Source: Tribonema minus
Taxonomy: Eukaryota > Sar > Xanthophyceae > Tribonematales > Tribonemataceae
Direction: 5' to 3'
Length of the DNA: 64,000 nt
Assembly: GCA_017506865.1 (NCBI GenBank)
Contig: JAFCMP010000024.1
Coordinates: 248,001 to 312,000, forward strand
Shown one piece after another: positions 1-64,000 of this stretch. Position numbers and translations under genes: made by a program. Each line of letters begins with the position of its first letter. Position 1 is the first letter of the stretch. A model generated the notes under the pieces. That model worked only from the letters and a program-made list of their open reading frames with translations, was not told where the DNA came from and did not search any database.

Positions 1-355
1 TATTCTTTGAGACAAAACAAACAGCATACCGCACAGACATGCTGTTTGAGAGCTGTGGCTTTGCTTCGTGTGCAGTGGGACTAGACCCCAACTTGACTGG
101 TAACATCCAACTTCAACCTCAACCGTTCATCCACATTCACGTATCAGTTTACTGGTTTGGTGTGGCCTGCACGCAGCCACCATGATGAATGTCGTGAGAG
201 TGGGTTGATGTTAATCACACGCTAGCCTTCTGCAACACGCAAAGCGCGACGTCAGAGCTTGCAAGATGCGCCGACTCAGCCAGTCAGGGCGATTGCTGCA
301 GCTCACTCCTGCCATTGTACCGGCAGTGATTGAAGCGCTCCGTTACGCTTCAAAG

Positions 356-384
356 TTAGGGTTAGGGTTAGGGTTAGGGTTAGG
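356..384. repeat. interstitial telomere-like (TTAGGG)n tract
   Basis: About five head-to-tail copies of TTAGGG lie between non-repetitive sequence. The tract does not end the molecule, so it is interstitial. The same hexamer, in either orientation, recurs at several other places in the window. Confidence 0.9.
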
Positions 385-715
385 CGTCTCACAAGCAAAT
401 CCTCGCCACAGTAGTTTCTCATGCGTTCGCACTTTGCAGTGTGCGTTTAAAGCTGATTGAATGCCCTGCTGCCAATTTGCAAGTAGATGACCCGATGTGA
501 AATGCATTGAACGTTGAAATGCTTCAAGTTTATTCATCGAACAATGTCACCTGCGACGTTTCACTGCTCAGGCAGCCACGCCTCTACAATGAAAAACGCA
601 ACAGCTGACACATGGGATGGTGCAGGTGTAAAATTTCCAACATGCATCGCAGGGGTTCAAGATTTCACATTACATAGACTTCAACGACCTTTTACAATAC
701 AGTACAGATGCTCAC

Positions 716-1782
716 CTGTCTTTCACCAGCACGCTAGTGCCCGTAGAGGGACTCCCTGTTTGCACATCCCCCTTTCCGGACCCCAGGTTCCCCGGCCCCT
801 TCTTTCCAATGTCCGCCATCATGGCTGCCCGTGGTTTTAGTGCATGTAGCGCTGTGTCCGCACCTGTCGAAGAGCGTAGAAAACGGGTGAAGCGATGGCA
901 CATCAGCTTTGAAGTTTTGAGTGCGGAGCGCCCGTCATTTTGTCCCATGGGCTTTGCAGGTTTGCGTGCGGAGCGCCCATCATTTTGGCTCATGATCTTT
1001 CCAGTTTTGGACGCGAAGCGCCGAAGTATCATTTTGTCTCACTGCACCCAGGTCCTTCTTTCAGCAAGGTGGCCTGCTTTCCTATGTGGTCATGACATGC
1101 ACTAGCAAAACGTTGGGTGAAGTTCGGTAGAGGAACAAGACCAAGGAGTCGTGCCGGCAGTGAGATGACAGCTGCATACACTAATTAGAGCTCGACCCTA
1201 CAGTTCTGGAGCCTGAGATGGCAGAACACACTCTCACCTTTGCTGAGAACCCACACTCATCAGCGCTGCTGGTGCGAACAGTGTGGGCTGCCAGAAGTAG
1301 TCAAGGAGCGTGCCTGTGCAGCATCCTTACCATGTTAAAATGGATTATTTAGCCATCTCACACGCACGTCTCTGTACTTCAACTTGAGAGGACAGCACTG
1401 CTGCCTTGCTGCCAGTGATGCGAATGATGCAAAAGCCACAACAATCGCTGCTACATCAGTTAAGAAACACTGTCGACGGCCGCTGAGCGATCAAGAGCAC
1501 TCTGTTGCGACCTGCAAACTCGTCTCGGATTGTGTTGAAGATGTGTGAAGCTCATACCGTGGCAGGGCAGAGGGCTACTGCAGTGCTGTGTGCCTTAAAA
1601 TAGAGGTCTGGGATATTGCAGAACAGATTATCACACAGCACATTGCACGCACCTCGTCGTTGTTGCAATGGCCTGCTGTATGAGTGTCGCTGATGTGATG
1701 ATAGTTGCGGTGCAGCGAAGAACGACAGAGCCGTCGAGATGATGCACGCCAACAGCAGCGCCAGTCTCAATAACGTTTGCAT
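716..1782 (-). CDS. 5' exons of a plastid-targeted protein (partial, runs off the left edge)
   Basis: Two joinable exons on the minus strand. Exon 1 (1782-1653) starts with ATG and encodes a hydrophobic signal peptide of about 20 residues. It is followed by a Ser/Arg/His-rich stretch with the junction ALSFFAAPQ, which resembles the Phe-containing signal/transit junction of secondary-plastid preproteins. Exon 1 ends in phase 1 before GTGCGT. Exon 2 (824-716) follows a CTAAAAC branch-like site and a CAG acceptor, keeps the frame, and ends in phase 2 before GTGAGC. It encodes a Gly/Lys/Ser-rich arm ending GTSVLVKDR. No stop is reached, so later exons lie left of 716 or outside the window, and I could not find them in bases 1-715. 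The arm resembles the leader just before the core of ClpS-type adaptors, but the core is not visible. Treat the function as unknown. The targeting call is firmer than any identity. Confidence 0.5.
914..1040. repeat. three-unit minisatellite in an intron
   Basis: Three tandem, diverged units of about 45 bp share the core GCGGAGCGCCC-TCATTTTG. They lie inside the intron between the two exons of the plastid-leader gene. Confidence 0.7.
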
Positions 1783-2570
1783 GCTCGCCTTTCCGGTCGC
1801 TGCGTGTCTAGACGTCTGGAGGAGTCTCTCTTGTCGTGTGTTCTCCTGCTACTTAGACGTGATGCCACGTGGCCAGAAGTTGACCCCCCCCGTTTACCCC
1901 CCCCGACAGCAGGCAGCAGGGCAGCGACTCAGCGCCAAGCGTCAACAAGCGGCTCTATCTCTGCCTGCCACTACAGCCGAAAATTTTCTGGATGCATGGC
2001 AAAACAAAAAACCAAGCCAAAGCACAACGCGAGTTAGTTGATGGTGCTCCATTTCAGGAGCGCAGCAGCGCACATGCACAAGAACAACGGAGCACAACAA
2101 CAAAATCATGCTTTGAAAAAAAAGTCACACTCCGTGCACCATTATCACTGGACAAATCACCCCTACAAGAAGTGCGTCGCGTCGCTCCATGTATCGTTGC
2201 CACTGGACAAACACCCCCCCCCCGCAAGAAGTGCGTCGAATCAGCCCAACCCAACCCCCCGCGCGTGCGGCACGCGGGCCGTCTGCCGCAGTAGCAGCAG
2301 GGTTGTTTTTCTATCACGGCGCGCAGCAGTGCGCCGTGCGGCGGCCAGCACATTGAGAAAGATAAGATACGAGACCTCCAGGGATGCTTGTACAAAGGGG
2401 CGGCGGCACGACCGACAACACGTGCATGACATGGAACCGCAGCACGCAGGCGCTCAAGGCGCTGGCTGCAACACCGCGAATGAGAAGGTGCGCATGATTT
2501 TGGACAACACGCCGAGGCGGTGGCAGCGCTCATATACCGCAGCTGCCAAGGCTATATCACGCGAGAGCTG
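1783..2570. other. intergenic, no supported gene
   Basis: This lies between the start of the leftmost gene and the 3' end of the Gln/His-rich gene. It holds short C-tracts (near 1886-1904 and 2215-2223). Open frames here are short, overlap on both strands, and show no recognisable domain. Confidence 0.5.
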
Positions 2571-3886
2571 CTACATGTCGCAGCTGCCGGTGGACATCCT
2601 CGACGACCGCGAGCTCAGCGGGGACTGCTGCGGCTGCGCCTGCGGCATCGCTGCCGCCGCGGACGCCGCCTGCCGCTGCTGCTGCTGCTGCTGCTGCTGC
2701 TGCGCGTGGTGGTGGTGCTGCTGCTGCGGCAGCTGGCCGTGCTGCACGGTCGCGACGGGCGCGCTGAGGTGCAGCCGCAGCATCTGGTCGTTGATGTTAT
2801 CGTGCCACTGATAGTCCGCTGCGCAGCGCGGCGGGATCGGCACGGAGGGAGTGCGCGTGAGTCACCGCTCTCGCAAAGCCAGGGGGGTGCCACAAAGGGC
2901 AGCCAGCAGCTGTTGGCTCTGCGTCAATGCACATTACTTCAGCAGTGCCAGGATGCATGACATGCTGAAAATGACAAAGCTCATTTGACGGGACAGCCAG
3001 TCAGTGGCCCATTGTTGAATCCACGAGTAGCAGAGCATAATCTCAAAGGTTTGACAGCGTGTTCGGCGATTGTGGCACCGCGACACATGTGGCGACTGGC
3101 TTGCCGACGTCACTGAGGATGCTCTGCCGCACAATGCAAATTTAATACATTGGTGGGTGATTGTGGCGCCACCATGCAGAATGGTGCCACACGCATTAGG
3201 GTTTGCATGGACCAAGGATGGACAACAGGCAACCCACTGCTAGCACACTAGCACTGCTTTGCAAGCACGACGACAAACAAATCAGACAACACGTTTGGGC
3301 ATGAGATGAAATCGCATGAGCCTCCACTCCAGTGATGTACTTCAAAGTAGACCTGATGGAGTGGTAGAATGCTACTTCTTGTCGCAACTTCCAGAGAGCT
3401 GACCATCAGTAAAACAGCAGGGCGCGGCATGAAGCATTATCACCGGCGTACTGCAAGCAGCGGCCAGTGGGCATCGCAAAAGACCTGGCAGTTGGCGATG
3501 CTGAAGTGTGACTGCATGTAGTAGGAAGAAGCTGCAATGTGCATAAGGAAAAGAGATCGCTGCTGAGAAAAAACTCACCAGTGTTTCTGCCCTGCATTTG
3601 CTGCGCCCTCCACTCCCGTGCAGCCAGTGCACACAGCCTGGCCTCCGCTGAGTTTGGTGCGATGGCATTCCTCCGCCTCGCTACATAAGGTCCTCCGGAC
3701 GAAACATTAGGCGGCGGCCTCACCATAGGTGTGGCCTTCTGGTTTTCGCGACCTCTGTGCTCGCCTTCGCTGTTGGTTGCCTGCGATGGCAACGGTGGGT
3801 GCACAGCCGGTCTGAAACCGACACCACGACGAGCGCAGATGCGAGGAAAGGGAGGCCAGTCCTCAATGTTCGGAGAGATCGGAGTA
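2571..3886 (-). CDS. unrecognised spliced gene with a Gln/His-rich C-terminus (5' end not found)
   Basis: Two exons join in phase on the minus strand. The upstream exon (3886-3579) follows a strong acceptor (eight T, then GCAG) and stays open for 102 codons, encoding a Pro/Arg-rich stretch that includes ARRRNAIAPNSAEARL. It ends in phase 1 before GTGAGT. The last exon (2818-2571) follows CTGCGCAG and continues in frame with DYQWHDNINDQMLRLHL. It then has His and Gln runs encoded by a CTG/CAG microsatellite, and stops at 2571. The entry phase of the upstream exon shows that at least one more 5' exon exists. A candidate ends at about 4107 before GTGAGC, but its frame is not secure. I do not recognise the family. 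The low-complexity tail suggests a regulatory or scaffold protein, but that is only inference. The open exon and matching phases make it a likely gene. Confidence 0.45.
2675..2703. repeat. CTG/CAG trinucleotide tract
   Basis: About nine CTG triplets in a row on the plus strand. On the minus strand they encode the poly-Gln run of the unrecognised gene, so the length may vary between individuals. Confidence 0.85.
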
Positions 3887-4924
3887 CTGCAAAAAAAAGT
3901 TCCACACACGACGCCAGAACAGACTGCAGCGGAAGCCCAACCTTCTGGCAGGGCCCGACAGGCCAAAAAACATCCGTTCAAAACATTGCGAGCTAAAGCA
4001 AACAAGAAGGCAGCATGGAGAGCATCAATCCACTCAGGAGAGCATCAATCCACTCAACATCAACTGTGGTGGTTTCCTTTTTTTGAAAATGCGCTCACCT
4101 TGCCTCTGCTGGTGGCTGCCGTCGCTGGTGCTGTGCCCTTCTCCGAATCCGAGGACGCTACCAAGCTCCGGCACACTACCTGGGCCAGGAATAAGCGATC
4201 AGCTCACTACTACGCAGGTGTGTGTTTACTCGCTTGATGGACTCTCTTACTCGCTGTGACTCGAAGTGGCACCTGCTGCAGAATCGGTATTACAGAGCAC
4301 CCAGCAAACAACCAGGACACGCTAAAGATTGCAAGCAGCAGCAACAGCGCACCGCTTCCGCATCCGATTCAACCAAATACATCGATCTAGGTGAGTTCGC
4401 ACAAAAAGTCAAATCTCGTCCCCTTGCTGCTGCTCCGCATCTCTAGACCGGGCCGCGGCCGGATATCCACCGCAGTGTAGTACGTTGTGGTTCACTTCAC
4501 CTATCTGATGATGATGCCGCTATTGAATGGGGCGTCGTGGGGCATCACAGATCAGCACGGTGATTTGATGTCGTACTTCAACTAGAAAGTTAATCCGGAT
4601 ATCACGTGCGCCCAGGCCCTCGGCGGCCGCCTCGTGGCGCGTTTCGTGAACCTTGCTGCGTCGTGAATCACGCGCCCGCGTTCAGAATACACAAGCCCCG
4701 TGTGGATTGTTTAAACTGTCAATATCCGTTCAGGGGGTTCGGTTTTCGCGCAGGGCCTTGTCCGACAAGCCTCGCCCTCCCTTCTACGGCCTGCCTGCCT
4801 CTGTCTTCTTGAGTAAAAGAGTCAAGTCCTTATTTCACGTGCTTGTTGACGGTCAATTCATGCGACTTCGGAGTTTAGCCACCCAGCTCGGGCTGCCGCT
4901 GATGCTGCTGCTGTTGCTGTTGCC
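3887..4924. other. upstream exon zone and intergenic
   Basis: This probably holds the missing 5' exon(s) of the minus-strand Gln/His-rich gene (a GTGAGC donor at about 4107) and the promoter of the small membrane protein at 4925. I see no complete gene. A 20-bp direct duplication (AGAGCATCAATCCACTCA) occurs near 4018-4056. Confidence 0.4.
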
Positions 4925-6223
4925 ATGTCGATGTCGCAGGTGCAGCTACACAGAACAGAAGGGATGGAGTCGTATCAGGCAGTGCCGATCGTGGACCCCC
5001 AGAACGCAAAGCTGTCGTCGTCGCCGGAGAAGGACGAGTCCTCCACTGTGATCCCCGACCATGTCGTGGAGTTCATGATACTGCTCATGGCCGCGGCGAC
5101 CATTGCCATCATCATCGCTGCGCTGGAGGGGTGAGTACAGCACACGTTGCTACCAATTCGTTTCTTGTGCAGCGTTGATCGCCATATCGAGCTATGCTCG
5201 TGCTGGAAGTAGTCACTATGTTTGGTGCTCGACGCCGCAAATATGCTGTCGTGACTACTCTGGATATGATGGCACTGTTTGACTCGTGGCCAGTGACTGC
5301 AGCAGCGGCGACCACGGTTATTGGTGAAAGGCACTTGCGGCTGACCGCACCTTGTCACCTAGAGCTCTACAATCTTCTGAGACATTTTTCCATGCTGTCG
5401 TGAGCAAAGCACCATCTGTGTGTCTCAAAGAGCGTGTAATTGGATCCGGTGGTGCCGCAGATGTCTACGACGATCGCCACGCCTGTTGCCACGCCAGGTG
5501 CCGCGTGACAAGTAGGTCAGCTGCAGCAACAATGACCAAGTGCTGCAAGGTAGGGTTTGCACGCTTCGCCGCTATTTGCGACACTCATGCGTACGTCACG
5601 GAAAGCATGCTGGGCACGCATGCAACATGCAGCGCACAGCGACGGCAACTGCTGCCTCTACTTTTGACTGAGCCGAACTGGCATCTGCAGCAGGGCTCCG
5701 CAGCACCGCTCTTGGTGCGCGTGAAGGGTGCCGCTCATTCATTCGTCAGGCAATGCTTAAAGCACGGCGATACACATGTACATGTAGATTCCTTAAAGCA
5801 AGCTTAGATGCCATTCATCTGGGCTTTTCGCGCCCCCTGAGCGAGAATGAAACAAAAAGTGCATGGCACGCTGACTCGTTGTACTTTTTAACAGTTCGCG
5901 CTCAGGGCGCGAAAAAGCTCAGTTGTACTTGCTATCAATTCTCGCTCGGGGCCCGGAAAAGCCTAGATGGTGGACGTCCATGGACTTGCAACCAGAACCA
6001 GAACATGTATCTCTGTGAACACATTGAAAGTGTCTCAATGCGCATTGCCCATTGCCCAGTTGTACATGTCACCCCCCCCCCCCCCCCCCCCTTTGAGCGT
6101 GCTTTGTCGCACAACTCATTTTGCCCCCGCCCCCCCCCCCGCCGCTCCTTCGGCGTGTTCTCTTGCAGGTACCCCGTGATCGACTTTGGCAACAGCATGA
6201 ACAACAACAACAGCTGGCCGTAG
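4925..6223 (+). CDS. small single-pass membrane protein (86 residues), two exons
   Basis: Exon 1 (4925-5130) encodes a hydrophilic head, then a hydrophobic helix at about residues 47-68 (EFMILLMAAATIAIIIAAL), and ends in phase 2 at GG before GTGAGT. Exon 2 (6169-6223) follows CTCTTGCAG and restores the frame. It encodes YPVIDFGNSMNNNNSWP and a TAG stop. The internal Met at residue 14 is an alternative start. The protein has one predicted helix, no signal peptide and an Asn-rich tail. I do not recognise a family. The 1.04-kb intron holds an inverted dispersed repeat, a hairpin element and a 20-base C tract near the acceptor. The phase match and compositional contrast support a real gene, and membrane location is inferred from the helix. 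Confidence 0.5.
5280..5370 (-). repeat. dispersed repeat, copy A
   Basis: This stretch, from GACTCGTGGCCAGTGACTGC to CACCTAGAGCTC, is nearly the reverse complement of 8685-8775. The two copies lie in introns of neighbouring genes (the small membrane protein and RPF2). Confidence 0.8.
5780..5958. mobile_element. MITE-like hairpin element
   Basis: Two inverted arms face each other. One is near 5820-5848 (GGGCTTTTCGCGCCC, then TGAGCGAGAAT). The other is near 5897-5925 (CGCTCAGGGCGCGAAAAAGC). A short AT-richer middle separates them. A related single-arm copy, with the same flank (ACATGTAGATTCCTTA), lies at 15543-15620. No transposase is seen. A non-autonomous foldback or MITE remnant is inferred. 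Confidence 0.5.
6072..6091 (+). repeat. poly-C homopolymer
   Basis: Twenty C bases lie about 75 bp upstream of the exon-2 acceptor of the small membrane protein gene. A second C run lies at 6131-6140. Together they form an extreme C-only polypyrimidine region. Confidence 0.9.
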
Positions 6224-7413
6224 ACCCAGCCGGGGAGACATGTTTGATGGGGAGGAGACGGGAGAACATATGAACATATATATGTAGCGGAGAGTGTACC
6301 TTTGCAATGAGTCGAGATGTAACATGCGCCACACGCGTGCCCTCAGCGACCGCAGCCTCTGCCCCACCCAGTGCCGCAGACTGCACTGCAGTGCTACTTC
6401 AACCTTGAAGTCGATGGGCCCCACACGCACGCGTGCCGCGCGCACCATAGATATAACGACATGTATGGAACCGAGAGCTGTGTTTACGTGAGCGCGCCAC
6501 TGCACCGCCGTGGGAATGGAGCCTGTGTAATGTGTCAAGTGTGGTCAGTGCGTGTCGCACGGGGAGTGTGTACCCGAATGAGGGGGGTGAGGGGGAGTGA
6601 TAGAGGACAGGGGGGTGGGGGGGGGGATCGATGACCGGTCGGTGCAGGGTCCGCATCCAAGCGCTGCCGTGCGTGCAGTGGCACATCTTTCAATGCATTG
6701 TGGTGACGTGTCTGCACTGCGCTGTGTCGTGCTGCTGCCTTTCTGTTTTGTGGCGCTGTCGCGCAATGCGCACGTGCAGCTGCTACATGAGAGACGGTTT
6801 GGGTGAACAGTCTGCCACAGAGTTCCGCTAGTGTGCGTGCGACTGCTTTCAGCGCTGTTCATCGATGCTTGTTCATCGCACACCACAGAGATCAGGTGAA
6901 GAATGACATGCGTGCTGCCAGATCGAGTCTACGTACACCTCTATATGCGCGCTTCGCATGATGACACAGCGCCCAGCGACTGTGTTGAAGTTGAAGTGTC
7001 CAAGTTTGTGATCAGCACCAACGCTCAGCACCGCAAAGTGGTCGCCAGCCATTGGCAAAATGTGCGCAGCAGCAGCCCTGGCGGCTCCGGTTCTGTGTAC
7101 GCCCTGTAGCACCAATGCTCAGCAATTCACGAGGCAGCCTGGCGATCCATTGTGTGAGTGGGCGTCTGGCGGCACGACTCGGCCATACGGCATGTACGCA
7201 AAGGACTTGATTTCAAGAAGCATAGCCAGGGCACTGAGTTGCAGCAGTATGCAGCTGTGAGGTTGTTCACAAACGTGGCCAAGACATCGATACATAGGCC
7301 GCAGACACGCCATCCAACTGCAGCCATACAATTGCAAACAAGTCACTCACAACACAGCTCACGATACGCAGGGCCAAGGAGTACATTAACGCTATTGATC
7401 AGGGGCTGCTGCC
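6224..7413. other. intergenic between convergent genes
   Basis: This holds the 3' flanks of the small membrane protein gene (plus) and RPF2 (minus). There is a G-rich stretch at 6578-6628. No open frame shows a recognisable domain or splice-supported continuation. Confidence 0.5.
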
Positions 7414-10400
7414 TCAGGCCCCCTCTGCACCCCCTGCCGCCCCCTCTCCCGCCCCCTCCTCCCCCCTCTTCCGCTTTCCCCCCGAGCGCAGCGCCTTGAC
7501 TCTGCGCACGTTCATGCTGCTCAGATCCTGGCGGCCCAGGTGGATGCGACCCACGGTCTCGAACGTATTGCTGGTCACGTTCTTCACCTTCTTGGGCTTG
7601 AGCCTGCGGAGCGGACAAATTAGCGCATGTAGGGTATGTAAGGTCAGTATGTTGAGGTTCCGGTTCAAGTTGAAGTGAGAGATCAGGCGGGGAGGGTCGC
7701 AGTGGCCGGAGTGAGGATTTGAGGAGGCTTTGACATCCCGGTTATGATGCAGAACGGGGCCAACGACAACGTGGCTTATGCGGCGCGGGGTTAGTTTACA
7801 GCAATAGGGGGCTAGGGTTTGAAGTCAGTGATGAGGCTTCTTTCCGGTATTTGCCGCGCCGCTGGGCTTAGGGTTAGGATTAGAGAGAGGGTGCAGCTCG
7901 GGCGGCAGCGAGCCCTTGCAGCGCCGCAGAAGCGGGGCGCGCCGCAAGATGGACACATGTGCTGCAGCGTCACGCCCTGACTGGCTCTTGCGCGGGGGTG
8001 TCTCTGGCGCCCGCGTGGACTGTGCCTTGGGACAGGCAGCTGCACTCTCTTTCAGATACACCACGCTTCTCAAGAACTCAAGACTCGCTGTGCTTGTGCA
8101 TGGCGGATTTCCACAGGTGCTTCTGTAATGACAGTGACTCCACTTTGAAGTGCATGATTCATGTGATTTTTGATTTTGATGCTTCAAAGGTTCACCCAGT
8201 TGCACATGCACTCGTTAACTTTCATCGCATGTGAGTCGTGTCATGGCCACATGCTGGCCTGTGACACAGGCGATACTAATTCGTTCAAAAAACGCAAACT
8301 TCAAGAACGCAAACGCAGGCGCAACGCGGCTCGGGCTTGCACATGGAGGCCTTCCACAGGCGCTTCTTTTGGCAGCATGTCACTCTACGTAAGGACGTGA
8401 TCGGGGCACACGCATTTGTACAGGGACTCAGAGTGGGACTCACTGCTTGGGCTTGCGCGTGGCGACCTTCCACAGGTCCGTCGCCGCAAACTTGACGCGC
8501 CGCAGCACGAGGTCCGCGTGCGGCCCCATCCGCTCCAGCTGAATGTGCGGCACCTGTGGCAGCGATCAGCAGGTGGCAATGCATATGGTATGTATGTGTA
8601 TTATTTCAATGCATGTGGCAGCGCTCAGCAGGTGGCAACGCATGCAATATATAAAAATGAAAAATGAATAAAAAGATCGTTGAGCTCTAGGTGACAAGGG
8701 ATGGTTAGCAGCAAGTGCCTTCCACCAATAACCGTGGTCGCTGCTGCTGCAGTCATTGGCCACGAGTCAAACAGTGCCACCGTAACCACAGTAGGCAAAA
8801 AGACTTATGTGTGCAAGCTTTTAGCGTTCGAGGCATGGGTGTTCAGTATGGACAGGTCTCATATATGCATGTATGTATGCATGCATGTATGGTATGTACG
8901 TATGTAGCAGCAGCGCTCAGCAGGCACCGCATGTGGAAAGACTCTTCAGACTGCGCGAGTCGCAAGTCCTGTGTTATTCTGTCAGCGGGCACATGAGTGT
9001 GGTCGGTGACGCAGCGTGGCCGACGCAGCGCACAGGGAGCGTCATGTGAGCCATGCGTTGTCTGGAGGCACAGGAGGCCCTGTGAATATGCTGATGTTGT
9101 TGTGGCAGCGACTTCGCTGCCGCAGTGCATGCTGTTCCAACCCTAATCTCTCTCATTGAAAAACTAACCTTTACTGTTCTAGCATTAACATGAAGCCATC
9201 CGAGGTGCTCGCTGTGGTGAAGTGGCGAGAAAAGACGTGTCCAGCCTCCTTCACCTTCCGATCAACAGAGTGCTTGGTGTCTGAGCAGGCCTTGTGCGCA
9301 CGTTGAAACGGCACACGTATTGAAGTTCAGCATGTACATACATACATACACACCCAGCACGTGTGCTGCTCATACGCATACATTCACGCACGAATGCCTA
9401 CACGTGCATACGCGCCTCAGTGCTGCTGTGCTCGAACGCGATTATGTGCTCTCATATCGCAGCAGGATGGTACCGCTCGGCCCCCCCGGATGCAAATATT
9501 TCTGAAACATACGCATACATTTGTATACGCAACCCCCACATCCTGATGTTCTGCACGGTACTGTACATACCTTCGTGCCCTACACATACGTACATATGTA
9601 GCCCCCACAACTTCGAAGTACCTACAGGGCTTCTCGCCCCTCCAGCAACAATAAACAGAAGTACAAAGAAGAACATACCTTGGTGCCACTGCGCTTGAAT
9701 GCGATCAGGTAGTGGCGCAGCAGTATGGGCCCGCCCTCCACCGCTGTGACCACCATGACGTGATCGAGCCCAGCCAGGCTCACGCTATCAACGACGTCCC
9801 CTCTAAAGAAGTCTGCGCAAGTGACGTTGGCAGCACGGCGAAAGCGGTGTTGATACCAAGCACGTCTACGAACGCGCTTCACAGTCGCCGCACATGCGGC
9901 GCAGCGTTGTGACAGGAGTGCGGGATACAGCGGGCCAATTCGCATTTAAAAGTTCAAGTTGACGCTCCCTGGAAGAAGTTCTAAGCGCATTTCGCGTTGG
10001 CGGCGTGCGGAGCAGCAGCGCAGCCAGAGGAGTAGTGCCAGCAGGCGAATCGGAATCTGCATGGAACTGCACGCCCCGACTGCCCTACCTACTGTACCCA
10101 CGACGTTATTCGACAGGCAGCCAGCCCGGAATTGAGCTCAACGCACAGACTTGACGACGTACACATATGGGGACGTTATACATGCCTGCAGCGCCAAGGC
10201 GATCCACATTTTTCCACGCTGTTCGCAACGTCAAAGATTCAGAGCTGAGACGCGAGATGTGAAGGCGGTGGGGGTGGCCATGACTACACCACTGCGTACC
10301 ATAATACATACCAGCCCCACTGCGCAGCACGATTGAGCACTGCCACAGGCGCCAGAGGCTGCACTCCGGTCGTGCACAGCAGGCACTAGCTGAAGTAGAA

Positions 10401-12268
10401 CCGCTGCTGGCACGGTACCACAAGAGGAGTACGCTGCCAACAGCCCCCTGGCGGGGTGTCTGCCGGCCACCCTTCCATCAAGCTCTCGCCATTGTCGCTG
10501 GCACAGAGGAGTCTACTCCATCATTCGACGAACCGTCAGAACACATACTCAGAGCTGCGAGGATTGCTGCATCTGAGCGGGCCGCACCAGTAGCACACGT
10601 GCCTATCTGTGAGCCTCTGTTTTCTACTTCGAAGTATATACGCAACGCTATCTTGACATTGACTTCGAAGTACATGCACTCACACGTGTACATACTCAAG
10701 CGGCGGCGGCAGCGCCACTCACCAATCAGCAGATTTCTGAGCTTCCTGTACTTCTCCTCATTTTCCCACAGGTCCCCCTCAAACAGCATGGCCGGCTTGC
10801 TGCCCACGCGCTTGGCGCTCCCCCTGAACTCGTCAATCCCCCTATACGCTGTCACGCCCATCTCCATCATGTCCAGGATGTGCCCATCAAAAGTCCGTCC
10901 CTGGAGAGCAGCACAGCGCAGCGTGAGTCGGACTGTGCTAACGGCTGGCCTTTACTCTGGCATGTGATGTGTGGAATCCCAGAACCTATAGACTGAATGA
11001 ATTTGATTGTTGGCATGTATGGGCGGTGAATGATCCACACCGCGCCTGTTACTACGTTGCGATGAGACGGCCTGGGGAATGTCAATGAATTACGCCTGTG
11101 TGAAGGGGCACGTGGTTATGTGCAGACTCAAAGCCTAGCTAGAGCGATGGAACAGATGGCCGTAATTGTGGTGGCTCATGCGCATGCCTGCCTGGATAGG
11201 GCCACTGCGCAGTTGATGCTCCTGTCTGCATGAAATATGATGAACTTGAGGTTGCAGCTGCACGTGGAAAAACGGCAGCTGCGCGTGGAAAAATGAGCTT
11301 TTGCACAGATGAGGCCACGAGGACCGGCTTGAAGTTGAACGAGCTGCCTCTGGCAACGGAAACACTTGTGTGGACCACACAGTAACCTGTTATGCAGCTG
11401 AGGTACTCCTCTCATTTATCAGGACAACGCTGCTACCAGACAAATGAAAGCAAAAGCGACTCTCACCAGGACAATGTTGTTCGGCCGCTTTTTGTTGTGG
11501 CTGCCAAAGAGGAACAGGCTCGAGTCGTTTTTTGTCGTCAGGAACTCAATGCCGGTCTCATCATCGAAGGGTGTCAGGTCATTTCGCCTCCCCAGCATCC
11601 TGCTGAATGGTTTTTTCATGCGGTACTGGACGCAACAAAGCACAGGGGGAGAAAGCATCATCAACAGCGAAAGCAGCACAGTATTCTTTCTTTTGTACAA
11701 TACAAAATTAGTAGCTGCGGCGGCTTGCCAGTCAGCTGAGAATAAAACGGGGCTCAGCGCTCAGTTCTTGTGTGGATGTATGCAGCGCATGGGAAGCATG
11801 CCAGTGGCGCTATATCCCCAAGGCAGGTTGTGCGGTGACCGTGAGCCATGATGGAGCCAGGATGGCCTTGGCTGCTCAGAAGTGAAACCGTAGTGCCAGC
11901 ATGCATCAGCTGGACGTGCTAGTGATGTTGCCGTGTACAACGCCAACTTCTGCCTACTCATGGGCCACCATGGCAGAGCAAATGCATGCACGTCAGTGGC
12001 AGCAGAGTGGCGGCTGGGCAGTGCAATGACACAAAACACATGACTGGTCCAATGACTTCGCCACACCTTGAACATTTCCGAATGACGTAAAAATCTGCCG
12101 CTCATCACTCACCATGTCTGTTAGCAGCGTTGAGATGGACTCGCTGGTCTTCTTGCCTCGGATGCACAGAGCAGTCTTGGTGTTTTCCACCACTTTCGGC
12201 GCCCTCGCCTCCTTCGCTCTCCGCACATGCCCCTTGTCCTGCTTGGGAGCTATATTTTGGCGCGGCAT
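7414..12268 (-). CDS. RPF2: ribosome production factor 2 homologue (Brix domain)
   Basis: Six exons join in phase: 12268-12113, 11625-11467, 10900-10723, 9812-9679, 8553-8444 and 7603-7414, giving 308 residues. The protein starts MPRQN, with the RPF2 signature RAPKVVENTKTALCIRGKKTS. The Brix core follows: FDDETGIEFLTTKNDSSLFL, GSHNKKRPNN, then GRTFDGHILDMMEMGV, DFFRGDVVDSVSLAGLDHVM, and LERMGPHADLVLRRVKFAATD. The Lys-rich tail (KPKKVKNV, then KRKRGEEG) is typical. In known eukaryotes RPF2 works in the nucleolus with Rrs1 to bring the 5S RNP (5S rRNA, uL18, uL5) into the pre-60S particle. The length is close to the usual 300-320 residues. All donors are GTGAGT-like, GTCAGC-like or GTATGT, and acceptors are CAG. 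Introns are 0.5-1.1 kb. The last intron holds two decayed copies of the exon-5 edge. The gene starts 146 bp from the divergent HD gene. Identity is secure, and the exact exon edges are very likely. Confidence 0.93.
8090..8365 (-). repeat. echoes of the RPF2 exon-5 3' edge in its intron
   Basis: The exon end around 8444-8475 (minus: CTGTGGAAGGTCGCCACGCG) is echoed at about 8330-8362 (CTGTGGAAGGCCTCCATGTG) and more weakly at about 8093-8118 (CTGTGGAAATCCGCCATGCA). All are in the same orientation and downstream of the donor. Confidence 0.7.
8685..8775 (+). repeat. dispersed repeat, copy B
   Basis: This is the inverted partner of 5280-5370, reading from GAGCTCTAGGTGACAAGG to CATTGGCCACGAGTC. It lies in RPF2 intron 4. 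Confidence 0.8.
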
Positions 12269-12413
12269 ACTGAACTGCTGTTCGATTACGGGGCTACGGT
12301 GCGTGAAAGCGCAGAGCTTTTCTGGTTCACCACCAATACTTCAAAAAATCATCGAAGTTCAACCTGAAGTTGAATTTGCGAAGTTTTGTTTTTTCCTAAA
12401 ACTGTGGGGCACC
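12269..12413. promoter_or_regulatory. shared upstream region of RPF2 and the HD gene
   Basis: This is a 145-bp gap between divergent start codons. It contains the direct motif series GAAGTTCAACCTGAAGTTGA at 12354-12373 and is less GC-rich than the flanking exons. A bidirectional promoter is inferred from the layout only. Confidence 0.4.
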
Positions 12414-13076
12414 ATGCTAGGAGCTAGGGAGCGCAATCGCCTTGCCTGGCAGCAGCTCATGAGTCAGCTCGGGGTGCCCCAGGAGACAGGGTGGCAGTGG
12501 TGGCAGACTGTGGATACTCACTACAGCGAGGGCCCGAGGTCGTACCACACTCACGAGCACATTGCAGACATGCTGCAGCAGCTGACGGCAATGCAGCCGC
12601 CGCCCTGCAAGCCTGCCTTGCTCACTCTCGCGATATTCTTTCACGACGTCATATACGACCCTATGAGCGGCACCAACGAGGAGGACAGCGCAGCGCTGTA
12701 CACAACCTTCGCCGCTGCCATCACGCAGGAAGCCTCCGACGCGCAACTGGTCTCCGACTACATCATCGCCACGAAGACCCACAGCAGCAGCCCCGCCACC
12801 GCCGACAGCAATCTGGCCGCCTTGCTCGACCTCGACCTGGCGGTACTCGGCAGGCCTCGCGAGGGCTACCAGCAGTACGCGTCGCAGATCCGCCGCGAGT
12901 ACTCCTTCGTGCCGGCGGCGGAGTACTGCAGCAAGCGCGCTGCGGTGTTGCGGCAGCTTGCCGCCGCGCCAGCGCTCTACCGCACGCAGCACTTCGCCAC
13001 GACGCACGAGGCGCGCGCGCGGGAAAATCTGGCGGCGGAGATTGCGCAGCTGGAGCGGGGAGATATCCCGCAGTGA
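12414..13076 (+). CDS. HD-superfamily metal-dependent phosphohydrolase, intronless
   Basis: A 220-residue open frame on one exon. It matches the family of predicted metal-dependent HD phosphohydrolases found in bacteria and eukaryotes (COG4339 type). Visible features are the N-terminal W-rich helix, RSYHTHEHI at residues 42-50 (metal His), FFHDVIYD at residues 75-82 (the HD doublet), a middle helix with IIATKTH, and LLDLDLAVLG carrying the distal Asp. The C-terminus ends in the acidic AEIAQLERGDIPQ. HD enzymes hydrolyse phosphate esters with a bound metal, and the substrate of this subgroup is not known to me. I chose the Met at 12414. The frame is open further upstream, but that part runs into the RPF2 promoter and does not resemble the family. 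Being intronless among intron-rich neighbours fits bacterial ancestry or retroposition. The opposite-strand long frame here is a GC-rich shadow. Confidence 0.85.
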   Translation: MLGARERNRLAWQQLMSQLGVPQETGWQWWQTVDTHYSEGPRSYHTHEHIADMLQQLTAMQPPPCKPALLTLAIFFHDVIYDPMSGTNEEDSAALYTTFAAAITQEASDAQLVSDYIIATKTHSSSPATADSNLAALLDLDLAVLGRPREGYQQYASQIRREYSFVPAAEYCSKRAAVLRQLAAAPALYRTQHFATTHEARARENLAAEIAQLERGDIPQ

Positions 13077-14232
13077 TCCATTCCCCTGCGACAAATTCAG
13101 GTTTGCTGCTGTGCACATAATGCGGCGACTGTGGCGCACCCGGTGCGCTGACCTTATGCACCAGCAGCTCTTCCGCTGTGCGGCGCGGTCAGCTGCAGCA
13201 TGCCGCCTCCGGGCGCGCCGCCGCCACCGCCGTTGCTGCCGTCGCCGACACTGCTGCCGCCGGCGCCGCCGGCGATGCTGAGCGGTGAGCTGGCAGGGGC
13301 ACCTCCAGCTCAGGGTGGCATTCACTGGCGGCGATTGATTCAGGTGCTGTCTGCACCCCATGCCCGCGATGGCAGTGCAGGCGCTGCGGCGGCGTATGAT
13401 GCGCAGTGGCACGCAGGTGCATGGAGGCGGAGGCAGGCATGCTGGGCATTTGAACACCTTGCTCGTGGCCAGCCGCGCTGCGTTAGGTAGCGCACACCAC
13501 GGTTCCCGGCAACGAATGGTCGTGCCAGGCGCAGCCTGATTACCGCACGCAAGAACAAATGCGCGGTGCGAGACCAGTCCCTTGTGGGTTTCGGCAGGAT
13601 CTCAAAGCACTGCACAGAGAGAGAGGGATCAAGGCGGCGACGATGCCACAGACACTCGCGTATACTGTGACCCAGTCTGCGAGGCAAAGGTGTGCCGTGC
13701 GGCACGAGCGTCTGAGGTTTGCGCCCGGCTTTTGTCCGCGAGACTCCAGGTCGTTCGCTACGCTCATATGTGCACTGATGGGTGGACCGAATTTCGCACA
13801 GGTTGTCTCTTTGAGTCGCGGCAAGATCTGTGCTGCAGACAGACCCTGAGACGATGCCGGATGAATTTACAAGAGAATTGAACATACTGCTGATTGGATT
13901 TTCTGTTTGAAGGTTTCAAGTGCTCCTTGTGGTTGCTCATCAACTTGGAAGTGTGTCCGCATCTGCAATGTGTGTGCATGCTGCTGCCTGCTGCGCATCG
14001 CTGCAGCAGCTACAGTTGTGGCCTTGCTTTGAGGCTTTTGTCATACATGACGGCTGAACGACGAACAGCCTGGCGAAGATGTGATGTGTAGCTTGGACGC
14101 TTGGAAGTTTTCAGCCAATCTGGCGCTGCAGCACAAGCAGAAGCGAGCATTAGCTGTGGGCACAAAGTAAGCATTGGACTCTCCATGGTGCCGCATGCTT
14201 AGCCCGACTGCCGTTGCCCAAGGCTCAGGACG
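13077..14232. other. intergenic, no supported gene
   Basis: A Pro-rich open stretch starts with ATG at 13200 and reaches a GTGAGC donor at about 13286, so it could be a first exon. I could not join it to a downstream exon in phase. The rest holds nothing I recognise. Confidence 0.35.
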
Positions 14233-14792
14233 ATGCGGCTCGCAAAAAACGCGCGAGAGCACGAGCTCCAGAAGCGCCTTGGACTGCGCCTGCACATGGC
14301 TGCAGTCTCGGCGCGCGACGCTGGCCGCAGCGCGCTCGGCCTGCCGTGTTGTCGCAACGCCGCGCTCGCTCGCGCACATGCGTTGTGCTCGCGCCTTATG
14401 AGCGGCGCGCTGACGGCAGCTGCCATGGCGGCCGTGACGGAGACGCGCGTGAGCGGCTCTGCGATGCCCGCCACGTTTGGCGCGGCGATCCTGCTTCTGC
14501 GCGGCGCGCTCGCGCACATGCTGCTTGCCGTCCTCATGTGCCTTCTCCTGTACCTCGGCGCCGGTGAGTGTCATGCATAAGCAACTCTCAACAATTGCCA
14601 TTATGGCTTGCCTCACTGTATGCAGTCTCGGGGATGGCTCGCGGGCTGCAGGTGATCCAGATGGCGGCGTGCGTGGCGCCGCTCGTTGCGGACGCCGTGC
14701 AGCGCGCGCGCGTGCCGTGGGTGACGAACATCAAGGTCGCCGAGACGCACGTGTTCACAGGCTTGTGGCGCTTTCGACGATGGTCACTGTGA
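14233..14792 (+). CDS. putative small membrane protein, two exons
   Basis: Exon 1 (14233-14563) encodes an Arg/Ala-rich head and then a hydrophobic segment near its end (LAHMLLAVLMCLLLYLGA), ending in phase 1 before GTGAGT. A 62-bp intron ends in TATGCAG. Exon 2 (14626-14792) restores the frame with VSGMARGLQVIQMAACVAPL, then ETHVFTG and a TGA stop. Total is about 165 residues with one or two likely helices. I do not recognise it. The intron is much shorter than others in the window, and the exon is very GC-rich, so the opposite strand is also open. Phase agreement and the strong donor are the main support. The last codons after HVFTG may be intron read-through if another exon exists. Confidence 0.4.
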
Positions 14793-15986
14793 AGACTGAT
14801 CATCTCAATCAGCACTGAGCAGCTCTTGAGATAAACAAAACCGCCACATTCAACAAGGCATCGCAAAGCATCATTTCACTGTGCAGTACATGAGTAAAGA
14901 TGTCGTGCATATTTGCTTTCGTCTGTAGCTTTCGTCTGTAGCATGTTGAGCCTGCAGTGCATATCAGTGCTGTAAAACGCATATTGGAACAAGATGTATT
15001 ATAATAAATGCATACCCTAGGTGTTGGGCAACAACGGCAGTTCTTCAAAGATCCCTGCAAAATGGGATGCCTTCACCAGCAATGAAAGCACCAAACCTTG
15101 AGGCGCCTGTGGCGACCTGGCTGCTCTCCAGAGTCCTCTCTCTGCACACATATGCAACGGCTATGAGCTTGAATCTACTCTATGAATGCGGTCGACTGAA
15201 GTCGCGCCTCAATTGCAAACACCTGTCTGTGTGTGCTGGAAGGGAGTTGATGACGTACACGTACAACCTTTGCTGCTAGAGGCTGTGGCGACGGAGTATG
15301 CCAGCAGGATGTCAGTGCCCGGAGGAGCGCGCCCTAAAGCTCTCAAGGGCATCGCCCTGGCGCGCTTACGCTCGGCACTGTCGGCAGCGCTCCACATGGC
15401 GTACTCTGGCCGTGTCATGACACACATGGCAGAATCCGGGGGGGGGGGCACATGGAGGAGGACGTAGGGGAGGACCCCGAGATGCCATTTGGCGGCGGCG
15501 GCGTTTGAGTGGTTGTCGTTGCGACACTTTCAGACTGTCATATGACATGTAGATTCCTTACAGCTAGATGCCAATCATCTGGGCTTTTTCGCGCCCTGAG
15601 CGAGAATTCATAAAAAGTACAACCTTGACTTCCTTTGAAACATAAACATGGACAAAACCCTTCTTGACGACAGAGGGTACTCAAGAGTACACGGTGATGA
15701 CTGGCAAACAGGGCTGGCAGATCACAAGTGATTTGCAGGTTACATAAGGTGATGCCTTATGATTGTTCAAAATTTTGCGAGGAGAGTCATCATCCAGAGC
15801 GGAAAGTCACCATGTGAAACTTGCGTTGGAACACCACACACACACACTCACCACGGCAAACAATCGAGTCATGTGCCCGCGTAAGCTTCAAGGTTGAACG
15901 TGGAACAACAGACGCCACTCTCAACAGGACTCAACACAGGCCGGCTAGTAGCTGAAAGCACTCCCCACAGGTGAAGCGCAGAGACG
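14793..15986. other. intergenic with hairpin-element remnant and start of segmental duplication
   Basis: This holds the single-arm copy of the hairpin element (15543-15620), a short G run (15438-15447) and, from about 15792, the left end of the tandem duplicated unit. I see no gene. Confidence 0.5.
15543..15620 (+). mobile_element. remnant of the hairpin element
   Basis: ACATGTAGATTCCTTA, then ATCTGGGCTTTTTCGCGCCC and TGAGCGAGAATTCAT match the left arm and flank of the element at 5780. The right arm is absent. Confidence 0.6.
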
Positions 15987-16493
15987 ATGCCGGCGGGCCT
16001 GTGCGAGCACGGAAGGCAGCGCCACATGTGCAAGGACTGCGGCGGCGCGGACATTTGCCGGCACGGCAGGAGACGCAGCGGCTGCAGGGACTGTGGCGGC
16101 GGGCACATCTGCGAGCACGACCGGGAGCGCCGCAAGTGCACGCTCTGCAGCGGCTCTTCCATCTGCGCACACGGGCGGCGGCGCTACTACTGCAAGGACT
16201 GCGGCGGCAAAGGCATCTGCGAGCACGGACACTACCGCTCAGGGTGCAAGGGGCGCCGCAGCAGTGCCGTCTGCTTACACGGGCACTGGCGCGTGCAGTG
16301 CACGGAGTGCGGCGGCACTTCCATTTGCGCACACGGGCGGCGGCGCTTCCACTGCAAGGACTGCGGGGGGTTGGGCATTTGTGTGCACGGCAGGCGGCAG
16401 TCCTACTGCAGGGATTGCGGTGGCAGGGGCATCTGTGACCACGGCAAGCGGGGCACCTCCTGCAAGGACTGCAAGCAGCGCCGTGATGCATGA
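15987..16493 (+). CDS. Cys-His zinc-repeat protein, nine 18-residue units
   Basis: A 168-residue protein made almost only of nine tandem units with the pattern C-x-H-x6-C-x2-C-x5 (for example ICRHGRRRSGCRDCGGGH). Each unit has three Cys and one His and could hold one zinc ion. Unit 5 lacks the second Cys pair member (HYRSGCKGRRSS) and may not fold alone. Such IC-x-HGR...C-x-DCGG repeats are known from giant viruses and from algal and other protist genomes, with no firm function. Basic residues between the ligands suggest nucleic-acid contact (inference). The start ATG aligns with the start of the longer sister gene at 18288. This copy goes straight into the repeats, so it looks like a shortened duplicate that kept an open frame. 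It is intronless. Confidence 0.75.
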   Translation: MPAGLCEHGRQRHMCKDCGGADICRHGRRRSGCRDCGGGHICEHDRERRKCTLCSGSSICAHGRRRYYCKDCGGKGICEHGHYRSGCKGRRSSAVCLHGHWRVQCTECGGTSICAHGRRRFHCKDCGGLGICVHGRRQSYCRDCGGRGICDHGKRGTSCKDCKQRRDA

Positions 16494-17616
16494 AAACACT
16501 TCCTGACTTAGTCTATCTCTTCCGGAAGTGCCCCAATTGCCACAATTCGGAAGTGCCACAATTCGACACAGCCTCTGTCAAAGTCTACCTGCTTCTTACT
16601 TTCTGTTGCTCATCTGCCGTACTGGTGGTCAGGATGCCGCGCAATATGCACTTGAGCATACACAATGAAATGCGCAAAAAGCAGTTTGATCCTAGGTTTC
16701 GGCATGGCTGCGCGATGACAATCAGGCATTGACCAGCACAGCTCACCTGCAGACCCTGCTGGTTTGCCCATGCCGAGCACTGGTTGAAGTCATGAAATGC
16801 ATGCAGTGGCGTTCTTGCTTATGCTTGGGCTGTCTCACCTGTGGGGGTCTAGACCCCTTTGTTCCAGCAGCTGAGAAACAGTGCTTGTAGCAGGTCAGAC
16901 TGGTTGACTGTCAGATTGCAATGACCTCGAAGTGCTTGTATTCTTTTCTGAAAGACAGAGAGTTTACGCACTTGAACCGACCGTTGACCTTCACTAGTGA
17001 CAGAGAAGCAGGGTCGCCAATACCCTAGTAGTGACATACATACCTGCCCTAAGCCTGTGCGTCGGGCGTGATGGTGAGCTGTGCTCTCACCTCGTGGCGG
17101 CATGCAGTTCGCGTCGCGTGCATGAAGTGATGTTCTGGACAGCAGCGCAGGCAGGCACAGAAGCTGGTCATACCTCTAAAAAATGTGTTGACACAGCGTC
17201 ATGTCATTTAATACCACAGTGGCTTTCACCCTCGGTTTCCGGCATCATATCCATGCCAAGCTTTGAATCTGCTCGGCGCACGGGTAAGAAAAGACAGCCA
17301 ACCCAAAGCTGAGTGGCGAAGGCCACGAGCCTTGCAGCGTCTATGCGGCAGCGCGTGATGCAGTAATCATTCCGCACACCCATGTGTGCGCCAGGCGCAG
17401 CCGCTGTCACCGCCGCTGCAGCACCGTTGCGCAGTGCTCGGCAGCAATTTCTTGCAGCGGTGCGTGGCGGCGGCAGCGGCAGCAGCAGCGGGCCTCAGCA
17501 GCAGCGGCCGCAGGCACTGACGTGCATCAGTGCTCAGCATTTAGCAGCAGCAGTTCAACAGCAGCAGCGGCGGCAGCAGCAGCTGCAGAGCTCAACAGCA
17601 GCAGTAGCAGCAGCGC

Positions 17617-17706
17617 TCATCCGTCGCCCGCCATCTCGGCCAGCTCCATCCGCCGCTCGATCTTGGAGTCGACCTCTGCTGCCAGCTTGGTCAGCTGCGC
17701 GGACCA
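17617..17706 (-). pseudogene. orphan copy of the ABCF last exon
   Basis: Minus-strand CAG acceptor, then an open 90-bp exon encoding WSAQLTKLAAEVDSKIERRM ending AEMAGDG and TGA. It is nearly identical to the true last exon of the ABCF gene (21070-20981). It arose with the segmental duplication, has no upstream exons of its own, and lies 3.3 kb beyond the real terminator. It could act as an alternative last exon only if transcription reads through. Confidence 0.85.
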
Positions 17707-18287
17707 CTGCGGTGCGGTGGTGAGCGCAAGGGACAGCGCAGAAGATTGCCCCTAAGGTCGTAGCTCAAGTATCTTGCGGCGCTGTGTGTACTCTTTGTTG
17801 ATGCTCGCTCTGAGCGCGAAACAGCCCATCGATGTCAGGTTTGCTACCAGAATATACTTGTAGTTTGCCTTGTGACAAAGTGTCTCAATGCCAGGAATTG
17901 ATCATGGCTCTGGAGGACCATGGCTCTGGATGACATCGCCAAACTGTTACGTAGCGTCAACGCGGCGCCTGTACTCGTTGCGGCTGCGACGTATCTACAC
18001 GCGCACCGATGATAAAACATAGACCACATCAGGGAGCATGGGCGTGCAGCAGCCCAAGGGTGCCAGGTGGAGCCTAGAGAGGAAAGTCACAGTGTGAAAC
18101 TTGCCGTTGAACACAGTATTCACACCGCCGCGGTCGGTCAGTCACCTGGCAAACAGGCGTGTCATGTGCCTGCACGTAGCTTCAAGTGCCTGCACGTAAG
18201 CTTCAAGGTTGAACGAGAGACGCCACTCACAGGACTCAACAGGGTCGGCTAGTAGCTGGAGGCACTCCCACAGGTACAGCGCAGATG

Positions 18288-19890
18288 ATGCCGGCGGTAG
18301 GTGGTGACGGTGCGCGCGACAGGAGTCAAGGTCCGTCGCTAGCGCAGCGAGGTAGAGCGCTCATGGCGCAGCTGGCGGAGTTCCTGCAGGGATGTGAGCA
18401 GCACGAAGAGCAACAGCAGCAGTCGCAGCAGCGTCAGCAGCAGCAACGCCGGCAGGACGAGCAACAGCAGCGACACTTGATGAGACTAGTGCTGGAGGAC
18501 GTCCGGCAGCTGCAGACAACAACTCAGAACCTGGAGGATGCGCACGGTGTCGCGGTCCGACACCTCCAACGGCAAAACGAGCGGCTGCGGGAGCTGGAAG
18601 AGGTGAACGAGCAGCAGAGGGCCGCGAGCGAGGAGCAGCACGCCAGGCTGCGTCAGCTTGAACAGAACAGGCAGCTGCGAATCGCAATCGGAAGTCAGCG
18701 TGTGACGGAGGCTGAGCAGCACCGGCAACGTCAGGTCTCGGTCGCGGTGCAGACGATACATGGGGCGGACACTAGGGCGCAGCAGGGGGCAAGCATGCTC
18801 TCAGGGGGCGTTCGAGTCGACTCGCCGCAACCGCCGTCAGGGAACCATAAATCGCAGCCGCCAACGACAGCAACTAACAGCAGCAGTGGCGGCGACAACG
18901 CCCGCACAGCCGCTGACGCCGGAGTGGTGAGGGGGGCGTTGCCTGCGCATGACAACGGCGGCGGCGGCGGCGATGACTACTGCAGCGGCGGCGACTGCGG
19001 CGTCCACTTGCCGGACGACGACATGGAAGTTGAAGTTGACAGCAGCATCGGCAGAGAGGAAGCTGAGGACAGCTGCCAAGACAGTGAGACGGACACCGAC
19101 GCTGATGGCGCCTGCAGCGGCGGCTCACACGCATCCGACGGCACCTACGTCGACAGCGACTCCGGAGAGAGTGCGGGCAGCACATGCGACGAGGGTTCGG
19201 CGGGCGACGGCGGCAGCGGCGCCAGCAGCGACACCTCCGACTCCGACAGCAGCGACGACGGCGAGCCGGCGAGGAAACGCGCACGCACCGCCGGTGCCGC
19301 GAATGGCACACCTCGCCAACGTGCAGCAGCCGCATCCAGTGCGTCGCAACCGCGCGCTCGTGCTGGCAGCGTTGACTGTGCAGCGGCGACAGGGAGGGCG
19401 CAGGGCATAGGGGGTGCCAAGCGCTCGCGGCCGCAGCCGCCACGCAGGAAGTGCCCGCACAACAGGCAGCGGTACTACTGCAAGCCCGCAGCCGCCACGC
19501 AAGAAGTGCCCGCACAACAGGCAGCGGTACTACTGCAAGCCCTGTGGCGGCAAGGGAATCTGCAAACACGACAGGATTCGCAGCAGCTGCAAGGACTGCG
19601 GCGGCGGCGGGCTGTGCAAGCACAGCAGGCAGCGCCACAGGTGCAAAGACTGCGGCGGCAGGGGTATATGCCGGCACGGCACGAGACACAGCGGCTGCAG
19701 GGACTGTGGCGGCGGGCAAATCTGCGAGCACGACCGGGAGCGGCGCAAGTGCACGTACTGCGGGGGGTCGAGCATCTGCGTGCACGGCAGGCGGCGCTAC
19801 TACTGCGGGGATTGCGGTGGCAGGGGCATGTGTGTACACGGCAAGCGGCGCGTCTCCTGCAAGGACTGCGAGCAGCGCCGCGGTACATGA
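18288..19890 (+). CDS. coiled-coil/acidic Cys-His zinc-repeat protein, frame broken by a 55-bp duplication
   Basis: The first frame (ATG at 18285 or 18288) encodes a Gln-rich coiled coil (about residues 25-150), a Ser/Gly linker, a long Asp/Glu/Ser-rich acidic stretch, and a basic nuclear-localisation-like patch (EPARKRARTA). It then reaches the first zinc unit (KCPHNRQRYYCK). There a 55-bp tandem duplication (copies start at 19433 and 19488) shifts the frame by +1. The shifted frame carries seven units of C-x-H-x6-C-x2-C to the stop at 19890. The domain order suggests a nuclear, nucleic-acid-binding factor (inference). A 54-bp repeat-unit duplication would have been neutral, and the extra base makes it disruptive. 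I found no GT-AG splice inside the duplication that restores the frame. The 55-bp copy may be a real recent mutation or an assembly error. Without it the product would be about 516 residues. Confidence 0.6.
19433..19542 (+). repeat. 55-bp tandem duplication inside a coding exon
   Basis: Two near-identical 55-bp copies (one difference, CGCAGG versus CGCAAG) encode the same first zinc unit and its proline-rich lead. The period of 54+1 explains the frame change. Confidence 0.9.
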
Positions 19891-20980
19891 CGGCGCTCGA
19901 GTGTCGTGCACTCGGTCTACCTCTTTCAATCCCACACTTCCTCAGTCAAAATCTACCTGCTTCTTACTTTCTGTTTCTCGGCTACCACACTGGTGTCAGG
20001 ATGCCGCTCAATGTGCACTTGAGCACACACAACGAAACACGCAACAAACGGTTTGATCCCAGGTTTCAGAATGGCTGCATAATGACCGTCAGGCATTGAC
20101 CAGCACAGCTCGCTGCTTATTCACCCAAAACCGAGCACTGGATGAAATCTTCAAATGCATGCATGCAGTGGCGTTCTTGTTCATGCTTGGGCTGTATCGT
20201 CTGTGGGGGTCTAGACCCCTCGCTCTACCTGCTGAAAAATGGTGCTTGTAGCAGATGAGACTGATTGGCAGTCAAAACTGCTACTACCTCGAAGTGCTTG
20301 CATTCGCTTCTGAAGGGCCGAGGGTTTGCGCGTGCTTGAAGCGATCATTGACCTTTACTAGTGACAGAGAAGCAGGGTCGCCAATACCCTGGTACTGATA
20401 TACATACCTGCCCCAAGACTGCGCCGCGCACGGTGGTGAGCTGCGCTCTCAATTTGTGGCAGCGTGCAGTTCGCGTCGCGTGCATGACAGGAGGTTCTGG
20501 ACAGCAGCACAGACAAGCACGGATCCTGTTCACACCTCTAACAAATGTGGCGACAGAGCGTCAAGTCATTTAATACCATGGTAGCTTTGACCGTCGGTTC
20601 CGGCATCATAACCATGCCAAATGCTCTGTGCAGGTAAGATAAGACGGCAAAAGCTGAGCGGCGAAGGCCAAGAGCTTTGCAGTGTCTATGCGGCAGCGCA
20701 TGATGCAGTAGTCATTCCGCACACCCACGTGTGCGCCAGGCGCTGGCGCTGCCACCGCCGCTACAGCACCGCCGCGCAGTGCTCGGCAGCAGCCGCTTGC
20801 AGCGGTGCGTGGCGGCGGCAGCGGCAGCAGCAGCGGGCCTCAGCAGCAGAGGCCGCAGGCACTGGCGCGCGAGTGCTCCGCATTAGCAGCAGCCGCAGCA
20901 GTTCTCAAAAGCAGCAGCAGCAGCAGCTGCTGCTGCAGCAAAGCGGCAGCAGCAGCAGTGCTCAACAGCGGCAGCAGCGC
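19891..20980. other. intergenic between convergent zinc-repeat and ABCF genes
   Basis: This is duplicated DNA shared with 16494-17616. It holds the palindromic block GTGGGGGTCTAGACCCC and GCA/GCAGC-rich low complexity at 20790-20975. A short frame (MPLNVHLSTHNE and on) is conserved in both copies, but it differs at about a third of its residues. That looks non-coding. Confidence 0.5.
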
Positions 20981-23900
20981 TCATCCGTCGCCCGCCATCT
21001 CGGCCAGCTCCATCCACCGCTCGGTCTTGGCGTCGACCTCCGCTGCCAGCTTGGTCAGCTCCGCAGACCACTGCGCGGCGGTGGTGAGCGCAAGAGAGAG
21101 GGAGCATAAGCGCGCAGCAACCCCAGGGTCATGTGAAAGGGCTTCTGTGGGGCGCCAGTTGCAGTACCCATACGTACCGCCCATTGCGGGCGCATGCGGA
21201 GGCAGCCACACACATCCGTCATCTCCATGTGGTCTGGGCCGTCCGCCATGGCTGGGCGGTTGCAACGTCAACTAAGTTCCACTGCATATCTCGGTACCAC
21301 CCTTGCATACCTTTTCTGCTGTTCTGCATCGCCAATGTGGTGGCATCAAGCTTGCAGTCTGAAGCTACACAGAGTCGTTCAGCCTGCTAAAAGCGAGTTC
21401 ATGAAACAAGCGCATGCAGCAGCTGCGTGCTGCTTACAGCAACACGGGTGCAGCCGGCTTGAAGCGGGCTCATGAAAAAAGCGCATGCAGCAGCTGCGTG
21501 CGGTTTATAGCTACACCGGGACAGTCCACTTGATGCGAGCTCATGCAGCCAGTGCGCGCTGCAGCTGCGTGCGTCTTACAGCTGCGCAGGGACTTTCGGC
21601 CTGCTCGAAGCGAACTCATGCAGAAAGCGCATGCAGCAGCTGCGTGCGGCTTCTAGCTACACAGGCACAATCAGCTCGCTCGAAGCGAGCTCATGCAGCG
21701 CGCGCGCGCGCAGGCAGCTGCAGCGGCGCGCGTTCCGCGGCAGCACCCACACACACCTCCGCGATATCCGAGTACCCCGCGCCGCTGCCGTGGCTGCCGT
21801 CCAGCAGCGCTTGAAGTTCGCCCTGCCGCGCGCCGCAGCGCTCAATCTCCGCCTCCAGCCCCTCGTACTCGCGCTTCTCTTTGTACGACAGCTTAACCTT
21901 CTTCGCCGCGCTGCCCGCCGCTGCCGCCGCTGCCTCCGCAGCAGCAGCGGCAGCAGCAGCGGCAGCGGCGGCGGCGGCAGCATCCGCGGCGGCGGCGGCG
22001 GTCGCGACGTCGTGCTCTTTCTCCATGCTGCGGCGGTGGTCCAAGTAGTCTGAGAACGATCCGCGGAACTCGCGCACGACGCCCTCGCCCTCAAACACAA
22101 AGAGGCGCTTGGCCACCCTGTCCATGAAGAACCTGGGGAGGGGGGAAAAGGGGGGGGGGGGGAGGGGGGGGCGGTGCGCGGCGTGACATTGGCTAGTAGT
22201 CGTTCTGCGATTCCATCGAAAGTCAGTAAGCTCGCCTGCCTGCGTGTGTTAACTTCAAATGCATGAGATGAGGAGCAAGGCGCACCGAAAGACAATCTCT
22301 CTGTGAGGGCAGGGAATGCCAGGGTGCGTGTCGCAGGCACTTCAAATGTTCATTCATTCACGTTGATCCAGATGTTCGCGCTCAGATGCATCATTCAGCT
22401 GGCGAGCACCTTCTGCTCGTCCTTTTTTGCTTAAGCAGGATGCAGGGCGTCAGGAAGTGTCGCGTACCTTACGCATGCAATGGTGGAATGGGTTGCTGAA
22501 GCTGCTGAAGCAACAGCAAGCATGAAGCATGCCGCCGGCGTGGGCGCATAGAGTGCAACAGAGAATAGACATGCACGCCAGCTGCTTCACGGGCCCGCCA
22601 ATGCGCGACACCACCAGCAGCACTGTTCCCAGCCGTGCCAGGCAAAGCGACACAGGCGCCAACATGTTTGAGGTAAAAACCTGCGCAACACCACTCCTTC
22701 ACCCTTACCCTCACACTGACCCATAATGCAATATACATGCCAATGCGAATACATCCTTGGAGGAACGAGGCGCACAGCGTGACCCTGATGTATATATGCC
22801 CCTACCCAATCGCAACCTAACCTTAAGAGCAAAGAAAGTTGGACTTGGAGAGAATGAGGCAGGCAGACCCTAACTCTAACCCTAACCCTAACCCTAACCC
22901 TAAATACGGCTGTGGCAGCGCTCAGACGGCGGTGCCAGCACGCACCTGTCGTGGCTGACAATGATCAGGCAGCCTGGGGCGCAGCGCACACGCAAAGGAG
23001 GGAGCGATGGGGGCATGTGGATTTCAGACGTGCAGAAACTGCCAAACCACAAGCGACTAGCGAGCCTCAGGTGCTGTGGGGAAAGACTTTTGCCCTCGAA
23101 ACAACGCAAGTCTGAACTTTTGAAGCACATTCATTCAAACAGACGCAAGTCGGAATTATGATGCAGTTGCAGGGCAGAAAAGGGCGGGAGCGATGGGGGC
23201 ATGATGATTTTAGACGTGCACGAGGTGCCGCCTTGCAAGTGCCGTATGGTCCGCTACTGACGCGGACAATGAATGCATTCAGGCAAACGCAAGTTTGATT
23301 CTTTGAAGCAACTCAGCTTAGAGATCACATACATGGTTGCAGTACTTCCGCTGAGATGGAAAGAGTGTTTGCAACATCCAACTTGGTGACATCCAGTTGT
23401 CCAACTTCAAGATGAGACATACAGGCACATCCACCACAGAGCTGACTGGCTGACCTGAAAAACAGAAGTGCCGGTACGACAGGACTCAGATCGGAAGGGG
23501 AAAGTGGACATACTCCGAAGTTAGTCAGATTGGAAGGGCAAATTGGATAGGATACTTCTAGAAGGAACTGCCTTGTGCTCAGGCCAAGCAAGTACACTCT
23601 AAAGTGCAATCGCCACGGATGGCGTCGCGTTCTGCCTGTCAAGTCACCATGTCACATTTACGGGCTTGCACAAAATGCGTGGATCTTCAACTGCATCTCC
23701 AAACAACATGGTCCGACAAGGTTGGCCACGGGTGGTCTCTTGCCAAACCATGACATCATCAGCACAGTCCTTCTTTCAATCCTGAAAGCTCTGGTAAGCT
23801 CAATGGAACTGTGCAGAGGGGTGCTTGACAACAACGCCTCAGCGCTGAACTCACACAGCCCTGACGGGGAACAGTTCTGCCTCATGCAGACAGTCCTTAT

Positions 23901-26900
23901 TAAGCTCACGTAAGCTCCAATTAGTAGTGCAGAGCGGTGCTCGAGCTCAACAACACCCTAGTATTGAGCTTACGTGGCCTTGACAATCAGAATGAAAGTG
24001 AACTGATGTGGCTCACCCTTGTAGTCATTCAGCAGGAACTCCTCCAGCACGCTGAGCGTCGGGATGTCCAGATCGTTCGTTGGCTCGTCTGCGGCAGCAG
24101 CACATGAAAATGAATTCGTGAAGTGCAAAACCATGAACACCATGAGCATCATTCACGAGCAGGAACTCCTCCAGCACGCTGAGCGTCGGAATGTCCAGAT
24201 CGTTCGTCAGCTCATCTGTGGCAGCAGCGCATGAGAATGAATTCATGAACTGCAGCACCATGAACATGATTCACGAGCAGGAACTCTTCCAGCACGCTGA
24301 GCGTTGGGATGTCCAGATCGTTAGTCGGCTCGTCTGTGGCCGCAGCACCGCAAACATGAATTCACGAACATGAATTCATGAAGTGCAGCGCCACAAATAG
24401 ATGAGCGCGAGCCATCTCTAAACCGGCAAACTTGCAAGTGTCGGCAGTAGCCCACGCGTATAACCGTGATGTCCGTCTGTGTCATGTTGTGGGTGGCGCC
24501 TCGCACCACACCTGCGCCCAGCACAGTGGCTGACAGTCTAGCATGGTCCAACGTGGCACGAGAAGCAGTTGGCGTTGTGCCAACCGTCACGCCCTCTGCG
24601 TCGACTGCAACCGCGGTCTACCGCGCATGCCGTGCCTGGCCTCTCGAGGACACAATTGACGATAAACCGGCGCTGCGGAGGCTCCTGCCTCTTAAGATCT
24701 GAAGTGACAAATTGCTGCGGCAGCGCGTGACTGCCAAGCGAGAACGGCGTCCAGTCGTGCTGGTCCGTTGAGCGCTGATCACATCTCAGGCAGGTGGGTA
24801 CGTACGTACGTGTAGAGGCCAAAATGCGCGGCGCACCCCCCGAGCACCAAGGTTCTGGCGGCGGCGGCCAGGACCTGCAGAAGCTGACCGCTGAGGTGGG
24901 CAAGCTCAAGTCTAACCCTAACCCTAACCCTAACCCTAGCCCTAAACCTAATCCTGAACCTAACCCTACCATGCACAGCTCACCAATGTCATGAATGAAT
25001 GAAAAACGAATCAAACGGTCCTAGAGCTCAGCCTAGTTTGTGTCGAGCTCAGCTCTAATGTAAACTCTCACCCTAACTGCAACCCACCTCAATGCACGTC
25101 TCGTTCAGCACCAGAGAATGTGGGGCGGCACCCAGGACCTGCGCGTGCGGAACCTGATTGCTGACACACCTAAGGTAGGCAGGTATGAGCGGACCCTAAC
25201 CCTAACCCTAGACCATGCACGAAAATCAGGAAATGGGGGCGGCGGCCAGGATCTGATGAACATGAGCGCTGATCGCATCTGAGGTAGGCAGGAATGTGTG
25301 GACCCTAGCCCTACCCCTACTTGTTTGCACAGCTCACCGAGCACCAGGAAGTTGGGGGCGGCGGCCAGCACCTGCAGCAGCTGCAGGCGCCGCCGCTCGC
25401 CGCCGCTGAGGCGCGACACAAAGTCGTTCCAGCGCGCCGCGGGGAAGTTGAAGCGCTTCAGCAGCTGCCGCGCCGCCGCCTGCAGAGCATGGCCAGGTGC
25501 CAGTGTGAATGTTTGGCTCATCGTCCACAGGTCCAGACTATCGTGTAGAGGTGAGTTGTGTGGAGGCGAGTGTTTGTGTGCTTCATCACCATGGTGACGC
25601 GTAGTCACACAAAGTCGATCCAGCGCGCCGCAGGGAAGTTGAAGCGCCTGAGCAGCTGCTTCGCCGCCGCCTGCGGAGCATGGCCAGGTGTCATCAACAT
25701 CAACATCTGGCCCACAGGCCCAGACTTTGGGTTCGAGATGGTTGTGTGGTGAGAGTGCTTGTGCGCTTATCAGTATGGTGAAGCGTAGTCACACAACACA
25801 GACCAGCGCGCCGCCGGGAAGTTGAAGCACTTGCGCAGCTGCCGCGCCGCCGCCTGCGAGCACGTCAGCGGACGGAATGGGGCGTACCATCGTGACAGCG
25901 CCCTGCGACGGCGCGCACGAGGCGCGAGAGCTGCGTTTGATGTTAGCGAGCTGAGGCAGAAGTGCATGCGTTGGCATAGAAGCATGTACTTGATGTGTCT
26001 TATGCTGATTCAACATTGTGGTACATTGCATGTCAGCAAAGCATCATGTACCACAGCAGGCTGGCTGGCTGACCTGAGGGTTGGGGGTGGACGTGTCATC
26101 TGTAGGGTGCAGAAAGTTTGGTGGTTGTCTCTCGTTCACCGTACTTTCATGTACTGCACGAAGTATTGATGAACTCGCATGTGGCGCAGTTGGCAGACCT
26201 GGCGCGCCCATGCAGATGTCCTCGAAGAGCTGCAGCAGCACCATGTCACTCTCTTACTGGTATTTTCATGTACTGCTAGACATAGTGTTGTGAATCCCCC
26301 ACATATGGCTGACCTGAGGGTTGGGGGTGGACGTGTCGTCAGGCGCGCGCGGCACGCTATAGTTCAGCACACTTTGAAATATCATACTTCGAAGTACATG
26401 TTTCACAGTCAGAAACTATGACAATAGATACCGATGCGGGGTAGCTGCCTGGGTAAGTAGGCGCGCGCAGCCACTACCTCACGCTACACTTTGAAGACCA
26501 TGGCATCATCCATCATGTTTGTAGTCTACGGTACCGTCAATGTTGAATCACTTCAATTGATTCGTACTTCCACGTGTGGGGCAACTGGCTGACCTGGGGG
26601 TTGGGAGTGGACGTGTCGTCAGGCGCGCGCGGCACGCTATAATATACTTGACATGGTATACTTTGATGTATCATACATTGACACAACCAAAATTTACGAC
26701 AATAGATACCCATTTGGGGTAGCTGGCTGACCTGGGGGTTGGGGGTAGATGTGTCGTCAGGCGCGCGCGGCACGCCCGCGCAGATGTCCTCAACGAGCTG
26801 CAGCACGCGCTGGCCCTCGGGCACGTCCTCTAGGCCCTGCTGCTTGTAGTAACCTGCGAGCACGCATGACCGCGGGCAGTGCTGTTATTGGTACAATTCT

Positions 26901-29900
26901 CCAAAGTAGTATCTTGACACAACTAAGGGTAGTTGAATAACATATCACGCGCTCTCCCTCAGGCACGTCCTCCGGTGAGCAGGCGTGAGCTCCGGCAGCA
27001 TTGCTATGTTACAGTACTTCTCTTACAGGTACCTGTTTGATTTGAAGCATATTACAGAGGTGTGCTGAAGCTATACCAAAGCAGTATGTATAGTTTGACA
27101 CTGGCACCTGCTCCGGGCACTGCTACTTCATGTAGCCAGGGAGCAATGCACGAGCATGGACAGCACTTTGCAAGAACGCGACATCATTTAACCTGCTACC
27201 ATGGGTATGATACCCTGTATGCGCAAGTGTACCTACTTGCTGAAGTTGACAGCGCTTGAAAAAAAGGCAACACTATTGAGCAATCTCAAGCGAGGCAAGG
27301 CAGATGCATACTAGAAAGTCCAGTGTCCTTCCAACTTGCTCAAGCGTAGGTTTGACAGCGCAACTACAGTATTATTACTATTAAAACTCCTAGCACGCTC
27401 CTCATGTATGCGCACTCACAGCTGGTTGTTGTGGTAAGAACACTGATCATCTGGGCTTGTTCGCACCCTACCGCATGGGGTACCAAGTACTTCAACTTCA
27501 AAGTAAAACGTGCGTCATCCTTAAGCACGTCCTTTCAGCTCGTCCCAGCACAAGTTTGACAGCGCAACTTCATTCAGTCAGACCGATTTCTGGCTCGCTT
27601 CTCATCAATGCGCACTCACCGAAGCGCACCGTCTCGCCCACCGTGACGGTACCAGAGTCGAGCGTCTGCCTCAGGGTAAGGACGTTGAGGAAGGTCGTCT
27701 TGCCTGCGGGAGCGCGCACCAGCACGGCGCGTATGTGTGTGAGTTCAAGCATCAGTGAACTTCAAAGTTGAAGTGCACATCAGCACAGAGGCGCGGCGGC
27801 TTGCAACGTCACGAAACGCGCGTGCGTGCAGAATCGGTCAGCGCGAAGTGCGAGTGCGCAATGCGGCAGATCTGAAGTTGACGCACCTCGGCGCAAGCAT
27901 GGACAGCCTCGTGGTGCTCGCATACTTCCAAGTGTGCGTCCTTCAGTATGGTGCAGTACGCCTAACCCCAACCCTAACCCACAACTGCTGTACGCTTCCA
28001 GCCAGTGCGCTGAGCAGCTGACACGACCGATGCCGTAGGCGCCCACAACGGCAATTCTGTCCCTGCAGTACAAGATATTGAAGCAGTACACGATTTCGAA
28101 ACACATGATGCACTCGCTGAGCAGCTGACACGAGTCGCTCACCGAAGCAGTTAACCACGGCGACGACCCTGTCCTCGCAGTGCATGACATGAACACAGAT
28201 ATCATACCCAAGTGAAGCACGCAAGTCACTCGCTGAGCAGCTGACGCGAGTCACTCACTCACCGACGCCGTTCGCGCCGACGCCGCCGACCCTGTCCTTT
28301 CAAAACTTCATGACATGAAGACAGATAACTTTTCAAGTGATGTCACTCGCTGAGCGTTTAGAGAGTCACTCACGCTAGAGAGTCACTCACCGACGCCGTT
28401 CGCGCCCACGACGCCGACCCTGTCGCCGCGCTCAAAGTCGTACGAGAACTCGTCGAGAATGCGCTTCGCCGCGGAGAACGCGAGGCTCGCGTCCTCGAAC
28501 TTCAACACGGACGTGCCGAGGCGCGTCGACGCGGCTTCAATGGCGACGCTCCCCTGCGCGCCGCGCGCGGGGTTGTCGACCTTCTTCTTCAGCGCGAAGA
28601 ACGACTCGACGCGCGACTTGGACTTGGCCTGGCGCGCGCGCGGCTGCTTGCGCACCCACTCCAGCTCGTGCCGCAGCTGCCGAGGGGGGGACGGGGGGGG
28701 GGGGGGGGGGGCGACTCGATTATTGAGGTTGTCGTGCAGTACGTTGTGCCAAGATGACGAGGATCCTCTGCGCCTCTCTGGAGAGATGTCAGCGTACTTT
28801 TGTTTGCGTTGGCGGTGGTGCCTGTGCTTTACTCTTGGTCGCCAAAGAACATGAGGCCTTGCCAAGTAGCAAAAACCTGTTTTGCACCAGCACAGCAGTG
28901 CGCACAACGTGGGGGGCATGTGCATACGCCGTATGTACCGATTTGGTGGCACTGCGTCAACTTTGACTCCGAGTGCCCCGATAAAAAAAGCCCCCTTCCC
29001 TACGCCATCGGCGCAGTGCTGGGTCCGCGCAGCGACACGGACGGCTGCACCAAGCGGCACGCAGCAACTCATCTCACCCTACACCTCACTGCCCTAATCC
29101 TAGGGCCTGCGCCGACTGCGGCGCGCCGCGTGAATTGGCAATAGGTGGATGTGGCGTGCGGTGAGCACAGAGGGCGCCCCGTCCACACAAACACATTGCT
29201 TTCATGGCTAAGCATACACCCCACACCTTGTTCTTGGCGTTGGCTTGCTCCTGCCCCTCCACCCTCAGTCTATCCGCCTTGGCCTCCAGGTACTTGGCGT
29301 AGGATCCCGGGTAGCGGTACATGAGGCCCGTATCCAGCTCTAGGATTTCCTGGCACACGTTTTCCAAAAACCTGGCGAATGCGTGTCGGGCACGAGCACA
29401 GAACACCACTGATTCAGATCATGGGCTGAGCAAAATAATGTAGTAGGTGCAGTTTTGAAATGAGGAGGGCTTTGAGGAAGGACTCTGGAGCCACGAGTGT
29501 TGTACGCGATGCCTGCGACGTATTTGTGGGACTGGTACCAGGGAAAAGCACGTGGCGTGCACCGGGCTGGCACAATCACCAGCTTCCAGCGCTGACCATG
29601 AAACTTCATCAACGTGACACGCCCCCAGCCAACTTAAATGTGGTATGATGTTAGAACGAAAGTTGACCCTGACCCCAACTCCTCACCCTGACTCTAGTCC
29701 TAACTCAAATTGCGTACACAGCATCGTCCAACCAGCAAATGCATGAAGGCGTGCCTGACATGGGTCCCATACAGACTGATACATATGATACAGTTGTGGT
29801 AAACGTAAACGTAGCCCAAACCCAGGCCCTAACCCCAACCCTAAACTTAACCCCCAACGCTGGCCTTGGTGCCACGACCCACCGCTGCCATGCTGTGCCG

Positions 29901-32900
29901 TGCCGTCTATGCTTTGTGCACACTCATGATAACCGGAAAGTTGGCAACGGTCACAAGTGAACCAGAACAAGTGTCAGCCTTCTGACAGCCGAATCCTTGG
30001 ACATTGAGCACACTTTCACTGAGGAATCAAGGCCCTGGGGAGAGGGCTGACATGTAGCCGAGCGTTTTACGCTGAGCAAAGTTCTGCCGAGGGTTTCGAT
30101 GCTGGGTATGACACTACCTACCCCTAGCTCTAACTTCCAGCACCATCACAAGAACACCGGGGCGCACTGACGGCCGTGAGCGACCGCATCAGATATCAGT
30201 GCTCTGCCCACATCGAACAACGCTCAACAGGAGCGACTCACTCACCAGCGTGACTCGAACGAGCGCGGGTGCGTTGGCGCGACCCTCAAACAAAACGCAA
30301 GTGCTTGGCCATACTTCAAGTATGTGACAGCGCTCAGCGGGCGAGTCACTCACTCACCAGCAGTCGTGAGTGACCAGGAACAAATGTCATAGTGCTCTGT
30401 CTATACCTGCCACAGTGCCGAACATGAGAGGCTCACTCACTGGCGTGACCCAAACAAACGCGAGTAGTGGCCATACTTCAAGTGTGTGACAGTGCTCAGC
30501 GGACGACTGACTCACTCGCCAGCGGTCGTGAGTGACCAACCAGAAACACGCCAGCAGTCACAAATGACCAGAACAAGCATCGTCGTTTTGAACGCCAAGT
30601 TCTTCAACATTGAGCATACCTTTGCTTGGGGTTTGAGCTCCTGGTAGCCGAGCAAGTCAGATTTGAGCAAAGTTATGCTGCGGGCGACTCACTCTCTCAC
30701 TCACTCACCAGCGGTCGTGAGTGACCAGGACGAACGTCAGCGCTCTGTCCGAGAGCAGGTCCTCCAGCCACTCTATCGCTTCCACATCCAGGTGGTTGGC
30801 TGCGGAAAGATGCGGTCCAGGAACGTACGCCGCACATCAATGGGGGGCGCAGCGAGTGTGGCAGGAGCTGCATGTGCCCCTGCAAGCTGAGCAGCGAGGT
30901 TGCGGTCGACGTACAAGTGCACTGACACATACAGCACGTGCACAACATACATACAAACATGGCACGGTGTAACTGCCGGCAGGCCCTCGTCTCCTTGAGA
31001 TTGGGTTTAGGGTTAGGGTAGGGTTAGGGTTAGCACGCCAGATCAGCGGCACGAGTGGAGGTGCTTTCTTTCTGGTCTGGGTTAGCGTTAGGGTAGTGTT
31101 GGGCTGGGGGTTGGCGCGATGAAATTCACTGCCCGTTGTCGAGTAGCAGCACGTTGAACGCCTGCACTAGCGCCGCGCCGCCTTGTCACGTGTAACAGTT
31201 GCGCTTGTGTCTTTGCGGCTGCGATTGGTTTTACGGCATGAGTAAAGCTGCCATGACTCAGACAGTACGCACTCACTGGGCTCGTCGAGCAGCAGGACGT
31301 CCAGCGGCTGCACGAGAGCCGCCGTTGAAATGTGCCCCTTTCAAGCTGTTCTACATTGGGGGGGGGGGGGGGGGGGGGGGGCAATGCACATAGCAGTTGC
31401 GGCTGCGAGTAGTAACCCCCTCGTTGTGATGACTGAGACTCACTGGGCTCGTCGAGCAGCAGGACATCCGGCGCCTGCACGAGCGCCGCCGCCAGCGCCA
31501 CGCGCTTCTTCTCCCCGCCCGAGAGCCGGTCCACGCTCTGCGCGCGCAGCCCGTCGACGCGCAGGCGGCTCATGATCTGCGCCGCGCGCCCCTCCGCGTC
31601 CCACGCGTTCTCCCTCTGTTTGAAGAGCAGCGGACAACGGACAGATGCCATGGAGGCTACTTCAAGGAGTGCTACGTTTGCTGATCTGCGCTGCTCGGCG
31701 GTCCGCGTCCCACGCGTCCTCCCGCTGTGCCAGTGGTTCATAAGGACAGCGGTGAGCGAATGCTGTTGATAATGTCGCCTTGGTCACTTATTCTTGCAAG
31801 TGGTTGAAGTTGCATTACTATCAGGCTTGTGACTCTCCCACAGTCTATATGATCTGCGCAGTGCCGGCCCTCCACGTCCCACGCGTTCTCCCTCTGTATG
31901 GGCGGCGCACGAGAGTGCAGCGGTGTACAAATGCTGTGAATAATGCCGCCTTGACTTGTTTCAAAAGTAGTTGAAATTGATTCAGTAGTGGTGGCGATGA
32001 CTCTCCCACAGTCTATATGATCTGAGCCGCGCGGCCCTTCGCGTCCCACGCGTTCTGGCGCTGCGTAAATGGGGCATGAGAGCGGAGCGGCGAGCAAATG
32101 CTGTCGATAATGTCGCCTTCACAACTAAATTGAGCAGCTGGTGGCACTGCTCGCATCTGGTGACTCTCCACACCCGGCGCTCTGATGCAGCGCCATCCCA
32201 AGTAACGGCGCGTGTCAATGTCGCGGCAGGGGACGCCTTGTCTAGCCCTAGCCCTAGACTCTTGCCGCATGCCACTTTATATATACTTACACAAAGTATG
32301 CTCATATAGGGCACTACGCGTCGGTAGCGTCCAGGGAAACGCCTCTCAAACGCTGCCCAGCTACCATTGTGTGCGTTAACTTCACCAGCGGATGCAAAGC
32401 GTTGACGACATGGACAACCGCATGTAGACAACAGAAACGCTGCAACACCACCAAGTTCATGGCACTACTTGAACTACATCTGGAAAACGAGCCACCAATC
32501 ACAGGGCTGCTGAGCAGCGGCTGACCGGTTCAGCCAAGAACCCTCCGCTGCGCACTTCCATGCTGAGCGTCACCATCGCTCCTCCTCGCAGCTTGCCTGC
32601 CACATCAATGTGCTGCGTAGGTACCCACGTTGCTCGTCATCATAGCTGCCTACTCAGTGCTCGTCATTGTAGCTGCCTACCCCCCACAGGCACCGCAGCA
32701 GCGGCACGCAGCGCGCACCTCCATGGCGGCCATGGCCCTCTCGAAGCGGGTGTTGGCGGCCGCGTCCTCGGGGTGCTCCGTAACCGCCGCCGTGGCCTCC
32801 TCGTACTCGCGCAGCGTGCGCATCATGGGCGCCTCGCTTGCGTACACCGCCTCCAGAACGGTCGCGCCGGGAGGGAACACGGGTTCCTGCGGCCGAGGCA

Positions 32901-35328
32901 GCGATAGTGTGAGCTCATCGTTGCAGCTGCTCAGCTGTCGCGCAGTGTTACAGTCTTCACAAAAACAGCAGCTAGCTCATTGCATCTTGACAGCAAGCTT
33001 CACGAATCTGCTCGTGTACACCGCCTCCAGAACGGCCGCACCGGGTGGGAACACCGGCTCCTGCAGCGGAGTGTGAGCTCATCATCGCAGCTGCAGAGCT
33101 GTCGCGCAGTCTAACGGTCCTCACAGCAGCTGGCTCATTGCTGAAGCGCATCTTGGCAGTGAGCTTCACGTCATTGCCCGCGTTCGTCGTCACTAGCACG
33201 GCCGCGCCGGGCGGGAACACCGGCCCCTGGCGCGGCAGTTACTCGACGGCAAGCCCATCAGCAGCTGCTTTCCAATTTTGTACATGGCGTGATCGCGTTT
33301 GCAGCGGCTGATGTCCGTGCAACGGTCACCCGGCACCGAGCGCTGCTGCCCTGACGCACGCGACGCGGGGTGCCTCTGCTCGCTAGCTACACAACCTTGA
33401 CATGTAGCGGCAGCTGTGCAGTGCGCGAGTGCTATGCCTCTGCTTGCCAGCTACACGACTATGGCGCGCGATGCGCGAGCGAGCGCTGCTGGCGTGGTCG
33501 ACGGACACGACGCGCGTCCTGCCGGGCGCACTGATGGCGTCTCTGCTCACCAGCTACACAATCATCACGCTCGGCAGCGGCGGAGTGCGCGATTCGCGTC
33601 CGCGATACAAGGTCACATGCACATATGCATGCGCACGCGGCCGCGACACGGAAGGTCACCAGGAAGGCCACCAGGCGCCGCACATTGCTCACCTGGTCAA
33701 CGCACACGACACGCATATGCCAGGCGTGCTGATGGCCCCTCTGCTCGCTAGCTACGGAAGCATGGCGTGACCAATGACGCTTAGCAGCTGTGCAATACGA
33801 CGGCGCTGCTGACCTGGTCAACGTACACGATGCGCGTCCTGCCGGGCGCGCTGGTGGTGCCGCTGCTCACCAACAACCATGAAGCTTAGCAGCTGCGCTC
33901 AGCGTGAGAGCTACCCAACCACGACGCTCGGCAGCTGTGCAATGCGCGAGCGAGCGCTGCGTATGAGCGCTGCTGACCTGGTCGACGTACACGACGCGCG
34001 TCCTGCCGGGCGCGCTGATGGTGCCGCTGTCCGCGTCCTCGCGCCCGCCCATGACCTTGAGGATGGTCGACTTGCCGCACCCGTTGACGCCCACGAGCCC
34101 CAGCTTCTGCCCGCGGCACACCGTCAAGTCCACCTGCAGCCGCCCCCCACCCCCCCCCCACACACACACATGCACAAGGCACGGGGTCAGCTATGTAACC
34201 CTGACCTGGGTGACCAGGGTGAGAGAGACAGCGGCGGGCGGCACTCGTGCGCAGCGCAGCGCACGAGCGCATGGTTGCAGGGGTTCAGGGCACCTTGCGC
34301 TGCAGTGTCAGCGCCGGCGCCGCCTGGTCAGCGCGCGGGATGCGTGGCGCTGCCAGCCGGACGCGCGCATGCGCAGATGCTGGTGCTTGCCAACGGGGCG
34401 GGCTTGGTGCGCGCCAGATGCTGCCACGGAAGACCTAAACCCTAACCTTCACGCTGAGCACATTTGTATGAAACACTGTTGCCGGGGCGGCACGCGCAGC
34501 AGACGGTGCCGAAGGGCCGTCATTAGGGAGGTTGGAGGCAGTAGGTAGTGCGCGGAGGCCACGGCGGCAGGCCGGCAAGCACTTTCAGCACAACTGGCAG
34601 CAGACATGTGCGAACAGCGCCTGCTGCTGCACAGTGAGTCAGCGCAGCGTGATCACGACACTCTCATGCCATCATGCGCCACAAATTTAAGCCTCCTCCT
34701 GCCAAAGATGGTGCGTTTGATCATCGGCACCTGCAGTCATTCACTCACCCCCTTGAACTGGAAGCGAGTGCCGTCGAAGGTGTTGCTCAAGCCCTCCACC
34801 CACAGCAGCCGATCTGCGCTCGGCGGTTGCAAAAGTCAAAGCCAGCAGCTGAGACACGGAAGGAACTGCAACCATGAGGATTGCATCTTGTGTGCGATAC
34901 TGACGCCTGAAGGAGAGAATTCACCCGAGCTCAGTTGCAGTAGCACCACACTTATCCTCGCAGCCACATCAAAGAAGACCTGTTCCACCGTGGTGAGCGC
35001 CAAACATCACTTCTATCACACAGTTCATTACAATGCACAAATGGCGTACAAGAAATTGCAAGCATGTAGTGTTTACAAGATGCTCATTGATCGGTCCACG
35101 AACAACAATAGCGATCCTGTTTTTCAGCTGCTGACCTGTGCCCGTCACCACCTTGCTGAGTGGCTCTGCTGCTACATCTGACATGTAACATGCGCTGCGC
35201 GACCTGAGAGCAGCGATGGTCGGCAGTTGTGGTGGCCTCACAAACCCTCGCGCGCACGCCAGGCATGTCAGCCCCAGGACATTGAAGCTTCTCATCGTTC
35301 GTGCGGCAGGCGCTCCTCTCCAAAGCAA
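20981..35328 (-). CDS. plastid-type ABCF (Uup-like) ATPase, 15 exons
   Basis: Fifteen exons join in perfect phase to 729 residues: 35328-35136, 34813-34749, 34133-33978, 32886-32719, 31615-31444, 30799-30709, 29371-29227, 28676-28391, 27703-27620, 26853-26732, 25479-25338, 24088-24017, 22973-22946, 22132-21757, 21070-20981. The N-terminus (second Met near 35295) has a signal-peptide core (FNVLGLTCLACARGF), then an Arg/Ser-rich transit-like part. NBD1 has Walker A GVNGCGKST (about 101-109), signature LSGGEKKR (225) and Walker B LLLDEPTNHLD (246). NBD2 has GANGVGKTT (421), LSGGERRR (518) and FLVLDEPTNDLD (538). There are no membrane helices. After NBD2 comes an Ala-run linker and a Uup-like C-terminal coiled coil (KLSYKEKREYEGLEAEIE). 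ABCF proteins bind the ribosomal E site and act in translation. The leader suggests plastid ribosomes (inference). Nearly every intron holds echoes of adjacent exon edges. Confidence 0.93.
21410..21720. repeat. minisatellite in the last ABCF intron
   Basis: Four diverged units of about 70-75 bp share GCATGCAGCAGCTGCGTGC and a CTACACNGGNACA-type segment. They lie directly beside the exon-14 donor. Confidence 0.75.
22868..22904. repeat. interstitial (CCCTAA)n tract
   Basis: About six CCCTAA copies in ABCF intron 13, just downstream (minus sense) of the 28-bp exon 13. Confidence 0.9.
24150..24345 (-). repeat. echoes of ABCF exon 12 acceptor edge
   Basis: Two full copies of the real exon-12 start (24088-24030, encoding DEPTNDLDIPTLSVLEEFLL) occur at about 24162-24222 and 24278-24345. 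Each is preceded by the same GCAGCAG-type acceptor zone. They lie upstream of the exon (minus sense). The outer copy still reads DEPTNDLD. Confidence 0.85.
24835..25255 (-). repeat. echoes of ABCF exon 11 donor edge, with telomere-like tracts
   Basis: The exon-11 end (GCCGCCGCCCCCAACTTCCT, then GTGCTCG and the donor) is echoed at about 25222-25255, 25107-25140 and 24836-24880, in the same orientation and downstream of the donor. Each echo has its own nearby GTAGGCAGG or GGCAGGTGGG segment. CCCTAA tracts occur beside them at 24912-24970 and 25193-25210. Confidence 0.8.
25605..25865 (-). repeat. echoes of ABCF exon 11 acceptor edge
   Basis: The first part of exon 11 (AAARQLLKRFNFPAARW) recurs at about 25612-25690 and 25798-25860. 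It still reads AAAKQLLRRFNFPAARW-like and AAARQLRKCFNFPAARW. Both copies lie upstream of the real acceptor. Confidence 0.85.
26060..26640 (-). repeat. echoes of ABCF exon 10 donor edge
   Basis: The exon-10 end (APDDTSTPNPQ, then GTCAGC) recurs at about 26582-26632, 26304-26350 and 26066-26105, each keeping DDTSTPNPQ, the donor and the following CAGC. An internal piece (VLQLVEDIC) is echoed near 26205-26240. Confidence 0.88.
28025..28300 (-). repeat. echoes of ABCF exon 8 donor edge (second Walker A)
   Basis: The exon end encoding DRVGVVGANGVG, with its GTGAGTGA donor, is copied at about 28256-28300, 28137-28175 and 28028-28060. The copies are increasingly diverged with distance and all lie downstream of the true donor at 28390. 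Confidence 0.82.
28693..28711 (-). repeat. poly-C (minus) tract before the ABCF exon 8 acceptor
   Basis: A run of 19 G on the plus strand is a C-only pyrimidine tract on the coding strand. It ends about 16 bp before the CAG acceptor of exon 8 (28676). Confidence 0.9.
30150..30530 (-). repeat. echoes of ABCF exon 6 donor edge
   Basis: The exon-6 end (LVTHDR plus GTGAGTGAGT) recurs at about 30500-30530, 30345-30385 and 30160-30195. Each keeps a TCACGAC-GCTGGTGAGT-like core. Shorter fragments lie between them. Confidence 0.75.
31003..31034. repeat. interstitial TTAGGG tract
   Basis: Degenerate and exact GGGTTAG copies in ABCF intron 5. A weaker piece follows at 31078-31098. Confidence 0.8.
31125..31320 (-). 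repeat. echoes of ABCF exon 5 donor edge (first Walker B)
   Basis: The exon-5 end encoding ALVQPLDVLLLDEPS-like sequence is copied at about 31268-31320 and, more weakly, at 31128-31175. Both lie downstream of the true donor at 31443. Confidence 0.82.
31358..31381. repeat. poly-G (plus) homopolymer
   Basis: A run of 24 G on the plus strand (C on the coding strand) inside ABCF intron 5, between the true exon-5 end and its first echo. Confidence 0.92.
31690..32065 (-). repeat. echoes of ABCF exon 5 acceptor edge
   Basis: The exon-5 start (CAG, then AGGGAGAACGCGTGGGACG) recurs at about 31705-31732, 31862-31895 and 32030-32065, each with a CTCTG or CAGCG-type acceptor. All lie upstream of the true acceptor, at about 105, 165 and 165 bp steps. 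Confidence 0.8.
33021..33235 (-). repeat. echoes of ABCF exon 4 acceptor edge
   Basis: The exon-4 start (EPVFPPGATVLEAVY) is copied at about 33022-33062 (EPVFPPGAAVLEAVY) and 33192-33230 (GPVFPPGAAVLVT). Both lie upstream of the true acceptor at 32887. Confidence 0.85.
33350..33862 (-). repeat. echoes of ABCF exon 3 donor edge
   Basis: The exon-3 end (ISAPGRTRVVYVDQ plus GTCAGCAG) is copied at junction positions near 33814, 33693 and 33494, with a weaker trace near 33355. Similarity falls with distance from the true junction at 33978. The steps are 164, 121 and 199 bp. Confidence 0.85.
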
Positions 35329-36354
35329 GCGTGTATCAACGGAATTGCACTGAACACATCATGAGCGTACACCGCTAGCACGTCACAACAATCTGTGAAG
35401 TTCAACTGAAACTTCATTTCATAGTTCATGTCGAAGTTCCGACCTTCATCTCATTGAACTTCATAAGTTGCAACTTGCTCGAGCAGAATTCTGATTCTGG
35501 CCGCTGGATGATCCATGGGCAAACTTTCACATACAGCACTAGCCATATGTATACTATGTATAGAAACGGCCCGGCATCGCCTGACGCCAGTTGACAGTCA
35601 CACCTTCAAAATAACTCACATGCCTGTTTGCAATTTGACCTCATCTTCAAATTCAAACGATGCTTCCAGGGAGACCGGGAATGCTTCCCTGGAGTCAGAT
35701 TATGCCTCTGCAGTCACTGTGCTGCTCTTGAGAAGAGGCAAACTGCTGCACTGGCTTGCAGATTGATGTATCGAGTGGTGTCGGTCCACATACGCAGATG
35801 CCATAACAAAACGGTGCATCCAGCGATTGCAGATGCGCAAGCAGCACTGAGCCCACATTAAGACCAGCGACAGCAACGCACCAGACACACGCACAACCCT
35901 TTTCACTGAAGCTGAGATGGAGTGGCATGCAGAGGACGCAGTGTGCCGCGGCGGCGCGCAGCCTTCCCACGCGCGCGCATGTACCACAATCCACCGCCTC
36001 TGCTGTGCGTGTTTACTACTGTGTAGTGACCCGTGTATGGTACTGCTGCCAAGGGGCGTCCAGGGCTGCCGCGCTGTGGCATATGTTGGTGACAAGGGGG
36101 GGAGGGGGGGGCACTTGAAGTGGGCCGCCCCGCCCCCCACTCACGCACTTTATTTCGCACTTCACATCACGCTCTGCACGCCCGCATTGCCCCTAGCCAA
36201 AACCACGTGAGGTCATGCCTATGTCCGAGAGCCCGCCGGAAGAGCCAGCATGGGGGAAAGGGGGGTGGGGGAGGGGGGGCGCAAGAGTCCACCTGCTACA
36301 ACTTGTTGAAGTGCAGCTGCGCGTATCATCGCCGCCGCAATGGAAATAGGCCTC
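35329..36354. other. intergenic, no supported gene
   Basis: This holds the ABCF 5' flank (AT-richer, with repeated GAAGTTCAACTGAAACTTCA-type motifs at 35397-35430) and the 3' flank of the UBL gene, with G-runs at 36098-36110 and 36258-36280. Open frames here have no recognisable domain. Confidence 0.5.
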
Positions 36355-39028
36355 CTACGAGACTGTACAACACGTATATGAGCCGCCTGATGTGGAGCTC
36401 CGTGCGGTCCTGGACGGCGCCTTGGTCAACACGGCTTCTGCGATGCACAAGCAGAGACAACAATGTTTCAAAACATCAACAGCGGTCAGGCATGGTTGCA
36501 GATGGGACTGTAGCGCAAGCACATGGGGCCTTTGATTGAGCGGCGCCGCTACTACCATGCAGGGCGCAAACCGCACTGATGACAGCGATACAGGCTACTC
36601 GTATGCATCCGACGAGTACATCCTTCAGAAGTGACCGTCAAAGCGCGTCGAGACACTTTCAGGTGTTCGCAGGATATAAGTAGATTCTGGAGGCAAGCTG
36701 GACAAACAACATGTTTTTTTTTTCTTTTCGCACCCTAAGCAGACAAGCGTATTCACAACACGATCAGATGCGAACAGAAGCTATGCACTTCAACTTTGAA
36801 GCATCACCTTGCGCCGCCTCAACGAGCCTGTGCTTGGGCCGTATGGCGACGTTGATGGGCGTGGGGTACGCATCGAACGTCGGCAACTGCAGCTCCTCCA
36901 GGGTCTTGGCGTCATCCGTCAGGCCGCGCCCCATGCATATCAACCGTATCTGCGCCGTCTCCGCTGGCGGCACGTCTGAGTGTCGGCGACGGCGGCGGCG
37001 GCAGCGGCAGCAGCGGCAGCGGCGGCAGCAGCAGCAGCGGCGGCGGCAGCGGCGGCGGCGGCGGCAGCAGCGGCGGCGCATAGAGCAGCATCAAAGGATG
37101 TATCAGTGTTCCGCTGTACTGTGCAAAGGCTTCAACACAGCCACAGACTGTGAACCGGCGACCGAGTCAGAATTGGCTGCCATGTGCGCTGACAAGCTGC
37201 TGCGAAATGGTGGGCAGCAGCGATGAAACAAAAATTGCTGGCGCTTCCTGAGCGAGACGCTGGGACAAGAAGCGTGAATAGCCAGCGCGCACATGCCCCT
37301 CCCCTCCCAGCTCAAGCACTTGACGACTGCGCATTTGTGATCTGCAGCGCGTGTCACCACGGCACTGCAGCCAGAGAGCAGTCACAGCAGCAACCCCCTT
37401 GGCGCTGCGCGCTGTGCGGGCGAGCACGTCCGACAGAGCACTGCCGCTGTTGCTGCCGCTGCTGCTCCCTGTTGTAGCAGTGCAAGCTGGCCTGTGGCAA
37501 ACTGATAGCATGCTCGTGCACCTATTGCAACTGTTTCAGCACACCCGTCCCAGCAGAGCATCTGCTGCTTTTCTTTTATTCATCGCGAAGCGTAACGCGT
37601 ACACAACATGGCCAGACACAAGGCGCGCCGCTTGACACTGCATCGCGAGCCTCCGCAGCAGCGGCAAGTGCGTGAATGCTGAGGCGCAAGTGCACCGCCC
37701 ACGGCTAGACGCAACTGCCTGCGGCGTACTTGCAGGCCTTCGCTGCAAAGGCGAATGAAAGAATACTGGCGAGAGCCACGGCGGCCGTGTTGCCAGTAGT
37801 GGCCGCCGTGATGAAAGTGCTTCTGAGCACTGCCTCAGCAGCACACTAACGGTGACATTGCATGAGGATTGCATCGAATAGGGATTTGAGGAGAGCATGC
37901 TTGGATCAGCGTGGATGCCCAGCGTTGAATGCAACTATGCGATTGGCTCTGCTGCTGGTAATGCACAATACTCGCACAGGCGCTGATCAACACGCCTTCA
38001 CCGCCTATCATCCGTTAGCCGAAAACCTGCAGCGGGGTCATGTGGGGGCAGTTCCGGTCCTGCCATTGGAAACTTCAACAGCGGCATTTCGGCTGACAAC
38101 GTGCCGGGAATGAGCACCGGGGCTGCCTGCGCCCTACGTCTCAATCAGGAAAGCATCGGATGTGGACCACATGGCAGTATCAACACTGGTGTTCACGCAT
38201 CCGCTGCAGTCGTCAAGGTCTTGAAGCCGGCAGAGCAGCGCTGAACCCGCTGCTGCATGGCCCCATGGACACCGGGAATCAACTGGCTGCAGCAGTGACC
38301 TAATCATAATGACTTGGATGGAAAAGCAGCGGCGTCCGAACAACAAGTGGTATCAGGGAATATGCGGATCGTTACCAAGGCGGTTTATGGTGCCACTCTG
38401 CTGCTTCATCACGAGAAGAAGCCCCTGTTGCTCTTGCAGGGAGCAAGCCACACTTGGTGCGTCTGCAGAAGGGCCTGCCTTTGGCACCTCGCTAAAGTTC
38501 GGATACCTACATGGTAACAGATGCGAGGTCAGCGTTCAAGCAAAGAGTGCTGCCTAACTTCCTGCATATTGAAACTGCCAGCGACAGGGCTGACCTTCAC
38601 AAACGTCACATGACACAACTTCCTAGCTTTCAAAGTCCTACTGCACAGTGTCCAGCAGCAGATGGCACCTTGGTCAAGGCCTGCCGAATCAGGCCTGTCT
38701 TCCAACAATCAGGTTGCGAAATGCCCTTGGATTCTGCAACTAGTGCATACGGCTGATTGTCCGCTGCTGGCTGTCGGGGGGACAGCAAGATGATGACAGG
38801 TAATCGATTCACAGTCACCACGATATCGTTGTCGTGCAGTGGCTCACCTGCAGGCCATGACTTCAGCAGCGCCTCCTTCAGTCCACCCACTGTCTCGTCC
38901 TTCTCAAACCTCAGCACCACCACCAGACTCTCAGCGTTTGCGAAGAGGAATTTCAAAGACAACATTTGGTGGCCTGATTTCTGCCGCACCGCGCAGGCCC
39001 CCCCCCCGCCGCGCGCTGCGGGCTCCAC
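36355..39028 (-). CDS. UBL3/MUB-like membrane-anchored ubiquitin-fold protein, three exons
   Basis: Three exons join in phase: 39028-38848, 36975-36808 and 36386-36355. The ubiquitin fold starts MLSLKFLFANAESLVVVLRF (ATG at 38965, with an upstream ATG at 39028), followed by ETVGGLKEALLKSWPA. It continues over the first junction with DVPPAETAQIRLICMGRGL, then TLEELQLP and a last strand PTPINVAIRPK. The WP pair after the first helix and the RLI-x-x-GR strand match UBL3/MUB proteins. The tiny last exon (32 bp) encodes GSYTCCTVS. The final CTVS is a CaaX-type prenylation box, preceded by a second Cys that could be palmitoylated, as in UBL3/MUB. It lacks a C-terminal di-Gly, so it is not conjugated like ubiquitin. 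In plants MUBs tether E2 enzymes at the plasma membrane, and UBL3 sorts cargo to vesicles. Length is 105 or 126 residues depending on the start. The last exon is supported by phase and by the CaaX box. Confidence 0.8.
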
Positions 39029-39368
39029 AGTAGCTCCCCCAGTCTTGATGCAACACTCCAGGCGCGCCTTAGTGTGTGCTTCGCTTCACAGTGCTGGCCG
39101 TTCTCACGTCGACCTAGCCGAGGCAACACCCGCGCCTCGTTCCGAGCCGCCGCTGGCTGTCGTTGATCTGGAGCGAATAGGCAAGCCCTGAACAAGCTCT
39201 GAAGACTACAGCAAAGGCGGGTTCCGCTCACAATGCTCGTGTACTTAAACCTGCGTGTCCAACGATGCGGGACAAAAGCGGAGGGTTAGGGTTAGCAGAA
39301 GTTAGGTTCGCAACTTGATCTGCCTTCACCAAGAGGTTCTAGGCAGGTTTGGCGGCGTCCCTGGAGCC
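39029..39368. promoter_or_regulatory. shared upstream region of UBL and myotubularin genes
   Basis: This is a gap of about 340 bp between divergent start codons. It contains a short TTAGGG tract at 39284-39296, just ahead of the myotubularin start. An in-frame upstream ATG at 39315 would add 18 residues to that protein. Bidirectional promoter function is inferred from layout. Confidence 0.4.
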
Positions 39369-42300
39369 ATGGCGCTGCCGCGCAGCAAGGTGTCTCACCC
39401 TCTGTCGGATCCAGATGCAGTGGTGGACTTTGATTCACTGGATCCACTGTCCCAGTCTCTGATGCTGGATCAAGGCAGGGCACGAGGCAGCGGCAGCATA
39501 CACATTGGGGCCAGTGCTGCTGCTGCGGTCGCCAGTCCGATTGCGGTCGCTCATCGAGCTCTGTCGTCTGAAGTTTTCGCGCCTCATGCAGTCCACCGCG
39601 AGCCTGAGTTGTTCAGCTCAGCTTCGCCACTGTCAGCCAACCCTGACCTGCTGCCGTTCTCAAGCCTGGTGCCGCCATCACCGGACTCAGCACCTCGCAG
39701 CAGCTTGCCTGGAGAGCTCGTTGCCAGCCCCGTCTTGCTGCCAGTCGACAGCAGCTCGAGTCTGCACAGATCTCATCGTGCTTTCAGCAGCAGCTCTGGC
39801 AGCAGGCACCTGTCACACGAGCCTCAGCGACACCACCAGCTGCAGCAGGAGCAGCAGCTGCACCAGCAGCACCACCAGGCCTCAGACCCATTTCTCGACT
39901 CGATGCCATCTCCCGAACCGCTGGCGCCTCCGCCAGACGCGCCAGCATCCAGCAGCCCTTCCAAGGAGCCCCCACCCTACCCTGGGGAATACCTGGGGGG
40001 CGGCGCGACAGGCGGCGCGCAGCACAGCAGCAGCCCGCAAGCGGCCTCCGTCCTGCTGCAGCGGCTGACCGGCGAAGAAATCGTCATGAACCTGAAGAAT
40101 ACGGCTTTGCAAGGGCTCCATGGCCGCGTCTGCCCGGGGGAGCTCGTCATGACCACCTACCAGCTGGCCTTCGTGCCGCGCGTGGCGGCGGTGGCGGCGG
40201 CGGCGGCGGCGGCGGTGGGCGGGAGCAGCAGGGCAAAGGCTGCGGGCGAGGGTTTCGGGCACCTGCGGGGGGGCTACTTTAGGGTGCCGCTGGGCAGCAT
40301 TGACAGGATAGAGCGGGACAGGAGCAAAGGCGCGTCGAAGAGCAGCGCGGCGGCGGACCTCGGCGTGAGCATCAGCATCTACACAAAGGCAAGTCGTGAT
40401 GTCGGGCATGTTGCGCGGCGGTGGGGGAATTGGTTAGAAAGGCGGCGGTAGGGGAAGTCGTCAGCTGTCATGTGCACTTTGCAAGGCAGTGATGGTCCAA
40501 GTATTGCGGTCCTGTGCACATTGTATTCGAAGCCCATGCTGTGCACTGCGGAGTGTTCTTCCCCTTGATGATGCTGTGCGAGGGCTGCACTCAGACACAC
40601 CCTCAACGCTGCTGTAGTGTAGCAAGAAGTGGAGGTTACATTGCACTGGCCTGTGATCACAGGCGTAAGTGATGGATGGCCACGGAGGGTCACACTGTGA
40701 TGCTGAGCTTGGATCTCCGGGACTACAGTTACATGCGCCAAATATCTTGCCAGCTGCTGGAATGGCACCCGGTAGACTGACTGACTGCTGCAGTCACTGT
40801 TCTTGAAGTTCACGTGTACTTGAACTTCACACGACTCACTTGGCTTGTACTCACAGACCAGCTGTAGACATTCGATCTGAGTTCTACTGCGAGCAGCTGG
40901 CTGTCGCCATCCATGGTCTAAGAGTACTGGTATTCCTGTGACGATGCCATGCAAAGTCTGGAACAACTATGTTGGTGCAGAGTTGGTGGTGCTAGTCAAA
41001 CGAATGTTATGGCCACTGAAGGCATCACAAAGGACATGCCACCAAAACCCTTACAGATGACACAGGCAGTGCCTTGCGCAGCATCCAGAGATTGTCAAAT
41101 CTCAGCCACCCCCAACACCCGCCTGTTGTACTTCCACCTTGCTGCGTAGCCCCCGGCGGCTTGTCGTGTGAGTACTTCACTCTGCCTGTTTCATCAAACT
41201 TATCTTCATGTGTCGTGAATCCGAAGTTCACGCAACTGAGCGGCACCATCAAGAGCGATAAGCACACATGAAACGCGTTGCGGAAGCGCTTCATCCTCGC
41301 GCCGCATGACACAACACACACTCTCTCCCCGTACGTCTGTTCCGCGCATGCGCGTGCGCGTGACTCTCCTCCAGGACTTGAGGTTCCTGCGCCTGATACT
41401 TCAGCGCGTGGACGACACGGAGTGCGCCTTTGCCGCGCTCATGAGCTACGCATCAGCACCCACAAGCTCCACATCACGCTTCCAACTGCTTCGTCCTCAC
41501 GCCTGCATGCCTCAACGCGGTCTCGCGTGCGCGTGGTGACTCTCCTCCAGGACTTGAGGTTCCTGCGCCTCATACTGCAGCGCGTCGAAGACACGGAGCG
41601 CGCCTTTGCCGCGCTCGTGAGCTACGCGTTCCCGGCGCAGATCGAGCTGCTGTTTGCGTTCTCGCACCGCCTGCTGAGCGATGCCGCGGAGCGCGACGGC
41701 GCCTACGACGCCGCCACGGAGTTTGAGCGGCAGGGCGTGACGCTGCCGCGGTTCGGGGGGGATCGGAGCCCGTGGCGCTTCACGCTGCTGAATCACGACT
41801 ATAGGTGAGGGCTGGGGGGGGTATTCAAGAGGCCCTAGTAAAGAGGGGGGGGGCAAGGAGAGTCACTTTACCTCCTGTTCACGCTGCTGAATCACAACTG
41901 TGGGTGGTGGGGGGGGGGGGGGGGGGGGCTTAATCAAGAAGCCCTAGTAGGGATGGGGGGGGCAGGGAGAGTCACTTGCCTCCTGTTCACGCTGCTGAAA
42001 CCATGACTACAGGTGAGGGGGCGGGGAGTGCAGGTTCAAGAATGCCCTAGTAGTTGCCGTCGGGAGAGCCACTTGCCTCCTGTACTTGCCAGTGAGCGTT
42101 TGGCGTGGACATCGCGCGCAGCAGTGTGCTAGCGCGCGATGTGGATGCATGCAGAGGTGTATAGCCCTTGATGCTATTCAGCGCTGGCTCCACACAAGCA
42201 AGAAGGGTGGCGACGGATGAGTATGAAGTCACTGTGCACCAGCAAATGCAAATGCGCGGCAACGCTTAAGCATCAGGCATTACCGCAGCTTGTGTAGTAC

Positions 42301-45300
42301 TATCTCGGCCTACCAACGGTCTACCTTGTGTGACTGAGAGCTTCACTGCTGTACTTGAAGTTTGCAGCCGCCGTACCTTCATTCACCCAGTCTCTGAAAA
42401 TGCTCTGCCCGACATTTCAAACGATGCTAGTCCGATGGCGCAGCACCGACGACAGCGGCCGTGATGTCGGCATGGCATGGCTGCCTAAAAGCGGACGCAG
42501 GCACAACTTCACCCTCGCACCTCATTCGGTTAAAGATGAATCAGCAGACCCTCACCCCGCTCCTTCTGTACTGATTCCAGCCGCAGAACCAGTGCGCAGC
42601 GCTACTGCCTCCGCGCCTGACGGACGATCTGCAGCCATGGCGGCTATTGGGCGATAACCAAGAACCCACACTTTCATTCGTCAGTGACGTGCCTGCTATC
42701 TGCACTGTTGAGACCCCCCCCCCCACCCCACCTTCCCCCCAAACAAAACAGCCTCTGCGGGAGCTACCCGCACCTGCTGGTGGTGCCGCAGGCCACGCCG
42801 GACGGGGACCTGCAGGCGATAGCGGGGTTTCGGTCGGAGGGGAGGTTGCCGGCGCTGACATGGGGGCGGCAGCGCGATCACGCATCGATATGGAGGTCGA
42901 GCCAGCCGCGCGTTGGCATGCAGCAGGTACGCTCCGCGACTCTGTTCTTGTGTACATGTACTTCATGTAGATACGTTGAATGATTCACGCATCGATGTGG
43001 AGGTCGAGCCAGCCGCGCGTGGGCATGCAGCAGGCGTGTACGCTCGGCGACTCTATGTGTGCCATGCAGCAGGTGTGTGACACCTGGTGTGTGCGTGAGC
43101 TCGGCGGATCTGTGTGTGCCGTGTGCTGCAGCGCGCTGCATAGAGACGCGGGCGGTGAGCGCGTGGTTGGAGGCACTCGAATCGACGCGGCGTCAGCTCG
43201 CGCGCTTGTTCAATGCCTTCTTTATTTATATACTTCAAGTTGAAGTAGTATATATGCTTACATCCGGCGGTCGAGGTGGCCAGGCGTCGATTGCAGTGCG
43301 CATGTATGTATGGTCTACGCTTTGTGACTCCTGCCTCGAACTAAAGGGCATACCGCAGTGTCCGCAGTCCGCGCATAGCGCGTGCGGCCCGTGGGCTCAA
43401 GTCGATGCATCGTGCGCGCTTGTTGATTGAGCATCATCGCAAACGCTTGCGCACAGACAACGGTCAGACGGTAATTTGGCACGCAGTACGCGCCTATGGC
43501 CGCAATTTCGTGCAGCCGTCAGGAGCGGGTATGTATGTAGCATTTGTCACGTTGCTCAGAAACATCGCTCCGCACGTGCTCCTTCACAAACACATTGGTG
43601 TTGTCATCAGCAGCGACGCCTCATGCTTCACGTGTACAATGCAGAACGCCAATATTACACGCCGGCTTTGAGCGGCCCCGCTTCTGCCGTGTCCTCTCCA
43701 CTTTTGCCGCATTGATGTTCACCAGCTCTGCTCGCCGCACCGCGCCGCCGCTTCCGCTTCAATCTGAAGTTCTGAACGCATCATCATCACGATGCACGGA
43801 GGTGCATACTTACCACGTGGCACCGGCTTTGAGTGTTCCACCTCTGTGACTCCCATCACTTGCACTGCACTGATGTACACCAGCTCTGCGGCCCCTGCGC
43901 CCCCGCGCTCGCCGCGCTGCGCCGCCGCCTCCGCGCCGCCTGCTGCCGCTGCTGCCGCCGCCGCCGCCGCTGCTGCGCGCAGGCCACCTGCCCGCAGGAC
44001 GAGGGCATGCTGGACGTGCTGGCGCGCTGCGGCGACGGCGTGCTGCGCATCGTGGACTGCCGGCCGCGCGCGAACGCGATGGCGAACATGGCGGCAGGTA
44101 CGTCACCACTTTAAGCTTTGTGCAAACAGGCTCTGTGCCACTTCAGCATGTGCCACTACGCGAAGGTGTGCGCTGCGGCGACGGCGTGCTGCGCATCGTG
44201 GACTGCCGGCTGCGCGCAAACGTGATGGCGAACATGGCGGCAGATGCGCCACAACTTCAAACGGTGTGCAAACTTCAAGTATGTGCCTAAGAGCCTCGTG
44301 CGCTTAGTGGCAGCGACTCTCGGAGTCCGCTCCGTGACACCTTGATCTTCCGGTGCCAAACGCGCTAATGCGCTGCATTGGCAGCGCCTGCAGATCGCGG
44401 ACCGTCAGCCGCAAATATGGTGGCAGGTGCGTCACCACTTCAAGCACTGAGCAACTTCAACTTCAATCACACCATGTATGATGTTATAGTGACCGTGCGC
44501 TCGGTGGAAGTGGCCCTTGGAGTCCGCACCACGACCTACCGGTCATTCACGATGGACTGTCGGCTGCGAGCAGATGCCATGGGTGACAGGGTGCGTCACC
44601 GCTTCGAGGGTGTGCAGGCAGCTCGGATGCTTGCGCAGGCAGTAGCTCCGTGCTGAGATTTGTTGTTCATCCGGCTATGAAGGCGTTGATCGGGATTGGC
44701 ATCAGGGTTCGAGCTGTGGGTTGGCATCGGGCGTCGCCATCTGTGCAGACGGCTGTGCTCCGAATGCGCCGCCATGCTCAGGGCAGTGACAGAGGATTGG
44801 CGACGCCCGCGCAACGGCGCCCTAACCCTAACCCTAATCCTAAACCTACCCCCTATAACCTGCAGCTGCACTGCCAGTGCATATCCGTTAATGGAGCCAC
44901 GTGCGTCTTACAACGTCCTCTGCCCTCTTCATGCGGCCGCATCTCACGACGCCATCTGCCCATCGCCGCGTGCGCTGCTGCGCCGCTCCACGGCTACAAC
45001 GGCACCCTGTCAGTGAACTCAGATGCGATCGCGAGCCTCCCACAACGCCATTCTCCATTGCCGCATCATTTCAAACACTCCATGTCAAATGTCCAAAGCG
45101 TGTTCAAAGCAAAATCACTGTCAGGATATCTATCAATGCGTGCCGTTACGCGCCGTTCGCTGCAGGGTACGGCTACGAAGGTGCCGCGTCCTACCCCTCC
45201 AGCCAGCTCACCTTCATGGACATTGGCAACATACACGTCATGCGGCAGAGCCTGGCGCGCCTGGAGCAGCTCGCGCTCAGCCCGCAGACGTCCGACGCCA

Positions 45301-48300
45301 AGTGGTCGGCGCTGGTGGAGGACACGGTGAGTCACACTGACCCTGAGTTCAATGCTGACTTCAACTCTAACGGCTTACCTCGACCCTGAGTCTGACTTGC
45401 CGAGGCAGTCGCAGACGTCTGACGCAAGTGGTCCGCGCTGGTGGAGGACACGGTGAGCCCCCCTGACCCTGACTCTAATGACCTCAATTTTGGCTCTGAG
45501 TTTGAGTCACCGAGGCAGTCGCAAACTCCGAATCGCCGTTGGCGCTGGTGGAGGACACGATGAGACGCTCTATTCCTAACCCTCAATGCTAACATCGACT
45601 CTGACTGTGACTCGCCGAGGCAACTGCAGGATGCAGGGTCGCCGCCACCGTGCAAAAGTGACTGGCGCGGGCTACTGTCCCGCTGGTTGCGCGCGCCGTT
45701 CGTGATGCTTTGCTTCTGGTGCAAGCCTGGAAGTTGCTGGTCCGGCGCGCTGTAATCAGCTAACCCTGACCCCAGGAGTGTTTCGTCAGGTGGTTACAAC
45801 GCGGGTCTCGCTACCCCAGCGCTCAGCATGTGGTGAGCAGCGGCGGTACGTGGCGCGGCGCTGGTGACGTTTCACCGGGTGCAGGGCTCGTCCGCTGTGA
45901 TACGTACCTACCCTCATCGCACAGGCCTCCAGCGCAGCGCAGTCGCGGCGTTGCACCAGAGTGCAACGGAGTCCTGCCTCATTATTACCTCTGTGCTTGC
46001 TGAGCCTCCCTCTCGCCGCGCCACATCTGACGTTGGTTCACCTAGACGTCAACAGTCGCATCCTCAGTCTCACCTGGACTTCAACCCCCATTTTCAACTT
46101 CAACTTCAGGGCTGGCTGGGGCACGTGCGCACAGTGCTCAGCGCATCGTGGGTGACGGCGTACCATGCGCACTGGGACAGGACGCCCGTCCTCGTGCACT
46201 GCAGCCACGGGTGGGACCGCACTTCTCAGGTGAAAACGCTGCGTCATGTGGTTCGTGGTAATATATCGGATGTAGAATGCATTTGTTAGCATGGTACCCC
46301 CGTGGGGTGCGCCAATGGTATATGGCAGATATACTTCAACTTGAAGTATGGAACAGGACGGCCGTCCTCTTGCTCTGCAGCCACGGCTGGACCGCACATC
46401 GCAGTTGGAACGCTGCGTCATATGGCTTGATGAACCTCAGGTGTACTGCTTGGCGGTCGTCGTGTGTGTGGCCACACGGCATACGCCCATTTCATGTGTA
46501 TGATTCAAGTTGAAGTGCGGCACAGGACGCCCGTACTCATGTACTGCAGCCATGGCTGGGACCGTACTTCGCAGGTGCGCTCGCTTGTGAAACTGTGTTA
46601 GTTGCACTACCACCCACAAACGCGCTCACCCCCCCTTCCCCCACCCTTCTGTCTCCAACGACACAAATTGTGCCCCCAACAAAGATGCTCATCCCGGACA
46701 GGTGGCAGCGCTTGCGCAGCTGCTGCTTTACCCGCACTACTGTACCACCCACAAGGAGTGCTCACCCCCCCCCCCCCCCTCCAATGAAGTCGCTGCTATG
46801 TTGTCTGTTGACAAGCCTGACAAGCCCGCCCCCCCCCCGCCCCCCCCCATGTCTCAAATGGTGATGTTCATCCTACAGGTGGCAGCGCTCGCGCAGCTCC
46901 TGCTCGACCCGCACTACCGCACGCTCGCCGGCTTCCGCACGCTGATTGAGAAGGACTGGCTGTCGTTCGGCCACCCCTTTCAGCTGCGCCACCAGCACGG
47001 CGTTGCTCGCCCCGGCGGGAGGGACGACCAACGCAGCCCTGTGTTTTTGCAGTTCCTGGACTGCGTGTGGCAGCTGCTCAACCAGGTAGGCGCGCGCCTG
47101 AGTCTGGTCTACTTGTAGTGCGCACTGGCGCCGCCTGTCTATTCAGCGCCTTCAGGTAGTTTGGTTGAAGTTTAAATATGGCAGGGACGACCAGCGCAGC
47201 TCTGTGTTTTTGCAGTTCCTGGACTGCGTGTGGCAGCTGCTCGACCAGGTAGGAGTAGGAGCAGCGCGCTGCGCATGGCAGTTGCTGAGCCAACTAGGCG
47301 TGTGTGCTACGGGAGGGCTCTGCGTGTCTGCATACATTCATGTACTTTGAAGTAGTTGAAGTTTGGCGGGCACGACCAGCGCAGCCCCGGTATTTTTGCG
47401 GTTCCTCGACTGCGTGTGGCAGCTGCGCAACCAGGTAGGAGCGTGAGCGCAGTCTACTTGCAGCGCGCATGCGCACGACCGGTTTGTCCTGCGCCTTCAG
47501 GGAGTTGAAGTATGGCAGGGACGCTTAGCACAGTTGCGTATTTCTGCAGTTCCTGGATTGTGTGTGGCAGCTGCTCATCCAGGTAGGGGCGCGCCTGAGC
47601 TAGGTCTGCTTGTAGCGCGCACTCGCGCCTCCTGTCTATCCTGCGCCTTCAGGTAGTTGAAGTTGAATTATGGCAGGGACGACCAGCGCAGCCCCGTCTT
47701 TCTGCAGTTCCTGGACTGCGTGTGGCTGCTGCTCAACCAGGTAGGAGCTAGGCGCGCACGTGTCTGTCTGGTGCATTCATGGACTTGGAAGCATGGCAGG
47801 GACGCTTAGCGCACTTGCGTATTCCTGCAGTCCTTGGACTGCGTGTGGCAGCTGTCCAACCAGGCAGGAGTAGGAGAAGCGCGCTGCGCATGGCAGTTGC
47901 ACAGCCTGCTGCGCGCGTGTGCTTGAGGAGGGGTCTGCCATGACTGCGTACATCCATGTAGTTGAAGTTTGGCAGGGACGACCAGCGCAGCCCCGTCTTT
48001 CTGCAGTTCCTGGACTGTGTGTGGCAGCTGCGCAACCAGGTAGCAGCGCGCGCTGCGTGTGGCAGTTGCACAGCTCGCTAGGCGCGTGTGCTTGGGGAGG
48101 GGGGCTGCGATGTCTATGCGGCAGGTTTGTCTGTCCTGTGCATCCACGCAGTTGCGGTATGGCAGGGATGACCAGCGCAGCCCCAGAGTTCATGCATGCG
48201 CGAGGCAGCTGTGCATTCTGCAACGTTAGAAGGTAGAAAAACCACGCAGAGGACTGCGCCGGGTCCATCCTTTTATCACCCAGTTTCGCCGTCGGCAAGA

Positions 48301-49091
48301 ACCAGAAGATCACAAGATAGATGCGCTGGCCGACCACGCGGTGCAGATGCTGAAGAAGTTTGGCAAGACGGCTCAAGTTTCTTATTTTTGCTGAGCGAAC
48401 AGTGTCGCCGTCAGTCAGCAAACACCATAAACTTGCACCGTCTTGCCGGATTTCTTTGGCATCTGTACTGCGTGGTTGGCGAGCGCATCTATCCTGTTGT
48501 CCTTTTGGTTCTTGCCGACGACGAGACCGACCGAATACAGAATAGACCCGGCGCAGTCCTCTGGGTGGTTTTTCCTCTCATCTAACGTTGCAAAAATGCG
48601 AGTCGCGGCTGCAGCAGACAAAGTCGGAGCAGCCAGGTACGCGCACGCCTGGACCTGCACGCAGCTTGCTGCGGCTGTGTTGAAGTAGTTGTTGAAGAAG
48701 TCGCAGGGTGGCAGGAGCGACCAGCGCACCACCGTGTTCCCGCAGTTCCTGCACTGCTGCATGCGGCGGCTGTCCGTGTAGGTGAGGCACACGCTGCGTG
48801 CGGCAGTTGCCTGAACGTGCCCTGTCCGATCGGTTCGCTCGTGCGGTGCCGCGACAAACACGGTATGTGCAGCCCGGTCACTCACAGTGTCTGGCATCGT
48901 TGACGCATGAAGAAGCGTCTACACTATGTACGCACAAACCTCCCTGCTGTCAGTACTGGCACAGTTGATGGTGGTGCGCCAATGCGGCGCGTGAACGTTC
49001 ACACTGCGGGCGTGTCAACTGTGAGGCAACCACCTGCCATCATCATTCACATACGCCCCCCCGCCCCCCCCCCCCCCCCCCCCCTCTGCGA

Positions 49092-49123
<32 letters not shown>

Positions 49124-51765
49124 GTTCCCCTCCGCATCTGAGTTCAACGGGCGCTACCTGCTGTGCATGGCGGACCACCTGCACTCGTGCCGCTTCGCCA
49201 TCACCACCCGCCATCATCATTTACCCCCCCTCTGTCATGCATGCCCCCCCCAGTTCCCCTCCGCTTTTGAGTTCAACGGGCGCTACCTGCTGTGCATGGC
49301 GGACCACCTGCACTCGTGCCGCTTCGGCACGTTCCTGCTGGACAGCGAGAGGGAGCGACGCGAGGCGCAGCTTGCCGAGCGCTGCGCCAGTATGTGGACG
49401 TACCTCGAGGTGAGTTGTTGCGGCAGCGCGCGGCTTCGTGAGCATACCTCGAGCCGAACAGGGTTCAATCTGTTCGTTTGCCAACATTATAGTTGCCAAC
49501 ATTATATTGTAGTTCTTTTCCGTTGAAACTCAGCTCCCTGAGCGCTGCGCGAGTCTGTGGACGTACCTCGAGGTGAGTAGTTTCAGAAGCGCGCGACTTT
49601 GTGAATGTACTTTGACGTGAACAGGGTTTGATTTGTTGCGATATGAATTATACAAGCGCGCGCAATCAACCCGCGGCGCACTGACCCCTCCCCGCCCCCA
49701 CCCCCCTCCCCCTTCCCCGCTCAGGCGAATCGCGCCAGTTTCCTCAGCCCGTTCTAAGTGTGGTGCGGCCCCGACGCGGGGACGGGCGACGGCGCGTGCG
49801 GGTCGTGTTTCAACATCATGATATACGTATATGCCGCTATGCAAAGCACAGCATCACGCGTGCGCGCGATCAAGCTGACACCCCCTCCCCCCCCCCCCCT
49901 TCGAGCTTAGGCAGATCGCGCCAGCTTCCTCAGCCCGTTCTATGTGTGGCGCGGCCCCGACGCGGGCAGCGGCGACGGCGCGCGTGTGTCGGGCTTACAA
50001 TATACACATATACCGCAATAAACAGCTTGGCATCACGCATGCTGACACCCCCTCCCCCCCCACCCCCACCGCTCTCTGCTTAGGCGAATCGCGCCAGCTT
50101 CCTCAGCCCGTTCTACGCGTGGCGCGGGCCCGATGCCGGAAGCGGCGACGGCGCGTGCGTGTCGTCACGGCTCGCGTGCCGCGGCGCGTACGGCGTGCTG
50201 CTGCCGGCGCTGCCCGCGCTGCTGCGGCGCGTCGCGCTGTGGCACGACTACTACCTGCGCTGGAGCCCCAAGCCGTCGTTCCCGGGGGTGCCCAAGTGCC
50301 TGCACGACGTGAGCTAGCGTGCCTGCTGCGAAATGGCACTGCTATAAAATTTGATGTCATTTTTGAGTCAGTTGCTCCCAGCAGATTTTACGTACTTTTG
50401 AAGTAACAAAAGCAGTGTGTCTACTCGCTGCCCGAAGCCGTCGTTCCCGGGGGTGCCCAAGTGCCTGCACGACGTGAGGGGGCGCCAGCGAGCACGCTTG
50501 CTGCAACATGGCTTTGCTCTAATGCGTATGCTTCGAAGTTATCGATTCCTAATCAGTTGCTCTCAGCAGGTTGTGCTAAACAAGTACTTTGAAATATTTA
50601 TCTGAGTACTCTCTCTTGGCAAAACTGGCTGCCAATTACCATTTTCCCCGACTCTGGCACCTGCTACGCATCTGATTGGGCTGCAACTGTGCAGCGTCCG
50701 CACCCGTTGGCGGGTGTAGAATTTGACCCCAGGTTGCTCATGCGCTGAGTCTCTTGCGCCCCCCCCCCCCCCCCCACCCAACTTCACTTGCAGGCCTTGG
50801 CACAGCAGGTGGGGGGCATAGGCGAGTCCGCTCTCAACTCGGGCAGTGATGGGCAACCTCCTGCGCAAACTGAAGGTGATGATGCTGCGTTGGCGTTTCC
50901 CCTGTGATGGCTGCTGGACGCTGTACTATACATGTTCATGGCCACTGTCGTCTACCTGTGTGTGTTCAACACGCGGGCAGCACTTGAGAAAAAGTCTGGT
51001 AGATTGAGGTGCTGTGCCATCTGGCCCGCGCATGATCACTTCACTGCGCTCGCTCCTCGTGCCACGCTTTGTAGTTCACGTCACTTGACACCAAGCAGAA
51101 GGAGCCACGGAACCCGCCTCCCTAAATTATGATGGGCTGCTCCCAGTCAGTCACGAATGCAGCGCGCCCTCACCCATCACTCAGTCGTGTCGCTGATGCT
51201 CAGCGCTCTCAGCCCAAATCGCATCACTAAATGCACCTGCGCTGTCAAATATCAGCTTTTTTAGCCTGAATGGCGTCACTGCTTCAAACACCAGCGCTTT
51301 CAGCCTGGGTGTCATTACTGAACGCACCCGCGCTGCCCCTGCCCCGCGCGCGCCCGCGCAGCCGACGCCGCCATCGACGAGTACGAGTGCCTGTCTGATG
51401 AGATGGAGGGCTGGGTCAAGCTCATGCAGCAGCGCGCGTGCGCGGCGGAGGCGGCGGCGGACGCGGCGCGCGCGGACGCCGACGCGCTGCGCGCGCGCCT
51501 ACTTCAACTTGAACTCTGCGGCGCCGCGCCGGCGGACGCTCCTGCCGCCGCCGCCGCCGCCAGCTCTGAAGCGCGTTCGCCGCACTGCAACGGGGATGCG
51601 GCGGCGGCAGCAGCAGCAGCGCCTGCGGGCGGCGAGGCAGCGTTCACGGCGACAGAGCCGGCGCGAGCGCCGTCGGCGGTGGTGGCATCGCCGCCGCCGT
51701 TGCGCGGCGGTAGGCCGGCGGCGGCGGCAGCGGCAGATCCGTTTGCCGGGCTGGGGCTGCGATAG
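39369..51765 (+). CDS. myotubularin-family phosphoinositide 3-phosphatase, 11 exons
   Basis: Exons 39369-40388, 41551-41804, 42752-42926, 43983-44097, 45166-45326, 46110-46229, 46879-47085, 49254-49409, 50084-50308, 50794-50821 and 51362-51765 join in phase to 954 residues. A long Ser/Pro/Gln-rich N-terminus leads into a GRAM/PH domain (about 232-425). Family signatures follow: [13 protein letters not shown], then [25 protein letters not shown], the P-loop [11 protein letters not shown] (Cys606, Arg612), [30 protein letters not shown], and [21 protein letters not shown] coiled coil ([20 protein letters not shown]) and an Ala-rich tail end the protein. Myotubularins remove the 3-phosphate of PI3P and PI(3,5)P2 on endosomes. 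Here the Asp two residues after the catalytic Cys is His, while Cys, the second Asp and Arg are kept. Exon 1 ends at a GC donor. The 28-bp exon with a GC donor was chosen because it alone restores phase, so it is the least certain part. Confidence 0.9.
41362..41460 (+). repeat. echo of myotubularin exon 2 acceptor edge
   Basis: GTGACTCTCCTCCAG plus the first 90 bases of exon 2 ([20 protein letters not shown]) precede the true exon at 41551 by about 177 bp. It is nearly intact, but its frame dies soon after the copied part. Confidence 0.88.
41830..42060 (+). repeat. echoes of myotubularin exon 2 donor edge
   Basis: TTCACGCTGCTGAATCACGA, then CTATAGGTGAGG and the trailing G-run, AAGAGGCCCTAGTA, is repeated at about 41878-41955 and 41985-42060. 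Poly-G tracts (41908-41928) replace part of the unit. Confidence 0.82.
42985..43070 (+). repeat. echo of myotubularin exon 3 donor edge
   Basis: TCACGCATCGATGTGGAGGT, then CGAGCCAGCCGCGCG and GGCATGCAGCAGG repeat the exon-3 end ([15 protein letters not shown]). A second short piece (CATGCAGCAGGTGTG) follows. Confidence 0.88.
44165..44620 (+). repeat. echoes of myotubularin exon 4 donor edge
   Basis: The exon-4 end ([20 protein letters not shown]) recurs at about 44170-44232 nearly intact, and as weaker copies at 44385-44425 and 44548-44605. Each is followed by a GCGTCACCACTT-type sequence, as after the true donor. Confidence 0.85.
44821..44850. repeat. interstitial CCCTAA tract
   Basis: Two exact and three degenerate CCCTAA units in myotubularin intron 4. 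Confidence 0.85.
45405..45565 (+). repeat. echoes of myotubularin exon 5 donor edge
   Basis: ACGTCTGACGCAAGTGGTCC, then GCGCTGGTGGAGGACACGGTGAG (45414-45455) and a shorter copy (45535-45563) repeat the exon-5 end. The following intron text (CTGACCCTGACTCTAATG) is also repeated. Confidence 0.87.
46335..46580 (+). repeat. echoes of the catalytic exon 6 donor edge
   Basis: The P-loop exon end is copied at about 46352-46402 (decayed) and 46518-46575. The second copy keeps [11 protein letters not shown] and its GTGCGC donor. Both copies are preceded by TTCAASTTGAAGT. Confidence 0.9.
46690..46800 (+). repeat. echo of myotubularin exon 7 acceptor edge
   Basis: CATCCCGGACAG, then GTGGCAGCGCTTGCGCAGCT and GCTG precede the true exon (46879) by about 178 bp. 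A C-run (46768-46778) sits where the unit's pyrimidine tract would be. Confidence 0.85.
47165..48045 (+). repeat. six tandem echoes of myotubularin exon 7 donor edge
   Basis: The last 60-80 bases of exon 7 plus donor (GGGACGACCAGCGCAG to CAACCAGGTAGG) recur with junctions at 47248, 47434, 47582, 47740, 47863 and 48039, against the true junction at 47085. The steps are 163, 186, 148, 158, 123 and 176 bp. Most are preceded by a GTAGTTGAAGT-type motif. Further partial copies lie near 48158-48190 and 48705-48785. Confidence 0.93.
48210..48600. mobile_element. foldback (long-hairpin) element
   Basis: The left arm (about 48212-48365) and the right arm (about 48432-48598) are reverse complements. 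Both read inward from TGCAACGTTAGA, then GAAAAACCAC, AGAGGACTGCGCCGGGTC and on to GGCAAGACG. A loop of about 65 bp separates them. No protein is encoded. It lies within the exon-7 echo array of myotubularin intron 7. It is probably a non-autonomous foldback or MITE. Confidence 0.75.
49064..49122 (+). repeat. long poly-C tracts before an exon 8 copy
   Basis: Two C-only runs (21 and 29 bases) separated by TCTGCGATG end directly at a CAG acceptor of the first exon-8 copy. Confidence 0.92.
49123..49200 (+). repeat. echo of myotubularin exon 8 acceptor edge
   Basis: CAG, then [19 protein letters not shown] and HSCRF lies 129 bp upstream of the true exon 8 (49254), nearly identical. After HSCRF it departs into ATCACCACCCGCCATCAT, which matches the intron text upstream. 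Confidence 0.92.
49536..49580 (+). repeat. echo of myotubularin exon 8 donor edge
   Basis: CTGAGCGCTGCGCGAGTCTG, then TGGACGTACCTCGAGGTGAG repeats the exon-8 end (49370-49412) 162 bp downstream. Confidence 0.88.
49722..49995 (+). repeat. two echoes of myotubularin exon 9 acceptor edge
   Basis: CAG/TAG, then NRASFLSPF and WCGPDAG-like sequence start at 49725 and 49911, against the true start at 50084 (steps 186 and 173 bp). Each has the same C-rich pyrimidine tract upstream. The first copy has a stop (TAA) in place of TAC. Confidence 0.92.
50425..50500 (+). repeat. echo of myotubularin exon 9 donor edge
   Basis: CCCGAAGCCGTCGTTCCCGG, then GGTGCCCAAGTGCCTGCACGACGTGAG repeats the exon-9 end (50268-50312) about 169 bp downstream. 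Confidence 0.92.
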
Positions 51766-53734
51766 CGGCGGCGCCGCAGCTGCGCGACGCAGGGCGCGCA
51801 CATGGGGCGTGTGATCACCTCACGTCAGCAGGCAGCGATGGCATGCTCCCATTTCAAATTGGCACTTGCGCTGGCGATTGTGAGCGTGTGTTCTGTTGTG
51901 CTAGGGACTGGGATGCACATCGCCGCTTTGGCTGATTGGCGCTCCCCTTGTGCCTGGTAGCAGACCGGCGCTGCTCGCTGCTCACTGGCGTGCGCGCCGT
52001 GCAACACATGTATAAAAAGTACAAAACAGGCTACATATGATTGAAATGGTACTTTGAAGGGGGGTCCCCCTCCCCCTTGCCAGCCGTCGTGGGGGGCGTG
52101 CAGCACACTGTAAACCACAAAACGCGCCGCCTGCACAGACTGTGAGTCTCATTCAATAACTTGACCTCAGATGCTTGAAGATCGTCATTGCGCTGCTGCC
52201 ATGCAATCTCAGAAGGTGTACTCATTGCTGCGACAATTCGCTTTGTATGTATCGCGACACTGTTCGACTTAAGGATGCCGTGCGCTGCTGCCTGATGTTA
52301 CCATGCTGGAGGCAGTCAAGCCCTTTTGACACGATGGCTTTTGACACGATTGGAGCATTTTGCCTTGCAACCTTGAGATGTCAATCTGCGCTCAAATAAT
52401 TTGTTGCTGGGACTTCTGATTTCTACAGTTTTTGAAAACCTACATGCACTCTGAAGACAAATGGGGCAAAGATCTGGCTTACTGCAGCTGAGGTGTACAG
52501 GGCTATGGCCCAATCTACAATGCAACGTCTCAGGTCATCGAGACAGCCCAATTTGGTGCGTTTGATTGCACGATGCACTTCGACACCGCCCTATCTATTG
52601 GCTATGTCAATAATGTATGGTGTAGTGTGAATTTTCATGCATGTGCATGTGCATCTGATGCATGTACTGCGGAGTACATGCAACTACAAATTGCACTGGT
52701 GCATACAGGCGCATTTGTGAGACGCTGACAATTGGCAGCACATGTCATGTCAGTCGCGATGCTGACTACTTACAGGCTGCCTCAAAACTGTGCATCTGAG
52801 GCGCATCAGACATCTGCCGCGGCTTTCTGTGCGATGCAAAGGTGACTTGGATGATGCCTCACAATGCACCACCATGCATGCAACCATGCCGTCATGGATA
52901 CATATACATGCATACTCGTAGAGAGCGCACACGTCGCCTAAAACCTCGAAATCACTGACTTGGGCAATGGGCACTGCGGCGGCGTCAAAAGTGCAATGCA
53001 CGATTAAACACCACTCGAAAGGGTATGCCAGCAGGGTCTGACGCGGCAGTCTTGATGACCACAGGCTGTGATACTGCTTCAGTGTTGTCGGCGGAGGGGA
53101 CCTGCACCGTCCGTGCCGCGTACATGTCCTTCGCAGCGACAACACTGGGCCAGGATGATGCCTGAGCATTTTGCAGACGTCTCGCCCGGCTAGGGCCTCA
53201 CATGATTGGCGCCAAAGTGCAGGAAGCTGCCAAAAGCGCTTGGGCTGGTCACCAATGTCTTACGTGATGCCCTGTACAGCAGCCACACATATACATGCAT
53301 GGAATGCAACGCGTCGACCACGTGTGAGACGCATCACGACGGCAGTATGCCGACAGCCGTGACACCACGATGTTGTGGAGCACGCTAAAGCGCCGGGAGG
53401 TAGATATCAGTGCTCGCACCAGAGTGTTTCCGCAGCTATCAGGGGTGATCACGCCTACCTCTAATGCGGGCAAAGCTCTGCACAGGCGCTGCAGCATCTC
53501 GTATCTGCACAATTGCTACACCTCCGCGCTGCGCGGGCGCTGCTGCTGCAGCATTCCCTCGGAGAGAGTGTGCGCTGCTGCTGCCTTAGCCAGCAGCAGA
53601 TGAACAGGCGGGGACCACCATGAGCTAAAGTCTGCGACAATCTACTGCGCGGAGAGGCGAGAGCGCCCCCCTGTTACACCAGATTTCCTTCTGGGAGAGT
53701 CACCAGCAACTGTCGTGAAGAACTTCAATCACAG
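51766..53734. other. intergenic, no supported gene
   Basis: Two kilobases, less GC-rich than the exons. The longest open frame (minus, 53169-52750, 139 codons) has no domain I recognise and no supporting context. A palindromic CATGCATGTGCATGTGCAT stretch lies near 52637-52665. Confidence 0.5.
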
Positions 53735-56700
53735 GTGTTTCGGCAGCTTGCAGAGCTTCCTCAGCGCAGCATGGTGCTGGCTGGATCGAGAGCCCGCTTC
53801 AGCTGCCTAGCACTGCAGAGGCTGCGCCACGATGGTGGCAGAAGTTGCGTCGGGAGCAGCAGAAGGCGCCAGGTCACACGCTGTAACAGCACAACAGCTG
53901 GCATTTGCAGCGAGGGCGGGGGCACCTGCCGGCAAAGCTTTCAAGTCGTGGTGCCAGATGGGGACGACACGCCCCGGCGCGTGTGCCAGACATGCGGGTT
54001 CGTTGACTGTGAGTGCCGGACTCGACGCGTCGACCTTCTAGCACTTGCATCAGGACGTTCCAGAGTCATGCGCATGCGAGACACTGCTGACCTCCACCAA
54101 GACTTCGAAAGCAACCTACATCAGCTTCTCAAATGAATGGCGTCGTACGCTTGTCCTCTACTGCAACATGGGCGCCTTTGTAGGACCACCTTTGCGCCGC
54201 AGTAGGACATGGCAGAGTACGCATTAAGCCCTTTTCTTGGAGAAGGTAGTCATCAGGTACATCGATTCAATCCTGCCAAGGTTGATGCAATCACTTTCAG
54301 CCAATGACGGTCTCACTGTATGAAGGTTGCCTACAGTGTTGGGTGTAGGGCACCGTGTGTGCTCACAATTGGTGCAAGTGTCAGTCATGCACCCCCAACC
54401 GATACTGATGGTGCTGGTGCTTAAGGAATCCTTATCGCAGCACGCGCGCAGATCAGAACCCCAGGGTTTTGTATCTGAGTAATGCCACGTGGCAGGCCAA
54501 GCTGACAGGTGTCGGTGCGTGCAGTGATGCTTGAGAACACAACTTGCTAACATGCGCAGTGTGTGCAATACGCGTGCCGACGAGCGTCAACAAACCCGAA
54601 CGCCGACCAGTCAACAGCGCAATGCTGCGCTGCGTGCGAAGCTGAAAACCTTATGGTGGTGTTCTCAAGCATCGCCAACAAACAGTACTTGCAGCAATGC
54701 TCATTAAACCCTCTTATTGCGCCTCACATGCAGACCAAAACCCGCGGGTCGTGTGTACGAGCGTTGCCACGTGGCAGGCTGAGCCGACCGCCAAGCCGCT
54801 ATACCTACTGGTGAAGCGCAGCATACCCCCGTGCCGAGGGTACTGGGCGCTGCCGGGGGGCTTCATGGAATTAGGTGAGCACTGATGCTGGCTGATGCGT
54901 AACGTTGAAGTTCAACAGCATGATTCGGCTACTGAGTGGTGTTCAACTTCAATTGTTCGCAGTCGTGGTGACAGGTCTCGCGCACTGAAGGACTGAAGCG
55001 AGTCGCAGTCTTTGTGCTTTGGGCAGAGGGCTTCATTGTGTACAATGAAGCTGAGGGCATCTGTGCATGGGGTACGGGGGCTGTAATGCTATCCTTAGCC
55101 ATAATCGTGTTCACCTGGCACTGGTCAGGCAATTACATTCTACAAGCAAGGCTCACCTTGTGACAGTATATATCTACAAGTTGGCGGTTGTGGGAAATCG
55201 TACTTGAAGGAGCAATAACGGGACGTCCTTGGCACCGAAACCTTTCGGCGAAAAGCCATCAACGGCCCTGTGGCTGGGAGCACTGAAGGAGCTGCCCGCC
55301 AAGCCAAGCCAGAAACTTCTACTTCTACGTCACATTCTGACATACTTGCTGCAAGCTTGCACAGTGTCACACAAAACCTCTGCGACAGACTCTCTTGATC
55401 AATCTGTCCGCGCATCGAATCGCACTGCGTGGTGTTCCAGGCGAAACGGTAGAGGCGGGAGCTGCACGCGAGGCGCGGGAAGAGGCCTGCGCCACGCTGG
55501 ATGCGCCCACGCTGACGGCCGTCTACAGCCTGCCGCGCATCGGACAAGTGTAAGTTGCGCGCACTGTCGTGATCACATGTGAAGGGGATGGGTGGCGGTG
55601 CGCGCCGCCATCTTTAGTCAACTGGGGTTTGAGGTATTGATCTCTGCCTTTGTCAGCGCCCATTGGTGCTCCTGCTGCTGATTGTTGCAGTCAGCTGCTG
55701 GTGCTCTCCTGCTCAATCAGCACGCCTTGTTGTGCGTGCTGCCATCGTTTGCAGTCACCTGGTGTTCTCCGTGGCGCTGGCGTCGCCTGACGTGTCCAGC
55801 GGCGCCGACAGCAAGGCCGCAGGCGCACCGCTTTGTGTGCGCAGCGACATAGTCTTCCCCGCCCCAATCATCACACAATGTTGCGCGCGCAGCTGTGCTC
55901 TGCCGTCAACCGATGCTTTCCTTCTGTCCACGCTGCTGTCGTCTGCTCGCAGTCACCTGGTGTTCTCCGCGGCGCTGGCGTCGCCCGATGTGTCCAGCGG
56001 CGTACAGAGTGAAGCCGCATGCGCACACTTCGTGTGCGCAACGACATAGTTTTGTCCGCCCCGATCACTGCGCGCAGCTGTGCTTAGCAGTCAACCGCTG
56101 CTCTCCTTCTGTCCACGCTGCTGTCGTCTGCTTGCTCAGTCACCTGGTGTTCTCCGCCGCGCTGGCGTCGCCCGACATATCCAGCGGCGTAGAGAGCGAA
56201 GCCGCGGAGCTGTTTGAGTGGGAGGACATACCGTGGCCGCGCCTGGCTTTCCCCACGGCCAGCTGGGCGCTCATGCACCACCGCGCGCGCCAGCGGTGGG
56301 CGCGTCAACTGCTTGAGGTACGGAGTTGAACTTGTGTCAGTTGAGGAAAAACTTCATCATGGATTCAAATTTGAAAAGGTTAATCGCACTACACACTTTA
56401 TGACAAAGAGTATGGCGCTGAGTATCGCCACGTGTGGCTTCAGTGGGCAGGCAACTGTAGACATGTGTCTATGAACTCAGCTGGCAGGTTCTGTGGCACT
56501 ATGCTGCAGAGTGCTGATGCACCACCGCGCGCGGCAGCAGTGGCCTTCAACGTGAGCTGACTGTTGCTTGAAGGTGAGAAGTGCCCATTTTAGTGTCCCG
56601 CTAGCTCGCTGGGGTGAAGGTTATTGTCATATGGATTGCACTGTTTGTGCATGCATGACCAAAAATGTGCACACTGCCGGCTGGGCACGGATGCGTGACA

Positions 56701-57392
56701 GCGGTGGGCGTATTAACTGCGCAAGATACATGAAAATACATGGCAGTTAACTCAATTGACATTTGTCATGTAGCAGCAGTGCACTGTCAAACATACGGCA
56801 AGGGGATCAAAGCTTTTGTGTCACGGTTCAGTTGAGTGTAGACCTGACTCAGAGACTATTAGCGCGGTGTCCTATGCCCACTGCGCACCGCAGCTGCACC
56901 TGCAATGATTGCAGTGTCGCACGTCATACCTCTTGCAGTACACACGCGCCGCTTTCTGCGCAGCATCAGAGGACGCTGGATGCGCGCACAGCCATCAGCA
57001 CTGCTCGCCACCGCCTATGTTGAGCTTTGGCGTAGCTCACTGCATCCTTGTGCTGTTGTGCACAAGGCGCAGTCTGCGGAACAGCAGAGGTTGCCATACG
57101 TACGGGAAGCAACTTGCTGGTACTTCTATGCTGCTGCAGCTCCCGCACTGTCCATCTCTCAGCGCGTCACGCCTCGCATTTGTTTGGACGCTCGCAGGCT
57201 GCTGAGCCGCCACTTGAAGATGACGCTCCAGCGGCAGGTTCAAGCCCCGAGGGCGGACCGCCGTACTCAAACCCCTGCGGAAGAGACCTCAGAAGGTTTT
57301 GGAGTCCAGCCCTGGGTTTTCACGTGCGCGAAGGCTGGGAGTTCAACACCTTGAACGCTCTGCTCCCGGACGACCCTCGGTCAACAGAATAG
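53735..57392 (+). CDS. zinc-ribbon Nudix hydrolase (NUDX23-like), five exons
   Basis: Exons 53735-54008, 54734-54874, 55441-55549, 56140-56317 and 57198-57392 join in phase to 298 residues. The basic, Ser/Arg-rich N-terminus may be an organelle leader. A zinc ribbon follows (Cys58, Cys65, Cys84, Cys87) around VVVPDGDDTPRRVCQTCGF, the hallmark VPDGDxRPR of the NUDX23/ADP-ribose pyrophosphatase-like group. After YQNPRVV comes the Nudix core LYLLVKRSIPPCRGYWALPG, then GFMELGETVEAGAA and REAREEACATL. The box Glu and Arg residues are present, but the usual Gly after EE-x is Cys155. Exon 4 gives LVFSAALASPDISSG and FEWEDIPWPRLAFPT, typical of the family's C-terminal half. Plant NUDX23 hydrolyses FAD and ADP-ribose in plastids, and the same chemistry is likely but unproven here. 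The last 65 residues are an unconserved extension. Two decoy acceptors precede exon 4. Confidence 0.88.
55753..56030 (+). repeat. two echoes of Nudix exon 4 acceptor edge
   Basis: CAG, then TCACCTGGTGTTCTCC and LASPDVSSG begin at 55755 and 55953, against the true exon at 56140 (steps 198 and 187 bp). Both copies stay open only until the GCGCAC region, then leave the family sequence. Confidence 0.92.
56500..56720 (+). repeat. echoes of Nudix exon 4 donor edge
   Basis: GCTGATGCACCACCGCGCGC, then CAGCAGTGG and GTCAACTGC-like text, ending CTTGAAGGTGAG, repeats the exon-4 end (56268-56320) near 56510-56578. A weaker copy (GCGGTGGGCGTATTAACTGC) lies near 56700-56722. Confidence 0.8.
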
Positions 57393-58108
57393 CTGATGCA
57401 AACGGTGTCTCCTGTGCGAGCTTATGAGGTAGAGAAGTTGAAGTTTGGTGTGCGCGCCAGCACACACACGTGCTGAACGATTTCGGTCGGCGCGTTGGCA
57501 AAAGCATGTGTGCATGTGTCACGCGCGACACATTTGGGACAGTGACCTGAGCATTTACAAACGGGTTGGACAAAGTGTACATGATACAGCAAGTACTTGT
57601 GCATGCGTTGAATCCTAAATTCAATGGCGTGCTTGCTGTTGTGGCGTTAATTGGTACTGGCTCCTCTGACCCGCCATTGCTGTGCAGTTGCCACATCAAA
57701 CTTTTGTCGTGTCCGAGTCGAGGTGCTGCTCTAATGTGCACTGCACTGCACCAACGCTTCGTGCTCATGTTCTCCAAGTGGCGAGCACAAGTAGTCCCAC
57801 TAGCGTACAAGTGCAAGTCGACACCGCACCGGCCTGTTGCTTCACCGCATCATCAATCCAATCTCGACCCCTGACGATCGCGCACAGCGCCTTGCCCGTG
57901 CTGTCGGCTTAACCTGCAACAGCGTGCGGAATCGCGGGTCATTTCCGAGTGCTGAAACATGACCCTGTTGCGACACACCCCCGGGTGCATATATGTAATC
58001 GATCAGCCCAAATTTGTCGAGCTAAACTGCAAGGCCACAACTTCAACCGTTGATTCATTTCTAGTAGCACCAGTGTGAGCAACCGCCAGCAGCATCGCGT
58101 TCGCACCG
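57393..58108. other. intergenic, no supported gene
   Basis: Spacer between the Nudix stop and the start of the first ankyrin-type gene, on the same strand. I see no recognisable frame or element. Confidence 0.5.
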
Positions 58109-59796
58109 ATGGCATCTCAGCCGAGCTCCTCGCCAGCAGTCAGGCATAAGATTTGCCGCAGCAGCAACGCAGCCAGCTCTGAAGCAGCTCTCACACACAG
58201 CCTCAATGAGACCTGCCTGCAGCAGATATTTTCGCTGGTACGCCCAGGTCACTACATGCTCCTGGCATGCTGCAAGCGCTGGCAACGTATCTACTGGCTA
58301 TACGGCCAGTATAAAATGCGAACTGCCGTGCAGCACGTCGTTGCCGAGCTGCCGCTGCTTCAGTGGGCTGTCCATGCGGATGGTGGAGGCCATAGCATGG
58401 ACGCTGCTACTTGTGCTGTGGCCGCCCGCAACGGCCACCTGCACTCGCTGCAGTGGCTGCGCGAGCAGGGCTGCGAGTGGGACGAGCGTGCGTGCAGCGA
58501 GGCGGCGAGGAGGGGAGATCTTGCCATGCTGCAGTGGGCTCGCGCTCACAATTGCCCCTGGGACAGCACTACGGCAACGGAGATAGCAAGGAGGGGAGAC
58601 CTCACGATGCTGGAGTGGGCTGCAGACGCTGGTCTTCAGATAGACTCTGATGAGATAAGCGCTGCTGCGGCGGAACGAGGGCATCTGGAGGCGCTGCAGT
58701 GGCTGCTTGCGCGCGGCTGTCCTGTGAGCTGGCGGGCTGCTGTTGCAGCGGCGCGGGGTGGGCACTTGCAGGTACTGCAGTCTATCAGTTCTGAGGCCCT
58801 GGCCAATCACTTCGTCACCTGTGTTGCAGCTGCAGAGACAGGCCAATTAAAAGTAGTCAAATGGCTGAACTCTCTGGGGTGCGCGTGGCACAGCGAAATC
58901 TGCACAGCAGCAGCTAGGGGCGGCCACCTTTGCGTACTGCGGTATCTGCGCACCAACGGCTGCCCCTCGAATGCGAGCATCCTCTCGGCGGCAGTATGTG
59001 GCGGGCATATAGAGGTGCTGCGCTATGTCAGAGAGCAGGGCCACAAACTGCAACGTGCGGGTCAACTGAGCAGGCGGCGGAGGCAGGCAGCCTAGCGGTA
59101 CTGCAGTGGACTATTGAGAATGACTGTGGCTGGGATAAGTCTGTATGTGGAATTGCCGCAAGAAAGGGGGATGTTGAGATGCTCGAGTGGGCTGTGGCCC
59201 ATGACGCTTACTTCAACTCTGACAACGTAGCACTTAATGCCGGCAAGGCGGGTCAATTGTCAATCGCAATGTGGCTTCTCGCACACAAGAAGCAGTCTAT
59301 CCACCTTCTATTACTACAGGCGGTACAGGCGGGGCATGTCTCCCTCCTGCAGTGGGCTCAGTCGAAGGGCGTTTTTGCCAAGGAGAAGCTGCAGTACGCG
59401 TACTATTCAGGTCAGACCAATCAAGTCGAGGTACTGGCGTGGATGCTTGCCGCCGGTCACCTCGTGCCAGGATGTTCGCCGTTTGCGTCGCCCAGCGGAT
59501 GCGTAGACGGGCACAACAACCCTGCCGCAGGCGCAGCGTTGAGGGGTCACATGCGCGTACTGAAGTGGCTCAGGGCCCACAGTCTCTTCGACACACACTG
59601 TGTACTTGAAAATGCGGCGAGGTACCAGCAGTTTGAGGTGCTTGAGTGGGCGCTTCCAAACAGGTGCGAGTGGAACGAGTCCCTGTGCCGTAGAGCAGCA
59701 AAGCGATGGGAAACAGCCGTTGTAGACTGGGCGGCGGCGCGCGGGTGCACGTGTGCCGCTCACAGCAGCGCCTTGATGCACGCATGCCTGTCCTGA
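58109..59796 (+). CDS. ankyrin-type repeat protein with F-box-like N-terminus, one frameshift
   Basis: The frame from 58109 encodes a polar head, an F-box-like helix (LNETCLQQIFSLVRPGHYML, then ACCKRWQRIYW), and a run of 25-33-residue repeats of the form AARRGDLAMLQWARAHNCPW. Near 59040-59065 the frame shifts. Compared with the sister copy at about 62715, four bases are missing there. The rest continues in another frame (AGSLAVLQWTIENDCGW and on) to the stop at 59796 after GCTCAAHSSALMHACLS. These divergent ankyrin repeats are abundant, species-specific families in stramenopiles, other protists and giant viruses. With an F-box-like start they may act as substrate receptors of SCF ubiquitin ligases (inference). 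It is intronless. The product would be about 561 residues if the shift is a sequencing error. Otherwise the gene is freshly broken. Confidence 0.65.
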
Positions 59797-61867
59797 CACG
59801 ATTACTAGCTGCTTCTGCAACAAGTATTAACTTGTCATTGATGATGCGTCCAGCCAATTACTGCTCAGGTCTTCATGTGTTGGCATAGTTCCATCTGCGT
59901 GTCAAACTTTTACTTGATATTCTCGAAGCATGGTTGATATTGACAATGGCCATGCAAACAGCATGCGCAAATTTGCTGCAGAGGCGTATGGCCACCCAAA
60001 CGAGAAGCATGCCTGCCAAGATCTCGTGTTGCAGTGCTGTGTGCATACGCAGGAGAGCATGTTGGCGTACATCACTTGCATTCTGTCAAGACAAACTCTA
60101 TTATGTGGTATGTCGCCGCTCATGACTGGCTGGCACAACGCTTATGGTATACCAACTGAGGCCTTGTCGAGGGCGCTGAGCAATGGGAATTGCGGCAATG
60201 TGTTGCATTCATAATATTAGTTCTCGTTGCGCTGTGCAGTGTGTGTTCACAACACAAAGATCACACTTGCCTGTCAATGGTGGTGCACCATATGGCATCC
60301 ATTATAATGAATTGTTGCCGGACGTGCTCAACTTGGTCGCCATAATCAATGTTTCCTGTGATCTAAAAATCTCCTACACTCATGTTTTAGTAAATCAGCT
60401 TGGCATAAGGGAAATCATCGGGTTCCTTCTTCACAGGGAGCATAAATCGAGTTTGAAGTTCCACGTCAAGGCCTGCAAGCAAAGCTTTGGAAGATTTGTG
60501 GAGCTGAGTAGCCGGCGGAGGTGCACAATGATGTCAAGCAGTAGTGTGCAGCCTCCACATTGGCATCGGGATTTAACATTTGCTGCATGCTGTTGTGCCG
60601 ATCTAGTTGATAGAAGTGTAACGGAGAACTCACTTTCAAAGGCTTGTGTAAGAAAACCATGTCCAATCAATGGGTCTGGGAGTAAACACGGCTGCGTCAG
60701 CAACCCACTGGCAGCACCAGCAGGGGCGCCGCATCAAGTTCAACTTTTGTGCATACATGACTGCCCGCTGCACCGCGCTCACGGCGCTGCTGCTCATTCA
60801 GCTGGAGAAGAGCTGCGGCTGTGCGGGCCTTGCTGCGCTGTTGCCCCAACGGCATGCTGACCATCCCCGTGTTCAAGCGCAAGAGCACTATTGTGTTGTG
60901 GGCGACGGAAAAGTCGTTAGGCCTCTGCTCGGCCGCATCATCGTCAGGAGCTCGCCGTGCACTCGTGCCTCGTGCGCTTCCGAAGTTCATTACGCCCGAT
61001 GATCACAAACAGCTAGCCAGAGTGCATGGCGACAATCGCGAGCATCATCTTGGACTCCAGTGGCCGCTTCCTCCGCGACATCCGCGCTTATAGTGTGTGG
61101 CTACACACACGCATGGACCAAGTACTTCTATGTGCTTTCTGCACTCAGCGCTTGACTGACTCGCCGAAGGGAATGCAGGTTGATGTGTATGTATACAGAC
61201 CGAGTACAACTGCCTATAAGGACGCTTCCCGCTGGCAACATCATGTGCGTTTCTAGAGCTACAGGTCTGCACACGTCTGCTGAACAGACTGCCTATTTAC
61301 GCGGCGGCCAGCAAGTCCTTTGCACAGATCTTGTACCTAGTTTCGCTGCCGACTCGGAGCTGCTTGGACCTGCCATTAATGAGGCCTGGCGTGAGATGAT
61401 GCATGCACTGTGCTGGCCTGTCGGTTCGACAACGCATCACCAGACGATCCCCCTGATGTCCCGGTACACTGCGCATCCAGCGACCCATCCGCCAAATGTG
61501 GCAGTGCCTAATGCTGCCCATGCTGATTGATCAGCGTGGCCTGCAGCAACAGCGTGGTGATTTGATGGAAGCTCACTTCTTCTGCCCTCCTGCTGCGACA
61601 CTCGTGCAAGTGGTCATCAGCACGCAGACGGCGACCATCAGTCGTCCGATCGGTCATCCGGTTCTGCATCTTTTTCATCGAAAACTTCAACATCTGAACT
61701 TCAACAGCTCAATTGGCCAAGAGAAGCGGTGGTGCTGCGGAACTGACTGCCACCTACAGAGCACACACGGGCCCAGCAAGTACACGAACCAGCAAAGCGT
61801 AGCCACCCATGGCATCTTCTAAGAAACAGGGTTGAGGAGAGGCAAGAGAATTGCTCCGTAGCAGCCA
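59797..61867. other. spacer between ankyrin-type copies, no supported gene
   Basis: Holds one longer open frame (60183-60860, plus, 225 codons) without a recognised domain, and fragments at 60830-61090 (GMLTIPVFKRKSTIVLW, then IASIILDSSGRFLRDIRAY in another frame). These look like remains of a coding sequence. I could not identify it or join the parts. Confidence 0.35.
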
Positions 61868-63446
61868 CCACAGACAGCCTCAATAAAGCCTGCCTGCAGC
61901 AGATATTCTCGCTGGTAGGCCCAGGCCACTACATACTCCTGGCATGCTGCAAGCGCTGGCAGCATATCTACTGGCTATACGGCCAGTATAAAATGCAGAC
62001 TGCCGTGCAGCACGTCGTTGCCGAGCTGCCGCTGCTTCAATGGGCTGTCCATGCGGATGGTGGAGGCCATAGCATGAGTGCTGCGACCTGCGCCGTGGCC
62101 GCCCGCAAAGGCCCCCTGCGTTCGCTGCAGTGGCTGCGCAAGCAGGGCTGCGAGTGGGACGAGCGCACGTGCAGCGAGGCGGCAAGGAGGGGAGATGTCG
62201 CCATGCTTCAGTGGGCTCGTGCTCACAACTGCCCATGGGACAGAACTACAGCAACGGAGCTAGCAAGGAGATGAGACCTCACAATGCTGGAGTGGGCCGC
62301 AGAGGCTGGTCTTCAGATAGACCCTGGAGAGATAGGCGTTGCTGCGGCGGAACGAGGGCATCTCGAGGCGCTGCAGTGGCTGCGTGCGCGCGACTGTCCT
62401 GTGAGGGAGGGGGGTGCACGGGCAGCGGCGCGGGGTGGTCATCTGCAGGTATCGCAATGGATCACCTCGCAGATGCGAATATATCACATGCCAGGCATCT
62501 GTGCTACAGCTGCAGAGGCAGGCCACTTAACGGTAGTCAAATGGCTGCACTCCGCAGGTTAACGGTGGGATCAGTCCACCTGCACAGCAGCTGCTAGGAG
62601 CGGCCACCTGCACGTACTGCAATATCTGCGTGACAACGGCTGCCCCTGGAATGCGAGCATTTACTCTGCGGCGTTAAGCGGCGGGCACGTAAAGGTGCTG
62701 CACTACGCCAGAGAGCAGGGCTGCCCATGGCTGCCCACAAAGGACGGGTCAGAGCAGGCAGCAAGGAACGGGAGCCTAGAGGTACTGCAGTGGGCAATTC
62801 AGAATGGCTGCTGCTGGGATGAATTTGTATGCGGAGAAGCCGCAAACAGGGGGATGCTCGAGTGGGCGGAGGCCCATGGCGCTCATTTCGACTCTTGCGT
62901 AATAAAATTCAAAGCCAGTACTGTCGGGCACTTGTCAGTTGCAAAGTGGCTTCTCGCACGCAAGAATTGTGACATGGACCTTCTGTTAGTGACTGCGGCA
63001 GGGGTGGGGCACGTCGGGCTCCTGCAGTGGGCTCAGTCAAACGGCATCCTTGCTGAGGACAAGCTGCAGTACGCGTACAACGCCGCACAAGGCAATCAAG
63101 TCGAGGTGTTGGCGTGGATGCTTGCAGCCGGTCACCTCGTGCCAGCACAACTATTGCCCGATTCGTGTATCCGATTTCGGGTGTATAATCCTGCTGCAGG
63201 TGCAGCAATTGGGGGTCACGTTAGCATACTGAAGTGGCTCAAGGCCCATGGCCTCTTCAGAAACGAGCAGGTACTTGAGAGAGTGCAGCTAAGAATAGTC
63301 ATTTCGGGGTGCTCGAGTGGGCATTTTCAAAGGGGTGCGAGTGGGATCACTTCATATGTTGCTCAGCAGCAGAGCAGGGGAACAAAGCCGTTGTAGACTG
63401 GGCGGCAGCGCAGGGATGCACGTGTGCCGCTCACAGCAGCGCTTGA
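61868..63446 (+). pseudogene. broken tandem copy of the ankyrin-type gene
   Basis: This matches the gene at 58109 from its F-box-like helix (CLQQIFSLVGPGHYILLACC) to its last motif (GCTCAAHSSA), but no start codon aligns with the parental one. It has a nonsense change (GGA to TGA at about 62272), a second stop near 62560 (where the sister reads CAWHSE), a short deletion near 62850, and a frameshift near 63290. Its repeats still align well, so it is a fairly recent duplicate. The unit offset from the parent is about 3.68 kb. At the parent's frameshift site this copy keeps the intact reading, which helps interpret the parent. Confidence 0.85.
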
Positions 63447-64000
63447 TGCATGCATGCATGTTCTTGCATGATCACCAGCTGCTTCTGCCAATACGCACTG
63501 AATATGGAGGTGTTCTTCACTGAGTTGTCTTCTTTGCCCGTGTGCCTCTTAATGCGACTGCGAGCACCAGCGGCACTGTATTCCCTTGACCAATAGTTGC
63601 TTGTCCCAAGAGATTGCGCGTTTAGTGTGCTTGCCCTGCCTGGACCTGTCTGTCAGATGTCGGAACGCTGGTGAGCCACTGCATGTATGTGCCGAAATTA
63701 GGCGTCAAATCTCCTTGCATACTTACATGCGATGAGCAAGACTTTTGTGCCTGTAGCGTAAGCTCGTGCACGCGCAAGGCTGCTTGTTCAGGCATAGCTG
63801 CACTTGAAGTAGCACATGAGCAGACACTACAACACCACTCTGCAGACCAGCACAATGTGGTGCCCAGTATACATGTGGTGCAGATTATACATAGGGCCAC
63901 ACTGTGTTCTCCCAAACAATCAAACTACAATGCGGGCCTTGACACAAATGCTCATTTCATAGCAAATTGCCAGTATATCAATACTTTCTAGTACTCATTA
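63447..64000. other. 3' flank of the ankyrin-type pseudogene
   Basis: Non-coding as far as I can see. The window ends here without another feature. Confidence 0.5.

What the first reader, a model, noticed from the sequence alone, without database searches (positions are those of the whole stretch)
20981..57392. Introns built from decaying tandem copies of the neighbouring exon edges
In ABCF, myotubularin, Nudix and (weaker) RPF2, nearly every long intron contains direct copies of the 30-100 bp at the adjacent exon boundary, splice site included. Donor-edge copies lie downstream of the exon and acceptor-edge copies lie upstream. Copies get less similar with distance from the real edge. The spacing is mostly 120-200 bp. 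The pattern holds in genes on both strands with unrelated functions, so it reflects a genomic process and not one gene's history. It suggests introns lengthen by repeated tandem duplication across exon-intron junctions, leaving old splice sites as decoys. I know of nucleosome-sized introner elements in some algae (Micromonas, Aureococcus), but those are inserted elements, not copies of the local exon.
Basis: partly seen in the sequence, partly recalled or inferred. Interest (0 to 1): 0.92.

Follow-up and report, generated by a model that had tools for sequence, protein, structure and literature searches.

The report
Introns lengthened by duplicated exon edges
In this alga-like genome, introns often carry slightly decayed direct copies of the adjoining exon's last or first ~50 bases with its splice site, pointing to small tandem duplications that strike the exon-intron boundary and help introns grow.

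Summary
In ABCF, 11 of 24 exon edges have a strong direct copy ("echo") in the adjoining intron; shuffled and reverse-complement controls stay lower. In 20 kinesin gene stretches elsewhere in the same 158-Mb genome, chosen for having several exons, 36 of 116 edges do. Controls: reverse-complement 0/116, shuffled 0/116, foreign edge 1/116, mid-exon 3/91. A random 10-kb stretch held another case (LipB-like).

Spacing is 82-204 bp in 93 of 113 cases, never less; the copied exon part has median 47 bp. Junctions are preferred: 33 edge families against 11 intron-only; 14 to 0 at >=88% identity, 8 to 2 at >=92%. Introns with echoes are longer, median 1,097 against 704 bp.

Echo splice sites are neither kept nor removed specially (91/113 against 341/422 control dinucleotides), so they look like neutral decoys. 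Decay with distance is weak; RPF2 was not located.

Best explanation: recurrent junction-spanning tandem duplication, perhaps from repair of staggered breaks (inferred). Introner insertion and cassette exons were tested and not met. Ten literature searches listed no paper that I recognised as describing this.

The parts
33978..34133 (-). ABCF exon 2 (donor edge at 33978), source of three downstream echoes
   Evidence: tblastn to P0002-P0006; echoes
33803..33865 (-). donor-edge echo of exon 2, offset 164, 95% identical, GTCAGC kept
33686..33743 (-). donor-edge echo of exon 2, offset ~286, 80%
33461..33545 (-). donor-edge echo of exon 2, offset 484, 83%, GT changed to GC
32719..32886 (-). ABCF exon 3 (acceptor edge 32886)
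33010..33090 (-). acceptor-edge echo of exon 3
33195..33238 (-). acceptor-edge echo of exon 3, farther copy
31444..31615 (-). ABCF exon 4 (acceptor 31615, donor 31444); echoes on both sides
31682..31728 (-). acceptor-edge echo of exon 4, offset 109
31849..31900 (-). acceptor-edge echo of exon 4, offset 278, ACAG kept
32017..32056 (-). acceptor-edge echo of exon 4, offset 445
31271..31324 (-). donor-edge echo of exon 4, offset 167, 93%, GTGAGT kept
31120..31179 (-). donor-edge echo of exon 4, offset 314, 75%
30346..30538 (-). two donor-edge echoes of ABCF exon 5 (edge 30709)
28132..28296 (-). two donor-edge echoes of ABCF exon 7 (edge 28391)
26064..26637 (-). array of donor-edge echoes of ABCF exon 9 (edge 26732)
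25607..25862 (-). two acceptor-edge echoes of ABCF exon 10 (edge 25479)
24840..24886 (-). donor-edge echo of ABCF exon 10 (edge 25338), offset 497, 84%, without GT
24149..24363 (-). two acceptor-edge echoes of ABCF exon 11 (edge 24088)
44170..44273 (+). donor-edge echo in myotubularin (edge after 44097), offset 146
45410..45622 (+). two donor-edge echoes in myotubularin (edge after 45326)
46349..46577 (+). two donor-edge echoes in myotubularin (edge after 46229)
46684..46740 (+). acceptor-edge echo of the exon starting at 46880
47180..48062 (+). six-copy array of donor-edge echoes of the exon ending at 47085; a seventh copy at 48709-48810
49115..49200 (+). acceptor-edge echo (poly-C tract and CAG kept) of the exon starting at 49254, 96.5%
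49531..49637 (+). donor-edge echo of the exon ending at 49409
49690..49991 (+). two acceptor-edge echoes of the exon starting at 50084
50430..50478 (+). donor-edge echo of the exon ending at 50308, 98% over 49 bp

Best explanation
Small DNA segments, mostly 82-204 bp, that straddle an exon-intron junction are duplicated in tandem again and again in this genome. Each event gives exon tail - intron - exon tail' - intron' (or the mirror image at acceptors). Splicing presumably keeps using the site next to the intact exon. The second copy is therefore swallowed by the intron, which gets longer, and it decays as a largely neutral decoy.

Shown: the copies; their direct orientation; unit size; junction preference; longer introns with echoes; no special upkeep or removal of echo splice sites. 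Inferred: which site is used (no RNA data), and that the events come from staggered breaks or paired nicks near splice sites, filled in and end-joined, with one end about 50 bp inside the exon and the other 50-150 bp inside the intron.
For: Kinesin edges: 36/116 with echo; controls 0/116 (reverse complement), 0/116 (shuffled), 1/116 (foreign edge), 3/91 (mid-exon).

Junction preference: in 40 introns (35,945 bp) 33 edge families against 11 intron-only (P = 8.6e-6 even if edge copies stay detectable three times longer; the null assumes 90 usable positions per edge).

Geometry: exon part over 80 bp in 4 of 49 exons, where uniform breakpoints predict 24.6; 93 of 113 spacings in 82-204 bp, none below 82.

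Echo-bearing introns are longer, P = .009, 18 against 19 introns. Direct to inverted local repeats are 237 to 3 in the kinesin loci. Echo GT/AG kept in 91/113 against 341/422 control dinucleotides. Changes private to one echo fall on codon positions 73/61/99, against 5/2/25 for changes private to the exon, so echoes are at most weakly constrained as protein.
Against: The break-repair step rests on orientation and rough size only; the small tandem duplications in the paper I read are described as short, under 100 bp, and most units here are longer. Junction microhomology was not tested. Poly-G/C runs near the edge do not predict echoes. Telomeric-repeat arrays in the same introns are not associated with echoes (0.68 against 1.20 per kb).

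The tandem-unit reading needs the intron part to be copied too. In a plain global alignment the 60 bp beyond the splice site was near random identity in most of 20 ABCF pairs; by eye about half of eight kinesin pairs align clearly, others weakly.

Exon parts look better conserved than a neutral unit predicts when copies are found by the exon side (real-echo .85 exon.69 intron; simulation .85/.78), and between echoes (24 of 27 edges). This reverses when copies are found by the intron side (.71 exon.78 intron, 38 copies), so ascertainment explains much but perhaps not all. The third-position excess in echo-private changes (99 of 233) is a mild anomaly under strict neutrality. At 90 and 92% identity with 30 bp the edge preference is 10:2 and 8:2.
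Confidence: 0.75

Rival explanations
1. Tandem duplications arise evenly along genes and only look edge-biased because the exon copy is protected by selection and stays recognisable longer.
For: In a neutral simulation exon-anchored copies stay more similar than intron-intron copies of the same age. Intron-seeded searches find fewer copies (38) than exon-seeded ones (113; scoring differed somewhat). At 92% identity the split is only 8:2.
Against: Among pairs of at least 88% identity and 35 bp, edge families are 14 to 0, and a threefold detection advantage still gives P = 5e-6. Echoes usually stop about 50 bp into the exon rather than spreading along it (4 of 49 over 80 bp against 24.6 expected).
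Confidence: 0.13
2. Echoes are kept by selection as working splice decoys, competing sites or alternative exon ends.
For: Exon parts and splice-site consensus are often strikingly intact (for example window 50430-50478, 98%). Echo-echo exon parts exceed intron parts (24 of 27 edges).
Against: GT/AG in echoes is kept no better than control dinucleotides (91/113 against 341/422). Intron-seeded copies show no exon-part advantage. Using an echo would add intron sequence to the message (reasoning, no RNA data).
Confidence: 0.07
3. Gene conversion from the exon keeps refreshing echoes, so they outlive other repeats.
For: Exon parts are closer between echoes than the neutral simulation allows when exon-seeded (.82 against .70). 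Identity hardly falls over the first four ranks.
Against: Does not by itself explain why high-identity intron-only families are so few. Ascertainment explains part of the signal.
Confidence: 0.12
4. Introner-like or other mobile elements inserted next to exons, with long target-site duplications.
For: Unit spacing 82-204 bp recalls nucleosome-sized introners (recalled). One dispersed repeat (L052:7107-7225, also near window 15508-15621 and L045:609-705) lies just inside the intron at an echo-bearing donor edge.
Against: Of 127 cross-locus matches the 40 best were printed and read: mostly kinesin coding exons plus a few dispersed repeats; none is common to many spacers (the other 87 were not read). 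Several aligned units match across their intron part.
Confidence: 0.04
5. Assembly artefact (expanded or mis-joined repeats).
For: The assembly appears to hold some regions twice at about 95% identity (L009/L011).
Against: Most echo copies differ by 5-30% from the exon, recur on many contigs and keep a similar geometry; the myotubularin region matches only itself apart from short stretches.
Confidence: 0.02

Closest known systems
[quoted passage not shown] potato RdRp case, PMC4974935, passages read; review PMC3443670, passages read)
   Same: Local tandem duplication that copies exon sequence and a splice site (in potato the duplicate inherits a 3' splice site and exon parts).
   Different: There the duplication creates a new intron. 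Here the copy lies inside an existing, longer intron, which only lengthens, repeatedly and in many genes.
Small tandem duplications from fill-in of staggered DNA breaks by CST-Pol alpha (PMC8355091, abstract, introduction and discussion read)
   Same: Direct tandem duplications that need no sequence family.
   Different: The paper describes short (under 100 bp) duplications, mostly at engineered breaks in mouse and human cells; units here are mostly 82-204 bp. The enzymes, the breaks and targeting to splice junctions are untested here.
Introners (nucleosome-sized inserted introns; recalled from Micromonas, Aureococcus; Amoebophrya paper PMC7789003 seen only as a listing)
   Same: Similar unit size; also add intron sequence genome-wide.
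   Different: Introners are dispersed families shared by many genes; the echoes are copies of the local exon edge.
Tandem exon duplication and mutually exclusive exons (recalled)
   Same: Direct copies of exon sequence next to the exon.
   Different: Those copy the whole exon with both splice sites. Here 0 of 49 exons of at least 110 bp are copied to the far end.

Membership tests
Tandem-duplication intron gain (Rogers model) | New intron equals one duplicated exonic segment, donor and acceptor from the two copies | tested here: not met
   The ABCF echoes listed lie inside introns of 644-1,337 bp with further intron before the next exon; intron lengths
Tandem-duplication intron gain (Rogers model) | Source is a local duplication in direct orientation that includes exon sequence | tested here: met
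   237 direct to 3 inverted in kinesin loci; echoes at 36/116 edges
Introner | Intron sequence belongs to a family shared between unrelated genes | tested here: not met
   No element common to many spacers among the 40 best of 127 cross-locus matches
Mutually exclusive or cassette exon duplication | Copy includes the whole exon with both splice sites | tested here: not met
   0 of 49 exons of at least 110 bp copied to the far end
Break-induced small tandem duplication | Direct tandem copies without a sequence family | tested here: met
   Direct orientation; no shared family seen
Break-induced small tandem duplication | Size class (under 100 bp as described in PMC8355091) | tested here: inconclusive
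   93 of 113 spacings are 82-204 bp, most above 100; size in that model follows where priming starts on the overhang
Break-induced small tandem duplication | Dependence on staggered breaks and CST/Pol alpha or end-joining | not testable with these tools
   Needs genetics; telomeric-repeat arrays in the same introns are not associated with echoes
Break-induced small tandem duplication | Microhomology or filler at the duplication junction | not tested
   Copies too diverged to fix junctions to the base

The most novel reading that the evidence does not exclude
Splice junctions are mutational hot spots in this lineage. A process tied to transcription or splicing makes staggered breaks around splice sites, with one end about 50 bp into the exon. 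Their repair ratchets introns longer in units of about 118 and 175 bp, making junction-targeted tandem duplication a main engine of intron growth in the whole genome.
Probability: 0.38. Interest if true: 0.86.

Novelty: new variant of a known kind. Interest (0 to 1): 0.7.

Why it matters
How introns lengthen is usually put down to transposons and drift (recalled). Here many long introns show a readable record of growth by one process, with a starting template (the exon edge) that stays under selection and so helps to date each copy. If junction-targeted, it links splicing or transcription to a specific mutation type. It also fills introns with strong decoy splice sites, a natural test of how the spliceosome picks the right one. 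Gene finders could be misled in such genomes.

Tried and rejected
Introner or mobile-element origin: no element common to many spacers among the 40 of 127 cross-locus matches that were printed. Cassette exons: copies never reach the exon's far end in 49 exons. Poly-G/C tracts as break sites: no positive association. Telomeric-repeat insertion as a co-product of the same breaks: arrays occur in 17 of 37 introns but not preferentially with echoes. Protein-coding constraint on echoes: single-echo changes are spread over codon positions 73/61/99 (two of eight myotubularin edges there were put in the wrong frame, which blurs the counts slightly). Special conservation of echo exon parts: looked strong and exceeded a neutral simulation, but intron-seeded copies show the reverse, so I do not claim it. 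Allelic comparison: only L009/L011 was at hand; no tandem-duplication difference in 3.7 kb. RPF2: not found. The DNA search of the ABCF region was swamped by a low-complexity exon. No other eukaryote genome could be read with these tools, so conservation in relatives is untested. Literature: ten searches listed no paper that I recognised as reporting junction-spanning duplication as a genome-wide source of intron length; judged from titles and abstract starts, two lists were cut (12 of 14, 15 of 32), and most subscription journals are not held.
Full report
Setting. The window is C24:248001-312000 of an unnamed 158-Mb, 554-contig genome, 57.6% G+C. An ABCF protein assembled from its exons has its closest named relatives, by identity, in Chrysoparadoxa australica (53%) and Ectocarpus (51%); the top hit by score is an unnamed protein at 39%. 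The organism is therefore probably a stramenopile of the brown-algal side (the grouping is recalled); no species name was established.

Checking the observation. Self-comparison of the window gave 86 local direct repeats and 1 inverted. Many are in ABCF (41 by the slightly different settings, 20.9-34.9 kb) and myotubularin (33, 39.3-51.9 kb); 34.9-39.3 kb has none there. Repeats at 15.9-20 kb are something else: a periodic cysteine-rich coding repeat. Exon limits of ABCF were set by tblastn with seven related proteins (output cut in the last) and refined to GT/AG; the joined exons give an open frame once exon 9 is corrected. For each edge, up to 60 bp of exon plus 15 bp of intron was searched in the adjoining intron. 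11 of 24 edges scored 39-117, against shuffled maxima of 23-33 and reverse-complement scores of at most 26. Echoes often include the splice site, for example GACCAG|GTCAGC at 164 bp and AGCCCA|GTGAGT at 167 bp from the true edge; others have lost it. Myotubularin has a donor-edge array of seven copies.

Genome-wide test. Kinesin motor domains were located in the whole genome (132 matches). Splice sites were chosen by consensus, reading frame and nearness to the domain match, without looking at repeats. Of 116 edges, 36 have an echo scoring 40 or more (15 of 55 donors, 21 of 61 acceptors). Controls were 0 reverse-complement, 0 shuffled (20 shuffles each), 1 foreign edge, and 3 of 91 windows 70-150 bp inside the exon. 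Four of the 20 stretches (L035, L036, L042, L043) had no edge at 40 or more, so the pattern is common, not universal. Four randomly placed 10-kb stretches carry 64 direct and 0 inverted local repeats, unevenly (29, 2, 10 and 23 by my count of the printed lists). The longest array of L056 is at the start of an exon with a lipoyl ligase domain (LplA-B_cat, E = 2.5e-13), with three upstream copies, each with its GCAG; here about 95 bp of exon is copied. Of ten open frames scanned in L053, L055 and L056 this was the only one with a Pfam hit, so the other repeats there could not be tied to genes; L054 was not scanned.

Edge preference. In 37 introns with both ends known (32,453 bp) there are 27 edge families (14 donor, 13 acceptor) in 20 introns, 11 intron-only families and no inverted pairs. 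Adding three myotubularin introns gives 33 against 11. Positions available (90 per edge assumed) would predict about 19% at edges. Even if edge copies stay visible three times longer, P = 8.6e-6, and for pairs of at least 88% identity and 35 bp the split is 14 to 0. Window-by-window profiles agree: hit rate .33 at the edge, about .11-.18 between 280 and 680 bp into the intron.00-.03 in the window's intergenic parts, and .05-.29 in the four random stretches.

Geometry. Over 54 edges and 113 echoes the exon part has median 47 bp (quartiles 37-59; parts under 15 bp were not accepted). It exceeds 80 bp in 4 of 49 exons where uniform breakpoints would give 24.6. 93 of 113 spacings are 82-204 bp and none is smaller, although the search began 25 bp from the edge. 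A two-component fit (118 and 175 bp) beats one component by about 10 BIC units for the spacings up to 204 bp, which is suggestive only. Of eight full-unit alignments printed, about half show a clearly shared intron part with indels, the rest a weak one; in most of 20 ABCF pairs a simple alignment of the 60 bp beyond the splice site was near random.

Fate of echoes. Introns with echoes are longer (18 introns, median 1,097 bp, against 19, median 704; P = .009), also when only the 300 bp next to each edge is searched (rank correlation .44, P = .007); spans from edge to farthest echo cover 25% of intron bases (this edge-alignment count gives 18 echo introns where the family count gives 20). Nearest echoes beat farthest in 22 of 30 edges, but mean identity is nearly flat over the first four ranks and lower only in the six copies beyond. 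GT/AG in echoes survives as often as control dinucleotides (91/113 against 341/422): no sign that decoy sites are kept or purged. Changes found in one echo only are spread over codon positions (73/61/99), whereas changes found in the exon only are synonymous-like (5/2/25). Echoes thus behave mainly as dead sequence while the exon stays under protein constraint.

An open point. When echoes are found by their exon side, exon parts look too well conserved: real-echo .85 exon against .69 intron (102 pairs), echo-echo .82 against .70 (91 pairs). A neutral simulation gives .85 against .78 and near equality between echoes. The difference holds per edge (24 of 27 positive, P = .003 against +.05). When copies are found by their intron side the order flips (.71 exon.78 intron; 38 copies). 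Ascertainment therefore matters; gene conversion or weak constraint is possible but not shown.

Mechanism. Duplication spanning the junction is what the sequence shows. Why junctions are hit is unknown. Poly-G/C runs and telomeric inserts do not mark the hit edges. The duplicated interval's centre falls just inside the intron, near the splice signals, which would fit a transcription- or splicing-linked break source; this is inference.

Comparison and novelty. Intron gain by tandem duplication is established (PMC4974935 and PMC3443670, passages read), but there the duplication makes the intron. Here existing introns are lengthened from their edges, repeatedly and in many genes. Ten literature searches over an open-access library listed no report that I recognised as the same thing. 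I rate it a new variant of a known kind.

Noticed in passing
introns of ABCF and kinesin genes; window 22876-22899, 24912-24935, 25196-25207: Short telomere-like (TTAGGG) arrays sit in 17 of 37 introns (29 arrays) and are far denser in introns than in exons or most of the window's intergenic parts. Origin or role unknown.
   Followed up: partly
introns genome-wide (58 introns): The words ACTTCAAC, AACTTCAA and TTGAAGTA are strongly over-represented in introns, each in 12-14 of the loci examined; possibly a short repeat or a splicing-related motif.
   Followed up: no
window 48216-48595: A 380-bp stretch in the long myotubularin intron matches its own reverse complement at 78%: a large imperfect palindrome, possibly a fold-back mobile element.
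   Followed up: no
window 5252-5390 and 8659-8797; L053:7751-7924; L040:2475-2598: A dispersed repeat of about 120-180 bp present in both orientations in the window and on other contigs.
   Followed up: no
L052:7107-7225; window 15508-15621; L045:609-705: Another dispersed repeat of about 70-120 bp shared by three places, in L052 just inside an intron.
   Followed up: no
window 15952-16506 and 19411-19890: Two neighbouring stretches of 54-bp cysteine-rich coding repeats inside a 1.5-kb direct duplication at 77% identity.
   Followed up: no
window 58176-59818 and 61853-63488: Two copies 78% identical over 1.66 kb; the first holds an ankyrin-repeat frame by Pfam, the second was not scanned.
   Followed up: no
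G000 contigs C90 and C179 (L009, L011): Contigs carry collinear kinase matches, about 95% identical where compared, so the assembly probably holds some regions as two haplotypes.
   Followed up: partly
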